Shown here: positions 1-51,861 of the stretch, one piece after another
Layout: each line of letters starts with the position of its first letter
Numbering within the stretch: the first letter of the stretch is position 1
Assembly (NCBI GenBank): GCA_947625125.1
Contig: CANQNF010000020.1
Span: forward strand, 1-51,861
Source: an uncultured Clostridia bacterium
GTDB lineage: Bacteria > Bacillota > Clostridia > Oscillospirales > Ruminococcaceae
DNA: 51,861 bases
Direction: 5' to 3'
Program-made: the position numbers and the translations under genes
Notes under the pieces: model-generated
Seen by the model: the letters and a program-made list of their open reading frames with translations, nothing else
Told to the model about the DNA's origin: nothing
The model's database searches: none

Positions 1-1242
1 GTTCCAAAGGGTGATGTTCTCGAAGATTACGAATTCCTGGTTGTAGGAGCCGTAGCCCTGGGAATCATAGAGAGCGGAAAGCGGTACATCGAATTCGAGC
101 TGGTCAACAGAACCGTCGACTTTGCACTCAGCGATATACTTGCGGCCGCCGTTGTAGGTCCACCAAGCGGAGTTAGAGCCGACTACAGTGCCGTTGACAA
201 CGGAGGTAGGAGCCTCGTAAGAGGAGTAAAGGGTGTAGGTAGCCTGGCCTACGATGGGGTTGTTGAGCTCTACGACCATCTTGACAGTGTCGGAAGAAGC
301 GCCGTAGATAGCAGCCTTGTTAGCAAGGGTGTGGTCCCAAGTGATCGGGTGACCGGAAAGCGGGGTCTTCCAAGTTCCGTTGTAGTTGGAAGTGCTGTCC
401 CAAAGCATAGTCCAGTCGGAGGTTACGAAAGTATAGGTGTTGTTAGAGGAATCGTTACCGACAGTAGTCTTGGTAGCGTTCCAGTCCTGCATGAAGCTGG
501 TGCCGACGAGGTTGCCCTGAGCGTCATAGAAGTCAGCCTTGCAGTCGTAAGCGAGACGGCCGTTAGCGGGGTTGGTCTGGGTGAAGTCGTCAGTGCTGAC
601 CATCCAGTCAACATAGGAACCGTCGAGGGTGATAGCAGCGACAAGACGGATAGTAGTGGTGTCGCCGAAGCCCATGGACTGAGGGATCTGGGTGTCCTTG
701 GTAACATCGTTGTAGTCGTGAGCGAAAGCGCCGACGGTAACGGTGTGCTGAGAAGTGGACTTACCGTAGTTTACGCCATCAACAACACGGTCGGTGTTGG
801 CGACGTCGTGCGGGTTGCCCCACCACGGATCGTGGAAGAGAGTCATTTCCTCGAGGGAGTAGGCTCTGCCGTTTACGATGATAGACCAGTCAACAACAGA
901 AAGAGGAGACTTTGCAACGCTGTGGTCAGCATTGTAAGCATAGCTGCTAGCGTATTCAGGAATGTTGTTGCCGAAGTATCTCGGGAGGGTCAGCTGGATC
1001 TTAGAACCCTGGGTGAGGTAGCCGTACATCGCATAAAGCGGAATGTCGAAGGAAACCTCAACATTGGTGTAGTTGGAAACATCGCCAAGAACGACGCCGT
1101 TGTTGTCATAGATGACAGATCCGTCAGCTCTTCTGGTGAGAGCATACATGGGGATCTTAGCGTCCTCGGCAAATGCGGTGATGGCCATTGCAGAGAGAGC
1201 CATCATGACAGCCAGAACGACTGCCAAAATTTTCTTTGCCAT
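1..1242 (-). CDS. Secreted protein of unknown function, 3' part missing
   Basis: The minus strand is open from an ATG at 1242 to the window edge, exactly 414 codons, so the C-terminus is off the window. The start has AAGGAGG upstream and a consensus promoter behind it. The product begins MAKKILAVVLAVMMALSAM and continues to an AFA-type cleavage site near residue 25, a typical signal peptide. The mature part is rich in Tyr, Trp, Thr, Ser and Asn, with extracellular-type beta-strand composition and no catalytic motif that I recognise. Two stretches (DIPLYAMYGY and DVPLSALYDSQGYG) look alike, hinting at a repeated domain. Whether it ends in a sorting signal, like two other surface proteins in this window, cannot be seen. 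A 309-codon plus-strand frame over the same DNA is a shadow. Confidence 0.8.
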   Translation of the reverse strand, partial: MAKKILAVVLAVMMALSAMAITAFAEDAKIPMYALTRRADGSVIYDNNGVVLGDVSNYTNVEVSFDIPLYAMYGYLTQGSKIQLTLPRYFGNNIPEYASSYAYNADHSVAKSPLSVVDWSIIVNGRAYSLEEMTLFHDPWWGNPHDVANTDRVVDGVNYGKSTSQHTVTVGAFAHDYNDVTKDTQIPQSMGFGDTTTIRLVAAITLDGSYVDWMVSTDDFTQTNPANGRLAYDCKADFYDAQGNLVGTSFMQDWNATKTTVGNDSSNNTYTFVTSDWTMLWDSTSNYNGTWKTPLSGHPITWDHTLANKAAIYGASSDTVKMVVELNNPIVGQATYTLYSSYEAPTSVVNGTVVGSNSAWWTYNGGRKYIAECKVDGSVDQLEFDVPLSALYDSQGYGSYNQEFVIFENITLWN

Positions 1243-1334
1243 AGTAATTTTCCTCCTTAAAAAATTTGGATATGGTTTTCATCCCTATACGGGTATAGGA
1301 ATTTTGGTTTGTCTCGGGAATCCAAGACCTAATC

Positions 1335-1363
1335 ATTATATCACCGTTTTCCGGAATTGTCAA
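1335..1363 (-). promoter_or_regulatory. Promoter of the partial secreted-protein gene
   Basis: On the minus strand TTGACA (1363-1358), a 17-nt spacer and TATAAT (1340-1335) form a consensus vegetative promoter about 90 nt upstream of the ATG at 1242. A small CCTATAC/GTATAGG hairpin lies in the leader. Confidence 0.7.
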
Positions 1364-1504
1364 CCCTTTTCCAATTTTATTTTGAAAATCTCGGAAATTC
1401 CGCGGCGAATGATGTTCTTTGCTTCCCGCTGTGTAATAAGTGTCGGTTCGGGGCCGAATTGTTGCAAATAATTTTTGAAAATTTTATTTTTGTTTATCAT
1501 GCAC

Positions 1505-1529
1505 AAGCGGCAGCCTTGAGCTGCCGCTT
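1505..1529 (-). terminator. Hairpin downstream of rny
   Basis: AAGCGGCAG and CTGCCGCTT form a perfect 9-bp stem with a 7-nt loop, 9 nt beyond the rny stop. The minus-strand U-tract is poor, so it may be a 3' stabiliser or weak terminator. Confidence 0.5.
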
Positions 1530-1537
1530 TGTATTAG

Positions 1538-3109
1538 TTATTTTGCATAATCAACTGCCCGCGACTCGCGAATAAGGTTGACTTTTATCTGTCCCGGGTA
1601 GTCCATTTCTTCCTCGATCTTCTTTGAGATCTCGCGGGCGACTATGACCATCTGCTCATCCGAGACCTTATCCGGCAGGACCAAAATCCTGACCTCGCGG
1701 CCGGCCTGGATGGCGAACGACTTCTCGACTCCCTCGAACGACGAGCATATCTCCTCAAGCTTTTCAAGGCGCTTGATGTAGTTCTCGAAGTTCTCGGAGC
1801 GCGCCGCCGGTCTTGCCGCGGATATGGCGTCGGCGGCCTGTACGAGCGCGGCTATCACGCTGTGGCACTCTACGTCGCCGTGGTGGGCCTCTATCGCGTG
1901 GATGATGTCCGGCGATTCCTTATATTTCTTGCATACGTCCACGCCTATCTGGACGTGCGAGCCCTCTATCTCATGCGACAGAGCCTTGCCTATATCGTGC
2001 AGGAGGCCGGCTCTGCGGGCAAGGGTCGGGTCTACGCCGAGCTCCGAGGCCATCATTCCGGCGAGGTGCGCGACCTCGATGGAGTGGTTCAGGACGTTCT
2101 GGCGGTAGCTGGTGCGGTAGTGGAGCCTGCCTATGAGCTTCACGAGCTCGTGGTTCAGGCCGTGGATGTTCGCCTCCAAGACCGCTCTTTCGCCCTCGGA
2201 CTTGATGACCTGCTCCACCTCTCTTCTGGCCTTGTCGACCATCTCTTCGATGCGGGTGGGGTGAATTCTTCCGTCCTGGATAAGGCGTTCAAGGGCAATC
2301 CTTGCGACCTCTCTGCGCACGGGGTCGAAGCAGGAAAGGGTAATCGTCTCGGGCGTGTCGTCTATAATAAGGTCTACGCCGGTGAGCTGCTCAAGGGCTC
2401 TTATGTTTCTTCCCTCGCGGCCGATTATTCTTCCTTTCATCTCATCGTTAGGCAGCGGCACGACGCTTACGGCGCTCTCGGAGACCTGGTCGGCTGCGCA
2501 TCTTGCGATGGCAAGAGATATATACTGCCTTGCCTTGGCCTCGCACTCCTCCTTTATCTGTGCGTCGTAGTTCATTATCCTGACCGCCTTTTCATGCACG
2601 AGCTCGTCCTCAAGCTGTTTTAAAAGGTAGTCCTTTGCCTGGTCCTGGGTAAACTGAGAAATTCTTTCGAGCATTTCAAGCTGTCCCTGGCGGATCTTTT
2701 CCGCCTCGGCAAGCTTGTCGTCGGCCTGAGCGAGCTTTTGCTGCACGGCGTCGTTCTTTCGCTCGATGTTTTCAAGCTTCTTGTCGAGAGTTTCCTCTTT
2801 TTGCTGAACTCTTCTCTCCTGACGGGAGATCTCGGAACGGCGTTCTTTGATCTCACGGTCGGCTTCCTGTCTTGCTTTGTAGATCTCGTCCTTGGTCTCG
2901 ATCAGCTTTTCTTTTTTAAGGGAGTCGGCGTCTTTTTTAGCCTCCGAGACTATTCTCTCGGCTTCCTGTTCGGCTGAACCGATCTCGGCCTCGGCCTTTT
3001 TTCTTCTGTCGTCATATCCGCGGCGGTAGGAGACGACTCCCGCGCCGACGGCCGCAGCCAAAAGCACAACCGCTGTCAGAATGAGGATCCAAATCGGTAT
3101 CATCGACAT
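1538..3109 (-). CDS. rny: Ribonuclease Y
   Basis: RNase Y is the membrane-anchored endoribonuclease that starts bulk mRNA turnover in many Firmicutes. The 523 residues match the usual length of about 520. Domains in order: one N-terminal membrane segment (about 4-26), a long charged coiled coil (about 30-190), a KH RNA-binding domain with [15 protein letters not shown] from residue 226, and an HD phosphohydrolase domain with its metal-binding HDIGKA at 371-376. The C-terminal part is typical of the family. It is a single gene with its own promoter and a hairpin just past the stop. The assignment is secure from domain order and motifs. Confidence 0.96.
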
Positions 3110-3353
3110 TCTCCTTTCGTGGTGATTTTAAGTAAGCCTGCCGGCAGAAAACTGCCGCGGGCGCTCCCCGAAAGGCACTGTGACCGCGAAAAATCACGGC
3201 GTCGTGCCCGGGTTAAGGCAGCCGCCCTGATATTAGCATCAATCAAAAATAATGTATATAATATAAGCGTAGCAGGGTAAAATATATAATAAACATTACA
3301 TTTTGCCGAGAAAAAATACTCCCCCGAGCATAAAGATGCAATATACAGATTAT

Positions 3354-3382
3354 ATTGTATACTTTTTTTATGCATATGTCAA
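3354..3382 (-). promoter_or_regulatory. Probable rny promoter
   Basis: Minus-strand TTGACA (3382-3377), 17-nt spacer and TACAAT (3359-3354), about 245 nt upstream of the rny start. A second TATAAT overlaps but at a poor distance (22 nt). The leader between 3110 and 3350 is otherwise empty. Confidence 0.5.
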
Positions 3383-3443
3383 GAACATTTTGCAAATTTA
3401 TCGCTCGAAATGTGAATTTTTTAAGGATTTTTTGCAATACCCC

Positions 3444-3472
3444 TTGACAACGGCCCTCGGAAGTGGTATCTT
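3444..3472 (+). promoter_or_regulatory. Promoter of the T-box / thrS transcript
   Basis: TTGACA (3444-3449), a 17-nt spacer and TATCTT (3467-3472) lie just upstream of the T-box leader. Transcription would begin near 3480. Confidence 0.65.
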
Positions 3473-3479
3473 TTAGAAT

Positions 3480-3749
3480 AACAAAGCGATGACGAAAAAC
3501 CCCCTGCCAACGGTTTTTTCAGAGAGCGCCCGCCGGTGGAAAAGGCGCAAGACCCACGGCAATCACGAGGCTGAGGAAAAAATCTCTGTCTTCTGTTCAT
3601 CTATCCTCTGTCCTCTGAGCGGGAACCGTTTTCCGAGCGCGCCCAATCAGCGCCGTACGCCCGCGTTAAGGGCTCTTGAGTTACAAACTTGGGTGGAACC
3701 GCGGCCATTGCCGCCCCATGAGCGTGAGCTTGTGGGGCGTTTTTGTTTT
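3480..3749 (+). promoter_or_regulatory. T-box riboswitch leader controlling the methyltransferase and thrS
   Basis: The hallmark T-box sequence GGGTGGAACCGCGG is at 3691-3704, directly before a strong intrinsic terminator, the standard antiterminator/terminator arrangement. A long stem I is suggested by CAGAGA near 3520 pairing with TCTCTG at 3583-3588, enclosing a GCGCC/GGCGC inner helix. By family rule the leader senses uncharged tRNA matching the downstream synthetase, so tRNA-Thr is expected. Possible Thr specifier codons on the 3' side of stem I are ACC at 3552 and ACG at 3565, but I cannot decide between them by eye. The region between stem I and the T-box (3588-3625) is pyrimidine-rich and resembles the reverse complement of the CAGA-type dispersed repeat. 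Confidence 0.88.
3712..3745 (+). terminator. T-box terminator hairpin
   Basis: CGCCCCA (3712-3718) pairs with TGGGGCG (3733-3739), extended by TGAGC/GCTTG with wobble pairs and followed by TTTTTG. It is the off-state of the T-box switch. Confidence 0.85.
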
Positions 3750-3777
3750 CCGGATATTATTAAAGAGGCGATTGTGC

Positions 3778-4587
3778 ATGAACGATTTATTCAGCAGCTT
3801 ATTCAGCCGCCCGCCCGTAAAAATTATCCGCGGCGATTACTACTACGACACCGACTCCGACGGCGACCAATTTGATGAGGAGGACCGCGATTATTGGCTC
3901 GGCGGTCGTTTCCGTAACACATGGCATGATAAGCAGCATGAAGGCCCCGTCCTCAAAGAGATCTTTGACGAGGTCCGCAGACTGTTTGCCGATGTGTCGG
4001 CGCCGTTTTTGGAGATCGCCTGCGGCCCGGGAATGGGTCTTGCACCGATAATTTTGGGCAGCAACCCGAAGCTTGGCTGTTTGGCGACCGACGCCTGCTC
4101 GATAGTTATCAAGTCCTGGCTGGAGTATATAGACGCGAATCTGCGCGGCTTTAATATCGGTCTTTCGCAGTTCAGCGTTATGGATATTCCTCTTGTCGAC
4201 GGCGCTTTTGAAAACGTCACAAGCTACATCGGCGTTTCTTCGACGAGGGCCGGAAAAGAGGGCCAGCTCAAAGCGCTGAAAGAGATCCACCGCGTTTTAA
4301 AGGACAACGGCAGGTTTGTCGCCATTGAAAGCGACGGTTGGAAAGATGTTGAAGCGGTCAAAAAGGTCTATGCATCGTGGGACCCGCCGCTTTGGAAGCC
4401 CTATGACGACGAGCCCGGCGAGACGTGGAAAGAGATGTTCATAAAATGCGGATTTGAAATTGAATCCTGCGACAAGTCGTATTATCACAAATGGGACAAA
4501 TCCGACAACGAATTCGGCAGACAGGCCGAGAGCGTGGGCATCGAAATAGGGGACATCACCACGCTGTATGTTCTGAGAAAAATTTAA
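3778..4587 (+). CDS. Class I SAM-dependent methyltransferase under T-box control
   Basis: The start ATG at 3778 follows AGAGG at a normal distance and lies after the T-box terminator. An upstream in-frame start at 3676 would sit inside the switch and is rejected. The product is 269 residues. SAM-binding motif I is visible as FLEIACGPGMG near residue 80, with an acidic/NxxSY segment and the late motif EIHRVLKDNGRFVAIESDGW typical of the Methyltransf_11/25 fold. The substrate cannot be inferred. It ends 25 nt before thrS, so both genes are expected on one transcript governed by threonyl-tRNA charging, which is an unusual partner for an aminoacyl-tRNA synthetase. Confidence 0.8.
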   Translation: MNDLFSSLFSRPPVKIIRGDYYYDTDSDGDQFDEEDRDYWLGGRFRNTWHDKQHEGPVLKEIFDEVRRLFADVSAPFLEIACGPGMGLAPIILGSNPKLGCLATDACSIVIKSWLEYIDANLRGFNIGLSQFSVMDIPLVDGAFENVTSYIGVSSTRAGKEGQLKALKEIHRVLKDNGRFVAIESDGWKDVEAVKKVYASWDPPLWKPYDDEPGETWKEMFIKCGFEIESCDKSYYHKWDKSDNEFGRQAESVGIEIGDITTLYVLRKI

Positions 4588-4612
4588 TACTATATAAATA
4601 GGAGGAAACACC

Positions 4613-6376
4613 ATGAAAGTAATTTATTCAAACGGCAACGTCGGCGAGTGCGCGCCCGAAGAGGAGCTTCACATTTTAAGGCACACCGCCGCCCACATCT
4701 TGGCGCAGGCCGTGCAGAGGCTCTATCCCGAGGCAAAGTTCGCCTACGGGCCTGCAAACGAACAGGGCTTCTACTATGACATCGACCTCGGCGACAAGAC
4801 CGTCGGCGAGGAGGACCTGCCGAAAATCGAGGCCGAAATGAAAAAAATAACCAAGGAGAACCTGCCGATAAAACCGTTCATTCTCCCGCGTGAAGAAGCC
4901 GTCGCATATATGCAGGAGCGGGGCGAGAAGTACAAGGTCGAGCACATCGCCGACCTGCCCGAGGACGCCGTTATCAGCTTCTACAAGCAGGGCGACTACG
5001 TCGACATGTGCGTCGGCCCGCATCTCACCTACACCAAGGGCCTAAAGGCCTTTAAGCTCACCGCCGTCTCCGGCGCATACTGGAAAAACGACAAGAACAA
5101 CAAGATGCTGACCCGTATCAAGGGCACGGCTTTCAAGACTCAGCAGGAACTCGACGACTACATGAAGCTTCTTGAGGAGGCCGAAAAGCGCGACCACCGC
5201 AAAATCGGCAAGGAAATGGGGCTCTTTATGCTCGCCGAGGAAGCTCCCGGCTTCCCGTTCTTCCTGCCAAAGGGCATGTGCGTCAAAAACGCGCTTATAG
5301 ACTACTGGCGCGAGCTCCACACACGCGAGCACTATGTCGAGGTCCAGACTCCGATGATAATGAGCCGCAAGCTCTGGGAGACCTCGGGGCACTGGGACCA
5401 CTATAAGGACAATATGTACTCCACCACCATCGACGACGAGATTTACTGCGTAAAACCGATGAACTGCCCTGGCGGGGTCATGGTATACCGTTCTCAGCCG
5501 CATTCCTACCGCGACCTGCCGATGAGAGTGGGAGAGCTGGGACTTGTCCACCGCCATGAGCTCAAGGGCACTCTGCACGGTCTTTTCAGGGTAAGATGCT
5601 TCACACAGGACGACGCGCACATATTCATGACCCGAGATCAGATAACCGACGAGATAATCGGGGTCGTTAATCTTATCGATGAAGTATACAAAAAATTCGG
5701 GTTCAAATACACTGTCGAGCTTTCGACAAGACCGGAGGATTCGATGGGCTCGGACGAGGACTGGGAAGCCGCCACGAACGGCCTCAAGACTGCGCTTGAA
5801 AAGCTTGACCTGCCCTATGTCATCAACGAGGGCGACGGCGCGTTCTACGGCCCGAAGATAGACTTCCACATTGAGGACTGCTTGGGCAGGTCCTGGCAGT
5901 GCGGAACAATCCAGCTCGACTTCCAGATGCCGATAAACTTCAACCTCGAATACGTCGACCAGAACGGCGAAAAACAGCGCCCGATAATGATACACCGCGT
6001 CGTGTTCGGCTCGATTGAAAGATTTATCGGAAATCTTATCGAGCAGTTCGCCGGCAAATTCCCGACGTGGCTCGCGCCCGTTCAGGCCAAGGTCCTTTTA
6101 GTCTCCGAAAAGTGCGCCGACTACGGAAATAAGGTCTACGAGACGCTGAGGGCGGCAAAGGTAAGGACCGAGCTCGACGACAGAAACGAGAAGATAGGGT
6201 ATATGATAAGAGAGGCTCAGGTCGTAGACAGAGTGCCGTATATGCTCATCGTCGGCCAGAAAGAGGCGGACGAGGGCACGGTATCGGTAAGAAAGCTCGA
6301 CTCGACCGAGACGACCACGATGACGCTTGATGAGTTTGTCGAAAAGATCACGGGGGAGATAAGGGAGAGGGTGTGA
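4613..6376 (+). CDS. thrS: Threonine--tRNA ligase, TGS-less form
   Basis: This enzyme charges tRNA-Thr in the cytoplasm. The second additional domain with HILRHTAAHILAQAV (about residue 22) carries the HxxxH editing motif, and CVGPHLTYT is its later Cys/His part. The class II catalytic core shows motif 2 (GLVHRHELKGTLHGLFRVRC), the zinc-binding MNCPGG near 281-287, and motif 3 with FGSIERFIG; an anticodon-binding domain follows. The 587-residue chain starts almost directly at the editing domain, so the N-terminal TGS domain of the usual 640-residue enzyme is missing. The RBS GGAGG upstream of the ATG supports this start, and such short forms are known in Clostridia. It is cotranscribed with the preceding methyltransferase. 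Confidence 0.96.
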   Translation: MKVIYSNGNVGECAPEEELHILRHTAAHILAQAVQRLYPEAKFAYGPANEQGFYYDIDLGDKTVGEEDLPKIEAEMKKITKENLPIKPFILPREEAVAYMQERGEKYKVEHIADLPEDAVISFYKQGDYVDMCVGPHLTYTKGLKAFKLTAVSGAYWKNDKNNKMLTRIKGTAFKTQQELDDYMKLLEEAEKRDHRKIGKEMGLFMLAEEAPGFPFFLPKGMCVKNALIDYWRELHTREHYVEVQTPMIMSRKLWETSGHWDHYKDNMYSTTIDDEIYCVKPMNCPGGVMVYRSQPHSYRDLPMRVGELGLVHRHELKGTLHGLFRVRCFTQDDAHIFMTRDQITDEIIGVVNLIDEVYKKFGFKYTVELSTRPEDSMGSDEDWEAATNGLKTALEKLDLPYVINEGDGAFYGPKIDFHIEDCLGRSWQCGTIQLDFQMPINFNLEYVDQNGEKQRPIMIHRVVFGSIERFIGNLIEQFAGKFPTWLAPVQAKVLLVSEKCADYGNKVYETLRAAKVRTELDDRNEKIGYMIREAQVVDRVPYMLIVGQKEADEGTVSVRKLDSTETTTMTLDEFVEKITGEIRERV

Positions 6377-6445
6377 ACCGGGGCAAAGCCCTATCACGCT
6401 GCATATAATACAAGGTATTCTTAACCCATCCCCTTGAACACAGGA

Positions 6446-6474
6446 GCGGCCGCCGGATTAAAAACGACGGCCGC
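6446..6474 (+). terminator. Hairpin after thrS
   Basis: GCGGCCG and CGGCCGC pair around an A-rich loop, about 70 nt past the thrS stop, with a few flanking extra pairs. There is no clear U-tract. A short CAGA-type repeat follows at 6483-6525. Confidence 0.35.
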
Positions 6475-6482
6475 ATCCTATA

Positions 6483-6540
6483 AGATGACAGAAGCCGGAA
6501 ATCAGAAGTCAGATTTTTAAGGGGCTGCCTGTGGCAGCTT
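6483..6540 (+). repeat. CAGA/TCAGA dispersed repeat, copy 1
   Basis: GACAGAAGCCGGAAATCAGA, then AGTCAGATTTTTAAGG, then a GGGGCTGCC/GGCAGCTT hairpin. The same pattern recurs at about 13.37, 30.90, 33.07, 46.75 and 51.74 kb. Confidence 0.6.
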
Positions 6541-6604
6541 AAATGCAGTGACAATGCGTGCGGCTTGAACGTGAAAAGCATGACAAAATAATTCCCCGCG
6601 GCAG

Positions 6605-6633
6605 TTGACAACGGGGAAAGAGTGTGTTATAAT
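6605..6633 (+). promoter_or_regulatory. Antisense-RNA promoter of peptide module A
   Basis: TTGACA (6605-6610), 17-nt spacer, TATAAT (6628-6633): a perfect consensus promoter reading rightward against the peptide gene. TTCCCCG and CGGGGAA flank the -35 box as an inverted repeat, also found in modules C and E. Confidence 0.75.
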
Positions 6634-6639
6634 AAAAGC

Positions 6640-6720
6640 GCAGAGAGCCGGATGGCTCGCCCTAATTACTTAGGTCAAAAAATAACCGTCGCTTTTGGAG
6701 AGCAGGGCGGTTATTTTTTT
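6640..6720 (+). ncRNA. Predicted antisense RNA of module A
   Basis: This RNA of about 80 nt begins near the GCAGAGAGCCGG block, forms a 5' GAGCC/GGCTC hairpin, and ends at the bidirectional terminator that overlaps the 3' end of the peptide mRNA. It contains no start codon with a plausible RBS. The role as antitoxin RNA is inferred from the convergent layout. Confidence 0.6.
6679..6720. terminator. Shared bidirectional terminator of module A
   Basis: AAATAACCG/CGGTTATTT stem with an A-run on the left and a T-run on the right, so it can end transcripts arriving from both sides. Confidence 0.75.
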
Positions 6721-6788
6721 ATGGTTTTAAATATCTCAAGGAGAATATAGGCAAGCAATATGTATAATATTAACTGCTCTATGGCCAT
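6711..6788 (-). CDS. Small hydrophobic peptide of a type I toxin-like module (copy A)
   Basis: This gene of 25 codons starts at 6788 (minus). The product begins MAIEQLILYI, has a single leucine/isoleucine-rich segment, and ends LLEIFKTIKK with a lysine tail, like membrane-acting type I toxins. Its SD lies in the GGGGGGA run, which is part of a CCCC-TTGAAA-GGGG hairpin that should mask translation. The sense promoter is consensus, and transcription meets the antisense RNA at a common terminator. The peptide is identical to that of copy E at 24209. Toxicity is an inference from size, hydrophobicity and layout; a leader peptide or small membrane regulator is the alternative. Confidence 0.7.
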   Translation of the reverse strand: MAIEQLILYILLAYILLEIFKTIKK

Positions 6789-6841
6789 AAAAATCCCCCC
6801 TTTCAAGGGGCGAGCCACCCTACCGGCTCTCTGCATGGAGT

Positions 6842-6870
6842 ATTATACCATAATTTTAGAGGCCTGTCAA
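6842..6870 (-). promoter_or_regulatory. Sense promoter of peptide module A
   Basis: Minus-strand TTGACA (6870-6865), 17-nt spacer, TATAAT (6847-6842); the transcript would begin close to the GCAGAGAGCCGG block near 6834. Confidence 0.75.
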
Positions 6871-7010
6871 CGGCGATGGCTGACTCAGATGTGTCCAAAG
6901 CGGCCGCATTTAAATAAAAAGGGAAAGGAAAGCGGTTAGTAACAGCAAATCATCATGCATGAATTTTTTATAATTTGCGCAAACCGGTCGCCCTCGGCCG
7001 ATCCTCCCAA

Positions 7011-7233
7011 AAACAAAGCACCCCACTTAGCCCCTCTTCAATAAGAAAACAAGCCCGCATAATCTGACTCAAAGCCGCCATCTTCTGTGTTAGCGGCTCT
7101 TGCATTCCACAAAGGAGTGCATGCGAGCCGCTGCCTTGAATCTGGCAGGTTTGAGCGATTATGCGGTGCTTCGCAGCGTCCGCTGGACGCTCTTGTTTTC
7201 TTATCTCAGAGGGGCTTTCCATGGCGTGCTTCT
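7011..7233 (-). repeat. Structured element of about 220 nt with 25-bp inverted ends (possible ncRNA or MITE-like insertion)
   Basis: The inverted ends (7029-7053 and 7192-7216) read AGCCCCTCT..AATAAGAAAACAAG and differ at only about three positions. Inside, GCATAATC/GATTATGC and CTCAAA/TTTGAG extend the stem, and three hairpins follow: AGCGTCC-AGC-GGACGCT, CTGCC/GGCAG and AGCGGCTC/GAGCCGCT. The whole forms a multibranched RNA or DNA cruciform. The outermost AAGCAC..CCA and TGG..GTGCTT arms plus TTTGTTTTT match the terminator at 24076-24110, so the element appears to sit in the loop of a related terminator downstream of the nucleotidyltransferase gene. I cannot assign it to a known RNA family. 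Reading frames inside it look spurious. Confidence 0.6.
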
Positions 7234-7340
7234 TTTTTATCAAATTAAATATTACTCACCGTTATAATTTCGGCTTTATACGCAGCCGCATGTCCCAAAA
7301 AATACTTTAAGTATAATTTGGCGTAGGGTCATGCCCCAAA

Positions 7341-8213
7341 TCAAAACAGCTTATCGGGGTAGACGCCCTTTTTGTGGAGCGCGAGGATGTTGGCCTCGGT
7401 GTCCGGCTTGTCCTCCTTGTAGGTGATGCCGTACCAGCGGTCCGTCGACGGCTTCGCCAGCATCTCCCAGCCCTTAGACAGCATCTCGTTGACCATCCCG
7501 GGCAGCAGGCACTCGCCCTTTATATCGGTATTCGCGCGCAGGAAATCCTCGAAATACTGCTCCATCGCGGGCAGGCTCTTCTCGGAAAATCCCCAGAAAT
7601 TCATCGAAACCTGTGCCTCGGGGTCGACCTCGCCGACGTCCGAAACGATTTTGCCGTCCTTGGGGATGATGCCGCCGGTCTCGGTGACGCTAACAAGCCT
7701 GCCGTTTTCGATTTTGCAGACGCCCCTCGTGACCCCGCCGTTTTCCGAGACGGTGTTTTTGAGGATGTAGGGCACCATCGCGCCGACTTTTTCGTTTAAT
7801 TTGGGCAGCATTTCGCGCATGATCTTAAAGCATTCTGCGCCGTAATAATCATCGGCATTTACCGTGACAAAGGGCTCCGTGAGATATTCTTTCGCGCAAA
7901 GTACGGCATGAGCAGTGCCAAGGGGCTTGGTACGCTCGGCCGGGACCTTGTACCAGTCGGGGACCTTGGTAAAGTCCTGGACGGCATAGCACACCTCGGC
8001 CTTGTCCTTTATTTTGTCGCCGACTTCGCGCCTGACGACGTCGACCATCTCCTCCTTGAGGATAAAAACTACCTTGTTGAAGCCGGCTTTGAGCGCGTCG
8101 TGGATGGAATATTCCATCAAAAATTCGCCGTTCGGGCCGACGTGAGCGATCTGCTTGTCGCCGCCGAAGCGCGAGCCGAGCCCGGCAGCCAGCACCAAGA
8201 GAGTTGATTTCAT
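7341..8213 (-). CDS. Sugar-phosphate nucleotidyltransferase (NTP_transferase family)
   Basis: Enzymes of this family make activated sugars (NDP-sugars) from NTP and sugar-1-phosphate. The start ATG at 8213 has AAAGGAG upstream and gives 290 residues. A longer frame start at 8303 would include the promoter and is rejected. The nucleotide-binding loop LVLAAGLGSRFGGDKQ is at the N-terminus, followed by a VNADDYYG metal-binding motif and a GGVTRG segment. The exact sugar and nucleotide cannot be told from motifs; it may be UDP-glucose or another capsule precursor, given the polysaccharide genes upstream. It has its own promoter, so it is probably a separate transcript from the LCP gene. Confidence 0.85.
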   Translation of the reverse strand: MKSTLLVLAAGLGSRFGGDKQIAHVGPNGEFLMEYSIHDALKAGFNKVVFILKEEMVDVVRREVGDKIKDKAEVCYAVQDFTKVPDWYKVPAERTKPLGTAHAVLCAKEYLTEPFVTVNADDYYGAECFKIMREMLPKLNEKVGAMVPYILKNTVSENGGVTRGVCKIENGRLVSVTETGGIIPKDGKIVSDVGEVDPEAQVSMNFWGFSEKSLPAMEQYFEDFLRANTDIKGECLLPGMVNEMLSKGWEMLAKPSTDRWYGITYKEDKPDTEANILALHKKGVYPDKLF

Positions 8214-8244
8214 AGCTAAGCTCCTTTCGGAAATTATTAACTTT

Positions 8245-8273
8245 ATCTTATCACTTTTTTTGCGGATTGTCAA
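8245..8273 (-). promoter_or_regulatory. Promoter of the nucleotidyltransferase gene
   Basis: Minus-strand TTGACA (8273-8268), 17-nt spacer, TAAGAT (8250-8245), about 32 nt before the start codon. Confidence 0.7.
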
Positions 8274-8357
8274 GGATAATTTGGAGAATTGCGGGCGCGC
8301 CAAAGGTATTGATGGGTTTGAATTTTTGGCATATTTAGTATAAATGCGCGACGCCGT

Positions 8358-8392
8358 GGCGGCATGATAAGCTAAAAAGCTTGCTCATCGCC
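8358..8392 (+). repeat. Conserved 35-nt hairpin upstream of module B
   Basis: GGCG..ATGA.AAGCT pairs with AGCTT..TCAT.CGCC around an A-rich loop. The same hairpin stands before modules C (13490) and D (13843). Confidence 0.65.
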
Positions 8393-8475
8393 GTTCGCGG
8401 TCAAAAACGACCGACCGCTCCGGCTCTGAGAGCTTTTTTCGCGTATCATAGCCCTCGAAAAGGGGGGTATGCGTG

Positions 8476-8598
8476 ATGAATGAGAATCTATACATCATTT
8501 TGATTATTCTTCTCGTTTTCTTGGAAATCATCCGTGAAATAAAAAAGCAACCGCCAGAGCATCCCAAAGCTAAGCGGTACTTTTTGTATCTGATTTAG
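8476..8598 (+). CDS. Read-through version of the small hydrophobic peptide (copy B)
   Basis: The product begins MNENLYIILIILLVFLEII and continues to the REIKK of copy D. The TAA that ends copy D is CAA here, so the frame continues through the damaged terminator to a TAG at 8598, giving 40 residues with an extra basic and aromatic tail. The SD AGGGGGG is paired with CCCTCG in a small hairpin. No good sense promoter is visible, and one terminator arm has decayed to ACCGC/GCGGT. I take this as a degenerating copy, although an altered functional peptide is possible. Confidence 0.5.
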   Translation: MNENLYIILIILLVFLEIIREIKKQPPEHPKAKRYFLYLI

Positions 8599-8624
8599 AC
8601 GGGTAGAGCCGTTCGGCTCTCTGC
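8560..8624 (-). ncRNA. Predicted antisense RNA of module B
   Basis: It starts near the GCAGAGAGCC block at 8624, with a 5' GAGCC-GAAC-GGCTC hairpin, and runs leftward into the 3' part of the peptide gene. Its terminator is weakened, so its length is uncertain. Confidence 0.45.
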
Positions 8625-8630
8625 AACATT

Positions 8631-8659
8631 ATTATAGCACACTCTTTCCCCGTTGTCAA
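8631..8659 (-). promoter_or_regulatory. Antisense-RNA promoter of peptide module B
   Basis: TTGACA (8659-8654), 17-nt spacer, TATAAT (8636-8631) on the minus strand, identical in core to those of modules A, C, D and E, even though the peptide side has decayed. Confidence 0.75.
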
Positions 8660-8673
8660 CTGTTTGAATGATT

Positions 8674-8702
8674 TTCCCCCGTCTAAATCTTAGGCGGGGG
8701 AA
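8674..8702 (-). terminator. Hairpin after the LCP gene
   Basis: TTCCCCCG and CGGGGGAA pair around an AT-rich loop about 45 nt past the LCP stop. The U-tract is modest on both strands. Confidence 0.5.
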
Positions 8703-8745
8703 TTTTACAGCGTGGAATTACTGCTTGGATAAATCTTTTAAAATA

Positions 8746-9807
8746 TTACTTATAGTATAGGCTCGTGACGAGCTCTCTGACCGCGTCCTCGTCGACGACC
8801 ATCGTCGGGGCGTCGTGCATGTCCTCGCCGTACTCGCCGTCGATGCGGTAAAAGCCCTTGAACGTGTAGTCGTAGGCGTTCAGGATCCACTTCGTGATGT
8901 CCTGCTTGCCCATGTCCGAAATCGTCGTGTCCATCATGTCGTCATAGAGATTGACAAGCTCTTTCGCCGTCATCGTCTCCTTGGCCTTTTGGATGAACGA
9001 TTCGCAGAACGCTATCTGCCTTGTCATGCGGTTTTCGTTGTAATAGCTGGTTTTCATGTTCTTGCGCGCACGGCAGAACGTCTCGGCATGTTCGCCTCTT
9101 AAAACCACCGTTTCGCCCATGACAAAGGTGTCGTCTACGCCGCTGAAGTCGTCCTCGATGAGCACCGGAACGCCGTCGACAGCGTCTGCGAGGGTAGAGA
9201 CCACCGAAAACGGGGCTGCGATGAAGCCTAAGAAAGGCACGTCGTCCCCTAAGAGCAGCTTGACCGATTTAAGAACGTTTCGGCCGCTCTGTCTCGTTCC
9301 GTCGCCGTAGGAGTAGGCGAGCGCTATCTGCTCGGTGACGAAGCCGTAGCTTTCGCCGATGTAGGAATAATTCTCGACCGGCACCGCCATGTCCCTGTTT
9401 ATCGAGATCAGGAAGTATTCTTTCGTCTTCATGTTCATCGACAGGACCATGATGACGTCCGACTGACCGGCGACGCGGTAGATGTCCTGTTCCTCCAAGA
9501 CCGGCCTGTCGACGCCGATGAGCAGGATATTTTTTATGTTATTGTCATAGGAGCCGTCGGCTTTCCATGTGGTCAGGTCCGCCTCGTCGACCGCTCCGTC
9601 CGGCCTGCCCTCGTCCTCGGGTATCTCAAGCTCGCCCGGTTCGTCGTCGGCTTGGGATTCGACGTCGGAGTCGTTTCTGTGCTTAGAGCCGTTTGACTTC
9701 TCGATCAGCTTTGCCGCGCCGAAAACGATGAGCAGGATCAAAACAAGGATGACCGCGAAGATGAGCACGTCGCGCTTTCTGAGCTTTTTCGGCGTTTTCT
9801 TCTTCAT
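8746..9807 (-). CDS. LytR-CpsA-Psr (LCP) family glycopolymer ligase
   Basis: LCP enzymes attach capsule or teichoic-type polymers to peptidoglycan on the outer face of the membrane. The 353 residues have a lysine-rich cytoplasmic start, one membrane segment (about 14-33), an acidic linker, and the LCP domain with NILLIGVDR, QSDVIMVLSMN, ISINRDMAVPV and the late RMTRQ motif, including the arginines and aspartates that bind the polyprenyl phosphate. It is the last gene of the capA-capB-LCP cluster, 18 nt after capB, so cotranscription is likely. Confidence 0.92.
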   Translation of the reverse strand: MKKKTPKKLRKRDVLIFAVILVLILLIVFGAAKLIEKSNGSKHRNDSDVESQADDEPGELEIPEDEGRPDGAVDEADLTTWKADGSYDNNIKNILLIGVDRPVLEEQDIYRVAGQSDVIMVLSMNMKTKEYFLISINRDMAVPVENYSYIGESYGFVTEQIALAYSYGDGTRQSGRNVLKSVKLLLGDDVPFLGFIAAPFSVVSTLADAVDGVPVLIEDDFSGVDDTFVMGETVVLRGEHAETFCRARKNMKTSYYNENRMTRQIAFCESFIQKAKETMTAKELVNLYDDMMDTTISDMGKQDITKWILNAYDYTFKGFYRIDGEYGEDMHDAPTMVVDEDAVRELVTSLYYK

Positions 9808-9825
9808 TCAAAACACCTGCCCTTA

Positions 9826-10536
9826 TCAGTAGCGGTATTCGGAGTTATACTTGTAATATTTGGAATATTTATACTTTCCGCCGTAGTGCGAATTCTCGCT
9901 TCCGACCTTGTTGAGCACGCAGCCCAGAACATTGGCCCCTACGCGTATAAGCTGGTTCTTGGCCTCGTTGACCTGGCGATAGTCGACCTCGTTTGCGGAC
10001 ACGACGATGATGGCTCCGCTGCAATTCGGGGCGATGATGGCCGCGTCGATAACTCGTCCGAGAGGGGGAGTGTCGATGATGATAAAGTCAAACGCTTTTT
10101 TCAGAACGTCGAGCATTGCGGTGAAAATTTTTCCCGAGAAAAGCGGAGTAGGGTTTAAAACATAGTTTCCGACCGGCAGCACATAGGCGTTCGGGATGTT
10201 GGTCTTATAGACCGCGTCGTTTATCTCGCCTTTGCCGGAGAGCACGTCCGCAAGACCGACAAGAGCAAGCCCGTCGTCAGCCTTTGCGCTATATCTTGCC
10301 GCAAAAACGGACTTACGCAGGTCGGCGTCGATGAGGAGCGTCTTGAGGCCGGCGTTCGCGTAGTTTCTCATCATCTCAAAGGATATGAGCGACTTGCCGG
10401 CGTTTTCGTCGACGGATGTTATGCAGATAAGCTTTACGCCCTCGCCCGAATAGGAGACGTTGGTCCTTAAGACGTTCATAGCCTCGCTCATCTCGTAGCT
10501 CGGTTCTTTAGCGACGTTGACGGTTATGCTTCTCAT
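9826..10536 (-). CDS. Tyrosine-protein kinase domain of a split BY-kinase (CapB/CpsD type)
   Basis: This cytoplasmic ATPase autophosphorylates on a C-terminal tyrosine cluster and regulates polysaccharide chain export. Visible are Walker A (SVDENAGKS), Walker A' (TLLIDADLR), Walker B (FIIIDTPPL) and a C-terminus with about eight tyrosines (HYGGKYKYSKYYKYNSEYRY). The 236 residues fit the CapB form, whose membrane activator is a separate chain. Its ATG overlaps the stop of the upstream capA-type gene by 4 nt, so translation is probably coupled. Confidence 0.93.
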   Translation of the reverse strand: MRSITVNVAKEPSYEMSEAMNVLRTNVSYSGEGVKLICITSVDENAGKSLISFEMMRNYANAGLKTLLIDADLRKSVFAARYSAKADDGLALVGLADVLSGKGEINDAVYKTNIPNAYVLPVGNYVLNPTPLFSGKIFTAMLDVLKKAFDFIIIDTPPLGRVIDAAIIAPNCSGAIIVVSANEVDYRQVNEAKNQLIRVGANVLGCVLNKVGSENSHYGGKYKYSKYYKYNSEYRY

Positions 10537-11423
10537 TTCTGCTCACCTCCGTTTTTGGGTCCCTCGGGTTTTTTCGGGGTATGCTGGCCGTTTTTGGCTT
10601 TGACCTCAGACCGGGAGCGGCTGCCGTAGCCGTATCCGTAGCCATAGCCGTAGCCTCCGTAGCCGTATCCGTAGCCTTTCTTCTTTTTGCCGCCCTCGTA
10701 GTAGACCTTGGTAAGAGTTACCATGCCGCAGCGCTGTTCGATATCCTCGGCAGTCTTGACGGTGGTGTCCATGACCGCGATGAAGATGATAACGCCGGCC
10801 GCTAAAACTGCGCCCAGAACGAACGCGATGACGACGGTCTTGGTAAGGCTCGGGAAACTCGGGTCCTCGGCCGCGATGGCGTAGTCGTAGATGTAAGGCA
10901 CCGAGACCTCCATGATCATCGAGATCTGCTCAACGGCATAGGTCGTGAGGTTGTTGGCGATGTTCTTGGCGAGCTTGGGGCTCGGGTCGGTGACGGTTAT
11001 CTTTATGATATGAGTGTCGGTCGGGTTGACGACGTCGACATTCTCGTAGAGCTCTTCGTAGGTGTATTCCAGCTCCATCTCGGAGATGATGTGCTCCAAA
11101 AGGGAGCGGGACTTGATGATGTCAACATAGTCGGGAGCAATGTTGGACGAAAGCTGAATATCGGCGAGGGACAGAAGCGAGTCGTTGGCCGAAACCAGAT
11201 AGACGGAGGTGGTGGAGGTGTAAAGGGGAGTGATAAAGAACTGGCAGACGATACCTGCGCCGAGGGCGAACAGAAGCGCCACGGCGATGATGATAAGGAT
11301 GTGTCGTCTTAAAGCGTTGAACAAAAGGAGCAGGTCTATTTCCTGGGTCTCCTCCTGAGCTCCCCCGGCGACGGTGTTGCGCTTTGCGAGTAAGCCGTCG
11401 GACTGGATTTCTTTTTCGTTCAT
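10533..11423 (-). CDS. Wzz/CapA-type polysaccharide co-polymerase, activator of the kinase
   Basis: The start ATG at 11423 has GAGG upstream; a start 21 nt earlier has none. The product is 296 residues. Two membrane segments bracket an extracellular Wzz domain: one near residues 42-64 and the second near 205-228 with the usual proline-containing lead-in (EDPSFPSLTKTVVI). The C-terminal cytoplasmic tail has a striking Gly-Tyr stretch (KKGYGYGYGGYGYGYGYGYG) followed by an Arg/Ser/Lys-rich end. Such a Tyr-rich tail on the activator, in addition to that on the kinase, is unusual. It is followed by the kinase and LCP genes in one unit. Confidence 0.9.
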   Translation of the reverse strand: MNEKEIQSDGLLAKRNTVAGGAQEETQEIDLLLLFNALRRHILIIIAVALLFALGAGIVCQFFITPLYTSTTSVYLVSANDSLLSLADIQLSSNIAPDYVDIIKSRSLLEHIISEMELEYTYEELYENVDVVNPTDTHIIKITVTDPSPKLAKNIANNLTTYAVEQISMIMEVSVPYIYDYAIAAEDPSFPSLTKTVVIAFVLGAVLAAGVIIFIAVMDTTVKTAEDIEQRCGMVTLTKVYYEGGKKKKGYGYGYGGYGYGYGYGYGSRSRSEVKAKNGQHTPKKPEGPKNGGEQK

Positions 11424-11449
11424 AAATACCTCAAAAATCTGCACTTATT

Positions 11450-11481
11450 GAAATCAGCAAACCGATGGGCTTGCTGATTTC
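11450..11481 (-). terminator. Hairpin between the surface-protein gene and the CapA gene
   Basis: GAAATCAGCAA pairs with TTGCTGATTTC (11 bp, 10-nt loop). There is no strong U-tract on the minus strand, so it may be a partial terminator that lets the upstream transcript reach the capsule genes. No separate promoter is obvious in this 95-bp gap. Confidence 0.55.
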
Positions 11482-11518
11482 ATTAGGTTTGTTTTGTTTT
11501 GTCAATTCGTCCGATGAA

Positions 11519-12229
11519 TTATCTTCTCTTGGAGATGACGGCTGCAGCGGCAGAAACGATCATCGGGATGACTGCGAGAGCAACACCGGTGCCAGGGTTC
11601 TTTTCCTCGGCAGCGGGAGCCTGAGCCTCGGGCTCGGGAGTAGTCTCGGTGTCTTCCTCAGCGTCGACCTCGGGAGCGTCGCCATCGTCAACGTTCTCGG
11701 ACTCTTCTTCGTTCTCAGTGCCCTGCTGCGGGTTGTCAACATCGGTAACATCCCACTTGTCAACGATAGCAATGTAGTGCCACTGGTTGAGGACGCCTGC
11801 GGGAGCAGAGATGGTGGCGCGGTCGCCGTTTACAACGACGGAAACGTTAGGAAGAACTTCCCAACCGTCGCGGACGATAACTACGCTGCTGGCGGAAGCG
11901 CCGGGAGCATAAACGTCAATGTTGACCATTTCGGTGTCGGCAACAGCAGAGTTGATGCTGATGTAGTAAAGGCCGATAACACCGGCAGTCTTGATCTCAT
12001 CATAAACAGCACCGGAGGACAGGGTGTCAACAGAAGCAGACAGCGGAAGTCCGGAAGCGGTAGTAGCATTGAAGGTGTACTTGCTGACGCCGGCGGAACC
12101 GGTGTAAGAAGCAGAGCCGGTAGAACCAACAGGAGCGTCGCCGGTCGGGCTGTTAGGAGCAGCGAAAGCTACTACAGTGAGAGAAAGGGTCAGGCAAAGA
12201 GCCAGGACGAATGCAAGAATTTTCTTCAT
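11519..12229 (-). CDS. Cell-wall-anchored surface protein with NPGTG sorting signal
   Basis: The start at 12229 (MKKILAFVLALCLTLSLTVV) gives a clear signal peptide; upstream in-frame codons lie across the promoter. The product is 236 residues. The mature part is a small beta-rich domain of about 130 residues rich in Ser, Ala, Val and Asp, then an acidic Glu/Asp/Pro linker (about 150-205). The end is NPGTG, a hydrophobic segment and KRR, the layout of a sortase substrate with an NPxTG variant of LPxTG. No sortase gene is in the window. It lies between the phosphatase and the CapA gene of the polymer locus, so it may share their regulation. The function is unknown. Confidence 0.85.
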   Translation of the reverse strand: MKKILAFVLALCLTLSLTVVAFAAPNSPTGDAPVGSTGSASYTGSAGVSKYTFNATTASGLPLSASVDTLSSGAVYDEIKTAGVIGLYYISINSAVADTEMVNIDVYAPGASASSVVIVRDGWEVLPNVSVVVNGDRATISAPAGVLNQWHYIAIVDKWDVTDVDNPQQGTENEEESENVDDGDAPEVDAEEDTETTPEPEAQAPAAEEKNPGTGVALAVIPMIVSAAAAVISKRR

Positions 12230-12346
12230 GAGTAATTCCCCACTTTCATTTACGTTTTTTTGAAATTCTTCGGAACATTTTTCGGTTGTCCCTACCGCGA
12301 ATTCATTTCGCACGGCCAAACCATGCCCCGAAGTGAATCCACCGTT

Positions 12347-12375
12347 ATGATACACCAAAACCGCGGATAAGTCAA
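12347..12375 (-). promoter_or_regulatory. Promoter of the NPGTG surface-protein gene
   Basis: Minus-strand TTGACT (12375-12370), 17-nt spacer, TATCAT (12352-12347), about 118 nt before the start codon. Confidence 0.6.
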
Positions 12376-12514
12376 GAGCTTAAAGCAAATTTCTGAGAAT
12401 TTCGTCAAAGTCTCCAAATATTAGGCCGAGTTTTGATGTGAAATGTTCAAAATTGTTTATGAATTTACGCCGATAACAGCGTTCTGCCGAAAAATGCCGT
12501 ATTTAATAATCTAT

Positions 12515-13270
12515 TCAAATCTCCTCGCCGCCAAGGAGTCTCAGCGGCCGCCGTACGAAAACCGCCTCCGCCGCAGGGTAGCCGAACCTCTCTGCAATGA
12601 AGCGGCATGACTCCGAGATGGGAGGGTCGCCCCGGGTCTCGTTGTGGCGGTCGTCCGATACCACGTCGACGGCTCCCTGCTCCAAAAGCTTCGTCACAAG
12701 CTTTCTTCGCGAAGTCTCAAAGGCCGCGGTGTTTATTTGCAGATATGCCCCAAGACTTTTCAGCTCATAAATGTTGTCCGGGTCGTCGAGCTTGTCGTAG
12801 CGTTCGATATGCGCCAAAAGCGGGATATAACCGTTGCCGAGAAGCTTTACGGTATACATTCTTATGTCGTCCCAGGAGGTGGTAGGATGAAACTCGGTAA
12901 GGACAGTGTTAGAGTCGCCGAGAGGCTTGCAGGAGCCGTCCCGAAGCCTGTCGATGGTGTCGGGGCGCATGAACACCTCGTTGCCGAGGTAGAGTTTCAT
13001 GTCCGGCAGAGTTTCCTGCACGAATTTTTTTGCGAGATCAAAGCTCTCGGCGATCTGCCGGGGCTTCGGCTCGAAAAGGGCGGGATTATAATGAGGCGTA
13101 AAGCATAAATGCCGAACGCCGAACGAATATTCAAGCTTTATAAGCTCATACATCTGCTCCTCGGTCTTGGCGCCGTCGTCAACGCCGAAGAGAATGTGAC
13201 TGTGAAGATTGCAGAGCCCGGCAGGCAATTCCGTCGGCCCGTCCCTGCGCTTCCTTTTTCCGAAAAGCAT
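12515..13270 (-). CDS. PHP-type tyrosine-protein phosphatase (CpsB/YwqE family)
   Basis: Counterpart of the tyrosine kinase: manganese-dependent PHP-fold phosphatases of this family remove phosphate from the CapB/CpsD tyrosine cluster. The 251 residues include LHSHILFGVDDGAKT, the family's metal-binding H-x-H..DDG motif, then FTPHYNP, GNEVF, HIERY and VSDDRHN, all metal-ligand positions of the PHP fold. The start has GGGAGG and a promoter upstream. It is separated from the CapA/CapB genes by the surface-protein gene, so regulation may be independent. Confidence 0.92.
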   Translation of the reverse strand: MLFGKRKRRDGPTELPAGLCNLHSHILFGVDDGAKTEEQMYELIKLEYSFGVRHLCFTPHYNPALFEPKPRQIAESFDLAKKFVQETLPDMKLYLGNEVFMRPDTIDRLRDGSCKPLGDSNTVLTEFHPTTSWDDIRMYTVKLLGNGYIPLLAHIERYDKLDDPDNIYELKSLGAYLQINTAAFETSRRKLVTKLLEQGAVDVVSDDRHNETRGDPPISESCRFIAERFGYPAAEAVFVRRPLRLLGGEEI

Positions 13271-13322
13271 AAGGCAGCCTCCCCGATCTTCCGAAAATAG
13301 AGGGTATTATCCGATATGTTAC

Positions 13323-13351
13323 ATTCTATCACTAAAGCGCCAAAAAATCAA
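13323..13351 (-). promoter_or_regulatory. Promoter of the phosphatase gene
   Basis: Minus-strand TTGATT (13351-13346), 17-nt spacer, TAGAAT (13328-13323), about 53 nt before the start codon. Confidence 0.6.
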
Positions 13352-13489
13352 GACCCGAACCGAAAAAGAAAACAGAAGTCGGAAATCAGATGACGGAAAG
13401 AGTAAACAGCAATGCCATACCCGCGCACGAATTAAGCGGGCTTGGTTTGACTTTTCGGCAAAGTTAAATTAAAATGTGCAGAGAGCCGC

Positions 13490-13524
13490 GGCGGCATGAT
13501 AAGCTAAAAAGCTTGCTCATCGCC
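13490..13524 (+). repeat. Conserved 35-nt hairpin upstream of module C
   Basis: Same imperfect hairpin as at 8358 and 13843. Here it is preceded by an intact GCAGAGAGCC block at 13478-13487, suggesting a fused older module end. Confidence 0.65.
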
Positions 13525-13525
13525 G

Positions 13526-13554
13526 TTGACAGGCTCATGAAATTATGATATAAT
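13526..13554 (+). promoter_or_regulatory. Sense promoter of peptide module C
   Basis: TTGACA (13526-13531), 17-nt spacer, TATAAT (13549-13554); the transcript starts near the GCAGAGAGCC block at 13562. Confidence 0.75.
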
Positions 13555-13604
13555 GTCCACAGCAGAGAGCCTGCGGTTCGTCCCTCCGAAAGGAGGTGCG
13601 CTTT

Positions 13605-13682
13605 ATGACTGTCGAAGAATTGATACTTATCATTATATTGGCATTTATCGTTCTTGAAATTTTTAAGACCATAAAGAAATAA
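13605..13682 (+). CDS. Small hydrophobic peptide of a type I toxin-like module (copy C)
   Basis: The product has 25 residues, starting MTVEELILIIILAF and ending LEIFKTIKK. It is related to copies A and E, but with different N-terminal residues and many synonymous changes, so the peptide itself appears to be under selection. The SD AAAGGAGG is enclosed in a perfect CCTCC-GAAA-GGAGG hairpin. Sense and antisense promoters are both consensus, so this copy appears intact. A toxin role is inferred, not shown. Confidence 0.7.
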   Translation: MTVEELILIIILAFIVLEIFKTIKK

Positions 13683-13753
13683 CCGCCGGCGTCTGACAAA
13701 TGCGGCGGTTTTCTTTTTAACTACCAATTTCGACGAGCCGTTCGGCTCTCTGC
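13668..13753 (-). ncRNA. Predicted antisense RNA of module C
   Basis: It begins near GCAGAGAGCCGAACGGCTCG (5' hairpin) and ends at the CCGCCG/CGGCGG stem, where minus-strand U-rich sequence follows. It overlaps the peptide mRNA only in the terminator. Confidence 0.6.
13681..13717. terminator. Shared bidirectional terminator of module C
   Basis: AACCGCCG (13681-13688) pairs with CGGCGGTT (13703-13710), followed rightward by TTCTTTTT and leftward by a U-rich tract. Confidence 0.75.
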
Positions 13754-13759
13754 ACTTTT

Positions 13760-13788
13760 ATTATAGCACATACTTTCCCCGTTGTCAA
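13760..13788 (-). promoter_or_regulatory. Antisense-RNA promoter of peptide module C
   Basis: TTGACA (13788-13783), 17-nt spacer, TATAAT (13765-13760) on the minus strand; TTCCCCG/CGGGGAA flank the -35 box. Confidence 0.75.
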
Positions 13789-13842
13789 CTGTTGCGGGGA
13801 ATTATTTTGTCTTGCGCATGCGATTTGGTCTGCTTGAGCCGT

Positions 13843-13877
13843 GGCGGCATGATAAGCTAAAAAGCTTACTCATCGCC
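13843..13877 (+). repeat. Conserved 35-nt hairpin upstream of module D
   Basis: One base differs from the copies at 8358 and 13490 (GCTTACTC for GCTTGCTC). A TGCTTGAGCC degenerate block precedes it. Confidence 0.65.
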
Positions 13878-13957
13878 GTTCGCGGTCAAAAACGACCGAC
13901 CGCTCCGGCTCTGAGAGCTTTTTTCGCGTATCATAGCCCTGAAAGGGGGTATGCGTG

Positions 13958-14032
13958 ATGAATGAGAATCTATACATCTTTTTGATTATACTTCTTGTCT
14001 TTTTAGAGATCATCCGTGAAATAAAAAAGTAA
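13958..14032 (+). CDS. Small hydrophobic peptide of a type I toxin-like module (copy D)
   Basis: The product has 24 residues: MNENLYIFLIILLVFL, then EIIREIKK. The N-terminus differs from the A/C/E type, but the hydrophobic core and lysine end are kept. The SD GGGGG pairs with CCCT around GAAA. An out-of-frame ATG seven bases upstream opens a 4-codon frame (MRDE) that overlaps the start and could couple translation. The terminator and antisense promoter are intact, but no consensus sense promoter is visible, as in copy B. Confidence 0.65.
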   Translation: MNENLYIFLIILLVFLEIIREIKK

Positions 14033-14109
14033 CCGCCAGTGCTCGCCAAAGCTGGGCGGTTGCTTTTTTGCAATTTGTTTAGTATAAGGTAAGCCGTTCT
14101 GCTCTCTGC
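14020..14109 (-). ncRNA. Predicted antisense RNA of module D
   Basis: It starts at the GCAGAGAGCAGAACGGCTTA block and runs to the shared terminator at 14031-14069. Confidence 0.55.
14031..14069. terminator. Shared bidirectional terminator of module D
   Basis: AACCGCC (14031-14037) pairs with GGCGGTT (14055-14061), with TTTTTT on the right and the complement of an A-run on the left. Confidence 0.75.
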
Positions 14110-14115
14110 ACTTTT

Positions 14116-14144
14116 ATTATAGCACACTCTTTCCCCGTTGTCAA
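14116..14144 (-). promoter_or_regulatory. Antisense-RNA promoter of peptide module D
   Basis: TTGACA (14144-14139), 17-nt spacer, TATAAT (14121-14116) on the minus strand. Confidence 0.75.
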
Positions 14145-14258
14145 CTGCTGCGAGGAATTTTTCATGCCCGGGCAGGATTATACTTTCGGTAATAAAACTG
14201 AAAAATATTATATTAAAAGGTATACCCACACCGTCCCAGAGCTTGGCTCTGTTCCCCA

Positions 14259-14349
14259 CTTGACCGGGGAGCGGGTCCCCGAGCGGGCGGCAAAGGGCAG
14301 AGGCTGCGCAGGAGCCGCGGGCCCGCGAGGGGATCCCGAGGCGGTCAAG
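14259..14349. repeat. GC-rich branched palindrome (cloverleaf type), copy 1
   Basis: CTTGACCG (14259-14266) pairs with CGGTCAAG (14342-14349) and encloses GGGGAGCGGGTCCCC and further GC-rich hairpins. The architecture is like the elements at 19.4, 19.7 and 32.0 kb, but the sequence differs. No gene is seen between 14145 and 14440. Confidence 0.45.
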
Positions 14350-14447
14350 CCCGCAGCAGGGCGCTTGGCCGCGCTTTGTCAAATCGGCCGTTTCGTTTTC
14401 CCGATTTTTTCACCCCCTTATTCATAAAATTTTCATCAAATATCCCC

Positions 14448-14476
14448 TTTACAAAACGCCCGGTTTGTGCTATTAT
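14448..14476 (+). promoter_or_regulatory. Promoter of the pyruvate:ferredoxin oxidoreductase gene
   Basis: TTTACA (14448-14453), 17-nt spacer, TATTAT (14471-14476), 61 nt before the start codon. Confidence 0.6.
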
Positions 14477-14537
14477 TAGTGTGCAAAGTTATGCGGATAC
14501 CATAACGCTTTGAAATAATTTCTATAGGAGGATGTTT

Positions 14538-17500
14538 ATGGCAAGAAAAATGAAAACCATGGACGGCAACAACGCTGCGGCTTGGGCGTCATACCCCTTT
14601 ACCGAAGTTGCCGCCATCTATCCCATCACGCCCTCGTCGGTAATGGCTGAGGTCACCGACGCATGGAGCGCAAAGGGGCAGACCAACCTGTTCGGTATGC
14701 CCGTAAAGATCGCCGAGATGCAGTCTGAGGCGGGCGCTGCGGGCGCTGTTCACGGCTCTCTTTCAGCCGGCGCTCTCACCACCACCTTTACCGCTTCTCA
14801 GGGACTTTTGCTCATGATCCCGAACATGTATAAGATCGCGGGCGAGCTTTTACCGAGCGTTATCCACGTTTCGGCAAGATGCGTAGCCTCCCACGCTCTT
14901 AACATCTTCGGCGACCATTCCGACATCTATGCCTGCCGCCAGACCGGTTACGCGATGCTCTGCTCGACCGACCCGCAGGAAGTCATGGACCTCGGCACCA
15001 TCGCCCACCTCGCCACCATCAAGTCGAGAGTTCCGTTCCTGCACTTCTTCGACGGCTTCCGCACGTCCCATGAGATCCAGAAGATCGAGACCTGGGACAA
15101 GTCCGACATCGAGGAAATGATCGATTGGGACGCTGTCCAGGAGTTCAGAAACCGCTCCATCAACCCGGAGCACCCCGTTCTTCGCGGCTCTGCCCAGAAC
15201 CCCGACATCTTCTTCCAGGCCCGTGAAGCCTGCAACACCTACTATGACGCTGTCCCCGGCATTGTCGAGGAATACATGGACATGGTCAACAAGAAGATCG
15301 GCACTAATTATCAGCTCTTCAACTACTACGGCGCTCCCGACGCCGAAAAGGTCATCATCGCGATGGGTTCTGTATGCGACACCATCGAGGAGACCGTCGA
15401 CTATCTCAACGCCAAGGGCGAGAAGTTAGGCCTTGTCAAGGTCCGTCTTTACAGACCTTTCCGCGCCGACAAGCTCTTAGCCGCCATTCCTAAGACCGTC
15501 AAGATGATCTCCGTTCTTGACAGAACCAAGGAGCCCGGCTCTTTGGGCGAGCCTCTTTATCTTGATGTTGTCGCAGCTCTTAAGGGCACCGAGCTCGAGA
15601 GCGTTCCCGTAGCCTCCGGCCGTTACGGCTTAGGTTCCAAGGACACCACTCCCGACCAGATCAAGGCGGTTTATGACAACTGCGCCTGCAAGGACACTTA
15701 CAAGCCCCGCTTCACCATCGGCATCAACGACGACGTTACAAACCTCTCGCTGCCGACCGAGGGCGCGCTTGACTCCGCTCCTGCCGGCACCGTCGCCTGC
15801 AAATTCTGGGGCCTCGGTTCCGACGGCACCGTCGGCGCCAACAAGAACTCCATCAAAATTATCGGCGACCATACCGACAAGTATGTTCAGGCATACTTCT
15901 CTTACGACTCCAAGAAGTCCGGCGGTATCACCGTTTCTCACTTAAGATTCGGCGACACCCCGATAAAATCGACTTATTTAATCAACAGAGCCGATTTTGT
16001 GGCATGCCACAACGAGTCCTACATCACAAAATACGACATGGTCCAGGACGTCAAACCGGGCGGCACATTCCTCCTCAACTGCCAGTGGACCCCCGAAGAG
16101 CTTGACGAAAGACTCCCCGGCCAGGTCAAGAGATACATCGCCGAGAACAACATCAAGTTCTACATCATCAACGGCGTCGACATCGGCAAGAAGATAGGCC
16201 TCGGCTCTAGGATCAACACGGTACTCCAGTCCGCGTTCTTCTCCCTTGCCAAGATAATCCCGATTGAGGACGCCGTCAAGTACATGAAGGACGCCGCCCT
16301 TGCGTCCTACGGCAAGAAGGGCGAGGCAGTCGTAAAGATGAATTATGACGCCATCGACGCCGGCTATAAGGAAGTCGTCGAGGTCAAGGTCCCGGATTCC
16401 TGGAAGAACTGCGCCGACACCGAAATAGGCATGCCCAAGGTCTCCGGCGACAACAAGACCCTCGTCAACTTCATCAACGACGTGCTCATTCCCTGCAACG
16501 CTCAGCAGGGCGACAAGCTTCCCGTTTCCACTTTCGTGAACACCGCCGACGGCACGTTCCCGCAGGGCTCTGCCGCATATGAAAAGAGAGGCATCGCTAT
16601 AGACGTTCCGGCATGGAATTCCGACAACTGCATCCAGTGCAACTTCTGCTCTTACGTCTGCCCGCACGCCGTCATCCGTCCCGTCATCATGACCGACGAA
16701 GAACTGGCCGCCGCTCCCGAGCTTGCAAAGCAGAAAGCGAAGCCCGTCACCGGCATGCCCGGCTACAACTTCGTCATGACCATGTCGGCGCTCGACTGCA
16801 CGGGCTGCGGCTCCTGCGTCAACGTCTGCCCCGGCAAAAAGGGCGAAAAGGCTCTCAACATGAGGCCGCTTGACGAGCAGCTTGCCGAGCAGGAAGTTTT
16901 CAACTATGCTCTTACCCTCGCCGACAAGCCCGAGGTCCACGAGAAATTCAAGGAGACTTCGGTCAAGGGTTCTCAGTTCAAGCAGCCGCTGCTCGAATTC
17001 TCGGGCGCTTGCGCAGGCTGCGGCGAGACTCCTTATGCAAAGCTTATAACCCAGCTCTTCGGCGACAGAATGTATATCGCCAACGCCACCGGCTGCTCCT
17101 CCATCTGGGGCGGTTCGGCTCCCTCCACTCCTTACACCACCAACAAATTGGGCAAGGGCCCGGCTTGGGCGAACTCCCTGTTTGAGGACAACGCAGAGTA
17201 CGGCTACGGCATGTTCTTAGCTCAGAACACCATCCGCACCCGCACCATCGCAAAGGTCTTAGAGCTTGCCAAGAACACCGAATGCGAACACTGCAAGGGC
17301 GTTATGGAGCATTATCTCGAGACCGTCGAGAACGGCGCCGAGAACTCCAAAGCCACCGACGCGCTCATCGAGGTCTTGGAGAAGATCGACAAGCCCGAGG
17401 CAAAGGCTATCCTCAAGGATAAGGATTACCTGAGAAAGAAGTCCATCTGGATCTTCGGCGGCGACGGCTGGGCATACGATATCGGTTTCGGCGGACTTGA

Positions 17501-18083
17501 CCACGTCATCGCCCAGAACGAGGACGTCAACATCTTCGTCTTCGACACCGAAGTATACTCCAACACCGGCGGACAGTCCTCTAAGGCCACTCCTACCGGC
17601 GCTATCGCGCAGTTTGCTGCCGCAGGCAAAGTCACCAAGAAAAAAGACCTTGCGGGCATCGCGATGACCTACGGTTATGTTTATGTTGCGCATGTTGCGA
17701 TGGGCGCCGACTATAATCAGTGCATCAAGGCCATCGCCGAGGCCGAGAGCTATCACGGCCCGTCCCTCATCATCGGCTACGCGCCCTGCATCAACCACGG
17801 TATCAAGGGCGGCATGTCTATTGCGATGACCGAGGAGAAGAAAGCCGTCGAGGCCGGTTACTGGCACCTCTACAGGTATGACCCGAGGCTCGCCGCCGAG
17901 GGCAAGAACCCGTTCCAGCTCGACTCCAAGGCTCCGACTGCCGATTATAAGGACTTCATAATGGGCGAGGTCAGATACAACTCCCTTGCCAGGTCCAACC
18001 CCGAGAGAGCCGAGAAGCTCTTTGCCAGCGCCGTTGAGACCGCCAAGGAGACCTACGACCACCTGGTCGACCTTGCGAAGTAA
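14538..18083 (+). CDS. nifJ: Pyruvate:ferredoxin (flavodoxin) oxidoreductase, single-chain
   Basis: It converts pyruvate and CoA to acetyl-CoA and CO2 and reduces ferredoxin, a central step of anaerobic fermentation in the cytoplasm. AGGAGG ends directly before a first ATG at 14532, so the ATG at 14538 is the better start, giving 1181 residues (usual about 1170-1200). In order: a pyruvate-binding domain with YPITPSS and MQSEAGAAGAVHGSL; a transketolase-like and gamma domain; two [4Fe-4S] motifs (CIQCNFCSYVCPHAV, CTGCGSCVNVCP); a cysteine for a third cluster in CAGCGETPY; and the TPP domain with GGDGWAYDIGFGG and DTEVYSNTGGQSSKA. Codon use is strongly biased, as in a highly expressed gene. It has its own promoter and terminator. 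Confidence 0.96.
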   Translation: MARKMKTMDGNNAAAWASYPFTEVAAIYPITPSSVMAEVTDAWSAKGQTNLFGMPVKIAEMQSEAGAAGAVHGSLSAGALTTTFTASQGLLLMIPNMYKIAGELLPSVIHVSARCVASHALNIFGDHSDIYACRQTGYAMLCSTDPQEVMDLGTIAHLATIKSRVPFLHFFDGFRTSHEIQKIETWDKSDIEEMIDWDAVQEFRNRSINPEHPVLRGSAQNPDIFFQAREACNTYYDAVPGIVEEYMDMVNKKIGTNYQLFNYYGAPDAEKVIIAMGSVCDTIEETVDYLNAKGEKLGLVKVRLYRPFRADKLLAAIPKTVKMISVLDRTKEPGSLGEPLYLDVVAALKGTELESVPVASGRYGLGSKDTTPDQIKAVYDNCACKDTYKPRFTIGINDDVTNLSLPTEGALDSAPAGTVACKFWGLGSDGTVGANKNSIKIIGDHTDKYVQAYFSYDSKKSGGITVSHLRFGDTPIKSTYLINRADFVACHNESYITKYDMVQDVKPGGTFLLNCQWTPEELDERLPGQVKRYIAENNIKFYIINGVDIGKKIGLGSRINTVLQSAFFSLAKIIPIEDAVKYMKDAALASYGKKGEAVVKMNYDAIDAGYKEVVEVKVPDSWKNCADTEIGMPKVSGDNKTLVNFINDVLIPCNAQQGDKLPVSTFVNTADGTFPQGSAAYEKRGIAIDVPAWNSDNCIQCNFCSYVCPHAVIRPVIMTDEELAAAPELAKQKAKPVTGMPGYNFVMTMSALDCTGCGSCVNVCPGKKGEKALNMRPLDEQLAEQEVFNYALTLADKPEVHEKFKETSVKGSQFKQPLLEFSGACAGCGETPYAKLITQLFGDRMYIANATGCSSIWGGSAPSTPYTTNKLGKGPAWANSLFEDNAEYGYGMFLAQNTIRTRTIAKVLELAKNTECEHCKGVMEHYLETVENGAENSKATDALIEVLEKIDKPEAKAILKDKDYLRKKSIWIFGGDGWAYDIGFGGLDHVIAQNEDVNIFVFDTEVYSNTGGQSSKATPTGAIAQFAAAGKVTKKKDLAGIAMTYGYVYVAHVAMGADYNQCIKAIAEAESYHGPSLIIGYAPCINHGIKGGMSIAMTEEKKAVEAGYWHLYRYDPRLAAEGKNPFQLDSKAPTADYKDFIMGEVRYNSLARSNPERAEKLFASAVETAKETYDHLVDLAK

Positions 18084-18118
18084 GTCAAGCACGGATAAAA
18101 GACAAACAAGTGTTTTTA

Positions 18119-18157
18119 CCGCCGTCCCGGGGAAAGCCTCCGGGACGGCGGGTTTTT
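18119..18157 (+). terminator. Terminator of the pyruvate oxidoreductase gene
   Basis: CCGCCGTCCCGG pairs with CCGGGACGGCGG and is followed by GTTTTT. Confidence 0.85.
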
Positions 18158-18188
18158 AAGAAATAGAAAAGCAAATCAAGCACAGAAA

Positions 18189-18224
18189 ATCCGCGCCTAA
18201 TCCCTTTGAAGGATCGACGCGGAT
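18189..18224 (-). terminator. Hairpin after kdgK
   Basis: ATCCGCG and CGCGGAT pair about 46 nt beyond the kdgK stop, followed on the minus strand by TTTCTG, a weak U-tract. Confidence 0.55.
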
Positions 18225-18270
18225 ATTTTAGAATATATGTAAGAGCGCCATTGGAATTTACTGTGCTGTG

Positions 18271-19293
18271 TTACCTCTGCACTCTTCCTGAGCCGTCGCC
18301 GCCGGCGAGGGACTCGACCTCGGAGACCGAGCAGAGATTGAAATCGTGCTCAATGGAATGTTTCAGGCAGGACGCCGCGACCGCAAAATTGATCGCCCTG
18401 TCGGGCTCGTAACCCGACAAAAGCGCGTAAATAAGCCCTCCGCCGAAGCTGTCGCCGCCGCCGACCCTGTCGACGATGTGCATATGATAACTCTTCGAGA
18501 AGTGGGCCGCGCCGTCGGTGTAAAGCATTCCCGCCCAGTCGTTGTCGTTCGCCGAGATCGACGAGCGAAGCGTTATCGCCACATATTTGCAGCCGAAGCG
18601 CTCCGAAAGCTGTTTTGCGACGCTGACGTAGCCCTCGTGGTTGAGCTTGCCGGAATTTATGTCGGTGTTTGCGGCTTCAATGCCGAAGACGTCCTTAGCG
18701 TCCTCCTCGTTTGCGATGCAGAGGTCGACGTAGGGCATGAGCTTCGCCATCGTCTCGCCGGCCTGTTCGCGGGTCCAGAGCTTCTTGCGGTAGTTTAAGT
18801 CGCAGGACACCGTTACGCCGTGCTCATGGGCTTTTTTGCACGCTTCAAGGCATATTTCGGGCATGCTTCCCCCGAGAGCGGGAGTGATTCCGGTGAAGTG
18901 GAACCAGTCCGCGCCGTCAAAAATCTTATCCCAGTCGAAATCTTCGGGGACAGCCTTTGAAATCGAGCTGCCTGCCCTGTCATAAATTACCTTGGACGGC
19001 CTTTGAGAAGCGCCTTTTTCTGCATAATAAATGCCGAGACGGTCGCCGCCGCGAACCATGTATTTCGTATCGACGCCGTATCTTCTCAGCTCGTTTACGG
19101 CGCACTGACCTATTTCGTGGGCCGGGACCTTTGAGACGAAAGCCGCGTCCATGCCGTAATTTGCAAGCGACACCGCAACATTTGCCTCGCCGCCGCCGTA
19201 TGTGGCCTCAAGTTTATCCGCCTGGACGAACCTTAAATAGCCCTCCGGGTTGAGGCGGAGCATTATCTCGCCGAATGTGATGATTCTTTTCAT
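18271..19293 (-). CDS. kdgK: 2-keto-3-deoxygluconate kinase (PfkB family)
   Basis: The PfkB-family sugar kinase phosphorylates 2-keto-3-deoxygluconate to KDPG. The 340 residues show the N-terminal ITFGEIMLRLNPEG, the substrate-binding GGGEANVAVSLANYG and the PfkB signature with the catalytic Asp (VDRVGGGDSFGGGLIYALLSG region). The family assignment is firm. Specificity for KDG is supported by the eda gene on the same strand upstream and by uxuA/uxuB divergent from them. The gap to eda (515 bp) is filled by branched GC-rich palindromes, so cotranscription is uncertain. Confidence 0.88.
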   Translation of the reverse strand: MKRIITFGEIMLRLNPEGYLRFVQADKLEATYGGGEANVAVSLANYGMDAAFVSKVPAHEIGQCAVNELRRYGVDTKYMVRGGDRLGIYYAEKGASQRPSKVIYDRAGSSISKAVPEDFDWDKIFDGADWFHFTGITPALGGSMPEICLEACKKAHEHGVTVSCDLNYRKKLWTREQAGETMAKLMPYVDLCIANEEDAKDVFGIEAANTDINSGKLNHEGYVSVAKQLSERFGCKYVAITLRSSISANDNDWAGMLYTDGAAHFSKSYHMHIVDRVGGGDSFGGGLIYALLSGYEPDRAINFAVAASCLKHSIEHDFNLCSVSEVESLAGGDGSGRVQR

Positions 19294-19405
19294 GATATTT
19301 CCTCCTGTAAATTATTGTTTTTTGCGTGACAAACCTAAAAGCCGACGGACGGGCGCTCCCGGGCTCCTGCTCCTATCAGGGCCTTCCGCTGAGCTGTAGT
19401 GCCCG

Positions 19406-19494
19406 CAGGGGGGGAAGCCCTCGCCGCATGCGGCGTGCCGGCCCGAAAGGGCCGGCGGTCCGCGCCTTTGGCGCGGACAGGGCTTCCTGCCCCC
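19406..19494. repeat. GC-rich cloverleaf palindrome, copy 2
   Basis: GGGGAAGCCCT and AGGGCTTCCTGCCCC form an outer stem enclosing three perfect hairpins: CGCCGCATGCGGCG (19422-19435), CCGGCCCGAAAGGGCCGG (19438-19455) and one built on GTCCGCGCC/GGCGCGGAC (19458-19478). It lies between eda and kdgK. Confidence 0.7.
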
Positions 19495-19689
19495 GGTCGA
19501 GACGAGCGCCCGCTTCGGCTGCGGGTACACGCGGGAAGTCGGTCGGCGAGCAGCTGCGGTCGGCGGCAATCGCGCATGCCCGCCGTGTGCCTCCTGCGGA
19601 AAATTTGCATGCTTATTCTTTACCGTCTGCGCGGACGGGCGAGCAGGGCTTCGGGCCCTGCCGCACCGCCTGCAAGTCCTCCCGCTTGC

Positions 19690-19785
19690 GGCCCCCGGAA
19701 ACCCCTCCCCGCGCCCACGGGCGCGGGGAGGCCGAGCCGCAGGCTCGGCTGTCCGACGAAGTCGGACGGGGATTTCCTCCCCGTC
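19690..19785. repeat. GC-rich cloverleaf palindrome, copy 3
   Basis: GGAAACCCC (19697-19705) and GGGGATTTCC (19768-19777) form the outer stem around three hairpins: CTCCCCGCGCCC/GGGCGCGGGGAG, GCCGAGCCGCAGGCTCGGC and GTCCGACGAAGTCGGAC. More hairpins (e.g. GCAGGGC-TTCG-GGCCCTGC near 19645) fill 19500-19690. Confidence 0.7.
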
Positions 19786-19808
19786 GGCGAGAGTGCGCCC
19801 GCCGGCAG

Positions 19809-20567
19809 TTATTTCTTAACGAGTTTAACCTTTTCGCATTCAAAGCCCACGGCTTTAAGATAGCCCTCGGCCCTCTCGACGCTGTTGACCCCGAGGACGA
19901 CGCCGCCTGCGGAGATCTCCTTGACCTCGAAGCCCTGGGCGGCCATGACGGCGGCGCGTGTGAGCTTTTCGATGCCGTCCCAATCGCCGGCGTCTATCAT
20001 GTCCTTTTTGACCATCCATGTCCCGCCGCAGGCGATTATCTTTTCAAAACTTAAGTACGACGAAATATTATTTTCATTTACCCCGCCGGTCGGCATGAAT
20101 CTCAGCTTCTGATAGGGCGCGGATACCGCCTTAAGCTTCGCAACGCCGCCGTTTTGCTCGGCAGGGAAGAATTTGACGATATCAAGGCCTAAGCTCATCG
20201 CCTGCTCCATCTCTCCCGGGGTCGCCGTTCCGGGCATGATGACCGCGCCGACCGAAATGGCATATTTTACAATTTCCGGATTGAAGCCGGGCGTGACGAT
20301 GAATTCCGAGCCGGCCTCCAATGCGCCGTCGACCTGCTCTTTTGTCAGGACCGTGCCCGCGCCTACAAGCATTTCCGGGACCTCGGTGCGGATTTTTCTG
20401 ATGGCTTCGGCCGCGCAGGCTGTTCTGAAAGTGATCTCGGCCGCGGGAAGCCCTCCGCGACAGAGCGCCTTTGCGAGCGGCACGGCGTTCTCAACGTCGT
20501 TTATCGCGATGACCGGCACCACTCCGAGCGCCTGTATTCTTTTTACTATTTCATCCTTTTTGCTCAT
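19809..20567 (-). CDS. eda: KHG/KDPG aldolase with C-terminal extension
   Basis: It splits KDPG into pyruvate and glyceraldehyde-3-phosphate, the last step of the hexuronate route. The TIM-barrel features are clear: PVIAINDVE, AAEITFRTACA with the catalytic Glu, VGAGTVLT, FIVTPGFNPEIVKYA, the Schiff-base lysine in GLDIVKFFPAE, and MPTGGVNENN. The aldolase domain ends near residue 210, whereas the chain is 252 long. The extra 40 residues (GFEVKEISAGGVVLGVNSVE onward) look like part of a VOC/glyoxalase-like fold, perhaps a shortened version of a longer fusion. SD GGAGG precedes the ATG. Confidence 0.92.
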   Translation of the reverse strand: MSKKDEIVKRIQALGVVPVIAINDVENAVPLAKALCRGGLPAAEITFRTACAAEAIRKIRTEVPEMLVGAGTVLTKEQVDGALEAGSEFIVTPGFNPEIVKYAISVGAVIMPGTATPGEMEQAMSLGLDIVKFFPAEQNGGVAKLKAVSAPYQKLRFMPTGGVNENNISSYLSFEKIIACGGTWMVKKDMIDAGDWDGIEKLTRAAVMAAQGFEVKEISAGGVVLGVNSVERAEGYLKAVGFECEKVKLVKK

Positions 20568-20585
20568 GATAAACCTCCGTGTATA

Positions 20586-20807
20586 TCATTTAATATAGTT
20601 GACGAATTTTTCCGGCCTCAGCTCGCAGTAAACCGTGGTCTGAGGCTCCCCGAGCCGGTCTACCCAACTGTCATAGGCTATCTCTGCCTCGTCGAAACCG
20701 AGCTGCCGGTAGACGTGCCGGGCGCGCTTATTTCGGTAGTTTGTCCCGAGGGCGATTTTTTCATATCCCCGCGAAAAAAGCTCCTCTATAAGTAACTCAA
20801 GGGTCAT
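20586..20807 (-). pseudogene. 5'-truncated GNAT acetyltransferase remnant
   Basis: The 74-codon frame from the ATG at 20807 encodes only the end of a GNAT domain: LLIEELFSRGYEKIALGTN, then NKRARHVYRQLGF and a short tail. The N-terminal half and the acetyl-CoA loop are missing. Immediately upstream lies the composite G-rich repeat (20840-21095), which may have replaced the rest. GGGAGG is suitably placed before the ATG, so a short product might still be made. It lies 18 nt before eda on the same strand, downstream of the promoter at 21117-21145. Confidence 0.65.
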
Positions 20808-20877
20808 TTCAACGCCTCCCGAAAAATTTCTGCGCCGCCATGCGGGGGACACCTCCGGTTTCCCCCCCTGCGCCCCT

Positions 20878-21090
20878 TTCCGACAAGGTATTCGCCGGCT
20901 TCGCGGCTCATGCTCTTTTAAACACCCCCACCCCCGGCAAGCCCTGCGCAGACCCTCGGCCGGCGGCCGCCCCCTCCCCCTTGAGGGGGAGGGGGCCCGG
21001 GGGAGGGGGAGGCTTTGAAACAGCATGAGCGAGCGGGCGGAAGCTGTGTGCAATATCGAGCCCGGGCGCGAGCGAATACCTTTTACCCCC
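20878..21090. repeat. Composite G-rich repeat, two inverted halves
   Basis: The left half is GGTATTCGC...GGCTCATGCTCTTTTAA followed by C-rich DNA; the right half is G-rich DNA followed by TTGAAACAGCATGAGC...GCGAATACC. The centre has CCCTCCCCCTTGAGGGGGAG and a canonical G-quadruplex motif at 20985-21009 (G5-A-G5-CCC-G5-A-G5). Confidence 0.7.
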
Positions 21091-21116
21091 CGGCGGGGCG
21101 CCCCGTTATCCACTAA

Positions 21117-21145
21117 ATTATACATTATAACCCCCGTAAAGTCAA
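21117..21145 (-). promoter_or_regulatory. Leftward promoter for the eda-side transcript
   Basis: Minus-strand TTGACT (21145-21140), 17-nt spacer, TATAAT (21122-21117). It is divergent from the uxuA promoter, with 52 bp between the two -35 boxes. Confidence 0.6.
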
Positions 21146-21171
21146 CGTCCCGAGGCGGCATAAATGTCAAA

Positions 21172-21190
21172 TTGCAAGAAAAATATGCAA
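21172..21190. promoter_or_regulatory. Possible operator between divergent hexuronate promoters
   Basis: TTGCA (21172-21176) and TGCAA (21186-21190) form an inverted repeat between the two -35 boxes, placed so that one regulator could act on both transcripts. No regulator gene is adjacent. Confidence 0.3.
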
Positions 21191-21197
21191 ATAACGC

Positions 21198-21226
21198 TTG
21201 ATTAAAGCGCCAAGGCGTGATATTAT
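21198..21226 (+). promoter_or_regulatory. Promoter of uxuA
   Basis: TTGATT (21198-21203), 17-nt spacer, TATTAT (21221-21226), 36 nt before the uxuA start. Confidence 0.6.
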
Positions 21227-21261
21227 CATATTAAGAACATTTTTCTGAAAGGATGATAGAT

Positions 21262-22344
21262 ATGAAAATGACTTTCCGATGGTTCGGCTCGAAAAGCGAC
21301 TCCGTTACCCTTGAGCAGATAAGGCAGATCCCCGGCATGACCGGCGTTATGGGCTTTTTGGATTATAAGGCCGCAGGCGAGGTCTGGACCGAGGAGGAGA
21401 TAAAAAGCTATATCGACGAGGTGCATGCCGCGGGTCTTGAGTGCGAGGTCATTGAGAGCGTAAACGTCCACGAGGATATAAAGCTCGGCCTGCCCACAAG
21501 AGATGAATATATCGAAAACTACCGCATTACCATCCGCAACCTTGCAAAATACGGCGTTAAGGTCATCGTTTATAATTTCATGCCGGTGCTCGACTGGCTC
21601 CGCACCGACCTTGCAAGGCCCAACCCCGACGGCTCTACTTCGATGTACTACGACGAAGCCGAACTCGGCACGCTTTCCCCAATCGATATAGTCAAAAGGA
21701 CCGCCGACAACTGCAACGGATTTTCTCTGCCGGGCTGGGAGCCCGAAAGGCTTGCAGACCTTGAAAAAGTCCTGAAATTATATGAAAACATCGATGAGGA
21801 AAAACTCCTTGAAAATTACAAGTATTTCCTCGACGGCATAATCCCGACCTGCGAGGAGTGCGGCGTCGTCATGGCATGCCACCCCGACGACCCGGGCTGG
21901 AAAATTTTCGGCCTGCCGAGACTTGCCCACGACCAAGAGGGCTACGACAGGATAATCAAGCTTCACGACAGCCCCTCCAACGCCATCTGCCTCTGCACCG
22001 GCTCGTTCGGCTCGAATGTAAATAACGACGTCCCCGCCGTAATCCGCCACTTCGGAAAAATGGGCAGGATAGGCTGTCTGCATGTGCGAAATCTTAAGCA
22101 TTTAGGCAGCGACCGCTGCTTCTGCGAAAGCTCTCACCTAAGCTCCGACGGCGACCTCGATATGTATGAGATAATGAAAGCGATACACGAGGTCTGTCCC
22201 GACGCGTATATAAGGCCCGACCACGGCAGGATGATATGGGGCGAAGTCGGCAGACCCGGCTACGGCCTTTACGACCGCGCTCTCGGGGCATGCTATTTGA
22301 ACGGCCTTTGGGAGGCCATTGTCAGACAGTCGGAGGACAGATAA
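21262..22344 (+). CDS. uxuA: Mannonate dehydratase
   Basis: It dehydrates D-mannonate to 2-keto-3-deoxygluconate in glucuronate catabolism. The ATG at 21262 lies 8-9 nt after GAAAGGA and gives the usual start MKMTFRWFG; the in-frame ATG at 21253 overlaps the SD. The product is 360 residues, the normal length. Family features are visible: [20 protein letters not shown] with metal-binding His/Asp, CLCTGSFG, and the C-terminal [13 protein letters not shown]. The downstream uxuB-like gene, 120 bp away, supplies the substrate, and the divergent kdgK and eda use the product. Confidence 0.95.
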
Positions 22345-22464
22345 TCGGACGTCAGAATTGCTGCAAAAGGTGCGGCGGACAACAGCCGTATGTTTTTCCG
22401 CTTAGTCCGCAGCCGCGTTCTGAATTTTTGCAGCATATGTAAATCCCGAAAGAAGGTAAGAAAA

Positions 22465-24063
22465 ATGAAACTCAACATCGCCTCATTAAAAGATAAAACC
22501 GCATGGGAAGCCGCAGGAATAAAGCTTCCGGAATACGATATAAAATCGGTCGCGGAAAGGACCGCCGAAAGCCCGATGTGGCTCCACTTCGGCGCCGGCA
22601 ATATTTTCAGGGGGTTCATCGGCTCCATCCAGCAAAGGCTTCTGAATCAGGGCCTTTCAGACCGCGGTATCATCGCCGCCGACACTTTCGACTATGAGAT
22701 CATCGACAAAATCTACAAGCCGTTCGAAAACCTGACCCTGAACGTAAGCCTGAATCCCGACGGGTCGACCGACTGCGAGGTTTTGGGCTCGGTCGTCGGC
22801 GCATTAAAGGCCGATTGCACAGATGAACGGGAGATGGCGGAATTCAAGAGGATTTTCGCTTCCCCGTCGCTTCAGATGGTAAGCTTTACCATTACCGAAA
22901 AGGGTTATGCCGTAAAAACGACCTCGGGAGAGCTTATGCCCATAGTGACTGCCGACATCGAAAACGGCCCCGAGAAGCCCCGCCACGCGATGAGTTTTGT
23001 CGCGGCCATGCTCCTGCACCGATATAACACCTGCAAAACTCCTTTGGCAGTCGTTTCTATGGACAACTGCTCCCACAACGGCGAAAAGCTCAAAAACTCG
23101 GTAGTCACCGTCGCCAAGGCATGGGTCGAAAAGGGGTATGCGCCTGCCGAGTATCTTGAATATATCGAAAACGGCGTATCGTTCCCCTGGTCGATGATAG
23201 ACAAAATAACCCCGAGGCCGGCAAAATCCGTCGAGGAAAAGTTAAGCGCGCTCGGAATCGACGATATATCGCCCATCATCACCTCGAAAAACACCTATAT
23301 AGCGCCCTTTGTCAACGCCGAAAGGCCGGAATATCTCGTCATCGAGGACGACTTCCCGAACGGCCGTCCGCCCCTTGAAAAGGCGGGTGTGTATCTTACC
23401 GACCGCGACACCGTCAACAAGACAGAGCGGATGAAAGTCACGACATGCTTAAACCCCCTGCACACGGCGCTTGCGGTTTACGGGTGCATGCTCGGCTACA
23501 CGCTTATCTGCGAGGAAATGAAAGACGGGGAGCTTGTTCGGCTCATCAAAAAATTAGGCTATGAGGAGGGCCTGCCGGTCGTCACCGACCCCGGCATCAT
23601 CAGCCCGAAAGCCTTTATCGACGAGGTCGTGAACGAGCGCCTGCCGAACCCGTTCATGCCCGACGCGCCCCAGAGGATAGCGACCGACACGTCTCAAAAG
23701 GTCGGCATCCGCTTCGGCGAGACGATAAAAAGCTACGCCGCAATGGGCAGGGCGAATGAGTTGACCGCGATACCGCTTGCAATTGCGGGGTGGCTGAGAT
23801 ACCTCTTAGCCGTCGACGATGATCTGCAAAAAATTGACGTATCCTCAGACCCGCTGAAAGACGAATTGCAGGCAAAGCTTTCGTGCATTGAGATCGGCCG
23901 ACCCGAGACTGTCGGCGAAAAGCTGCGGCCGATACTTAAAAACTCGGCGATTTTCGGCTCAGACCTCTGCGAAAACGGCCTTGCGGATAAAATCGAGGGG
24001 TACTTTAAGGAACTCATCTCCGGCCGGGGAGCGGTAAGGGAGACCCTCAAGAGGAATTTATAA
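22465..24063 (+). CDS. uxuB: Mannitol dehydrogenase family oxidoreductase, probable fructuronate reductase
   Basis: The start at 22465 has AAGAAGG; the frame open from 22390 has no RBS. The product is 532 residues. The N-terminal Rossmann region shows WLHFGAGNIFRGF, and the C-terminal mannitol-dehydrogenase domain has SFPWSMIDKITPRP and CLNPLHTALAVYG with the catalytic lysine/histidine region typical of long-chain polyol dehydrogenases. UxuB reduces fructuronate to mannonate. Adjacency to uxuA makes this role likely, although a related hexuronate or mannitol reductase cannot be excluded. A strong terminator follows. Confidence 0.88.
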   Translation: MKLNIASLKDKTAWEAAGIKLPEYDIKSVAERTAESPMWLHFGAGNIFRGFIGSIQQRLLNQGLSDRGIIAADTFDYEIIDKIYKPFENLTLNVSLNPDGSTDCEVLGSVVGALKADCTDEREMAEFKRIFASPSLQMVSFTITEKGYAVKTTSGELMPIVTADIENGPEKPRHAMSFVAAMLLHRYNTCKTPLAVVSMDNCSHNGEKLKNSVVTVAKAWVEKGYAPAEYLEYIENGVSFPWSMIDKITPRPAKSVEEKLSALGIDDISPIITSKNTYIAPFVNAERPEYLVIEDDFPNGRPPLEKAGVYLTDRDTVNKTERMKVTTCLNPLHTALAVYGCMLGYTLICEEMKDGELVRLIKKLGYEEGLPVVTDPGIISPKAFIDEVVNERLPNPFMPDAPQRIATDTSQKVGIRFGETIKSYAAMGRANELTAIPLAIAGWLRYLLAVDDDLQKIDVSSDPLKDELQAKLSCIEIGRPETVGEKLRPILKNSAIFGSDLCENGLADKIEGYFKELISGRGAVRETLKRNL

Positions 24064-24075
24064 AAATTGATAAAA

Positions 24076-24110
24076 AAAGCACGCCATGAAGAATGGGGTG
24101 CTTTGTTTTT
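24076..24110 (+). terminator. Terminator of the uxuAB transcript
   Basis: AAAGCAC-G-CCAT pairs with ATGG-G-GTGCTTT around GAAGA, followed by GTTTTT. Nearly the same outer arms surround the structured element at 7011-7233. Confidence 0.85.
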
Positions 24111-24126
24111 GGGGGGAGATCGGGCG

Positions 24127-24155
24127 TTGACATGCTCTTTGAATTATGATATAAT
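24127..24155 (+). promoter_or_regulatory. Sense promoter of peptide module E
   Basis: TTGACA (24127-24132), 17-nt spacer, TATAAT (24150-24155); the transcript begins near the GCAGAGAGCCGG block at 24163. Confidence 0.75.
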
Positions 24156-24208
24156 GTCCATAGCAGAGAGCCGGTAGGGTGGCTCGCCCCTTGAAAGGGG
24201 GGATTTTT

Positions 24209-24286
24209 ATGGCCATAGAGCAGTTAATATTATACATATTGCTTGCCTATATTCTCCTTGAGATATTTAAAACCATAAAAAAATAA
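24209..24286 (+). CDS. Small hydrophobic peptide of a type I toxin-like module (copy E)
   Basis: This 25-codon gene encodes the same peptide as copy A (MAIEQLILYI...EIFKTIKK), and its DNA from the GCAGAGAGCC block to the terminator is nearly identical, so one copy arose recently from the other. The SD in GGGGGGA is masked by a CCCC-TTGAAA-GGGG hairpin. Both promoters are consensus and the terminator is shared. The IS481-like element lies just beyond its right end. Confidence 0.7.
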   Translation: MAIEQLILYILLAYILLEIFKTIKK

Positions 24287-24321
24287 CCGCCCTGCTCCGC
24301 TAAAAGCAACGGTTATTTTTT
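24281..24321. terminator. Shared bidirectional terminator of module E
   Basis: AAATAACCG (24281-24289) pairs with CGGTTATTT (24310-24318), with A-run and T-run on opposite sides. Confidence 0.75.
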
Positions 24322-24360
24322 ATAACCCAATATTTTAGGGCGAGCCATCCGGCTCTCTGC
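24281..24360 (-). ncRNA. Predicted antisense RNA of module E
   Basis: It starts at GCAGAGAGCCGGATGGCTCG near 24360 and ends at the shared terminator. Its 5' end is the same as that of the peptide mRNA except for the hairpin loop (GGAT here, GGTAGGGT in the mRNA). Confidence 0.6.
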
Positions 24361-24366
24361 ACTTTT

Positions 24367-24395
24367 ATTATAGCACATACTTTCCCCGTTGTCAA
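24367..24395 (-). promoter_or_regulatory. Antisense-RNA promoter of peptide module E
   Basis: TTGACA (24395-24390), 17-nt spacer, TATAAT (24372-24367) on the minus strand; the TTCCCCG/CGGGGAA inverted repeat surrounds the -35 box. Confidence 0.75.
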
Positions 24396-24425
24396 CTGCT
24401 GCGGGGAATTATTTTGTCTTTCGAC

Positions 24426-25482
24426 TGTTAGACTACAATACATCTTGTACAGTGAAAATAAAAAAGGAAGAAGAATGTGCCCAAGTGTGGTAAGATAAGA
24501 TTGCAAACAAATCATACCTTAGAAAGGAAGCACATTCTTCATGAACAGTATAACACAAGAGGCACGCTACCGTCAATCCCTGATGAAGTATGCGGAGAAA
24601 TACGGAGTATCAAAGGCAAGCAGGAAGTACAATAAGTCACGGTCATATATCTACTTTTGGAAAGCTCGCTGGGACGGAACGGAAGCGTCTTTGGTCAATC
24701 AATCCCGCAGACCTCATCATCATCCAAATGAGCATACGCCCGAAGAGATAGCTTTAATTAAGCGTCATCATAAGCGTAATCCCGACTTGGGCCTTACCGA
24801 GCTTTGGTGCAGGCTCAAAAAGAAAGGCTATACCCGCCGCCCTGAGAGCCTTTACAGAGTTATGAGAAAGCATGGAATGATAGAGGGCCCAAAGCCTAAA
24901 CAGAAACGAAAATCAAAGCCTTATGAGCAGATGACGCACCCCGGAGAGCGTGTTCAGATAGACGTCAAAGTGGTTCCGCTGAAGTGTCTTGCTAATCCTG
25001 ATGAAAGACTTTATCAGTACACGGCGATTGATGAATACACAAGACTGAGATATTTAGGAGCATATGCGGAACAAAGTACATATTCATCTGCTGATTTCTT
25101 AGAGAGGGTCTACAAGTGGTTCAAGAGAAAGGGAGTGACGGTAGAATGCGTCCAGACCGACAACGGCTTTGAGTTTACGAACAAATTTTCAAACAGTAAA
25201 CGGGACATACCTACAAGATTTGAGCTTACTGCAAAGAAGCTTGGAATTCGGCATAAGCTTATCCGTCCATACACGCCTCGGCACAACGGCAAGGTTGAGA
25301 GGAGCCACAGAGAGGATCAAAAGCGGTTTTATGACACGCATAGATTTTATTCTCTCGCCGATTTTGGTGCGCAGCTCGCTGCGCACCAAAGGAGATCCAA
25401 TAACCGTCCTATGAGACCGCTGAGCTTTCTCCTCCGGCTGAATTCTTCTCTTTTGGTGTACAAGATCATTGACAAATTGACA
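24426..25482 (+). mobile_element. IS481-like insertion sequence
   Basis: The terminal inverted repeats are TGTTAG...ATCTTGTACA (24426-24451) and its imperfect complement (25457-25482), sharing the TGT tip and ten inner bases exactly. One transposase gene fills the element. Both sides are followed by the same module-end sequence GCGGGGAATTATTTTGTC (24400-24417 and 25484-25501), much longer than a target duplication, so the IS sits between two peptide-module ends. Confidence 0.75.
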
Positions 25483-25512
25483 TGCGGGGAATTATTTTGT
25501 CATGCTGCTTGA
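24541..25512 (+). CDS. IS481-family DDE transposase, probably frameshifted near its end
   Basis: An N-terminal helix-turn-helix (YGVSKASRKYNKSRSYIYFW) is followed by an integrase core with the DDE residues in VQIDVK, QTDNGFEF and GKVERSH. The reading frame as it stands runs past the right IR into flanking DNA (RLNSSLLVYKIIDK...). Shifting frame at about 25430 gives PPAEFFSFGVQDH and a stop at 25472, inside the IR, which is the expected end of such transposases. A 1-nt deletion is therefore likely, affecting only the last 15 or so residues. Activity is uncertain. Confidence 0.8.
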   Translation: MNSITQEARYRQSLMKYAEKYGVSKASRKYNKSRSYIYFWKARWDGTEASLVNQSRRPHHHPNEHTPEEIALIKRHHKRNPDLGLTELWCRLKKKGYTRRPESLYRVMRKHGMIEGPKPKQKRKSKPYEQMTHPGERVQIDVKVVPLKCLANPDERLYQYTAIDEYTRLRYLGAYAEQSTYSSADFLERVYKWFKRKGVTVECVQTDNGFEFTNKFSNSKRDIPTRFELTAKKLGIRHKLIRPYTPRHNGKVERSHREDQKRFYDTHRFYSLADFGAQLAAHQRRSNNRPMRPLSFLLRLNSSLLVYKIIDKLTCGELFCHAA

Positions 25513-25545
25513 GCCGTGGCAAAAGCTTCCTCACTGCCGTATACC
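25484..25545 (+). repeat. Remnant of a peptide-module junction right of the IS
   Basis: GCGGGGAATTATTTTGTCAT followed by TGCTTGAGCCGTGGC, AAAAGCTT, CTCAC and GCCGT matches the junction between modules C and D (13794-13880), with deletions. Confidence 0.6.
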
Positions 25546-25618
25546 GTTCGACATCTTGGCGCTCATTGTGCCTCAGCCCACGGCGGGCGTGCTTTTCCCG
25601 GGACCGGGCGCTTTGGTT

Positions 25619-27376
25619 TTACATATTCTCCACGGTCTCTATGCCGAGGCAGTCAAGCAGCTTCCTTAACGTCCTGCCGGTCAGGGCGCTCAGGGCGAGC
25701 CAGCTCTCACGTTTTGCGGGGTCGGGCTCGGTCAGGATGCGATTGTCATGATAAAATTTAGAAAATTCCGAGGCGATGGTGTAGGCGCTGTCGCAGAGGG
25801 CCGACGGGGCGAGATCTGCGCAGGCTTTTTCATAGCTTTGGGTGCTCATAATTATCGCGAGCGCAAGGCTTCTTTCGCCGTCCGAGAATATCCCGCCGAC
25901 TTTGGGAGAGGCGTCATACTCAAGGCCCGCCTTTTTAAGCACCGAATTTATCCTCGTCACGGTGTATAGCAGGTATGTGCCGGTCTTGCCGTCGAATGAC
26001 AAAAACTTGTCGAGGTCGAAAACATAGTCCTTTGTCGGCTGGTTCTGCATATCGCCGAACTTGAGGGCGGCCATGCCTATCCTGTGGGCGGTCTCGTCCT
26101 TGTCCCCCGAAATATATTCGGAGTCCTTGAGCTTTTCGCGCGCGGCGTTTTCCACCATTTCAATAAGCTTCGACAGGGTCATGACCCCGCCGTCGCGGGT
26201 CTTAAACGGCTTTCCGTCGGGGCCGGTCATCGCACCGAATCCGAGATGCTTAAATTCCGTCGTTTCGGGCACGAGCTCCGCTTTTTTTGCGCATCGGAAT
26301 ACCTGGGTAAAGTGCAGATTCTGGCGTTTATCTGTAAGGTACCAGATCTTGTCCGGGTGGAAATCGTGCTCGCGCTGGATTATCGTTGCAAGGTCGAACG
26401 TCGCATAAATTGAACTGCCGTCGGATTTTTTTATTATGACAGGCGGCACCGAGATCTTGTCGCCGTCCTCTGCCACGTCGACGACCATCGCGCCCTCGCT
26501 CTCATGCAAAAGACCCTTTTCATTCAGGCGCTCGATAAGCTCGTCGGTATAGCCGTCGGAATCAGACTCGCCGTACCAATAATCAAAATCGACCGAAAGC
26601 TTTTCATAGATACTCCTGACGCTTGCGACGGAGACGTCTTTTATTTTTTTCCACAGGTCATAGACGCCCGGCTTGCGGTTTTGCAGGTCGACGACGGTCT
26701 GGCGCGAGACGGTCTTAAATTCCCCGTCCTCCTTGCTCTTGGCCGACGCGTAGGGGTAAATTTCGTTCATTTCGGCCTCGTCGATCTCGGGGATAACGTC
26801 CGAAGCCGGGTCGAAATCATCCTTAAAACAGGGCCAGTCGGGGTGGCGCACCTTGTATTCGGCGATGGTGAGGCCGTAGGGGGTGCCCCAATCTCCGAAA
26901 TGAACGTCGCCGATGACATTGTAGCCGAGGGCCCGGGCAGTCCTTTTGACGGATTCGCCGATGATAGCCGAGCGCAGGTGGCCGATATGAAGCGGCTTGG
27001 CGACGTTGGGGCCGCCGTAGTCGATGACTATTGTTTTGGGGCTGGGGAGCTGCTGTACCCCCAAAAATTCGTCGGAAGAAATTTCGTTAAGCAGGCTGAC
27101 TATAAATTCGTCCGAGAGGGTGATGTTTATAAACCCGGGCGGGCAGGCCGAGACCTCTTTAAAATCGGGGTCGCGGGAGAGCTCGGCGGCGACGTCGGCG
27201 GCAATTTGCATCGGCGGTTTTCTGAAGATTTTTGCGCCCGAGAGCGCACCGTTGCACTGGAACTGGCAGAGCTCGGGGCGGTTCGAGACGGCGACCTCGC
27301 CGAGCGAGGGGTCGTAGCCGCACTTTTCAAATGCCGAGGCGGTCTTTCGGGTCAGAACAGAGGTAATCTTTTCCAT
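25619..27376 (-). CDS. argS: Arginine--tRNA ligase
   Basis: This class I synthetase charges tRNA-Arg in the cytoplasm. The 585 residues start with an additional tRNA-recognition domain. GGPNVAKPLHIGHLRSAIIG carries the HIGH motif at 130-133. DVHFGDWGTPYG, WYLTDKRQNLHFTQVF and the C-terminal anticodon-binding helical domain (FSKFYHDNRILTEPDPAKR) are all typical of ArgS. SD AAAGGGG precedes the ATG, with a promoter 30-60 nt upstream. No T-box is seen. Confidence 0.96.
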   Translation of the reverse strand: MEKITSVLTRKTASAFEKCGYDPSLGEVAVSNRPELCQFQCNGALSGAKIFRKPPMQIAADVAAELSRDPDFKEVSACPPGFINITLSDEFIVSLLNEISSDEFLGVQQLPSPKTIVIDYGGPNVAKPLHIGHLRSAIIGESVKRTARALGYNVIGDVHFGDWGTPYGLTIAEYKVRHPDWPCFKDDFDPASDVIPEIDEAEMNEIYPYASAKSKEDGEFKTVSRQTVVDLQNRKPGVYDLWKKIKDVSVASVRSIYEKLSVDFDYWYGESDSDGYTDELIERLNEKGLLHESEGAMVVDVAEDGDKISVPPVIIKKSDGSSIYATFDLATIIQREHDFHPDKIWYLTDKRQNLHFTQVFRCAKKAELVPETTEFKHLGFGAMTGPDGKPFKTRDGGVMTLSKLIEMVENAAREKLKDSEYISGDKDETAHRIGMAALKFGDMQNQPTKDYVFDLDKFLSFDGKTGTYLLYTVTRINSVLKKAGLEYDASPKVGGIFSDGERSLALAIIMSTQSYEKACADLAPSALCDSAYTIASEFSKFYHDNRILTEPDPAKRESWLALSALTGRTLRKLLDCLGIETVENM

Positions 27377-27405
27377 ATTATTCCCCTTTATAACTTGATG
27401 AGGCT

Positions 27406-27434
27406 ATTTTACCACAAACGCGCAAAATTTGCAA
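27406..27434 (-). promoter_or_regulatory. Promoter of argS
   Basis: Minus-strand TTGCAA (27434-27429), 17-nt spacer, TAAAAT (27411-27406), about 30 nt before the start. Confidence 0.5.
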
Positions 27435-27466
27435 GGGGGTCAATCAAGGTTCAGTCGGAGCGGTCG

Positions 27467-27680
27467 CCCCTCCCTTGGGGGAGGGGTTGGGGGAGGGGGA
27501 TTTTAGATAGTATGAGCGCGTAGCGCGAATACCTTATACGGAAAGGGGTACGGGGGGAAACCGTAAGGGTGTCCCCCGCTATGATAACGGCAGCTATGCT
27601 TTCGACACACAAAGTTTTTTCAACATCCCAATCCGGTCTTAAAAATAGCGTTCGCGCAGCGAATACCTTGTCCCGGTTTA
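27467..27680 (+). repeat. Composite G-rich repeat, half copies
   Basis: CCCCTCCCTTGGGGGAGGGG, a G-quadruplex motif at 27477-27499 (G5-A-G4-TT-G5-A-G5), then TTTTAGATAGTATGAGC and GCGAATACCTT. A second GCGAATACCTTGTCC tail without the ATGAGC part is near 27660. No gene is seen from 27435 to 27779. Confidence 0.6.
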
Positions 27681-27779
27681 GTCGGACGTAATCGGGCTAT
27701 TTTTCACTTCTTATAGCGAATCCCTTTCCCCCCACACCTCTCAAGGTCAGAATTCATTTTATTTTACTTCACGCTTCTC

Positions 27780-28754
27780 TCACTCCCCCTCAACCACTGC
27801 CTCGAATTTATCTTTCAGCGCGTAGCTTCTGACCTCGCGGGCGTCAAGGTCCTCCCTGCGCATATCGACGGCGTGGACGGCGGGATTGTCGTAGGTGTTG
27901 TAATAATAAATTCCCTTGTCGGTGTTGCAGCATGACGAATAAATCGTATACTCGAATTTTTTCCCGACCCGGCAGCAGCCTTTCTGCTGGTCGACTGAAC
28001 CTAAAATATGGAAAAAGTGGGGGACGGATTCCTCTTCGGTCTCTCCGCATTCGGAATTTAGGAGAGTGAACGCCGCTTTTACAAATCTTGAAGCGCTCGA
28101 AAGGTCGCCCGGAATGCCGAAGCTTCCCATGCCGCGGCTGAAAGATTTCAGCTCAAGGCGGTCGGAAAAACGGCTCACGGCCTCTTCGCGGGTGCAGTTC
28201 ATATAATTCGACATGTTGAGAAGATGATAGTCAAACGGCGGGTTGTTGGTCATCACGTTAAACGGGTCGTCGTGAAGCTTCAGCCCCTCCGCAGTCGATT
28301 CGACGACAACGGAGCGCTCGCTGTCCGAGATCATCCAGTGCAGAGGAGAGGCGGGCAGGGCCTCGCTGAAGTTTATGGCGGCGATGTTTGTCTTTTCGAG
28401 CAGCTTCTTAGCCTCGGCGGCAGTCCTGCACCGGCACATTACCCACGGTATAAGCTCGAACGGCGCGACGTTGTGCTTATCGGCGGAGAGCTCTTTATAA
28501 TCGGCATAGCCGGGGAAATTCAGGCCCGCCATCGACAGCCCGTATTCGTTGGTGCAGTCGTAGTAGAGGGGGTAGCCGTCCTGGACATACGCCATTCCTA
28601 TCATCGCCGGATGGGATGAAATTTCGCCCTCGCAGCGAAATTTAAAGGGGTAGTTTCTTGGGGTAACGGTCACGGTCTCGTTGTAGGAAAATTCGAGATC
28701 GAGGTTCCTGCCGAAATAGTGGTCGCGAGTTTTAAAGGATATTGCCGTGCACAT
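27780..28754 (-). CDS. Choloylglycine hydrolase family protein (bile salt hydrolase / penicillin V acylase type)
   Basis: Ntn-hydrolases of this family cut the amide bond of conjugated bile acids or penicillin V. The initiating Met is directly followed by Cys2, the catalytic nucleophile exposed after Met removal. Arg16 and Asp19 in FGRNLD, Asn in MTNNPPFDYHLLN and Arg in LSSASRFVKAAF occupy the other active-site positions. 324 residues is the normal length and no signal peptide is seen, so it is cytoplasmic. Bile salt versus penicillin V specificity cannot be decided from motifs. It is a single gene. Confidence 0.92.
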   Translation of the reverse strand: MCTAISFKTRDHYFGRNLDLEFSYNETVTVTPRNYPFKFRCEGEISSHPAMIGMAYVQDGYPLYYDCTNEYGLSMAGLNFPGYADYKELSADKHNVAPFELIPWVMCRCRTAAEAKKLLEKTNIAAINFSEALPASPLHWMISDSERSVVVESTAEGLKLHDDPFNVMTNNPPFDYHLLNMSNYMNCTREEAVSRFSDRLELKSFSRGMGSFGIPGDLSSASRFVKAAFTLLNSECGETEEESVPHFFHILGSVDQQKGCCRVGKKFEYTIYSSCCNTDKGIYYYNTYDNPAVHAVDMRREDLDAREVRSYALKDKFEAVVEGE

Positions 28755-28838
28755 AAATTAAACCTCCTTAATTTTTGGGCATTATTTTTCGGTAAAACGG
28801 GATCTGTAATACTTTATTTCATGGCTTTCTTTGCACAA

Positions 28839-29048
28839 TTATTTTTTAACAAACGATATTGCAAATAACCCCGCCATTATCACCGCATATACTAAATAAA
28901 ACAGCCGCCATAACTCCGGACCGACAGCAAAACTGCCTATATAAAATACCTCTCCGAATTCGGGATGCGTTAATGCATAACTAAGATAGATTACAGCTGC
29001 TATGAGCATAAGTATACTGACCGTTCTTAAAACAGTTTTCGTTTTCAT
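28839..29048 (-). CDS. Small two-segment membrane protein
   Basis: The ATG at 29048 follows AAAGGAG at a good distance; a TTG three codons earlier overlaps the SD spacing. The product is 69 residues: a basic start, one hydrophobic segment (about 8-26), a short loop with HPEFGEV, and a second segment before FVKK. No family is recognised. Base composition is more AT-rich than in neighbouring genes, as in the next two genes. Confidence 0.6.
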   Translation of the reverse strand: MKTKTVLRTVSILMLIAAVIYLSYALTHPEFGEVFYIGSFAVGPELWRLFYLVYAVIMAGLFAISFVKK

Positions 29049-29234
29049 ACCAAACAACTCCTTTTTTCATTTGAATATACTAAGGTTTGCATTAGCTGGC
29101 GTTTCAAATTAAGCAAAGTATCGATTCCCACGGCATAGGCGTTTTTTGATTTGGGCCTGCATTGTTTTTTAAGCTCGGGCCGTTGATTTCCTTAATACTT
29201 TTTTGCATTTTTTGCAGTATAGCGGGATCTGCAT

Positions 29235-29702
29235 TTATTCTCTGACCATTCTGAAAAAAGTACCTGCGCCAATATCTGTTGTCAATTCATACTGCTCGCC
29301 GTCAATGTGAAACCCTGCGTTTTTATAACACATGACAGCTCTCATGTTCCAACTTCGCACTTCAAGATACAGCGGTTTTTCGGGATATAGACTTTTTGAA
29401 ATGCGGTATGCTTCCTCCAGCATCCTGCGGCCGTAATGTTTCCCGCAAAGAACGGGATTGACGCCGATACCTACGAAAACTTCCGTATCTTTCTCTGAAA
29501 TATTCACAAAGCCGACAAGCACATCTCCATCCAGAAAAGCATAGTAATTTTTCTCGTTCTTTGGATCCATAAAACCGGTTTGCCGTGATTTCATCACATC
29601 ATAAGACGGAAGATCGTATATTTTATACTCGCCGGAATATTTCCAAGAGCAAATCTGCCGTTTATCATCTTCCGTCAGATTTCTGTATATAAGTTGATTC
29701 AT
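29235..29702 (-). CDS. GNAT family N-acetyltransferase
   Basis: The 155 residues show the GNAT fold: an acceptor-side N-terminal half (ICSWKYSGEYKIYDLPSYD), then FLDGDVLVGFVNI, VGIGVNPVLCGKHYGRRMLE (acetyl-CoA loop of the Q/R-x-x-G type in a variant form), and the NMRAVMCYKNAGFH motif near the end. SD AGGGGAG precedes the ATG. The substrate is unknown. AT-rich codon use, unlike the surrounding GC-rich genes, suggests recent acquisition. Confidence 0.85.
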   Translation of the reverse strand: MNQLIYRNLTEDDKRQICSWKYSGEYKIYDLPSYDVMKSRQTGFMDPKNEKNYYAFLDGDVLVGFVNISEKDTEVFVGIGVNPVLCGKHYGRRMLEEAYRISKSLYPEKPLYLEVRSWNMRAVMCYKNAGFHIDGEQYELTTDIGAGTFFRMVRE

Positions 29703-29726
29703 AATTCTCCCCTGATAAGTCCCGAA

Positions 29727-30089
29727 CTATCTGTTGTCATAGATTTCTAAGAAAGACGTGATTTTCCCGTGGGTATATTCGCCCTCGATCAGCCCGAATT
29801 CCGGGTCGTAATACTTACCGTCGTAAAGCAGCGCCCAATGCGTATAGCCCACGTCGGTGTGGACTGTCAGAATCGAATATTTATAGGGAACAGGGTTTTT
29901 CTTGGAAATCCGCTTGTTTCTCTCGGCATGCTCTATGCCGTAAAAATCAAGTATCTCTATAAGCTGGCCGATACTCGTCGCACCGTCCGTTTTCATGTCC
30001 TTTATTACTTCCTCAACGCTTTTTCCCGCAATCATGGCAACGCACGCCTGACCGCATGTCAAAAAAGTGGGCTGCATAATTAACTCCAT
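29727..30089 (-). CDS. Small papain-like (C39-type) cysteine peptidase domain protein
   Basis: The 120 residues begin MELIMQPTFLTCGQACVAMI, in which the TCGQACVAM block resembles the oxyanion Gln/nucleophile Cys motif of C39 peptidases. The THWALLYDGKYYDPEFG segment supplies the likely His and Asp. There is no signal peptide, transporter domain or partner peptide gene nearby. It may be a stand-alone hydrolase or an inactive relative. GAGAGG lies upstream of the start. Confidence 0.7.
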   Translation of the reverse strand: MELIMQPTFLTCGQACVAMIAGKSVEEVIKDMKTDGATSIGQLIEILDFYGIEHAERNKRISKKNPVPYKYSILTVHTDVGYTHWALLYDGKYYDPEFGLIEGEYTHGKITSFLEIYDNR

Positions 30090-30150
30090 CTTTTATTCCT
30101 CTCTTGCCGTCATTTATCGAAAATAAAACGGCAGCCTCTCCCAAGATTTT

Positions 30151-30816
30151 CTAATCATTCGTCAGGTTTCCGTCGCCGCTTACCGGTATCGCTTCGCCGA
30201 GGTACTTAGGTTTCGGCGTAAAAATGCATGTCATAAAATCCTTTGAGCGCGCCAAAACTTCCCTGACGTCGCGCTTAAGCTGTCCCCGGTATGTTTCAAG
30301 GTCAGACGACACGCCGACCGCCTCAAGCCCGAGCTTTTTCGCGATATAAAGCGACCGGTAGAGGTGGTATTCCTGCGTTACGATGATTACCCGGCGAGCC
30401 TTAAAGACCTCTTTTGCACGGTACATCGTCTCGTAGGTCGAGAATCCGGCATGGTCCATAAAAACGTCCTCCGACGGCACTCCCGCATCTTCGGCATAGC
30501 TCTTCATCGCCCCGACCTCGTTGTAATCCTCCCGCCCGTGGTCGCCGCTCATGAGTATTTTCGGGGCAGCTCCGAGACGGTAAAGCTCGACCCCGCGGGT
30601 AAGCCTGTCCCTCAGCATATCGGACGGAACGCCGTTTTCCTTTACCTTGCATCCCAAAACGATGACGCAGTCTGCGCCGTAATCCGAAGCTTCTTCGGCG
30701 GAAATTATCATGTCCGAAACGGCGGATTTGACGTAGGCGTTCACGCCCAAAAGCGCCGCCAGCCCCGCCGCCGCCAGCGACAAAAACGCCGCCGCAATTT
30801 TCACGGTTTTTTGCAT
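30151..30816 (-). CDS. DUF218 / SanA-YdcF family membrane protein
   Basis: The ATG at 30816 follows AAAGGAG; the frame open further upstream has no RBS. The product is 221 residues with one N-terminal membrane segment (about 7-29) and an outer DUF218 domain: DCVIVLGCKVKENGVPS, RLTRGVELYRLG, ILMSGDHGREDYNEV and VTQEYHLYRS, the characteristic motifs. Relatives such as SanA affect envelope permeability, but the enzymatic role of the family is poorly known. Confidence 0.82.
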   Translation of the reverse strand: MQKTVKIAAAFLSLAAAGLAALLGVNAYVKSAVSDMIISAEEASDYGADCVIVLGCKVKENGVPSDMLRDRLTRGVELYRLGAAPKILMSGDHGREDYNEVGAMKSYAEDAGVPSEDVFMDHAGFSTYETMYRAKEVFKARRVIIVTQEYHLYRSLYIAKKLGLEAVGVSSDLETYRGQLKRDVREVLARSKDFMTCIFTPKPKYLGEAIPVSGDGNLTND

Positions 30817-30895
30817 AACACCACTCCTTTTTATCATTGTAGCACAAAACAATGCGGCCGTCAAGGTGGGGAGATGCGTCCTATCGGCCGCATCA

Positions 30896-30960
30896 AGAAG
30901 ACAGAGGGCAGATGTCAGATATCAGAATTTCAAGGTGTCGCCTGCGGCGACGATTTTAGA
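30896..30960 (+). repeat. NGTCAGA-type dispersed repeat, copy at 30.9 kb
   Basis: GACAGAGGGCAGATGTCAGA, TATCAGAATTTCAAGG, then the hairpin GTCGCCTGCGGCGAC. It lies in the gap upstream of the spoIIQ-like gene. Confidence 0.6.
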
Positions 30961-31113
30961 AATACTGCGGGCGGGGTGGGCGCCCCTGGCGAGGGAACAG
31001 AAAACATCCCTCCTGTAAATTTGCACGATCATGTATAAAATCTCCCTTAATTGCTAATACTTAGGAATGAAACAGAGCAGTCTGTTGAAAATTCAGTATT
31101 TTCAGGAGGTATT

Positions 31114-31965
31114 ATGAAAAAGGTCAAGTTCAGAAACGCCGGCAGAGCGATGTACGCCGTGCTTTGCGTCGGTCTTTTGGCAGTCGGAGTCGCCTCGGTC
31201 GCGGGATACCGTGCCGCCGTCAGCTCCGTCACAGACGGGCTTATCACTTCTTCGGAGGACGCGGCTCTACCCGAGGTCGATTTTTCGGCGGTCGACGCGG
31301 TGCTCTCGGACATCAAAAAAGCCCAGGATGAAGCGCCGGATACATCTGCTCCGAATTCTTCGGCAGCGGACGGCGCGGCGATAATGCCCGAAGATCCGGC
31401 TTCTCCGTCGGGCAACGTTTTAGGTCAGCCGGCGGAAATTCCGGGCAATTCTCCCGCCGAGACCCCCGATTTTTCGGGAGCAGCGACTGTCCCGGAAAAT
31501 GCCGACGAAGCGATCAAAGACGTGACGGACGAGCTTGAGGCGCTTTATTATGAGCAGGCGGTGATGATGCCGGTGAACGGCGACATCATCTCGGACTATT
31601 CGGAGGGCGAGCTTGTCAGGACGGCGGGCGGCGTCTGGAGGACTCACGACGGGGTCGACATTGCCGCCGAAGAGGGCACGAACGTCCGGGCGATGACTTC
31701 GGGGACCGTCACCGACGTCTATAAGGACCCGCTTTGGGGCTGCTGCGTAGTCATCGACCACGGCAATACCCTAAGCGGCTGTTACTACGGGCTTTCCGAG
31801 GACCTGCCGGTGACTGTCGGCCAGAGGGTCAACGCCGGGGACAGCGTGGGCACGGTCGGAAACACTGCCGACATCGAGTCCGACGCCGATTCTCACCTGC
31901 ACTTTGCGCTCAAATACGAGAACCGCTGGATAGACCCGGTCAGCTATATCGAGCCGATGAAATAG
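31114..31965 (+). CDS. SpoIIQ-like M23 family peptidase
   Basis: Start ATG at 31114, 5 nt after AGGAGGT; 283 residues. A basic N-terminus and one membrane segment (about 12-32) are followed by a long Ser/Pro/Ala/Asp-rich linker (about 60-145) and a LytM/M23 domain. Metal-binding HxxxD is present in RTHDGVDIAAEEGT, and HLHFALKYENRWIDPVSYI carries the HxH motif, so the active site looks complete. The layout and the DGVDI-AEEGT-V-A, KDPLWG and VGNTA segments match SpoIIQ, the forespore partner of SpoIIIAH in clostridial sporulation. A general cell-wall endopeptidase is the alternative. The intrinsic terminator is just past the stop. Confidence 0.82.
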   Translation: MKKVKFRNAGRAMYAVLCVGLLAVGVASVAGYRAAVSSVTDGLITSSEDAALPEVDFSAVDAVLSDIKKAQDEAPDTSAPNSSAADGAAIMPEDPASPSGNVLGQPAEIPGNSPAETPDFSGAATVPENADEAIKDVTDELEALYYEQAVMMPVNGDIISDYSEGELVRTAGGVWRTHDGVDIAAEEGTNVRAMTSGTVTDVYKDPLWGCCVVIDHGNTLSGCYYGLSEDLPVTVGQRVNAGDSVGTVGNTADIESDADSHLHFALKYENRWIDPVSYIEPMK

Positions 31966-31971
31966 AAAAAT

Positions 31972-32010
31972 ATCCGCCGATCCCCCAAAAAAGGAAAGGC
32001 GGATTTTTTC
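31972..32010 (+). terminator. Terminator of the spoIIQ-like gene
   Basis: ATCCGCC pairs with GGCGGAT, followed by TTTTT. Confidence 0.85.
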
Positions 32011-32034
32011 TTCCATATAGCAGAGCGCGTCCCG

Positions 32035-32147
32035 CAGCCTCCCGGGCAAAGCCCGCCCCGACCCCCGTCGGGGCCCCGCGCGCCCCAAAGGGGCGCGCGG
32101 GGCGAGCTCTTGCGAAGCGAGAGCTCGGGCTTTGCCGGGGGCGGCGG
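32035..32147. repeat. GC-rich cloverleaf palindrome, copy 4
   Basis: CCCGGGCAAAGCCCG (32041-32055) and CGGGCTTTGCCGGGG (32126-32140) form the outer stem, enclosing CCCCGACCCCCGTCGGGG, a CCCCGCGCGCCCC/GGGGCGCGCGGGG hairpin, and CGAGCTCT/AGAGCTCG. It lies between the convergent spoIIQ-like and permease genes. Confidence 0.7.
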
Positions 32148-32163
32148 GCCTGCGCTCGGTCGG

Positions 32164-33018
32164 TCAGGACAGCAGCTGCACGACCATTCCGGCGAGCACT
32201 CCCGAGAAATAGAGTATCGCGGTGACGGCGATGTTTTCCCGCAGGCTTTTGTTCGTCTTAAAGAGCACCACGAGCCCGAGCCCGGCGCCGGTCGAGAGAC
32301 CTGCTACGACTGCGCCGAAACTTATGCTGCCGGCGGCGTAGAGGTCGGTCAGCACCACCGACGGCGCACAGTTCGGTATCAGCCCGATAAGCGCGGTCAG
32401 AAACGGCTGGAACGGACTGTCGGTCATGAGTATCCTGCCGATAGTCTCTTCGCCGAGAAGCCCTATGCAAAGCCCTAAAATAAGCGTTACCGCAAAGACA
32501 AAGACCGTAATGCGGACGGTGTGCAGCACTGCCGAATAGACGATTCCGTGCTCATCGCAGCCGCAGTCCTCGCAAAGATCGTGGTAGGGCTCCTCCTCTT
32601 CGTTTTTTCGGCCTTTTGTCAGTCGTATGATAAGATCGACAACGACACCCGCCAAGGCGGCCGCGACCAATTTGACCCCTATAAGTTTGAGCACCTTGCC
32701 CGCGCCGTCGGGATGTGAAATAAGTATCGGCACGGCTTCGTCAGACGTCGCGACAAAGACTGCTATAAGCGTGCCGAGGCTGATGAGCCTGCCAGAATAG
32801 AGATTTGAAGCGGCGACCGAAAACCCGCATTGAGGCAGACACCCGAGAGCCGCACCGCCCAACGGCCCGAAAGGGCCCATGCGCCTTAACGCCCTCGGCA
32901 GTCGGTCGGAGGCTTTATGCTCAAGATATTCTATTAAAAGGTAGACGCCGAAAAGAAACGGCAGCATTTTAGCCGTGTCGATAAGCGCGTCGGTGAGTAC
33001 GTCCAAAAACAGCTTCAT
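32164..33018 (-). CDS. Putative metal/arsenic efflux permease (ArsP_2-like, 'arsenic efflux protein' family)
   Basis: The 284 residues have about eight to ten hydrophobic segments in two halves. Each half carries a Cys-containing signature: GCLPQCGFS in the first and IPNCAPSVV in the second. Between them a cytoplasmic loop is rich in metal-binding residues (YHDLCEDCGCDEHG). This is the pattern of the 10-TM putative heavy-metal or arsenic exporter family. The substrate is unproven; other ions are possible. AAAGGAAAA precedes the ATG. No ars operon genes are nearby. Confidence 0.75.
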   Translation of the reverse strand: MKLFLDVLTDALIDTAKMLPFLFGVYLLIEYLEHKASDRLPRALRRMGPFGPLGGAALGCLPQCGFSVAASNLYSGRLISLGTLIAVFVATSDEAVPILISHPDGAGKVLKLIGVKLVAAALAGVVVDLIIRLTKGRKNEEEEPYHDLCEDCGCDEHGIVYSAVLHTVRITVFVFAVTLILGLCIGLLGEETIGRILMTDSPFQPFLTALIGLIPNCAPSVVLTDLYAAGSISFGAVVAGLSTGAGLGLVVLFKTNKSLRENIAVTAILYFSGVLAGMVVQLLS

Positions 33019-33072
33019 AAAATTTTCCTTTCTTGAGTATATTATAAATCAATAACTCAAGGATGTCAAGGG

Positions 33073-33142
33073 GCGAACAGAGGTCAGATGTCAGAAGTCA
33101 GAGGTCAGAATTTTAAGGAGGCGCTTTGGCGGCATATTTTTT
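33073..33142 (+). repeat. NGTCAGA heptad repeat, copy at 33.1 kb
   Basis: AGGTCAGATGTCAGAAGTCA and GAGGTCAGAATTTTAAGG show at least four 7-nt units, followed by GGCGCTTTGGCGG. It is the clearest copy of the family. Confidence 0.7.
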
Positions 33143-33180
33143 GCATGGTTGTCGATTCCGTCCTCTCCCCTTTTTCTCTC

Positions 33181-33209
33181 TTGACAATCCCGGGGCGGGG
33201 ACTTATAAT
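33181..33209 (+). promoter_or_regulatory. Promoter of the epimerase gene
   Basis: TTGACA (33181-33186), 17-nt spacer, TATAAT (33204-33209), about 47 nt before the start codon. Confidence 0.75.
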
Positions 33210-33255
33210 AGTAGAAAAAGACAGTCAAAAATTCCGATATATCAGGAGGTAAATT

Positions 33256-34419
33256 ATGAGCGAATTCTTAAACGAGGTGAAAAGCGAACTCACCTCTAAA
33301 ATCATCCCGTTCTGGAGAGGCCTCAGAGACGACGAAAACGGAGGCTATATCGGCCTTGTCGACTTCGATTTAAAGCGCTTTCCCGAGGCCGAAAGGGGCT
33401 GCATTTTAAACAGCCGCATCCTCTGGTTCTTCTCCGAAGCTTATATGTTTTTGGCAGACGATACGCTGTTAAACGAAGCCGACCACGCCTACGAAATGCT
33501 TATTAAAATGACGGACAGCGAAAACGGCGGCGTTTACTGGTCGGTAAGCCCCGACGGCCGCGTTCTTGATTCGACAAAGCACACCTATAACCAGGCCTTT
33601 GCAATCTATGCCCTTTCGGCATATTTCCGCGCGTCAGGAAAAAAAGAAGCCCTGTCACGGGCGTTCGGGCTTTTTGATCTTATAGAATCAAAATGCCGCG
33701 ACAAAGACGGTTATCTCGAAGCTTTCACGGTTGACTTTAAGCCTGCCTGGAACGACAAGCTCTCGGAAAACGGCGTTGAGGCCGGCAGGACCATGAACAC
33801 GCTTTTACACGTCATGGAGGGCTACACGGGACTGTATGAAGCTTCAAAAGATGTAAAAGTACGGGAAAAGCTGTACGAAATAGTCGACATTTTCGAGCAT
33901 AAGATCTACAACCGCGGCCGCCGCCGTCAGGAGGTGTTTTTCGACAAGGATTACAACACCCTCATCGACCTGCACAGCTTCGGCCACGACATCGAAACGT
34001 CCTGGCTCATGGACCACACTCTCGACGTTTTGGGAGACGGTGAGCTCACCAAGAGGATACGCCCGCTTCTCATCGAGATGGCATACAACACCTACGACCT
34101 CGCCTTTACCGACCACGGCTTCGCGAACGAGTGCGAGCGCGGAAAGACCGACACCACGCGCATTTGGTGGGTACAGGCGGAGGCTCTCCTCGGCTTTAAA
34201 AACGCCTATAAGCACACACGCGACGAAAAATTCCGGGAGGCGTACCTGTCACAGTGGCGCTACATACGCGACGTGCTGACCGACAAGCGCGAGGGTTCCG
34301 AGTGGTTCTGGTCGGTCTCCGAGGACGGAAAGCCCTCCCATAAGCCGATTGTCGAGCCGTGGAAATGCCCCTACCACAACGGCAGGATGTGCTTAGAGAT
34401 ACTCAAATCGGCAGATTAA
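33256..34419 (+). CDS. AGE family epimerase, probable cellobiose 2-epimerase
   Basis: Enzymes of this (alpha/alpha)6-barrel family convert GlcNAc/ManNAc or cellobiose/mannobiose at C2. The 387 residues have the expected active-site segments: HTYNQAFAIYAL, GRTMNTLLHVMEG, HSFGHDIETSWLM and RIWWVQAEALLGF, which hold the conserved His/Trp/Arg set, and a final PYHNGRMCLE. A cellobiose/mannobiose 2-epimerase role is favoured because the next plus-strand gene is a GH130 mannosyl-glucose phosphorylase, the partner in the known mannan pathway of Ruminococcus and Bacteroides. It has its own consensus promoter and AGGAGG RBS. Confidence 0.88.
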   Translation: MSEFLNEVKSELTSKIIPFWRGLRDDENGGYIGLVDFDLKRFPEAERGCILNSRILWFFSEAYMFLADDTLLNEADHAYEMLIKMTDSENGGVYWSVSPDGRVLDSTKHTYNQAFAIYALSAYFRASGKKEALSRAFGLFDLIESKCRDKDGYLEAFTVDFKPAWNDKLSENGVEAGRTMNTLLHVMEGYTGLYEASKDVKVREKLYEIVDIFEHKIYNRGRRRQEVFFDKDYNTLIDLHSFGHDIETSWLMDHTLDVLGDGELTKRIRPLLIEMAYNTYDLAFTDHGFANECERGKTDTTRIWWVQAEALLGFKNAYKHTRDEKFREAYLSQWRYIRDVLTDKREGSEWFWSVSEDGKPSHKPIVEPWKCPYHNGRMCLEILKSAD

Positions 34420-34504
34420 ACGAAAAACCGCCGGCTGCGTTCGGCTGCGAACAACCGCCCTCGAGCCCGCCGGTCACATCCCGGGAATCCCCCGCCCTCC
34501 CGGC

Positions 34505-34702
34505 AAAAGGTATTCGCTCGCCCCGGCCCTTGCTCGAATTTTATCACATCTTCGGCTCGCTCATGCTGTTTTAAGTTCACCCCACCCCCCGGCCCCCTCC
34601 CCTGAGGGGAGGGGGTTGCGCTCGCCATGGGTTTTCGGCAAGCCCGGGTGGGGGAGGGGGATCTTAAAATAGCATGAGCAGAGCGAATACCTTGTCCCCC
34701 CC
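34505..34702. repeat. Composite G-rich repeat, two inverted halves
   Basis: Left half: GGTATTCGCTCG...GCTCGCTCATGCTGTTTTAA and a C-rich run. Centre: CCCCTCCCCTGAGGGGAGGG. Right half: GGGTGGGGGAGGGGGATCTT, then AAAATAGCATGAGC and GCGAATACCTTGTCC. It has the same layout as 20878-21090 and fills the gap between the epimerase and phosphorylase genes. No other gene is seen here. Confidence 0.7.
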
Positions 34703-34824
34703 GAGGGTCGGGCACGCTCTAAGCGCGGTTGAAGCGCTGAGTCCGCTTTACCGGGGCCGCAAGCCCGCGCATTATGCTCCCATGAAAATTTTTGCTCATA
34801 TTTTGCAGCAAGGAGGAAAAAATC

Positions 34825-35988
34825 ATGACCTACAAAGAATTGAACGACCGCTACGAGGCGCTCATCGCCCGACCGAACAGCGTCGACGAGACCCGATATA
34901 ACGGCGTCTACGAGCGCTATGTCAACCCCGTTTTGACCAGGGATCACGTCCCGCCGTTCTGGGTATACGACCCCGACCCCGAGTCCAACCCGCACATGAT
35001 GACCCGACTGGGCGTGAACGCCGTTTTCAACAGCGGGGCGCTTCTCGTCGACGGGAAATATACCCTCGTGGCACGGGTCGAGGGGTATGACCGTAAAAGC
35101 TTTTTCGCAGTCGCACAGTCCGACAGCCCCACCGAGGGGTTCCGCTTTTGGGATGAGCCGGTGATCCTGCCGGACACCTGCCCCGACGAGACGAACGTCT
35201 ATGACATGCGCCTGACAAGGCATGAGGACGGCTTTATTTACGGCATTTTCTGCTCGGAAAGCAAGGACAGGACCAACCCCGATCTTTCGGCAGCAACGGC
35301 TGCCGCCGGAATCGTAAGAACAAAAGACCTGAAAAATTGGGAAAGACTTCCTAATCTTGTGACGCTTCATTCCCCTCAGCAGAGAAACGTCTGCCTCCAC
35401 CCCGAGTTCGTGGACGGCAAATACGCTTTCTACACCCGTCCTATGGACGATTTTATCGACACGGGCAGCGGCGGGGGCATTGGCTTCGGGCTCTGCGACG
35501 ACATCACCCACGCCGTGATTGACGAGGAGCGGATGACGTCTGTCAGAAAATACCATACAATAACCGAGGTCAAAAACGGAGCCGGCGCAGTCCCGATAAA
35601 GACCGACCGCGGTTGGATACACATCGCCCACGGTGTGCGAAACACCGCCGCGGGCTTAAGATACGTCGTTTACGCATTTGCGACGGCCCTCGACGACCCG
35701 AGCAGGGTCATCGCCGAGCCAGGGGGATTTTTGATCGCGCCCTATGGCGGCGAGAGGGTCGGGGACGTGTCGAACGTCGTGTTCACGAACGGCGCGATAG
35801 CCGCGCCCGACGGCAGGGTATATATTTATTACGCGTCGTCGGATACCCGCCTCCACGTCGCTTCGACCGATATATCACGGCTCACGGATTACGTTTTCAA
35901 CACCCCTCGCGACCCCGGCAGAAGCGCCGACTGCGTAAAGCAGCGCGTGGAATTCATCCGAAAAAACCTCCGTTTTTTAGGGAAGTAA
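34825..35988 (+). CDS. GH130 glycoside phosphorylase, probable 4-O-beta-D-mannosyl-D-glucose phosphorylase
   Basis: It phosphorolyses mannosyl-glucose to mannose-1-phosphate and glucose in the cytoplasm. The start at 34825 follows AAGGAGG; an earlier in-frame ATG at 34792 has no RBS. The 387 residues match the RaMP1/BfMGP subgroup. The five-bladed propeller motifs include [20 protein letters not shown], with the family's Arg and GKY, a DPRL-equivalent written [20 protein letters not shown] with the catalytic Asp, and late [26 protein letters not shown]. The function follows from family and the upstream epimerase; the exact linkage needs assay. Confidence 0.92.
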
Positions 35989-36000
35989 AAGACAAAACGC

Positions 36001-36072
36001 CCTCCCGCCGTCCTCAGCGGGAGGTCATACTGCAAAACCCCGCCCCCGGAGTGCCGGAGGCGGGGATTTTAT
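36001..36072. terminator. Convergent terminators between GH130 and the giant surface-protein gene
   Basis: CCTCCCGC/GCGGGAGG (36001-36024) and then CCCCGCC/GGCGGGG (36038-36065), with AAAA on the left and ATTTTATTT on the right. The second hairpin can serve both strands. Confidence 0.75.
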
Positions 36073-36082
36073 TTGCTTTGCC

Positions 36083-39000
36083 TTAATCTTTCTTGCGCTT
36101 GCGGATGAGGACCGCGGCTCCGAATGCGGCTATCGCTGCGACGATGGCGGAAAGCATCGCCATGCCGTTCATGAAGCTCTCGCTCATGAAGTCGCCGGTC
36201 GCAGGGTTCATATCGTCCATGCCGACGCCCGCGTTCATATCGTCGCCGTGCCTGTCTCTATCCCCGCCGACGCCCGCGTTCAGGTCGTCGCCGTGAGGAT
36301 TCTCCTCATTCTCCGGGATCTCCGGCGGCGGAGGCGGTACGTCCTTATGGTTCTCGAAGATGATCTCCCCGGTCTCGCCCGAAACTATCGTTCCGGCGGG
36401 AGCGTTGCAGCTCACCTCATAGTCGTCGGCGTCAAGCTCGATGACCGTGTAGCCGGTCCCCTCGGGCAGGTTGTCGCAGTAGACTATGTCGCCATGCCTT
36501 AAGAACACCGTCGAGAAGCCGTCGGCGAACGCCAGATCGCCGTAGACGCCGTTAATAGTCGCGTCGCTCAGGATGACCTGGAACGTGAAGTAACGGTTCG
36601 GGTCGGCGGCAGTGCCGGACACTATCTTCATCAGGCTGAAGCCGCCTACCTTGGGAGCTTCGTAGGTGTTAACAAACTGCGCATAGGCTCCGTTTCCGGC
36701 GGGAATGATACCCACGTCGCCGGTGGCTGCGGATGTGTAGTTTTCAACAGGCGCCTCGGTCACGGTGTAGCCCGTGTCGGCGGGAAGATTCGTAGCAGTG
36801 GCGGTCTGGCCCGCCTTAAGGGTCAGGGTCGCGACTCCGCCGCTGAAGAACATGTCTCCGTACTGGCCGTTGACAGTCGGGTCGTTGATCGTCACGGTGA
36901 AGGTGAACTCCTGCTCGGGATCGTATCCCTCGCCCTCGACGGTCTTGGAGACCGAGAGCGAGCCGAGCTGTTCGTCTCTGTGGTTGATGTAGACGACTTC
37001 CGCAGACCCGTTGTCCGGAATAACGCCGGTCGGGTTTATAGCCTGCGGGATGTAATCGCCGTAATCGTTTTCAATGACATTGTAGCCGACGCCTGCGGGA
37101 AGACCCGTGGCGGTCGCTCTCATGCCGTGTGCAAGATAAATCGTCGCAACGCCGCCGTTGAAGTACATATCGCCGTACTGGCCGGTTATGGTCGGGTCGT
37201 TGAGCATGACGGTGAACATAAACGTTCTCCCCATCTCTGCGCCGTTTCCGGTCACCTGCTTGGTAACGCTGAGCGAGCCGGGAAGCGTAGAAGTCGTGTT
37301 GATGACCTCAACTATTGCGGAACTGTCGGATGAGAGGATGCCGGTGGCGTTGGCAGGGTATTCGGTGGTGTAGCCGTCGAGGTTCTCGTCGAGCTCCTTA
37401 ACGGTGTAGCCGATTCCCTCGGGGAGCTTGTCGGCGGACCTGGACTGACCGCCCGCGAGCGCGAAGCTTGCCACGCCGTTCACAAACTCCATCTCGCCGT
37501 ACACGCCGTTGATGGTGGTATCGGTTAAGGTTACGGTGAAGTTGAACGCCCTGGTGGGATCGATGTTATCGCCTCTTACGGTCTTGATTACGGTGAGGGA
37601 GGACTCCTTGGGAGCTTCCTTTTCGTTTCTTACAGCTACCGATACTACAGGCGCAGTCTCGGTGACGGTGCCGGTGGCAGCAGCGCCGGGAACATATCCG
37701 CCGCCGTTGATGCTGACCGAAACATTGTAGCCGTCGGCCGATTCAGCCGTCTCGGACACCTCGAATGCCGTTCCGACGGGAAGATCCTCATAGATCTTCG
37801 GCATGCCGGGCGTGAGGGTCACGACCTCGGAAACGACGCCTCGCTCGTCGGGATATGTAAGAGTTACGTTTACATTATAAGCATTCAGCGCGTTGCCCTC
37901 GCCGATGAGTTCCTTGACGATACTCAGGCTTCCGCGTACGTTTTCTTTATTGACAAACGTCGCTTCGGCATTGCCAAGGAGCGTGCCGCTTGTCAGGCTC
38001 TGATTGATGAGCGTGTAGCCCTCGGCAGGCGCTTCGGTTATCTCGTAATAGGTTCCCTTGGGGACGCCCGTGAAAGAAACGGTGGTGTTTGCCGGAATTT
38101 CAAACGCGTAGGTGATGTTGCCTGCACCGTCTGCGCCCAAAACGGCGCCCGCGGGAGCGGTGATACCCTCGGCAGTCTTGATATAGAATGTTACATTAAA
38201 CTTAAACGGTTCAGCGGGAACGGCGCCCTCGACGGTCTTGGTGACGTTAAGAGCGAAGCGCTCGGTCTCTTTCTTGGTGTTCGTAACGGTCGCCATCGAA
38301 AGAGCCTCGGAGATGCTGCCGCTGACGGAATCGGCCGTTACGACTCCGTCACCCGTGACGGCAGTGTAGGAAACGTTAAACGTCTCGTCGACTGCGGCCT
38401 CGGTCACGGTGTAGCGCGTTCCGACCGGCAGGCCGGAGATCTGGATGGTCTTATTTTTGCTGTCGCTCGTGAAGCCCGTGAACACAAGGCTTATCGGGAC
38501 GGAATACTCGTAATCGGCGCCCGAGAGCGTGTAGTTTCCGTCATATACCGAGCCGTCGGCATTGGTAAGCGTTACGGTTATGTTATAGCTTCCCGCCATG
38601 TCTTCGTCGGTGACGGGGCCTGCGAGGGTCTTTGTGACCGACAGGTCGCCGACCTTGCGGGTGTAGTTGTTGGTGATTGTTACCTCGGCATTCCCGTCGG
38701 CGGCAATAGTTGCGGTCGAGTTGTCGCCGGTGACGGTGAGAGTGTAGCCCTCAACCTCGGCGGACGCCGTATCTTCGGTGACGGTGTAGGTTCCGGGAAC
38801 GAGATTTTCAAGCACCGCTTCGCCCGTGCCGATGATGGTGACGGTCTTGCTGTAATTCGGACCGGTGACGGTGAATGTGAATGTCTTGCCGGCAGCGTCA
38901 TCGCCGCCGCCTACAACAGACTTGACTATCTTGAGCGAGCCAAGCTTCTGGGTGTAGGTGTTGGTGATGTCAAACTCTGCCACCTGGTCGGCGGTTACCG

Positions 39001-42000
39001 TCTTGGTTTCGCCGTTGCCGGTGACTTCAAGAGTATAGCCGTCGATATCTGCGTTCTGCTCGGTTACGGTGTACTCGCCGGGGACGAGGTTGTCAAGCTT
39101 CTTCTCGCCGTTGCCCGTGATGGTGACGGTCTTGCTGTAATTCGTACCGGTGACGGTGAATGTAAAGGTCTTGTTAGCGGCTTCTTCTCCGCCGCCCACA
39201 ACAGACTTGACTATCTTGAGCGAGCCGAGTTTCTGAGTGTACTCATTGGTGATGTCAAACTCTGCCACCTGGTCGGCGGTTACCGTCTTGGTTTCGCCGT
39301 TGCCGGTAACTTCAAGAGTATAGCCATCGATATCTGCGTTCTGCTCGGTGATTTTGTACTCGCCGGGGACGAGGTCGTTGAGCGTCTCTTCGCCCGTGCC
39401 GATGATGGTGACGGTATTGCTGTAATTCGGGCCGGTGACGGTGAATGTAAAGGTCTTGTTAGCGGCTTCATCTCCGCCGCCTACAACAGACTTGGCTATC
39501 TTGAGCGAGCCGGGCTTCTGGGTGTAGGTGTTGGTGACATTCACTTCGGTGACTTGGTCGGCAACCACGGTGACAGGCTTGTCAATGCCGGTGACAGTAA
39601 GCGTGTAGCCCTCGACTTCTGCGCCGGTCTCGGTGATTTTGTACTCGCCGGGAACGAGGTTGTCAAGCTTCGTCTCGCCGTTGCCTTTGATGGTGACAGT
39701 CTTGCTGTAATTCGTACCGGTAACGGTGAATGTAAAGGTCTTGTTAGCGGCTTCATCTCCGCCGCCCTCAACAGACTTGACTATCTTGAGCGAGCCGAGC
39801 TTGTGATAGGTGTTGGTGATGGTAGCATTTGCTACTTTTTCAGCAGTTACAGTAGCAGTAGTATTGCCGCTGACTTCAAGAGTATAGCCGTCGATATCTG
39901 CGTTCTGCTCGGTGATTTTGTACTCGCCGGGGACAAGGTCGTTGAGCGTCTCTTCGCCCTCACCATTGATGGTGACGGTCTTGCTGAATTCGTCCGGGCC
40001 GGTGACGGTGAATGTAAAGGTCTTGTTAGCGGCTTCTTCTCCGCCGCCCACAACAGACTTGACTATCTTAAGCGAGCCGAGTTTCTGAGTGTAGGTGTTG
40101 GTGATGTAAAACTCTGCCACCTGGTCGGCGGTTACCGTCTTGGTTTCGCCGTTGCCGGTAACTTCAAGAGTATAGCCCTCGATATCTGCGTTCTGCTCGG
40201 TGATTTTGTACTCGCCGGGGACAAGATTTTCAAGTTCTGCATAGCCGTTGCCCGTGATGGTGACGGTATTGCTGTAATTCGGGCCGGTAACTGTGAATGT
40301 GAATGTCTTGTCACTTGCAGCGTCGACTGCGCCGGCAAGCTTCTTAGTAATCTTGAGCGAACCGAGTTTCTGGGTATAGGTGTTGACAATTGTTACGTTT
40401 GCTACTTCTTCAGCAGAGACCGTAGCCTTGCCCTCGCCGGTAACGGCAAGAGTGTAGCCGGTTATCTGAGCAGAGGCCTTATCCTCGGTTACAGTGTAAT
40501 CGCCGGGAACGAGGTTATCAAGCGTTACGGTGCCGGCGCCGGTGACGGTGACGGTCTCATTGTAGCCGTCCGGTCCGGTGACGGTGAATGTGAATGTCTT
40601 GTCACTTGCAGCGTCGACTTCGCCGGAAAGGGTCTTGACTATCCTGAGCGAACCGGGTTTCTGGGTGTAGGTGTTGGTGATGTCAAACTCTGCCACCTGG
40701 TCGGCGGTTACCGTCTTGGTTTCGCCGTTGCCGGTAACTTCAAGAGTATAGCCGTCGATATCCGCGTTCTGCTCGGTTACGGTGTACTCGCCGGGAACGA
40801 GATTTTCAAGTTCTGCATAACCGTTGCCCGTGATGGTGACGGTATTGCTGAATTCGTCCGGGCCGGTGACGGTGAATGTAAACGTCTTGTTAGCGGCTTC
40901 ATCTCCGCCGCCTACAACAGACTTGACTATCTTGAGCGAGCCGGGCTTCTGAGTGTAAGTGTTGACAATTGTTACATTTGCCACATCCTCAGCAGAGACC
41001 GTAGCCTTGCCCTCGCCGGTAACAGCAAGAGTGTAGCCGTTTATCTGAGCAGAGGTCTTATTCTCGGTTACGGTGTACTCGCCGGGAACGAGATTTTCAA
41101 GTTCTGCATAGCCATTGCCCGTGATGGTGACGGTCTTGCTATAATTCGTACCGGTGACGGTGAATGTAAAGGTCTTGTTAGCGGCTTCTTCTCCGCCGCC
41201 GACAACAGACTTGACTATCTTGAGCGAGCCGAGCTTCTGGGTGTAGGTGTTGACAATTGTTACATTCGCTACATCCTCAGCAGAGACCGTAGCCTTGCCC
41301 TCTCCGTCAACGGTAAGAGTGTAGCCGCTTATCTGAGCAGAAGTCTTATCCTCGGTTACGGTGTAATCGCCGGGGACAAGATTTTCAAGTTCTGCATAGC
41401 CATTGCCTGTGATGGTGACAGTCTTGCTGAATTCGTCCGGACCGGTAACGGTGAATGTAAATGTCTTGTTAGCGGCTTCTTCTCCGCCGCCCTCAACAGA
41501 CTTGACTATCTTGAGCGAACCGGGCTTCTGGGTGTAGGTGTTGGTGACATTCACTTCGGTGACCTGGTCAGCAGCCACGGTGACAGGGTCATCAATGCCG
41601 GTGACAGTAAGCGTGTAGCCCTCGACTTCCGCGCCGGTCTCGGTGATGGTGTATGTTCCGGGCACGAGGTCTTTAACTTCAACGGTCTTGCCGGGCTCGA
41701 CGGTTACGTTTTTGGTAACGCCCTCGCCTGTGATTGTGAAACTGAATGTCTTGCCCTTTGCAGCGTCAACTTCGCCCTTAAGGGTCTTAGTAATCTTGAG
41801 CGAACCGGGCTTCTGAGTGTAGGTGTTGACAATTGTTACATTTGCCACATCCTCAGCAGAGACCGTAGCCTTGCCCTCGCCGGTAACGGCAAGAGTGTAG
41901 CCGTTTATCTGAGCAGAAGTCTTATCCTCGGTTACGGTGTATTCGCCGGGGACAAGGTTTTCAAGTACCTCTTCGCCCTCACCGATGATGGTGACAGTCT

Positions 42001-45000
42001 CATTGTAGCCGTCCGGACCGGTGACGGTGAATGTGAATGTCTTGTTAGCGGCTTCATCTCCTCCGCCTACAACAGACTTGACTATCTTGAGCGAGCCAAG
42101 CTTGTGGTAGGTGTTGGTGATGGTAGCATTTACTACTTTTTCAGCAGTTACAGTAGCAGTAGTATCCCCGCTGACTTCAAGAGTATATCCGTCAATGTTC
42201 GCATCCTGCTCAGTTATGGTGTATTCGCCGGGGACAAGGTCGTTGAGCGTCTCTTCGCCCTCACCTATGATGGTGACGGTCTCATTGTAGCCGTCCGGGC
42301 CGGTGACGGTGAATGTAAATGTCTTATTTTCAATATCCTCATTCTTATCGCCGGCAAGCTTCTTGGTGATCTTGAGCGAGCCAAGTTTCTGAGTGTACTT
42401 ATTGGTAATGTCAAACTCTGCCATCTTGTCGACGGTGACAGTCTCAGTCGTGCCGCTGCCGGTAACTTTAAGAGTATATCCGTCGATGTTCGCATCCTGC
42501 TCGGTGACGGTGTACTCGCCAATTGCAAGATTATTAAGCGTTAAAGTGTTCTCGCCGGTGATGGTAACGGTATTTTCATAGCCGTCCGGGCCGGTGACGG
42601 TAAATTTGAATTCCTTTGTATCAGCTCCCGGGGCGTTGCCCTTAAGCGTCTTGGTGATACTGAGCGAGCCGGTTTTTACGGTGTTTGTGGCAGTGACGGT
42701 GACAGTATTAGTCTCATCATCGAGAGTTTCCTCATCGATAGTGCCCACACTATTAGTGCTAAGCGACGATTCATACTTGTCATTGTCGGCCTCGGTAACG
42801 GTATATTTCACGCCGATGGGCAGGCCGGCAGCGGTCTTGTGCTCGCCGTTTCTGAGATCAAATGTCGCTTCGCCGTCTTTGAATTCCATATCGCCGAAAG
42901 TGCCGTTAAGAGGCTTATCAAGCGTTACGGTGAAGCTGAACTTTTCTGTGGTCTCATAGTTTTCAACACCGTTCTCGTTTTCGATAACGGTCTTCTTTTC
43001 GACTTTCAGGTCGCCGGTACCGAGAGTGTTATTAAAGGAGGCGATGAAGCCCTTGTCGGCAGTGATGGTGCCGCCGTTATGTGTGGCATTTGTGACGGTA
43101 TCTGCAGGCAGTGTTTCGTCGTTCTTATATAGGCGAATCTCCCTGACGGTGAGATACCTGTTTACATTGAACATGCTCTCGATGTCGGGGTCTCCTATAG
43201 CTTCCGCGATAACGTCGGCTTCGACTCTCCATACGGTGTTGTCGAGCGTGTATTCATACTGATTGTCGGGTTCGCCCTCGGCAGGCTGATACTCGACTTC
43301 TCTGACTTCAAAAGTATATGTCAGATAATTGTCAGAGTAGCCGCTTGCGCCGACCTGAAGCTTATTATCCGGGTCGGTAAACTGAATGGACTTAAATCTT
43401 CCCTCAGCGGCGCCGACAACAGTTACGGAGTCTTTGTATGCTTCAAAAGGCACATCGCCTATAACTTCATCGTTTGCGGTTTTCTTTGATACAACGCTTA
43501 CGAGCTCAAGGTTGAATGTAAATTTATCGGTTATGTCAAGATTATCTGCGCCGGTTATCGACTTTTTAACGGGAATCGAGAAGTATGTAGGAACATACCC
43601 GTCGGGAGTTTCGCCGAAGAAGAGCATACCGTTGTTAAGGATACCGCCGCCGTGAGTAGCGGACTGGTTATTCTGCACATAAATTTTTGCGCGAGACTCT
43701 GCAAGCTGTCTGTCCGCGTAGGTCGGGTCTGCGGTCAAGCCGGAAACAGCGGCTGAAACTCTCGTTTCGCCGGGGCCGAACGTAACTTCCTCGGAATCGA
43801 TGGTTCCTACCCATCTTTCGCTTCCGCCGCCGAGCATGGTGTCGGAAATGATACTCTTAAGGTTGCAGTAGTAGTCCTGATAATAAGCGCCGGGCCTCAT
43901 GAAAGTAGTATCGTCATAGGCCGGAGAGTCGTCCTTGGTAGATTCGGCAACGTGTGCTAATCCCAAGGCGCTATTGTCGTAAATGGCGGCGCCGTCGGTG
44001 CTCATGACATAGTTGTGCGCAGTCGGGCAGCCGGTAAGACCGCCGCCTAAGCCTTTGCTGGAGTTGTCGGTGATAAGCACGTCATACATCGTCGCTTTGC
44101 CGTCTTCGGAGACGAATATACCGCCGCCGCCCCAGTCGGTGTCGCTGGTCGTTTGGTTATAGCTGATATGGATGTACTTTCCGGGATCGGCTTTGAATTC
44201 CGCTTCGACGAACCAACCGATTCTTATGCCGCCGCCCTCGATCTTATTAGCGACGTTGCCGGTAACGGTACCGCCGGACATTTTGAATATGTAATCACAG
44301 GGCGCGCCGTGATCATGCCAATTAGCATTGACGAAGATACCGCCGCCGGCGCCCGCAGTGTTGTTGGAAACGGTACCGCCGGACATGGTCATGTTGCCCA
44401 AGACATAGATACCGCCGCCGCCTATTTTGCCCCAGTCTTCGTTGGCGTCTCTGAGGGACTTGTTATTGTCAACGGTACCGCCGTTCATGATAAACGTACC
44501 GCCGCCGTCAACACAGATAGCGCCGCCGTTTCCGGGAGTGGTGTTTTCTTTCAGCGTGCCGCCGTTTAATGTGACAACAACGCCGGAACCGTTGGCATAG
44601 ACTACGCCGTCGGTACTGTTGACAAATTCGCCTCCGTTTATAGTAAGGCTGCTGGCGGGGCTGTCAATCCACTGGCCTTTGATGCCGTCGTAGTAGCCGC
44701 TGCCGTCGACCCTTATAGTGCGGTCGTTTTTGAGATTCTGGTCGAGCGTGCCATCTTTGGCGCTCGAGTCATTGATGGTGAGGGTTGCGCCGTTCCGGAC
44801 GGTGAACATAGTCAGGTCGCCGTCGTTTACCCGCGTTTTTTCCATCACATTCTTAATGGTATGACCGTTAAGGTCGATGGTGACGTCGTGGGTGACGATG
44901 TACCCTCCCGTGAGGTCAATATCCTCGGTCAGCGTATAGCTGTAGTTGGCAAGCTCGCCGCCCTCAGACGGAAGCTTGTCGGGATCCATCAAGGCGCTGA

Positions 45001-45070
45001 GGCTTACCGAACTCAGCGTCATGCAGGCGGCAAGAACCACCGCAAGAAGTTTTCCAAGCTTGATTCTCAC
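36083..45070 (-). CDS. Giant repeat-rich cell-wall surface protein with NPATG sorting signal
   Basis: The start is GTG at 45070, 8-9 nt after AAAGGAGG. The product is 2995 residues. A signal peptide (about 1-27) leads to a beta-helix-like region (about 45-400) with many GG-I/V-x-N-NG rungs (TMSGGTVSNNTAGAGGGIF). A linker and a first prealbumin-like/Cna-B-type domain follow near 685, then about 14 nearly identical domains of about 95 residues (800-2137) of the GSLKIVKSVVGGG...NTYTQKP type (DUF5979/SpaA-like), then seven divergent ones. The end is DMNPATGD (about 2953-2960), a hydrophobic segment and RKRKKD. This suggests an adhesin or stalk protein anchored by a sortase. Ligand unknown. It is a single gene with its own promoter and a leader of about 100 nt. 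Confidence 0.93.
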   Translation of the reverse strand: MRIKLGKLLAVVLAACMTLSSVSLSALMDPDKLPSEGGELANYSYTLTEDIDLTGGYIVTHDVTIDLNGHTIKNVMEKTRVNDGDLTMFTVRNGATLTINDSSAKDGTLDQNLKNDRTIRVDGSGYYDGIKGQWIDSPASSLTINGGEFVNSTDGVVYANGSGVVVTLNGGTLKENTTPGNGGAICVDGGGTFIMNGGTVDNNKSLRDANEDWGKIGGGGIYVLGNMTMSGGTVSNNTAGAGGGIFVNANWHDHGAPCDYIFKMSGGTVTGNVANKIEGGGIRIGWFVEAEFKADPGKYIHISYNQTTSDTDWGGGGIFVSEDGKATMYDVLITDNSSKGLGGGLTGCPTAHNYVMSTDGAAIYDNSALGLAHVAESTKDDSPAYDDTTFMRPGAYYQDYYCNLKSIISDTMLGGGSERWVGTIDSEEVTFGPGETRVSAAVSGLTADPTYADRQLAESRAKIYVQNNQSATHGGGILNNGMLFFGETPDGYVPTYFSIPVKKSITGADNLDITDKFTFNLELVSVVSKKTANDEVIGDVPFEAYKDSVTVVGAAEGRFKSIQFTDPDNKLQVGASGYSDNYLTYTFEVREVEYQPAEGEPDNQYEYTLDNTVWRVEADVIAEAIGDPDIESMFNVNRYLTVREIRLYKNDETLPADTVTNATHNGGTITADKGFIASFNNTLGTGDLKVEKKTVIENENGVENYETTEKFSFTVTLDKPLNGTFGDMEFKDGEATFDLRNGEHKTAAGLPIGVKYTVTEADNDKYESSLSTNSVGTIDEETLDDETNTVTVTATNTVKTGSLSITKTLKGNAPGADTKEFKFTVTGPDGYENTVTITGENTLTLNNLAIGEYTVTEQDANIDGYTLKVTGSGTTETVTVDKMAEFDITNKYTQKLGSLKITKKLAGDKNEDIENKTFTFTVTGPDGYNETVTIIGEGEETLNDLVPGEYTITEQDANIDGYTLEVSGDTTATVTAEKVVNATITNTYHKLGSLKIVKSVVGGGDEAANKTFTFTVTGPDGYNETVTIIGEGEEVLENLVPGEYTVTEDKTSAQINGYTLAVTGEGKATVSAEDVANVTIVNTYTQKPGSLKITKTLKGEVDAAKGKTFSFTITGEGVTKNVTVEPGKTVEVKDLVPGTYTITETGAEVEGYTLTVTGIDDPVTVAADQVTEVNVTNTYTQKPGSLKIVKSVEGGGEEAANKTFTFTVTGPDEFSKTVTITGNGYAELENLVPGDYTVTEDKTSAQISGYTLTVDGEGKATVSAEDVANVTIVNTYTQKLGSLKIVKSVVGGGEEAANKTFTFTVTGTNYSKTVTITGNGYAELENLVPGEYTVTENKTSAQINGYTLAVTGEGKATVSAEDVANVTIVNTYTQKPGSLKIVKSVVGGGDEAANKTFTFTVTGPDEFSNTVTITGNGYAELENLVPGEYTVTEQNADIDGYTLEVTGNGETKTVTADQVAEFDITNTYTQKPGSLRIVKTLSGEVDAASDKTFTFTVTGPDGYNETVTVTGAGTVTLDNLVPGDYTVTEDKASAQITGYTLAVTGEGKATVSAEEVANVTIVNTYTQKLGSLKITKKLAGAVDAASDKTFTFTVTGPNYSNTVTITGNGYAELENLVPGEYKITEQNADIEGYTLEVTGNGETKTVTADQVAEFYITNTYTQKLGSLKIVKSVVGGGEEAANKTFTFTVTGPDEFSKTVTINGEGEETLNDLVPGEYKITEQNADIDGYTLEVSGNTTATVTAEKVANATITNTYHKLGSLKIVKSVEGGGDEAANKTFTFTVTGTNYSKTVTIKGNGETKLDNLVPGEYKITETGAEVEGYTLTVTGIDKPVTVVADQVTEVNVTNTYTQKPGSLKIAKSVVGGGDEAANKTFTFTVTGPNYSNTVTIIGTGEETLNDLVPGEYKITEQNADIDGYTLEVTGNGETKTVTADQVAEFDITNEYTQKLGSLKIVKSVVGGGEEAANKTFTFTVTGTNYSKTVTITGNGEKKLDNLVPGEYTVTEQNADIDGYTLEVTGNGETKTVTADQVAEFDITNTYTQKLGSLKIVKSVVGGGDDAAGKTFTFTVTGPNYSKTVTIIGTGEAVLENLVPGTYTVTEDTASAEVEGYTLTVTGDNSTATIAADGNAEVTITNNYTRKVGDLSVTKTLAGPVTDEDMAGSYNITVTLTNADGSVYDGNYTLSGADYEYSVPISLVFTGFTSDSKNKTIQISGLPVGTRYTVTEAAVDETFNVSYTAVTGDGVVTADSVSGSISEALSMATVTNTKKETERFALNVTKTVEGAVPAEPFKFNVTFYIKTAEGITAPAGAVLGADGAGNITYAFEIPANTTVSFTGVPKGTYYEITEAPAEGYTLINQSLTSGTLLGNAEATFVNKENVRGSLSIVKELIGEGNALNAYNVNVTLTYPDERGVVSEVVTLTPGMPKIYEDLPVGTAFEVSETAESADGYNVSVSINGGGYVPGAAATGTVTETAPVVSVAVRNEKEAPKESSLTVIKTVRGDNIDPTRAFNFTVTLTDTTINGVYGEMEFVNGVASFALAGGQSRSADKLPEGIGYTVKELDENLDGYTTEYPANATGILSSDSSAIVEVINTTSTLPGSLSVTKQVTGNGAEMGRTFMFTVMLNDPTITGQYGDMYFNGGVATIYLAHGMRATATGLPAGVGYNVIENDYGDYIPQAINPTGVIPDNGSAEVVYINHRDEQLGSLSVSKTVEGEGYDPEQEFTFTVTINDPTVNGQYGDMFFSGGVATLTLKAGQTATATNLPADTGYTVTEAPVENYTSAATGDVGIIPAGNGAYAQFVNTYEAPKVGGFSLMKIVSGTAADPNRYFTFQVILSDATINGVYGDLAFADGFSTVFLRHGDIVYCDNLPEGTGYTVIELDADDYEVSCNAPAGTIVSGETGEIIFENHKDVPPPPPEIPENEENPHGDDLNAGVGGDRDRHGDDMNAGVGMDDMNPATGDFMSESFMNGMAMLSAIVAAIAAFGAAVLIRKRKKD
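38655..42672 (-). repeat. Tandem array of about 14 units of about 287 bp inside the giant gene
   Basis: Each unit encodes one beta-sandwich domain. Units are mosaics: the first half (GGGDEAANK, GGGEEAANK or GEVDAASDK types) and second half (EDKTSAQINGYTL or EQNADIDGYTLEV types) are combined in different ways, which points to recombination between units. A spurious 996-codon frame runs on the plus strand over it. Confidence 0.85.
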
Positions 45071-45176
45071 TCTGATTTCCTCCTTTGTTCGTTTATTGTG
45101 TCATATTTTTCCTGAATTAGCTAATAATGTATATGCTCGCAGAGTATCCTCCGCGGGAGTCAATGCTCCTGCTTAA

Positions 45177-45205
45177 ATTATACTATAAATTTAATTTCTT
45201 GTCAA
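45177..45205 (-). promoter_or_regulatory. Promoter of the giant surface-protein gene
   Basis: Minus-strand TTGACA (45205-45200), 17-nt spacer, TATAAT (45182-45177), leaving a leader of about 100 nt. Confidence 0.75.
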
Positions 45206-45301
45206 CGCCTTATATAGTATTTTTTAAAATTTTTTTCACAACATTCAGTTTTATTTATGCAGTTTAACGGATTAGGACTTTTATGTAGTAAAGCAAAAAA
45301 C

Positions 45302-45334
45302 AAAAAACCCGGCGTAGCGTTGCCGCCGCGCCGG
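45302..45334 (-). terminator. Terminator after the zinc-ribbon gene
   Basis: On the minus strand CCGGCG...CGCCGGG is followed by TTTTTTG, 15 nt past the stop. Confidence 0.8.
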
Positions 45335-45349
45335 ATCTTCGCAGGAAAA

Positions 45350-45619
45350 TTATTTTTCCTCTTTCATCTTGGCAAAGCATTCGCTGCAATAGACCGGGCG
45401 GTCGTCATGCGGCTGGAAAGGAACTCTTGCCTCCTTGCCGCAGGCGGCGCAGGTGGCGGTAAAGAACTGCTTTCCTTCCTCTTTTTTCTTTTTGCGGCAG
45501 TCTCGGCACATCTTAGGCTCGTTCTCAAAGCCTTTTTCGGCATAGAATTCCTGCTCTCCGGCGGTAAAAACGAACTCTTTGCCGCAGCTGCGGCATACTA
45601 AGGTTTTGTCCTCGAACAT
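45350..45619 (-). CDS. Small zinc-ribbon protein
   Basis: The 89 residues contain four CxxC knuckles: CRSC, CRDC, CAAC and CSEC, enough for two zinc sites. The N-terminal half (LVCRSCGKEFVFTAGEQEFY) is the probable-zinc-ribbon domain common in Firmicutes, and the second half repeats the theme (ATCAACGKEARVPFQP). It is likely a cytoplasmic nucleic-acid or protein-binding factor; the role is unknown. GAGGGA lies before the ATG, and an intrinsic terminator follows. Confidence 0.82.
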   Translation of the reverse strand: MFEDKTLVCRSCGKEFVFTAGEQEFYAEKGFENEPKMCRDCRKKKKEEGKQFFTATCAACGKEARVPFQPHDDRPVYCSECFAKMKEEK

Positions 45620-45730
45620 GGTTAGTCCCTCACTTTATTTATTTTACCAAGTCGTCAATCACCGACCTGTTAGAAAACCTATCGGTAAAAGGTCAAGTTT
45701 GGTATTTTTGTATAAAAACCCATCGGGCTT

Positions 45731-46285
45731 TTATCGGAATTTACGGCGAAGCTTCCGCCTCACCCGTGACAGCGCGTTGTCCACTGCCTTTCTGTCGACG
45801 CCGAGCCTGCGGGCAATTTCTCCGTAGGGCTCGCCCAAGAGATAGAGATTTAAAACATCCTTTTCAAGCTCGGAAAAGGAGCTTTCGACTTCTTTAAATA
45901 TCTCGCCGATGTATACCCGGTCGAGGACTATCTTCTCGGGGCTTGCGCCGCCGTCGGGCTCGCTGTTTTGCGAATAATCCTCGTTGCCGACGATTTTTCG
46001 CTGTATCTTAAGGGCGCTTAAGATTCTTCGGTTGGCGCAGACCATGGCGTAGGTGGCGAAGCTTGCGCCGCCGTCGGGCAAGTAGCTTCTCACGGCCGCC
46101 ATCAAGCCTAAAATACCCTCCGAAACGAGGTCATCGCGGTCGGCGGGGGAATTCTGGTATATGGCCGCCATCCTCTTGACATACGGCAGATAGCGAGAGA
46201 TAAGCTCGCTGTAGGCTTCTTCGTTGATAGGGGCGAGCTTAAGAAGCTCTTCATCGGCAGCGTCCATGAATTTCGACGGTATCAT
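45731..46285 (-). CDS. Sigma-70 family RNA polymerase sigma factor
   Basis: This short sigma factor has regions 2 and 4 only. Region 2 is visible as YLPYVKRMAAIY, DRDDLVSEGILGLMAAVRSY and ASFATYAMVCANRRILSAL; region 4 as FSELEKDVLNLYLLGEPYGEIARRLGVDRKAVDNALSRVRRKL. It resembles the SigH/late sporulation-type group, although the exact class is uncertain. Starts at 46309, 46300 and 46285 are all in frame. AGGTGAG just before 46285 favours MIPSKF as the start, giving 184 residues, but this is not certain. Confidence 0.85.
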   Translation of the reverse strand: MIPSKFMDAADEELLKLAPINEEAYSELISRYLPYVKRMAAIYQNSPADRDDLVSEGILGLMAAVRSYLPDGGASFATYAMVCANRRILSALKIQRKIVGNEDYSQNSEPDGGASPEKIVLDRVYIGEIFKEVESSFSELEKDVLNLYLLGEPYGEIARRLGVDRKAVDNALSRVRRKLRRKFR

Positions 46286-46511
46286 AAGCTCACCTGCCAT
46301 TCCTGCCATTAAATAATAGCATTATTCGGGCTGTTTGTCAAGTGAAAAATGTATTTTTTAACAGTTTTCGTCGAACCATACAAATTTAACCATGTTCTGT
46401 GCAATAATTAGACAGTTTCCGCTTTAAATCGGTGATACAAAAGGCGTATAGCGCGCAGTTTCGGGCTTTGCAGGGCTAAAGCGGGAAGATGTTAAGGAGG
46501 AGACGAAAACG

Positions 46512-46600
46512 CTCCCCTCCCTCGGGGGAGGGGCCGGGGGTGGGGGTTCTAAAAATAGCATGAGCCACGCAGTGGCGAATACCTTGTCACGTCGGCCATT
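46512..46600 (+). repeat. Composite G-rich repeat, half copy
   Basis: CCCCTCCCTCGGGGGAGGGG, a G-quadruplex motif at 46524-46546 (G5-A-G4-CC-G5-T-G5), TTCTAAAAATAGCATGAGC, a CCAC-GCA-GTGG insert, and GCGAATACCTTGTC. A second G-rich block is at 46723-46748. No gene is seen from 46310 to 47051. Confidence 0.65.
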
Positions 46601-46748
46601 GTAAGCCGCAAGTTCCGAGTCAGAGCTTTGAGGGGGGCGTGGGGGACGGTAGTCCCCCCCGCAGCTTCTTTTTTGATTCTTTTTTCTTCTCGGAAGAAAA
46701 AAGAAGAGCCCCCTCTCCCTCTGGGGGGAGGGGGTTGGGGGTGGAGGG

Positions 46749-46852
46749 CAAGTCAAAGGACAGAGGGCAGATTGTCAGAGGGCAGAAAAGTGCGGCAAAG
46801 AGATTGTACGGGAAATCCCCATCGAAATCCGCAAGGATTCGATGGGGATTTT
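46749..46852 (+). repeat. 104-bp repeat, left copy of an inverted pair
   Basis: CAAAGGACAGAGGGCAGATT, TGCGGCAAAGAGATTGTACG, then AAATCCCCATC...GATGGGGATTT hairpin. The reverse complement is at 51680-51783 with scattered changes. An AGCATGAGCGTAGCGAAT tail follows at 46857. Confidence 0.75.
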
Positions 46853-46968
46853 AAATAGCATGAGCGTAGCGAATCCCTTTTCCCGGGCAGAGGCGCTTAT
46901 CGCCTCGCCCTTACCCGCGCATATGCCCTCGCCTTTTAAAATATTCCCCCAAAAATCCCCTTACCCCC

Positions 46969-46997
46969 TTGAAATTTTCCTCGGGATAGTGCATAAT
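46969..46997 (+). promoter_or_regulatory. Promoter of the GH3 gene
   Basis: TTGAAA (46969-46974), 17-nt spacer, CATAAT (46992-46997), 55 nt before the start. Confidence 0.5.
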
Positions 46998-47051
46998 ATA
47001 TCCGACGGCTCCGACGGCGGATGCCGAATTTTCCCGAAAGGGGTTATAGCC

Positions 47052-49049
47052 ATGAAAAGAGAAGACATCAAAAAACTTATCTCGGAGCTTACGCTCGAGG
47101 AAAAGGCCGGCCTTACTTCCGGCCGCGACGAATGGATGACAAAGGCCGTGGAACGCCTCGGCATAGGCTTTTTCCGCACCTCCGACGGCCCTCACGGCCT
47201 AAGAGCGGACGACTACTCGAAGCCGGGCAAGAGAACACTGCCGGCGGTCTGCTTCCCGACCGCGGTGACGACCGCTTCGAGCTTCGATACCGAAATGCTC
47301 TATGAGATGGGCGCCGAACTCGGCGAGGAATGTTTGGCATACGGGGTAGACGTCCTGCTCGGTCCGGGCGTGAACATGAAAAGAAGCCCCCTTTGCGGCA
47401 GGAATTTTGAGTATTTTTCGGAGGACCCCCATCTTGCGGGAGAGCTTGGCGCAGCCTTTGTAAACGGCGTGCAGTCCAAAGGCGTGGGCACCAGCCTCAA
47501 ACACTACCTCGCCAACAGCCAGGAGACCCGCCGCTTCACTTCGTCGTCCAACATCGATGAAAGAACGCTTCGGGAGATCTATATGCCGGCTTTCGAGACG
47601 GTGGTGAAAAAGGCTCAGCCGTGGACGATAATGGCCTCATATAACCGCATAAACGGCGTCTATGCCACCGAAAACAAGTGGTCTATAGACGAAGTCCTGA
47701 GAAAGGAATGGGGCTTTGAGGGGCTTGTCGTGAGCGACTGGGGAGCCACGCACAACCGAGTCGGGGCGATTTTGGCGGGCACCGACCTTACCATGCCCTC
47801 CGCGACCGGCTCGGACCATGAGATAGTCGACGCCGTGAAAAACGGGACTCTCCCCGAGGAAGCGCTCGACCTCTGCTGCGAAAGGGTCTTGGAGCTTGTA
47901 TTCAAGTCCGAATTGGGCCGCAAGCCCGGGCACAAGTGCGGCCCCGACAAGGCCCATCAGCTCGCAAGAAAATTTGCGGCGAATTCCCTCGTGCTGTTAA
48001 AGAACGATGACGGGCTGCTGCCTCTTAAAAAGACCGATAAAACGGCGTTTATAGGAGCATTTGCCGAGACCCCGAGATTTCAGGGCGGCGGTTCCTCTCA
48101 CATAGAATCCACAAAAATAACCTCCGCGCTTGAGGCCGCAAGGGAAGCGGGAGCCGACGTAAGCTATGCCGGGGCATACGACCCCGCGACCGGCAAGGCC
48201 GACGACGAGATGTTCTATAAGGCTGTGACCCTTGCCAAAAATTCCGAAAAGGTAGTTTTGTTCATCGGTCTGCCGGACAGCATGGAATACGAGGGCGGCG
48301 ACCGCCCGCACATGCGCCTGCCCCAAGATCACGACAGGCTTGTAAACGCTGTCTGCGCAGTCAACCCGAACACCGTCGTAGTTTTACATAACGGCAGCCC
48401 GGTGGAGATGCCGTGGGTAGACCAGCCCAAAGCGATTTTAGAGGCATATCTCGGCGGCCAGGCGGTCGGCGGGGCGGTCTGCGACGTTTTATACGGCGTT
48501 GTGAACCCGTCGGGCAGACTTGCCGAAAGCTTCCCAAAAAAGCTTGAGGACAACCCGAGCTATCTCTATTACATCGGCGAGGGCGACGAGGTGAGCTATA
48601 ACGAGGGCCTGTTCATAGGATACCGCTACTACGAGTCCAAGAAGATGGACGTGCTGTTCCCGTTCGGCCACGGCTTAAGCTATACCGAATTTTCATATTC
48701 CGGCATGAGGCTCGACAAGTGGCGCCCGATAGACCCCGAGAGCGAGACGGTGACGGTTTCGGTAGATGTCACGAACGTCGGAAAGACTGCCGGAAAAGAG
48801 GTCGTGCAGCTTTATGTCGAACCCCACAGGAGCAGCGTTATCAGGCCGCTTCGCGAGCTTAAGGCATTCAAGAAGATAGAGCTTCAGCCCGGCGAGACCA
48901 AAAACGTCGCGTTTAAGCTTTCCAAGCGCGATTTTGCGCACTGGGACGTAAGCTCCCACGACTGGAAAGTCGAGAAGTGCGGCTACGGGCTTGAATTCTG
49001 CAAAAACGCTCATGAGATAATCGACCGCCGCGACGTGTGGGTGAGGTAA
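47052..49049 (+). CDS. Glycoside hydrolase family 3 (beta-glucosidase type)
   Basis: Start ATG at 47052 with GAAAGGGG upstream; frames open further 5' include the promoter. The product is 665 residues. The N-terminal barrel shows RTSDGPHGLR, LLGPGVNMKRSPLCGRNFEYFSEDP, SLKHYLANSQETRR and the nucleophile Asp in GLVVSDWGA. The second domain has SLVLLKNDDGLLPL and FQGGGSSHIE, and a C-terminal fibronectin-III-like domain (TVSVDVTNVGKTAGKEVVQLYV) ends the chain. There is no signal peptide, so it acts on imported oligosaccharides. It is followed by the GH43 gene 68 nt later, probably one operon. The exact sugar is not determinable. Confidence 0.93.
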   Translation: MKREDIKKLISELTLEEKAGLTSGRDEWMTKAVERLGIGFFRTSDGPHGLRADDYSKPGKRTLPAVCFPTAVTTASSFDTEMLYEMGAELGEECLAYGVDVLLGPGVNMKRSPLCGRNFEYFSEDPHLAGELGAAFVNGVQSKGVGTSLKHYLANSQETRRFTSSSNIDERTLREIYMPAFETVVKKAQPWTIMASYNRINGVYATENKWSIDEVLRKEWGFEGLVVSDWGATHNRVGAILAGTDLTMPSATGSDHEIVDAVKNGTLPEEALDLCCERVLELVFKSELGRKPGHKCGPDKAHQLARKFAANSLVLLKNDDGLLPLKKTDKTAFIGAFAETPRFQGGGSSHIESTKITSALEAAREAGADVSYAGAYDPATGKADDEMFYKAVTLAKNSEKVVLFIGLPDSMEYEGGDRPHMRLPQDHDRLVNAVCAVNPNTVVVLHNGSPVEMPWVDQPKAILEAYLGGQAVGGAVCDVLYGVVNPSGRLAESFPKKLEDNPSYLYYIGEGDEVSYNEGLFIGYRYYESKKMDVLFPFGHGLSYTEFSYSGMRLDKWRPIDPESETVTVSVDVTNVGKTAGKEVVQLYVEPHRSSVIRPLRELKAFKKIELQPGETKNVAFKLSKRDFAHWDVSSHDWKVEKCGYGLEFCKNAHEIIDRRDVWVR

Positions 49050-49117
49050 AAGACGCCGGAAAATTTCCGGCAAAATCACAACTGCAATACCTATTATAAA
49101 TTAAAAAGGTGATATAT

Positions 49118-50851
49118 ATGAAATTTATCTGTTACAACCGCTTGCCGGTTTCCGAGGCGGAATATGCGCCAAGGCTCGGGCTTTCGATGCACCTCGGGGT
49201 CGAGTCCCCGGACGGCTTTATGCCCCTGAATCACAACTACGGCGTGCTTTTTGTCAAGGCGACTCAGGATCCCGTCAGCCGGGCGCTCACGCCGATGAGC
49301 CTTAAAAAGCCGTTCGTGCTCCCATATGGCGAAAAATTTTTGATAGCGGCTGTCCGCACGCTTGCAAACGGCGAGGACGACGAGTCCTCACGGGGCTGCG
49401 CGGTCCTGTTCGAGACCGCCGACCTCGTCCACTACCGTGAAATAGGGCTTATTAAGCTCGCCGACGACTATATTTCCGACGTGGCTCTTAAAGAGTGCAG
49501 CTGTCACGGCGGCATTGTGGCAAAATATGTATGCGGCGGAAAGACATATCGCAGGCGGCTCTCGGACGACCTTATGCCGACCGACGACGTCAAAGAATGC
49601 GGAAACCTCGGGAAAGAATATACTGAATGTAATATTTTTGGGGCATATGACTCTGCGGAATTTGAAGTTTCGGCCGATAAGGCAGACTATGCGCTCAAAA
49701 AGCTGCTGACCCCGAAAGCCGTCGCGGTCGAATATGAAAAGGAAGCGGCTTTGGAGAGCCTCGCCGACTACCGTGTGACGGTCCGCTATTCGGACGGGTC
49801 ATGCCACAAAAAAAGGGTCGACTGGGAGTCCCCGAAAGACGGAAAAATCGCCGGAAAGATCCACGTCGAGCACTACGATTTCCCGATCGCCACCAACCGC
49901 GCAGACCCCTGCGTATACTTCTATAAAGGCGATTACTACTTCATCGCTACAAACGACGCCGACGGCAACCGCTCCATTTATGTCAGGCGAGCAAAGACCA
50001 TCCCCGGGCTTGTGAACGCCCCCGAAAAGCTCATTCTGGACGCGGTCACATATCCCCACGTCGGCGGGCTTCTCTGGGCGCCCGAGTTCCACAATGTGGC
50101 AGGCAAAGAGTACATCTTCCACGCATGCACGCCGAAAGAATTCGGCGACGAACAGTCCCACGTCATGGCGTTAAAGGACGGCGGAGAGCTTGACGACAAA
50201 AATTCCTGGGAGGCCCCTCGCAGAGTCCTGAAAAAAGACGGCTCGCCGCTCTATGAGAAGGGAATAACCCTCGACATGACGACCCTTGAAAGCGCCGGCC
50301 GCATATACGTCGCCTGGAGTCAGCGGCAGTTTGACCCCATCGATCTTGGGGCATGGGTATATATCGCCGAGATCGACCCCAAGGAGCCGTGGAGGCTTAT
50401 AAGCGACCCGGTGCTGCTGACCATGCCGGAATACGGCTGGCAGAACAACCACACGCTTGTGGACGAGGGCCCGTTCATGCTCAAAAATAACGGAAAAATT
50501 TATCTGACATTCAGCTCGGCGCTCGTCGATTCGACGTACTGCGTGGGGCTTCTCACGGCCGACGACGGCGCGGACCTCTTAGATACGAAAAACTGGGAGA
50601 AGTCGAATTATCCGCTTTTACATTCGCTCTCCAAACCCGGCGAGTACGGCCCGGGCCACAACGCCTATGTGACCGACGAGTACGGCGACATCTGGAACAC
50701 CTACCACGCCCGCCCCGGAATCGACGGCCCGAGATCGTCGGGCATCCGCCGCGTGCACATCGGCTTCGACGGCGAGCCGGTGCTCGACCTTTTGGAGGAA
50801 AACGAGCTGCCCAAGGGCATGGAAAGGGTCGAGGTAAAGATAAAGGTGTGA
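49118..50851 (+). CDS. Glycoside hydrolase family 43 protein with N-terminal extra domain
   Basis: The ATG at 49118 follows AAAAAGGTG; an in-frame GTG three codons earlier overlaps the SD. The product is 577 residues. The C-terminal half is a GH43 five-bladed propeller: ATNRADPCVYFYKGDYYFIAT with the general-base Asp, a middle ITLDMTTLES Asp, and VDEGPFMLKNNGKIYLTFSS with the catalytic Glu. The N-terminal 260 residues look propeller-like at first and then strand-rich, and are probably accessory. No signal peptide is present. Relatives act on arabinose- or xylose-containing oligosaccharides. It is probably cotranscribed with the GH3 gene. Confidence 0.88.
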   Translation: MKFICYNRLPVSEAEYAPRLGLSMHLGVESPDGFMPLNHNYGVLFVKATQDPVSRALTPMSLKKPFVLPYGEKFLIAAVRTLANGEDDESSRGCAVLFETADLVHYREIGLIKLADDYISDVALKECSCHGGIVAKYVCGGKTYRRRLSDDLMPTDDVKECGNLGKEYTECNIFGAYDSAEFEVSADKADYALKKLLTPKAVAVEYEKEAALESLADYRVTVRYSDGSCHKKRVDWESPKDGKIAGKIHVEHYDFPIATNRADPCVYFYKGDYYFIATNDADGNRSIYVRRAKTIPGLVNAPEKLILDAVTYPHVGGLLWAPEFHNVAGKEYIFHACTPKEFGDEQSHVMALKDGGELDDKNSWEAPRRVLKKDGSPLYEKGITLDMTTLESAGRIYVAWSQRQFDPIDLGAWVYIAEIDPKEPWRLISDPVLLTMPEYGWQNNHTLVDEGPFMLKNNGKIYLTFSSALVDSTYCVGLLTADDGADLLDTKNWEKSNYPLLHSLSKPGEYGPGHNAYVTDEYGDIWNTYHARPGIDGPRSSGIRRVHIGFDGEPVLDLLEENELPKGMERVEVKIKV

Positions 50852-50980
50852 TGGCGCAACCTGTGATTGCGGCGCCGGAGAAAAAAGCACATGCCGGATG
50901 GTGGACTTTTAGGCTGAACAAAGATATATTATTATCAATGCACGGCCGTGCAAATGCGCAAAATGATAAGGAGTAATTTT

Positions 50981-51650
50981 ATGAGTTTTGGCAAAAATTT
51001 GCAGCACCTGAGACGTATGTGCGGAGAAATCACACAGGAAACCTTGGCGGAAAAGCTCAAAGTCAGCCGGCAGGCCGTTTCAAAATGGGAGCTTGACGAA
51101 TCAACGCCCGAAATGGATAAGGCCATTGCGCTTTGCGGGCTGTTCAACTGCTCTTTGGACAATCTGTTTCGCGAAGAGATGGGCGTCTGCGACGACGCAT
51201 ACACGAATCTTCGCGTGGAGAACGTGCCGGGGTTTCGGTATATAAGACACGCGGTCATCCAGCAGCGACCCCGAGGGGGACGCTGTCGGACGAGTGATCA
51301 AAATCGCCCGCGACAACGGCGTGGAAAGCCCTCGTATCATCGGATGGGATTTTCCGTATGTTTCTTTGGAGCAGATAAACGTCTACCATATGCACGGCTA
51401 CGAGGCGGCGTGGATACTGCCCGAGGGCATAACGCCGAAAGGCGTTGAAATCAAGGAGCAAAAAGCTCACAAATATGCCGCCATTCACATCCCCGAGCCT
51501 TTCAAAAACCCCTTTGTGATCATTCCAAACGCGTATAAGACGCTGGCGGAGTATATGCGCATAAACGGCCTGGAGCAAACGGGCAAGGGCGTGATACCCT
51601 GCTTTGAGACGGACGGGGAGGAGATGGATGTGTATATTGCGTGCGGGTAG
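50981..51650 (+). pseudogene. XRE regulator with GyrI-like sensor domain, split by a 1-nt frameshift
   Basis: The ATG at 50981 follows AAGGAG. The first frame gives an XRE helix-turn-helix (ITQETLAEKLKVSRQAVSKW) and continues to about codon 93. After an apparent extra C at 51259-51260 the second frame continues with SSDPEGDAVGRVIKIARDNG and the GyrI/AraC-effector-type domain to the stop at 51650. Joined, they form one ligand-responsive regulator of about 222 residues. The break could be a true mutation or a sequencing/assembly error. It lies 130 bp after the GH43 gene and may have regulated the glycosidases. Confidence 0.75.
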
Positions 51651-51679
51651 GTGGGGGCGTTCCGAAGCTGCTTTGTTTG

Positions 51680-51783
51680 AAATCCCCATCAGAATTTTTG
51701 CGGATTCTGATGGGGATTTTACGTACAATCTCTTTGCCGCATTTTTCTGACTTCTGACAATCTGACATCTGTCCTCTGACTTG
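51680..51783 (-). repeat. 104-bp repeat, right copy of an inverted pair
   Basis: Inverted relative to 46749-46852: AAATCCCCATCAGAATT, ATTCTGATGGGGATTT, then CGTACAATCTCTTTGCCGCA and the TCTGAC heptads. The AATCCCCATCAGAAT stem could also serve as a terminator of the regulator gene. Beyond it are short direct repeats of TTTTGGACTCAT (about 51804 and 51847) to the window end. Confidence 0.75.
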
Positions 51784-51861
51784 CCCCTCCCCAACAGTCC
51801 CCTTTTTTGGACTCATTCCCGTGCTTTCATATCAAAAGTCCGTACTTTTGGACTCATAATG

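Follow-up and report, generated by a model that had tools for sequence, protein, structure and literature searches.

Convergent-promoter modules for hydrophobic micro-peptides in Clostridia: a candidate type I toxin-antitoxin family with concordant RNA 5′ ends

The stretch analysed here (the window, 51,861 nt from an uncultured bacterium of the Ruminococcaceae) carries five copies of a small module in which a very short hydrophobic peptide frame faces a convergent promoter. An intact module is likely to constitute a type I toxin-antitoxin pair or, failing that, a unit in which a membrane peptide is silenced by antisense RNA, and the opposing small RNA probably keeps the peptide silent; we infer transcription, RNA pairing, toxicity and its trigger from the DNA sequence. 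New in this analysis is the concordance of the predicted 5′ sequences of both RNAs within a module, a feature absent from an earlier sequence-only reading of this DNA. As judged from Pfam, NCBIfam, Rfam and open-literature searches only, the family is undescribed.

Module layout and coding selection

Modules A, C and E each combine perfect convergent promoters with a 25-codon hydrophobic ORF and a shared terminator at its stop codon (Table 1). The sequence-only reading had claimed five antisense promoters of the form TTGACA-17-TATAAT, perfect sense promoters in A, C and E, and a shared bidirectional terminator in four copies. All five antisense promoters proved perfect, with TG preceding the second hexamer, the three sense promoters were found, and the terminator was located in A, C, D and E. 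Eight of the 12 perfect promoters of this type in the window lie at module ends, and 50 first-order Markov sequences of window length contained none. A promoter followed by GCAGAGAGCC had 16 matches in the own genome, while the reversed-pattern control had 0. The idea of an inverting cassette was abandoned because each promoter type stays on its own side in these 16 matches.

Table 1. Positions of the module features within the window
Module	Feature	Position	Strand
A	antisense-RNA promoter TTGACA-17-TATAAT	6605..6633	+
A	antisense RNA 5′ hairpin (GCAGAGAGCC..GGCTCGCC), predicted	6640..6661	+
A	bidirectional terminator, shared; antisense U-tract on Lys codons	6686..6720	.
A	ORF MAIEQLILYILLAYILLEIFKTIKK	6711..6788	-
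A	peptide mRNA 5′ element, then predicted SD-sequestering hairpin	6810..6834	-
A	sense promoter	6842..6870	-
B	leader: dispersed 93-nt structured repeat; upstream sense promoter not recognised	8358..8450	+
B	ORF, 40 aa, stop to CAA	8476..8598	+
B	antisense RNA 5′ hairpin	8602..8624	-
B	antisense promoter	8631..8659	-
C	sense promoter	13526..13554	+
C	peptide mRNA 5′ element; SD hairpin next, to about 13595	13562..13582	+
C	ORF MTVEELILIIILAFIVLEIFKTIKK	13605..13682	+
C	bidirectional terminator, shared	13680..13720	.
C	antisense RNA 5′ hairpin	13732..13753	-
C	antisense promoter	13760..13788	-
D	leader: dispersed 93-nt structured repeat; upstream sense promoter not recognised	13843..13935	+
D	ORF MNENLYIFLIILLVFLEIIREIKK	13958..14032	+
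D	bidirectional terminator, shared	14025..14069	.
D	antisense RNA 5′ region	14090..14109	-
D	antisense promoter	14116..14144	-
E	sense promoter	24127..24155	+
E	peptide mRNA 5′ hairpin (GCAGAGAGCC..GGCTCGCCCC), predicted	24163..24190	+
E	SD-sequestering hairpin, predicted	24187..24202	+
E	ORF MAIEQLILYILLAYILLEIFKTIKK	24209..24286	+
E	bidirectional terminator, shared	24284..24322	.
E	antisense RNA 5′ hairpin (GCAGAGAGCC..GGCTCGCCC), predicted	24338..24360	-
E	antisense promoter	24367..24395	-

Modules B and D, both incomplete, retain the ORF and the antisense promoter; no sense promoter was recognised for either (best score 7-7.5 on the scale of this analysis), and these two of the five look decayed. 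The 40-residue peptide listed earlier for B is explained by loss of its stop codon to CAA, through which the frame reads on into the terminator. While the five modules are real, the starts assigned to B (8358) and D (13843) coincide with base 1 of a structured, dispersed 93-bp repeat, which lies in both leaders and folds with strong covariation. A covariance search for this repeat returned 416 matches (E≤0.1), distributed over 15 of the 31 genomes, and 20 of these, sampled away from known modules (about 0.6-0.9 kb each), contained the peptide motif in no case. The element is accordingly a dispersed repeat, inserted into some of the leaders, and the view that the leaders of B and D act on the toxin mRNA as a switch or attenuator was rejected. 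A half copy, seen by eye, lies directly upstream of the module C sense promoter (about 13493-13528).

The peptide is mostly 20-28 aa long, a hydrophobic stretch being followed by an amphipathic end of the LEIFKTIKK kind, and every listed peptide contains a hydrophobic 15-mer (best mean Kyte-Doolittle 1.99-3.39). Its frame is under purifying selection, with dN/dS values of 0.058 (15 distinct DNAs), 0.066 (9) and 0.091 (12) in subtypes T1, T2 and T3, and of 0.157 (6 distinct DNAs) and 0.275 (7) in genera g216 and g64; neither of the two alternative frames of T1-T3 showed a comparable signal. Absence of frame conservation had been named beforehand as one outcome that would speak against the family, and the 0.06-0.09 seen in three subtypes is the reverse of it. 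The Ile codon preceding KK is ATA in 57 of 59 cases, as against 93 of 309 for other Ile codons, and the Lys codons double as the U-tract of the predicted antisense terminator. A short hydrophobic ORF, coding selection and a cis-antisense RNA gene, the marks of a type I system, were all found, transcription being inferred only from promoters and terminators.

Eight peptides had no Pfam match at E≤10 and four had no NCBIfam match above cut-off, and searches of the open literature, some of them by peptide string, did not find a description of the family. For 20 members of A3, PHROGs returned three weak families only, phrog_5315 (2 members, E 0.21), phrog_920, a holin (1, 0.012), and phrog_9177 (1, 0.013), which were treated as composition.

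Concordance of the two RNA 5′ ends

Both RNAs of a module mostly start alike, with a sequence that differs between lineages and matches within modules. From a survey set of 41 modules in the own genus and 19 outside it, 43 were used in the 5′-end tests and 17 of the 60 were left out; for g114 the antisense start was placed by eye. Over 8 lineages, the cognate 5′ score was reached by 0 of 20000 permutations with up to 8 modules per lineage and by 1 of 20000 with all modules. Exclusion of g114 gave 27.7 for cognate pairs versus 14.0 (3/20000), and a comparison within genus and subtype gave 26.1 versus 24.2 ± 0.5 (0/20000). Within this module set, cognate same-sense identity was far above complementarity (sum of diagonals 230 versus 117, reached by 0 and 184 of 20000 permutations), and self-folding of the 5′ sequence gives rise to some complementarity. 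By these comparisons of predicted starts, the two 5′ ends evolve in concert. Lineage f36c departs from this pattern, with an mRNA start closer to the antisense RNA of another lineage than to its own.

The predicted folds suggest how such RNAs might act. An antisense 5′ hairpin is predicted with z < -1 in 41 of 43 modules, the SD is predicted to be paired in 40 of the 43 (mean P at least 0.6), and full complementarity of the two RNAs is confined to the shared terminator. The sense promoter would yield an mRNA for the hydrophobic peptide (about 160 nt predicted for module E) with its SD folded away in a hairpin, and the convergent promoter an antisense RNA ending on the last codons of the peptide. 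Both would begin with the same sequence X, which in the antisense RNA would fold on a complementary arm Y. The RNAs may meet at their complementary terminator loops and then pair at their 5′ ends, X of the mRNA with Y of the antisense RNA, with mutual exchange where the mRNA has its own Y. Pairing would lock the mRNA in an untranslated state or expose it to RNase III, and if the antisense RNA fell, the peptide could insert in the membrane and slow or kill the cell.

It is conceivable, if on balance doubtful, that the common 5′ sequence is a module-specific barcode, on whose hairpin the RNAs pair by strand exchange and which is rewritten in concert in each lineage, near-identical modules being separately controlled and the layout being used by more than one Clostridia peptide family. 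Predicted sense-antisense 5′ duplexes, which speak for the type I reading, were stronger for cognate pairs (-19.5 versus -16.5 ± 1.0 kcal/mol; 20/20000 permutations, one module per lineage). The barcode is made less likely by the second arm (GGYUC), missing in 12 of 27 own-genus mRNAs tested, where only half of the arm exchange is possible, and by the own antisense RNA, which 4 of 8 lineages alone have as the best predicted duplex partner. Inside the genus, cognate duplexes have a weak advantage (reached by 923 and 888 of 20000 permutations), and unpaired 5′ tails are also common to both RNAs, which pairing does not explain. These points weigh against 5′ pairing in the proposed mechanism as well.

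The same four observations favour another account, in which the likeness stems from gene conversion between inverted repeats or from a third factor binding both RNAs, and silencing is due to terminator overlap alone, for which the cognate duplexes are already predicted to be very stable (-77 to -93 kcal/mol). TxpA/RatA is a 3′-overlapping system of this sort. Gene conversion should, however, also have converted the adjacent 17-nt promoter spacers, yet those of a module are unalike (mean identity 0.32, n=26). The matching stretch, by eye, stops before the SD hairpin, and between lineages the cognate 5′ duplexes are stronger on average, both of which argue against the account. This account, which is compatible with the modules being type I units, is a serious possibility that falls short of being probable.

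Distribution, alternatives and significance

The own genome holds 12 module copies, in keeping with the chromosomal multicopy family that had been supposed, and the peptide occurs in 12 of the 31 species of the genus and in a small number of genera elsewhere in the family, order and class, so the attribution to Clostridia also stands. Absence from the other 19 species indicates that it is dispensable, which weighs against the type I reading. Carriers include uncultured rabbit-gut genomes. Peptide-profile matches in G346, G392 and G877 were rejected, the inspected loci being without a module, and a match in G1121 runs off its contig.

All 6 matches in genus g216 lie between the same two genes and one module site is common to 6 species of the own genus, as would befit resident genes encoding harmless or useful membrane micro-proteins (for signalling or stress response), with the convergent RNA as ordinary antisense control without a toxin role. 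Relative promoter strength in the own genus points the same way, the antisense promoter being stronger in 12 of 41 modules, equal in 16 and weaker in 13. As antitoxin RNAs are usually in excess over toxin mRNA, this counts against a type I reading. Outside the genus, the antisense promoter was stronger in 10 of 19 modules, equal in 5 and weaker in 4. The conserved sites also speak for the type I reading, as do the near-perfect convergent promoters: scores of at least 11/12 were found for 39 of 41 antisense and 34 of 41 sense promoters in the own genus, and for 10 of 19 and 7 of 19 outside it. We consider such micro-proteins unlikely, since a history as a toxin would suit both the multicopy arrays and the decayed copies, and the combination of a sequestered SD, a terminator common to both RNAs and a very short hydrophobic-basic peptide is the arrangement seen in known type I toxins (PMC7472228, PMC6563280).

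The copies occupy several intergenic sites, form tandem arrays in C4 and C23 and mostly have GCAGAGAGCC at both ends, which would suit selfish or mobile MITE-like repeats with terminal inverted repeats that happen to hold promoters and a small ORF; this is very improbable, as the matched ends are internal to the promoters and change in concert while the spacers do not match, coding selection is strong, sites are conserved over species, and module E had no blastn match among 72,556 records of plasmids and 50,697 of phages. The latter result also led to rejection of phage or plasmid cargo.

Read as type I units, the modules add a peptide family too short for routine annotation to the few such systems known in Clostridia, with an ORF whose last codons would also terminate the RNA by which it is probably controlled. 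The natural series of lineages with co-changed 5′ ends offers a test of how paralogous modules keep their antitoxins apart, and a barcode, if true, would be a new mode of antisense recognition.

Comparison with known systems

The par locus of pAD1 possesses convergent promoters, a short antisense RNA, a shared bidirectional terminator, an SD stem-loop and a second 5′ interaction site (PMC7472228). The modules share the convergent promoters, the terminator, a predicted SD-sequestering stem-loop and the short antisense RNA, and the par/Fst-like layout first proposed thus holds at the level of sequence. At its 5′ sites Fst has direct repeats in the DNA that are read oppositely and give complementary RNAs, whereas here both RNAs of a module have one 5′ sequence in common, and RNA II measures about 40 nt as compared with about 73-119 nt predicted from sequence for the antisense RNA here (PMC7472228). 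Toxins of the Fst/Ldr family are marked by a PXXXG(C) motif, a conserved Trp and a match to PF13955; here PXXXG occurs in 0 of 48 distinct peptides and Trp in 4 of 48. PF13955 had no match in the own genome at E≤10, 14 control genomes likewise having none over cut-off; of 291 class genomes, 1 had a match at E≤0.01, which was below cut-off and fell within a frame of 535 codons, the control genomes giving none over cut-off. Membership of Fst/Ldr was rejected on these grounds and on the lack of Pfam matches above cut-off, and the peptides are, as first supposed, unlike Fst by Pfam, NCBIfam and PF13955.

The C. difficile pairs CD2517.1-RCd8, CD2907.1-RCd9 and CD0956.2-RCd10 resemble the modules in belonging to Clostridia and in having convergent overlapping RNAs, several modules per genome and small membrane proteins (PMC6563280). 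Their toxins are 50-53 aa long with long RNA complementarity (PMC6563280), in contrast to the modules, whose peptides are mostly of 20-28 aa and whose RNAs are fully complementary in the terminator alone.

An Rfam scan of the whole window gave no match at gathering score, and a known Rfam RNA was rejected. Module E reached 17.0 bits against BsrG (gathering 55, E 0.05), which was not among the matches listed for module C, and the module C antisense strand 26.8 bits against ohsC_RNA (gathering 50, E 0.04); the sub-threshold matches listed for E and C had no family in common. TxpA/RatA and BsrG/SR4 of B. subtilis share with the modules a 3′-overlapping antisense RNA and a hydrophobic peptide, their toxins being longer. 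AapA/IsoA of Helicobacter pylori, from a different phylum and likened here by general description only, has peptides of 22-30 aa, several paralogous copies and a structured toxin mRNA, and is thus similar in peptide size, paralogy and mRNA structure.

Modules in the window and in related genomes

Twelve copies of the peptide are encoded in this genome (3.17 Mb in 101 contigs): five in the window, which is contig C20, three on C23, two on C4 and one each on C9 and C69. The sequence-only reading had proposed five modules, with perfect sense promoters in A, C and E; these promoters are present in all three, and A, C and E are complete, with a hairpin at the stop codon flanked on either side by U-runs. 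B and D retain the ORF and the antisense promoter, and no sense promoter was recognised in the sequence of either. In B the stop codon is changed to CAA, and the frame is read through it to give a 40-residue peptide. A remnant on C4 (L011, about 4801-5000; G000:C4:97800-98000) consists only of the terminator and antisense side, the ORF start being missing. Perfect TTGACA-17-TATAAT promoters number 12 in the window, of which 8 lie at module ends, versus 0 in 50 Markov sequences; a promoter followed by GCAGAGAGCC has 16 occurrences in the genome, whereas the reversed control has none. Within the genus, the antisense promoter is no stronger than the sense promoter.

Positions of modules and other features of the window
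Feature	Position	Strand	Description
Module A	6605-6870		complete: perfect sense and antisense promoters, 25-codon ORF with ribosome-binding site, terminator hairpin
Module C	13526-13788		complete, same elements as A
Module E	24127-24395		complete, same elements as A
Dispersed 93-nt structured repeat	8358-8450 and 13843-13935	+	long hairpin, conserved internal loops
Half copy of 93-nt repeat	about 13493-13528
Perfect TTGACA-17-TATAAT promoters outside modules	33181	+
	1363, 33069, 45205	-
Transposase	24541-25512	+	HTH and rve integrase core domains; directly downstream of E
2995-aa ORF	36083-45070	-	many near-identical GSLKIVKSVVGGG-type repeats; NPATG motif and hydrophobic stretch near end

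A chromosomal, multicopy family, as had been suggested, agrees with the 12 copies and with the ordinary chromosomal genes bordering the gaps: CpsB/CapC and pyruvate:ferredoxin oxidoreductase genes flank that of C and D, B adjoins a LytR-CpsA-Psr gene, and E lies between a mannitol-dehydrogenase family gene and the transposase. A search of genome samples with a peptide profile found modules in several genera (g64, g114, g216 and class-level lineages). Because the samples are partly redundant and a profile of 23 residues has low sensitivity, the counts are lower bounds: 12/396 genomes in the family sample (six own-genus; of the other six, four were read as modules, belonging to g64 and g114, and the remaining two as chance matches), 10/394 in the order sample (four own-genus, six of the single genus g216), 6/391 in the class sample (own plus five others: three with modules, one truncated by the contig end, one without a module) and 2/378 in the phylum sample (own plus one weak match, in which a scripted ORF search found no such peptide ORF). 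Among the 31 own-genus species, 16 matched by DNA and 12 by peptide profile; the majority (19/31 by profile) do without the peptide. In the named collection, relatives of the peptide are encoded in "uncultured Clostridia" MAGs labelled Lapin.

All six g216 matches share the same neighbours, genes starting MNGFLPISKQ (which we take to be YgiQ-type) and MLDGTRKFSLVDE (presumably IreB-type). Six own-genus species have a site in common (L039, L041, L043, L046, L048 and L052, with L048 assigned by one flank only), which is occupied by different peptide subtypes. These conserved sites, with no blastn match of module E to phage and plasmid collections, speak against recent phage or plasmid cargo.

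The 93-nt repeat, without an Rfam match at gathering, gave 416 matches at E<=0.1 in 15/31 own-genus genomes (up to 86 per genome). Compensatory double changes occur in 10 of 33 pairs counted, and its covariation score is 0.259 versus 0.092 +/- 0.012 in shuffles. It lies within the leader of 13/41 own-genus modules and is carried by 12/12 peptide-bearing species versus 3/19 others. Elsewhere in the window, the 2995-aa ORF presumably encodes a giant surface protein.

The peptide frame and its lysine codons

Conservation of the peptide frame, on which the sequence-only reading had hinged, was borne out as purifying selection. By the Nei-Gojobori method, over the last 20 codons up to KK and distinct DNAs per group, dN/dS was 0.058 in subtype T1 (15 DNAs), 0.066 in T2 (9) and 0.091 in T3 (12), as well as 0.157 in g216 (6) and 0.275 in g64 (7), and the other two frames, tested in T1-T3, gave no excess of synonymous change. 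Judged from sequence, the frame is genuinely coding. The subtypes read MxxEQLILYILLAYILLEIFKTIKK, MEELILIIILAFIVLEIFKTIKK and MNENLYIILIILLVFLEIIREIKK, with more distant forms such as MESVWQVILLLILLEILKTIKK; a hydrophobic 15-mer is found in 48/48 distinct peptides (best mean 1.99-3.39) and in 45/48 the final 11 residues are amphipathic (moment at least 0.66). By analogy, the peptide may be toxic.

The last codons also form the 3′ end of the antisense RNA, whose U-tract is complementary to ATA-AAA/AAG-AAA/AAG-stop. ATA encodes the Ile preceding KK in 57/59 modules, versus 93/309 for other Ile codons of the same ORFs. With approximate start sites and g114 left out, antisense RNA lengths span about 73-119 nt (median 86). 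Full complementarity of the two RNAs is limited to the terminator, where cognate duplexes averaged -84.7 versus -48.0 kcal/mol for non-cognate ones (12 own-genome copies), an advantage that follows from the overlap there. The comparison shows that the terminator loops have diverged between own-genome copies.

Shared 5′ ends and predicted pairing

In 19/27 tested own-genus modules, both RNAs begin (within 16 nt) with CAGAGAGCC; the remainder have variant ends, some common to both RNAs, e.g., CAGAGAGCUG in L049 and L050. By eye, the ends are ACAGGGACACC or ACAGGGAUACC in g64, GGUGUUACC in g114, CAGUCCGGC or GGCACUG forms in g216, and AGCAAGAGAG, GAAAAGG or CAAAAGRGG forms in class-level lineages. 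The tests took in 43/60 modules. Of the 17 left aside, L070 was removed by hand and the rest either sat at the end of a record or had yielded no promoter in the stretch searched. In local same-sense alignments of leader and antisense 5′ end across eight lineages, cognate pairs averaged 28.1 versus 13.6 off the diagonal, a score reached by 0 or 1 of 20000 permutations (two runs), and the own partner was best in 7/8 rows, the exception being lineage f36c. Without g114, whose start was set by eye, the values were 27.7 versus 14.0 and 3/20000, about the rate of drawing the true order itself. For the 27 own-genus modules, where related copies are not independent, the cognate mean was 26.1 versus 23.0 over all permutations and 24.2 inside subtypes (0/20000 each). 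Identity within a module is only 32% for the 17-nt promoter spacers (fixed alignment, n=26) and 92% for the best transcribed 10-mer (n=42), the latter falling to 63% across lineages. This speaks against plain gene conversion, with the caveat that the two measures differ.

Both RNAs are predicted to fold: the antisense 5′ hairpin has z below -1 in 41/43 (mean -1.96), and the ribosome-binding site is predicted to be paired (P at least 0.6) in 40/43. The best predicted 5′ duplex joins X, the sequence common to both RNAs, with its complementary arm Y, plus the reciprocal Y-X pairing if both are available. Of the 27 own-genus mRNA leaders, 15 contain the second arm (GGYUC) and 12 lack it; an mRNA of the latter kind would offer only its X to antisense Y. 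With one module per lineage, predicted cognate duplexes averaged -19.5 versus -16.5 +/- 1.0 kcal/mol (20/20000), and the own partner was best in only 4/8 rows; among own-genus modules, cognate pairs were only weakly favoured (their value was reached by 923 and 888 of 20000 permutations). We infer that the RNAs may make contact at two sites, the terminator loops and the 5′ ends.

A different small ORF in L057, L058 and L059 (G014, G009 and G006; about 1100-1500 of each locus), MTLTEVLLLLELLFSVMFHLFDLWSDNHKRK and a variant, has the layout of the modules; by eye, its two RNAs begin alike (GACAGAAGAG), and the sequence around the stop codon is similar too (ACCATAAAAGAAAATAACCGCC). It had no Pfam match. 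This suggests that the shared-5′-end layout is not confined to a single peptide family.

Comparison with known systems

Scans of Pfam, NCBIfam and Rfam gave no match above cut-off and a PHROGs search weak matches only. The peptides are unlike the C. difficile toxins, which are 50-53 aa (PMC6563280). The module as a whole, read from its sequence, is alike in layout to par/Fst, whereas its putative toxin, by the tests made, is not Fst, and its 5′ repeats differ in kind; for par of pAD1, two RNA contact sites are described (PMC7472228).
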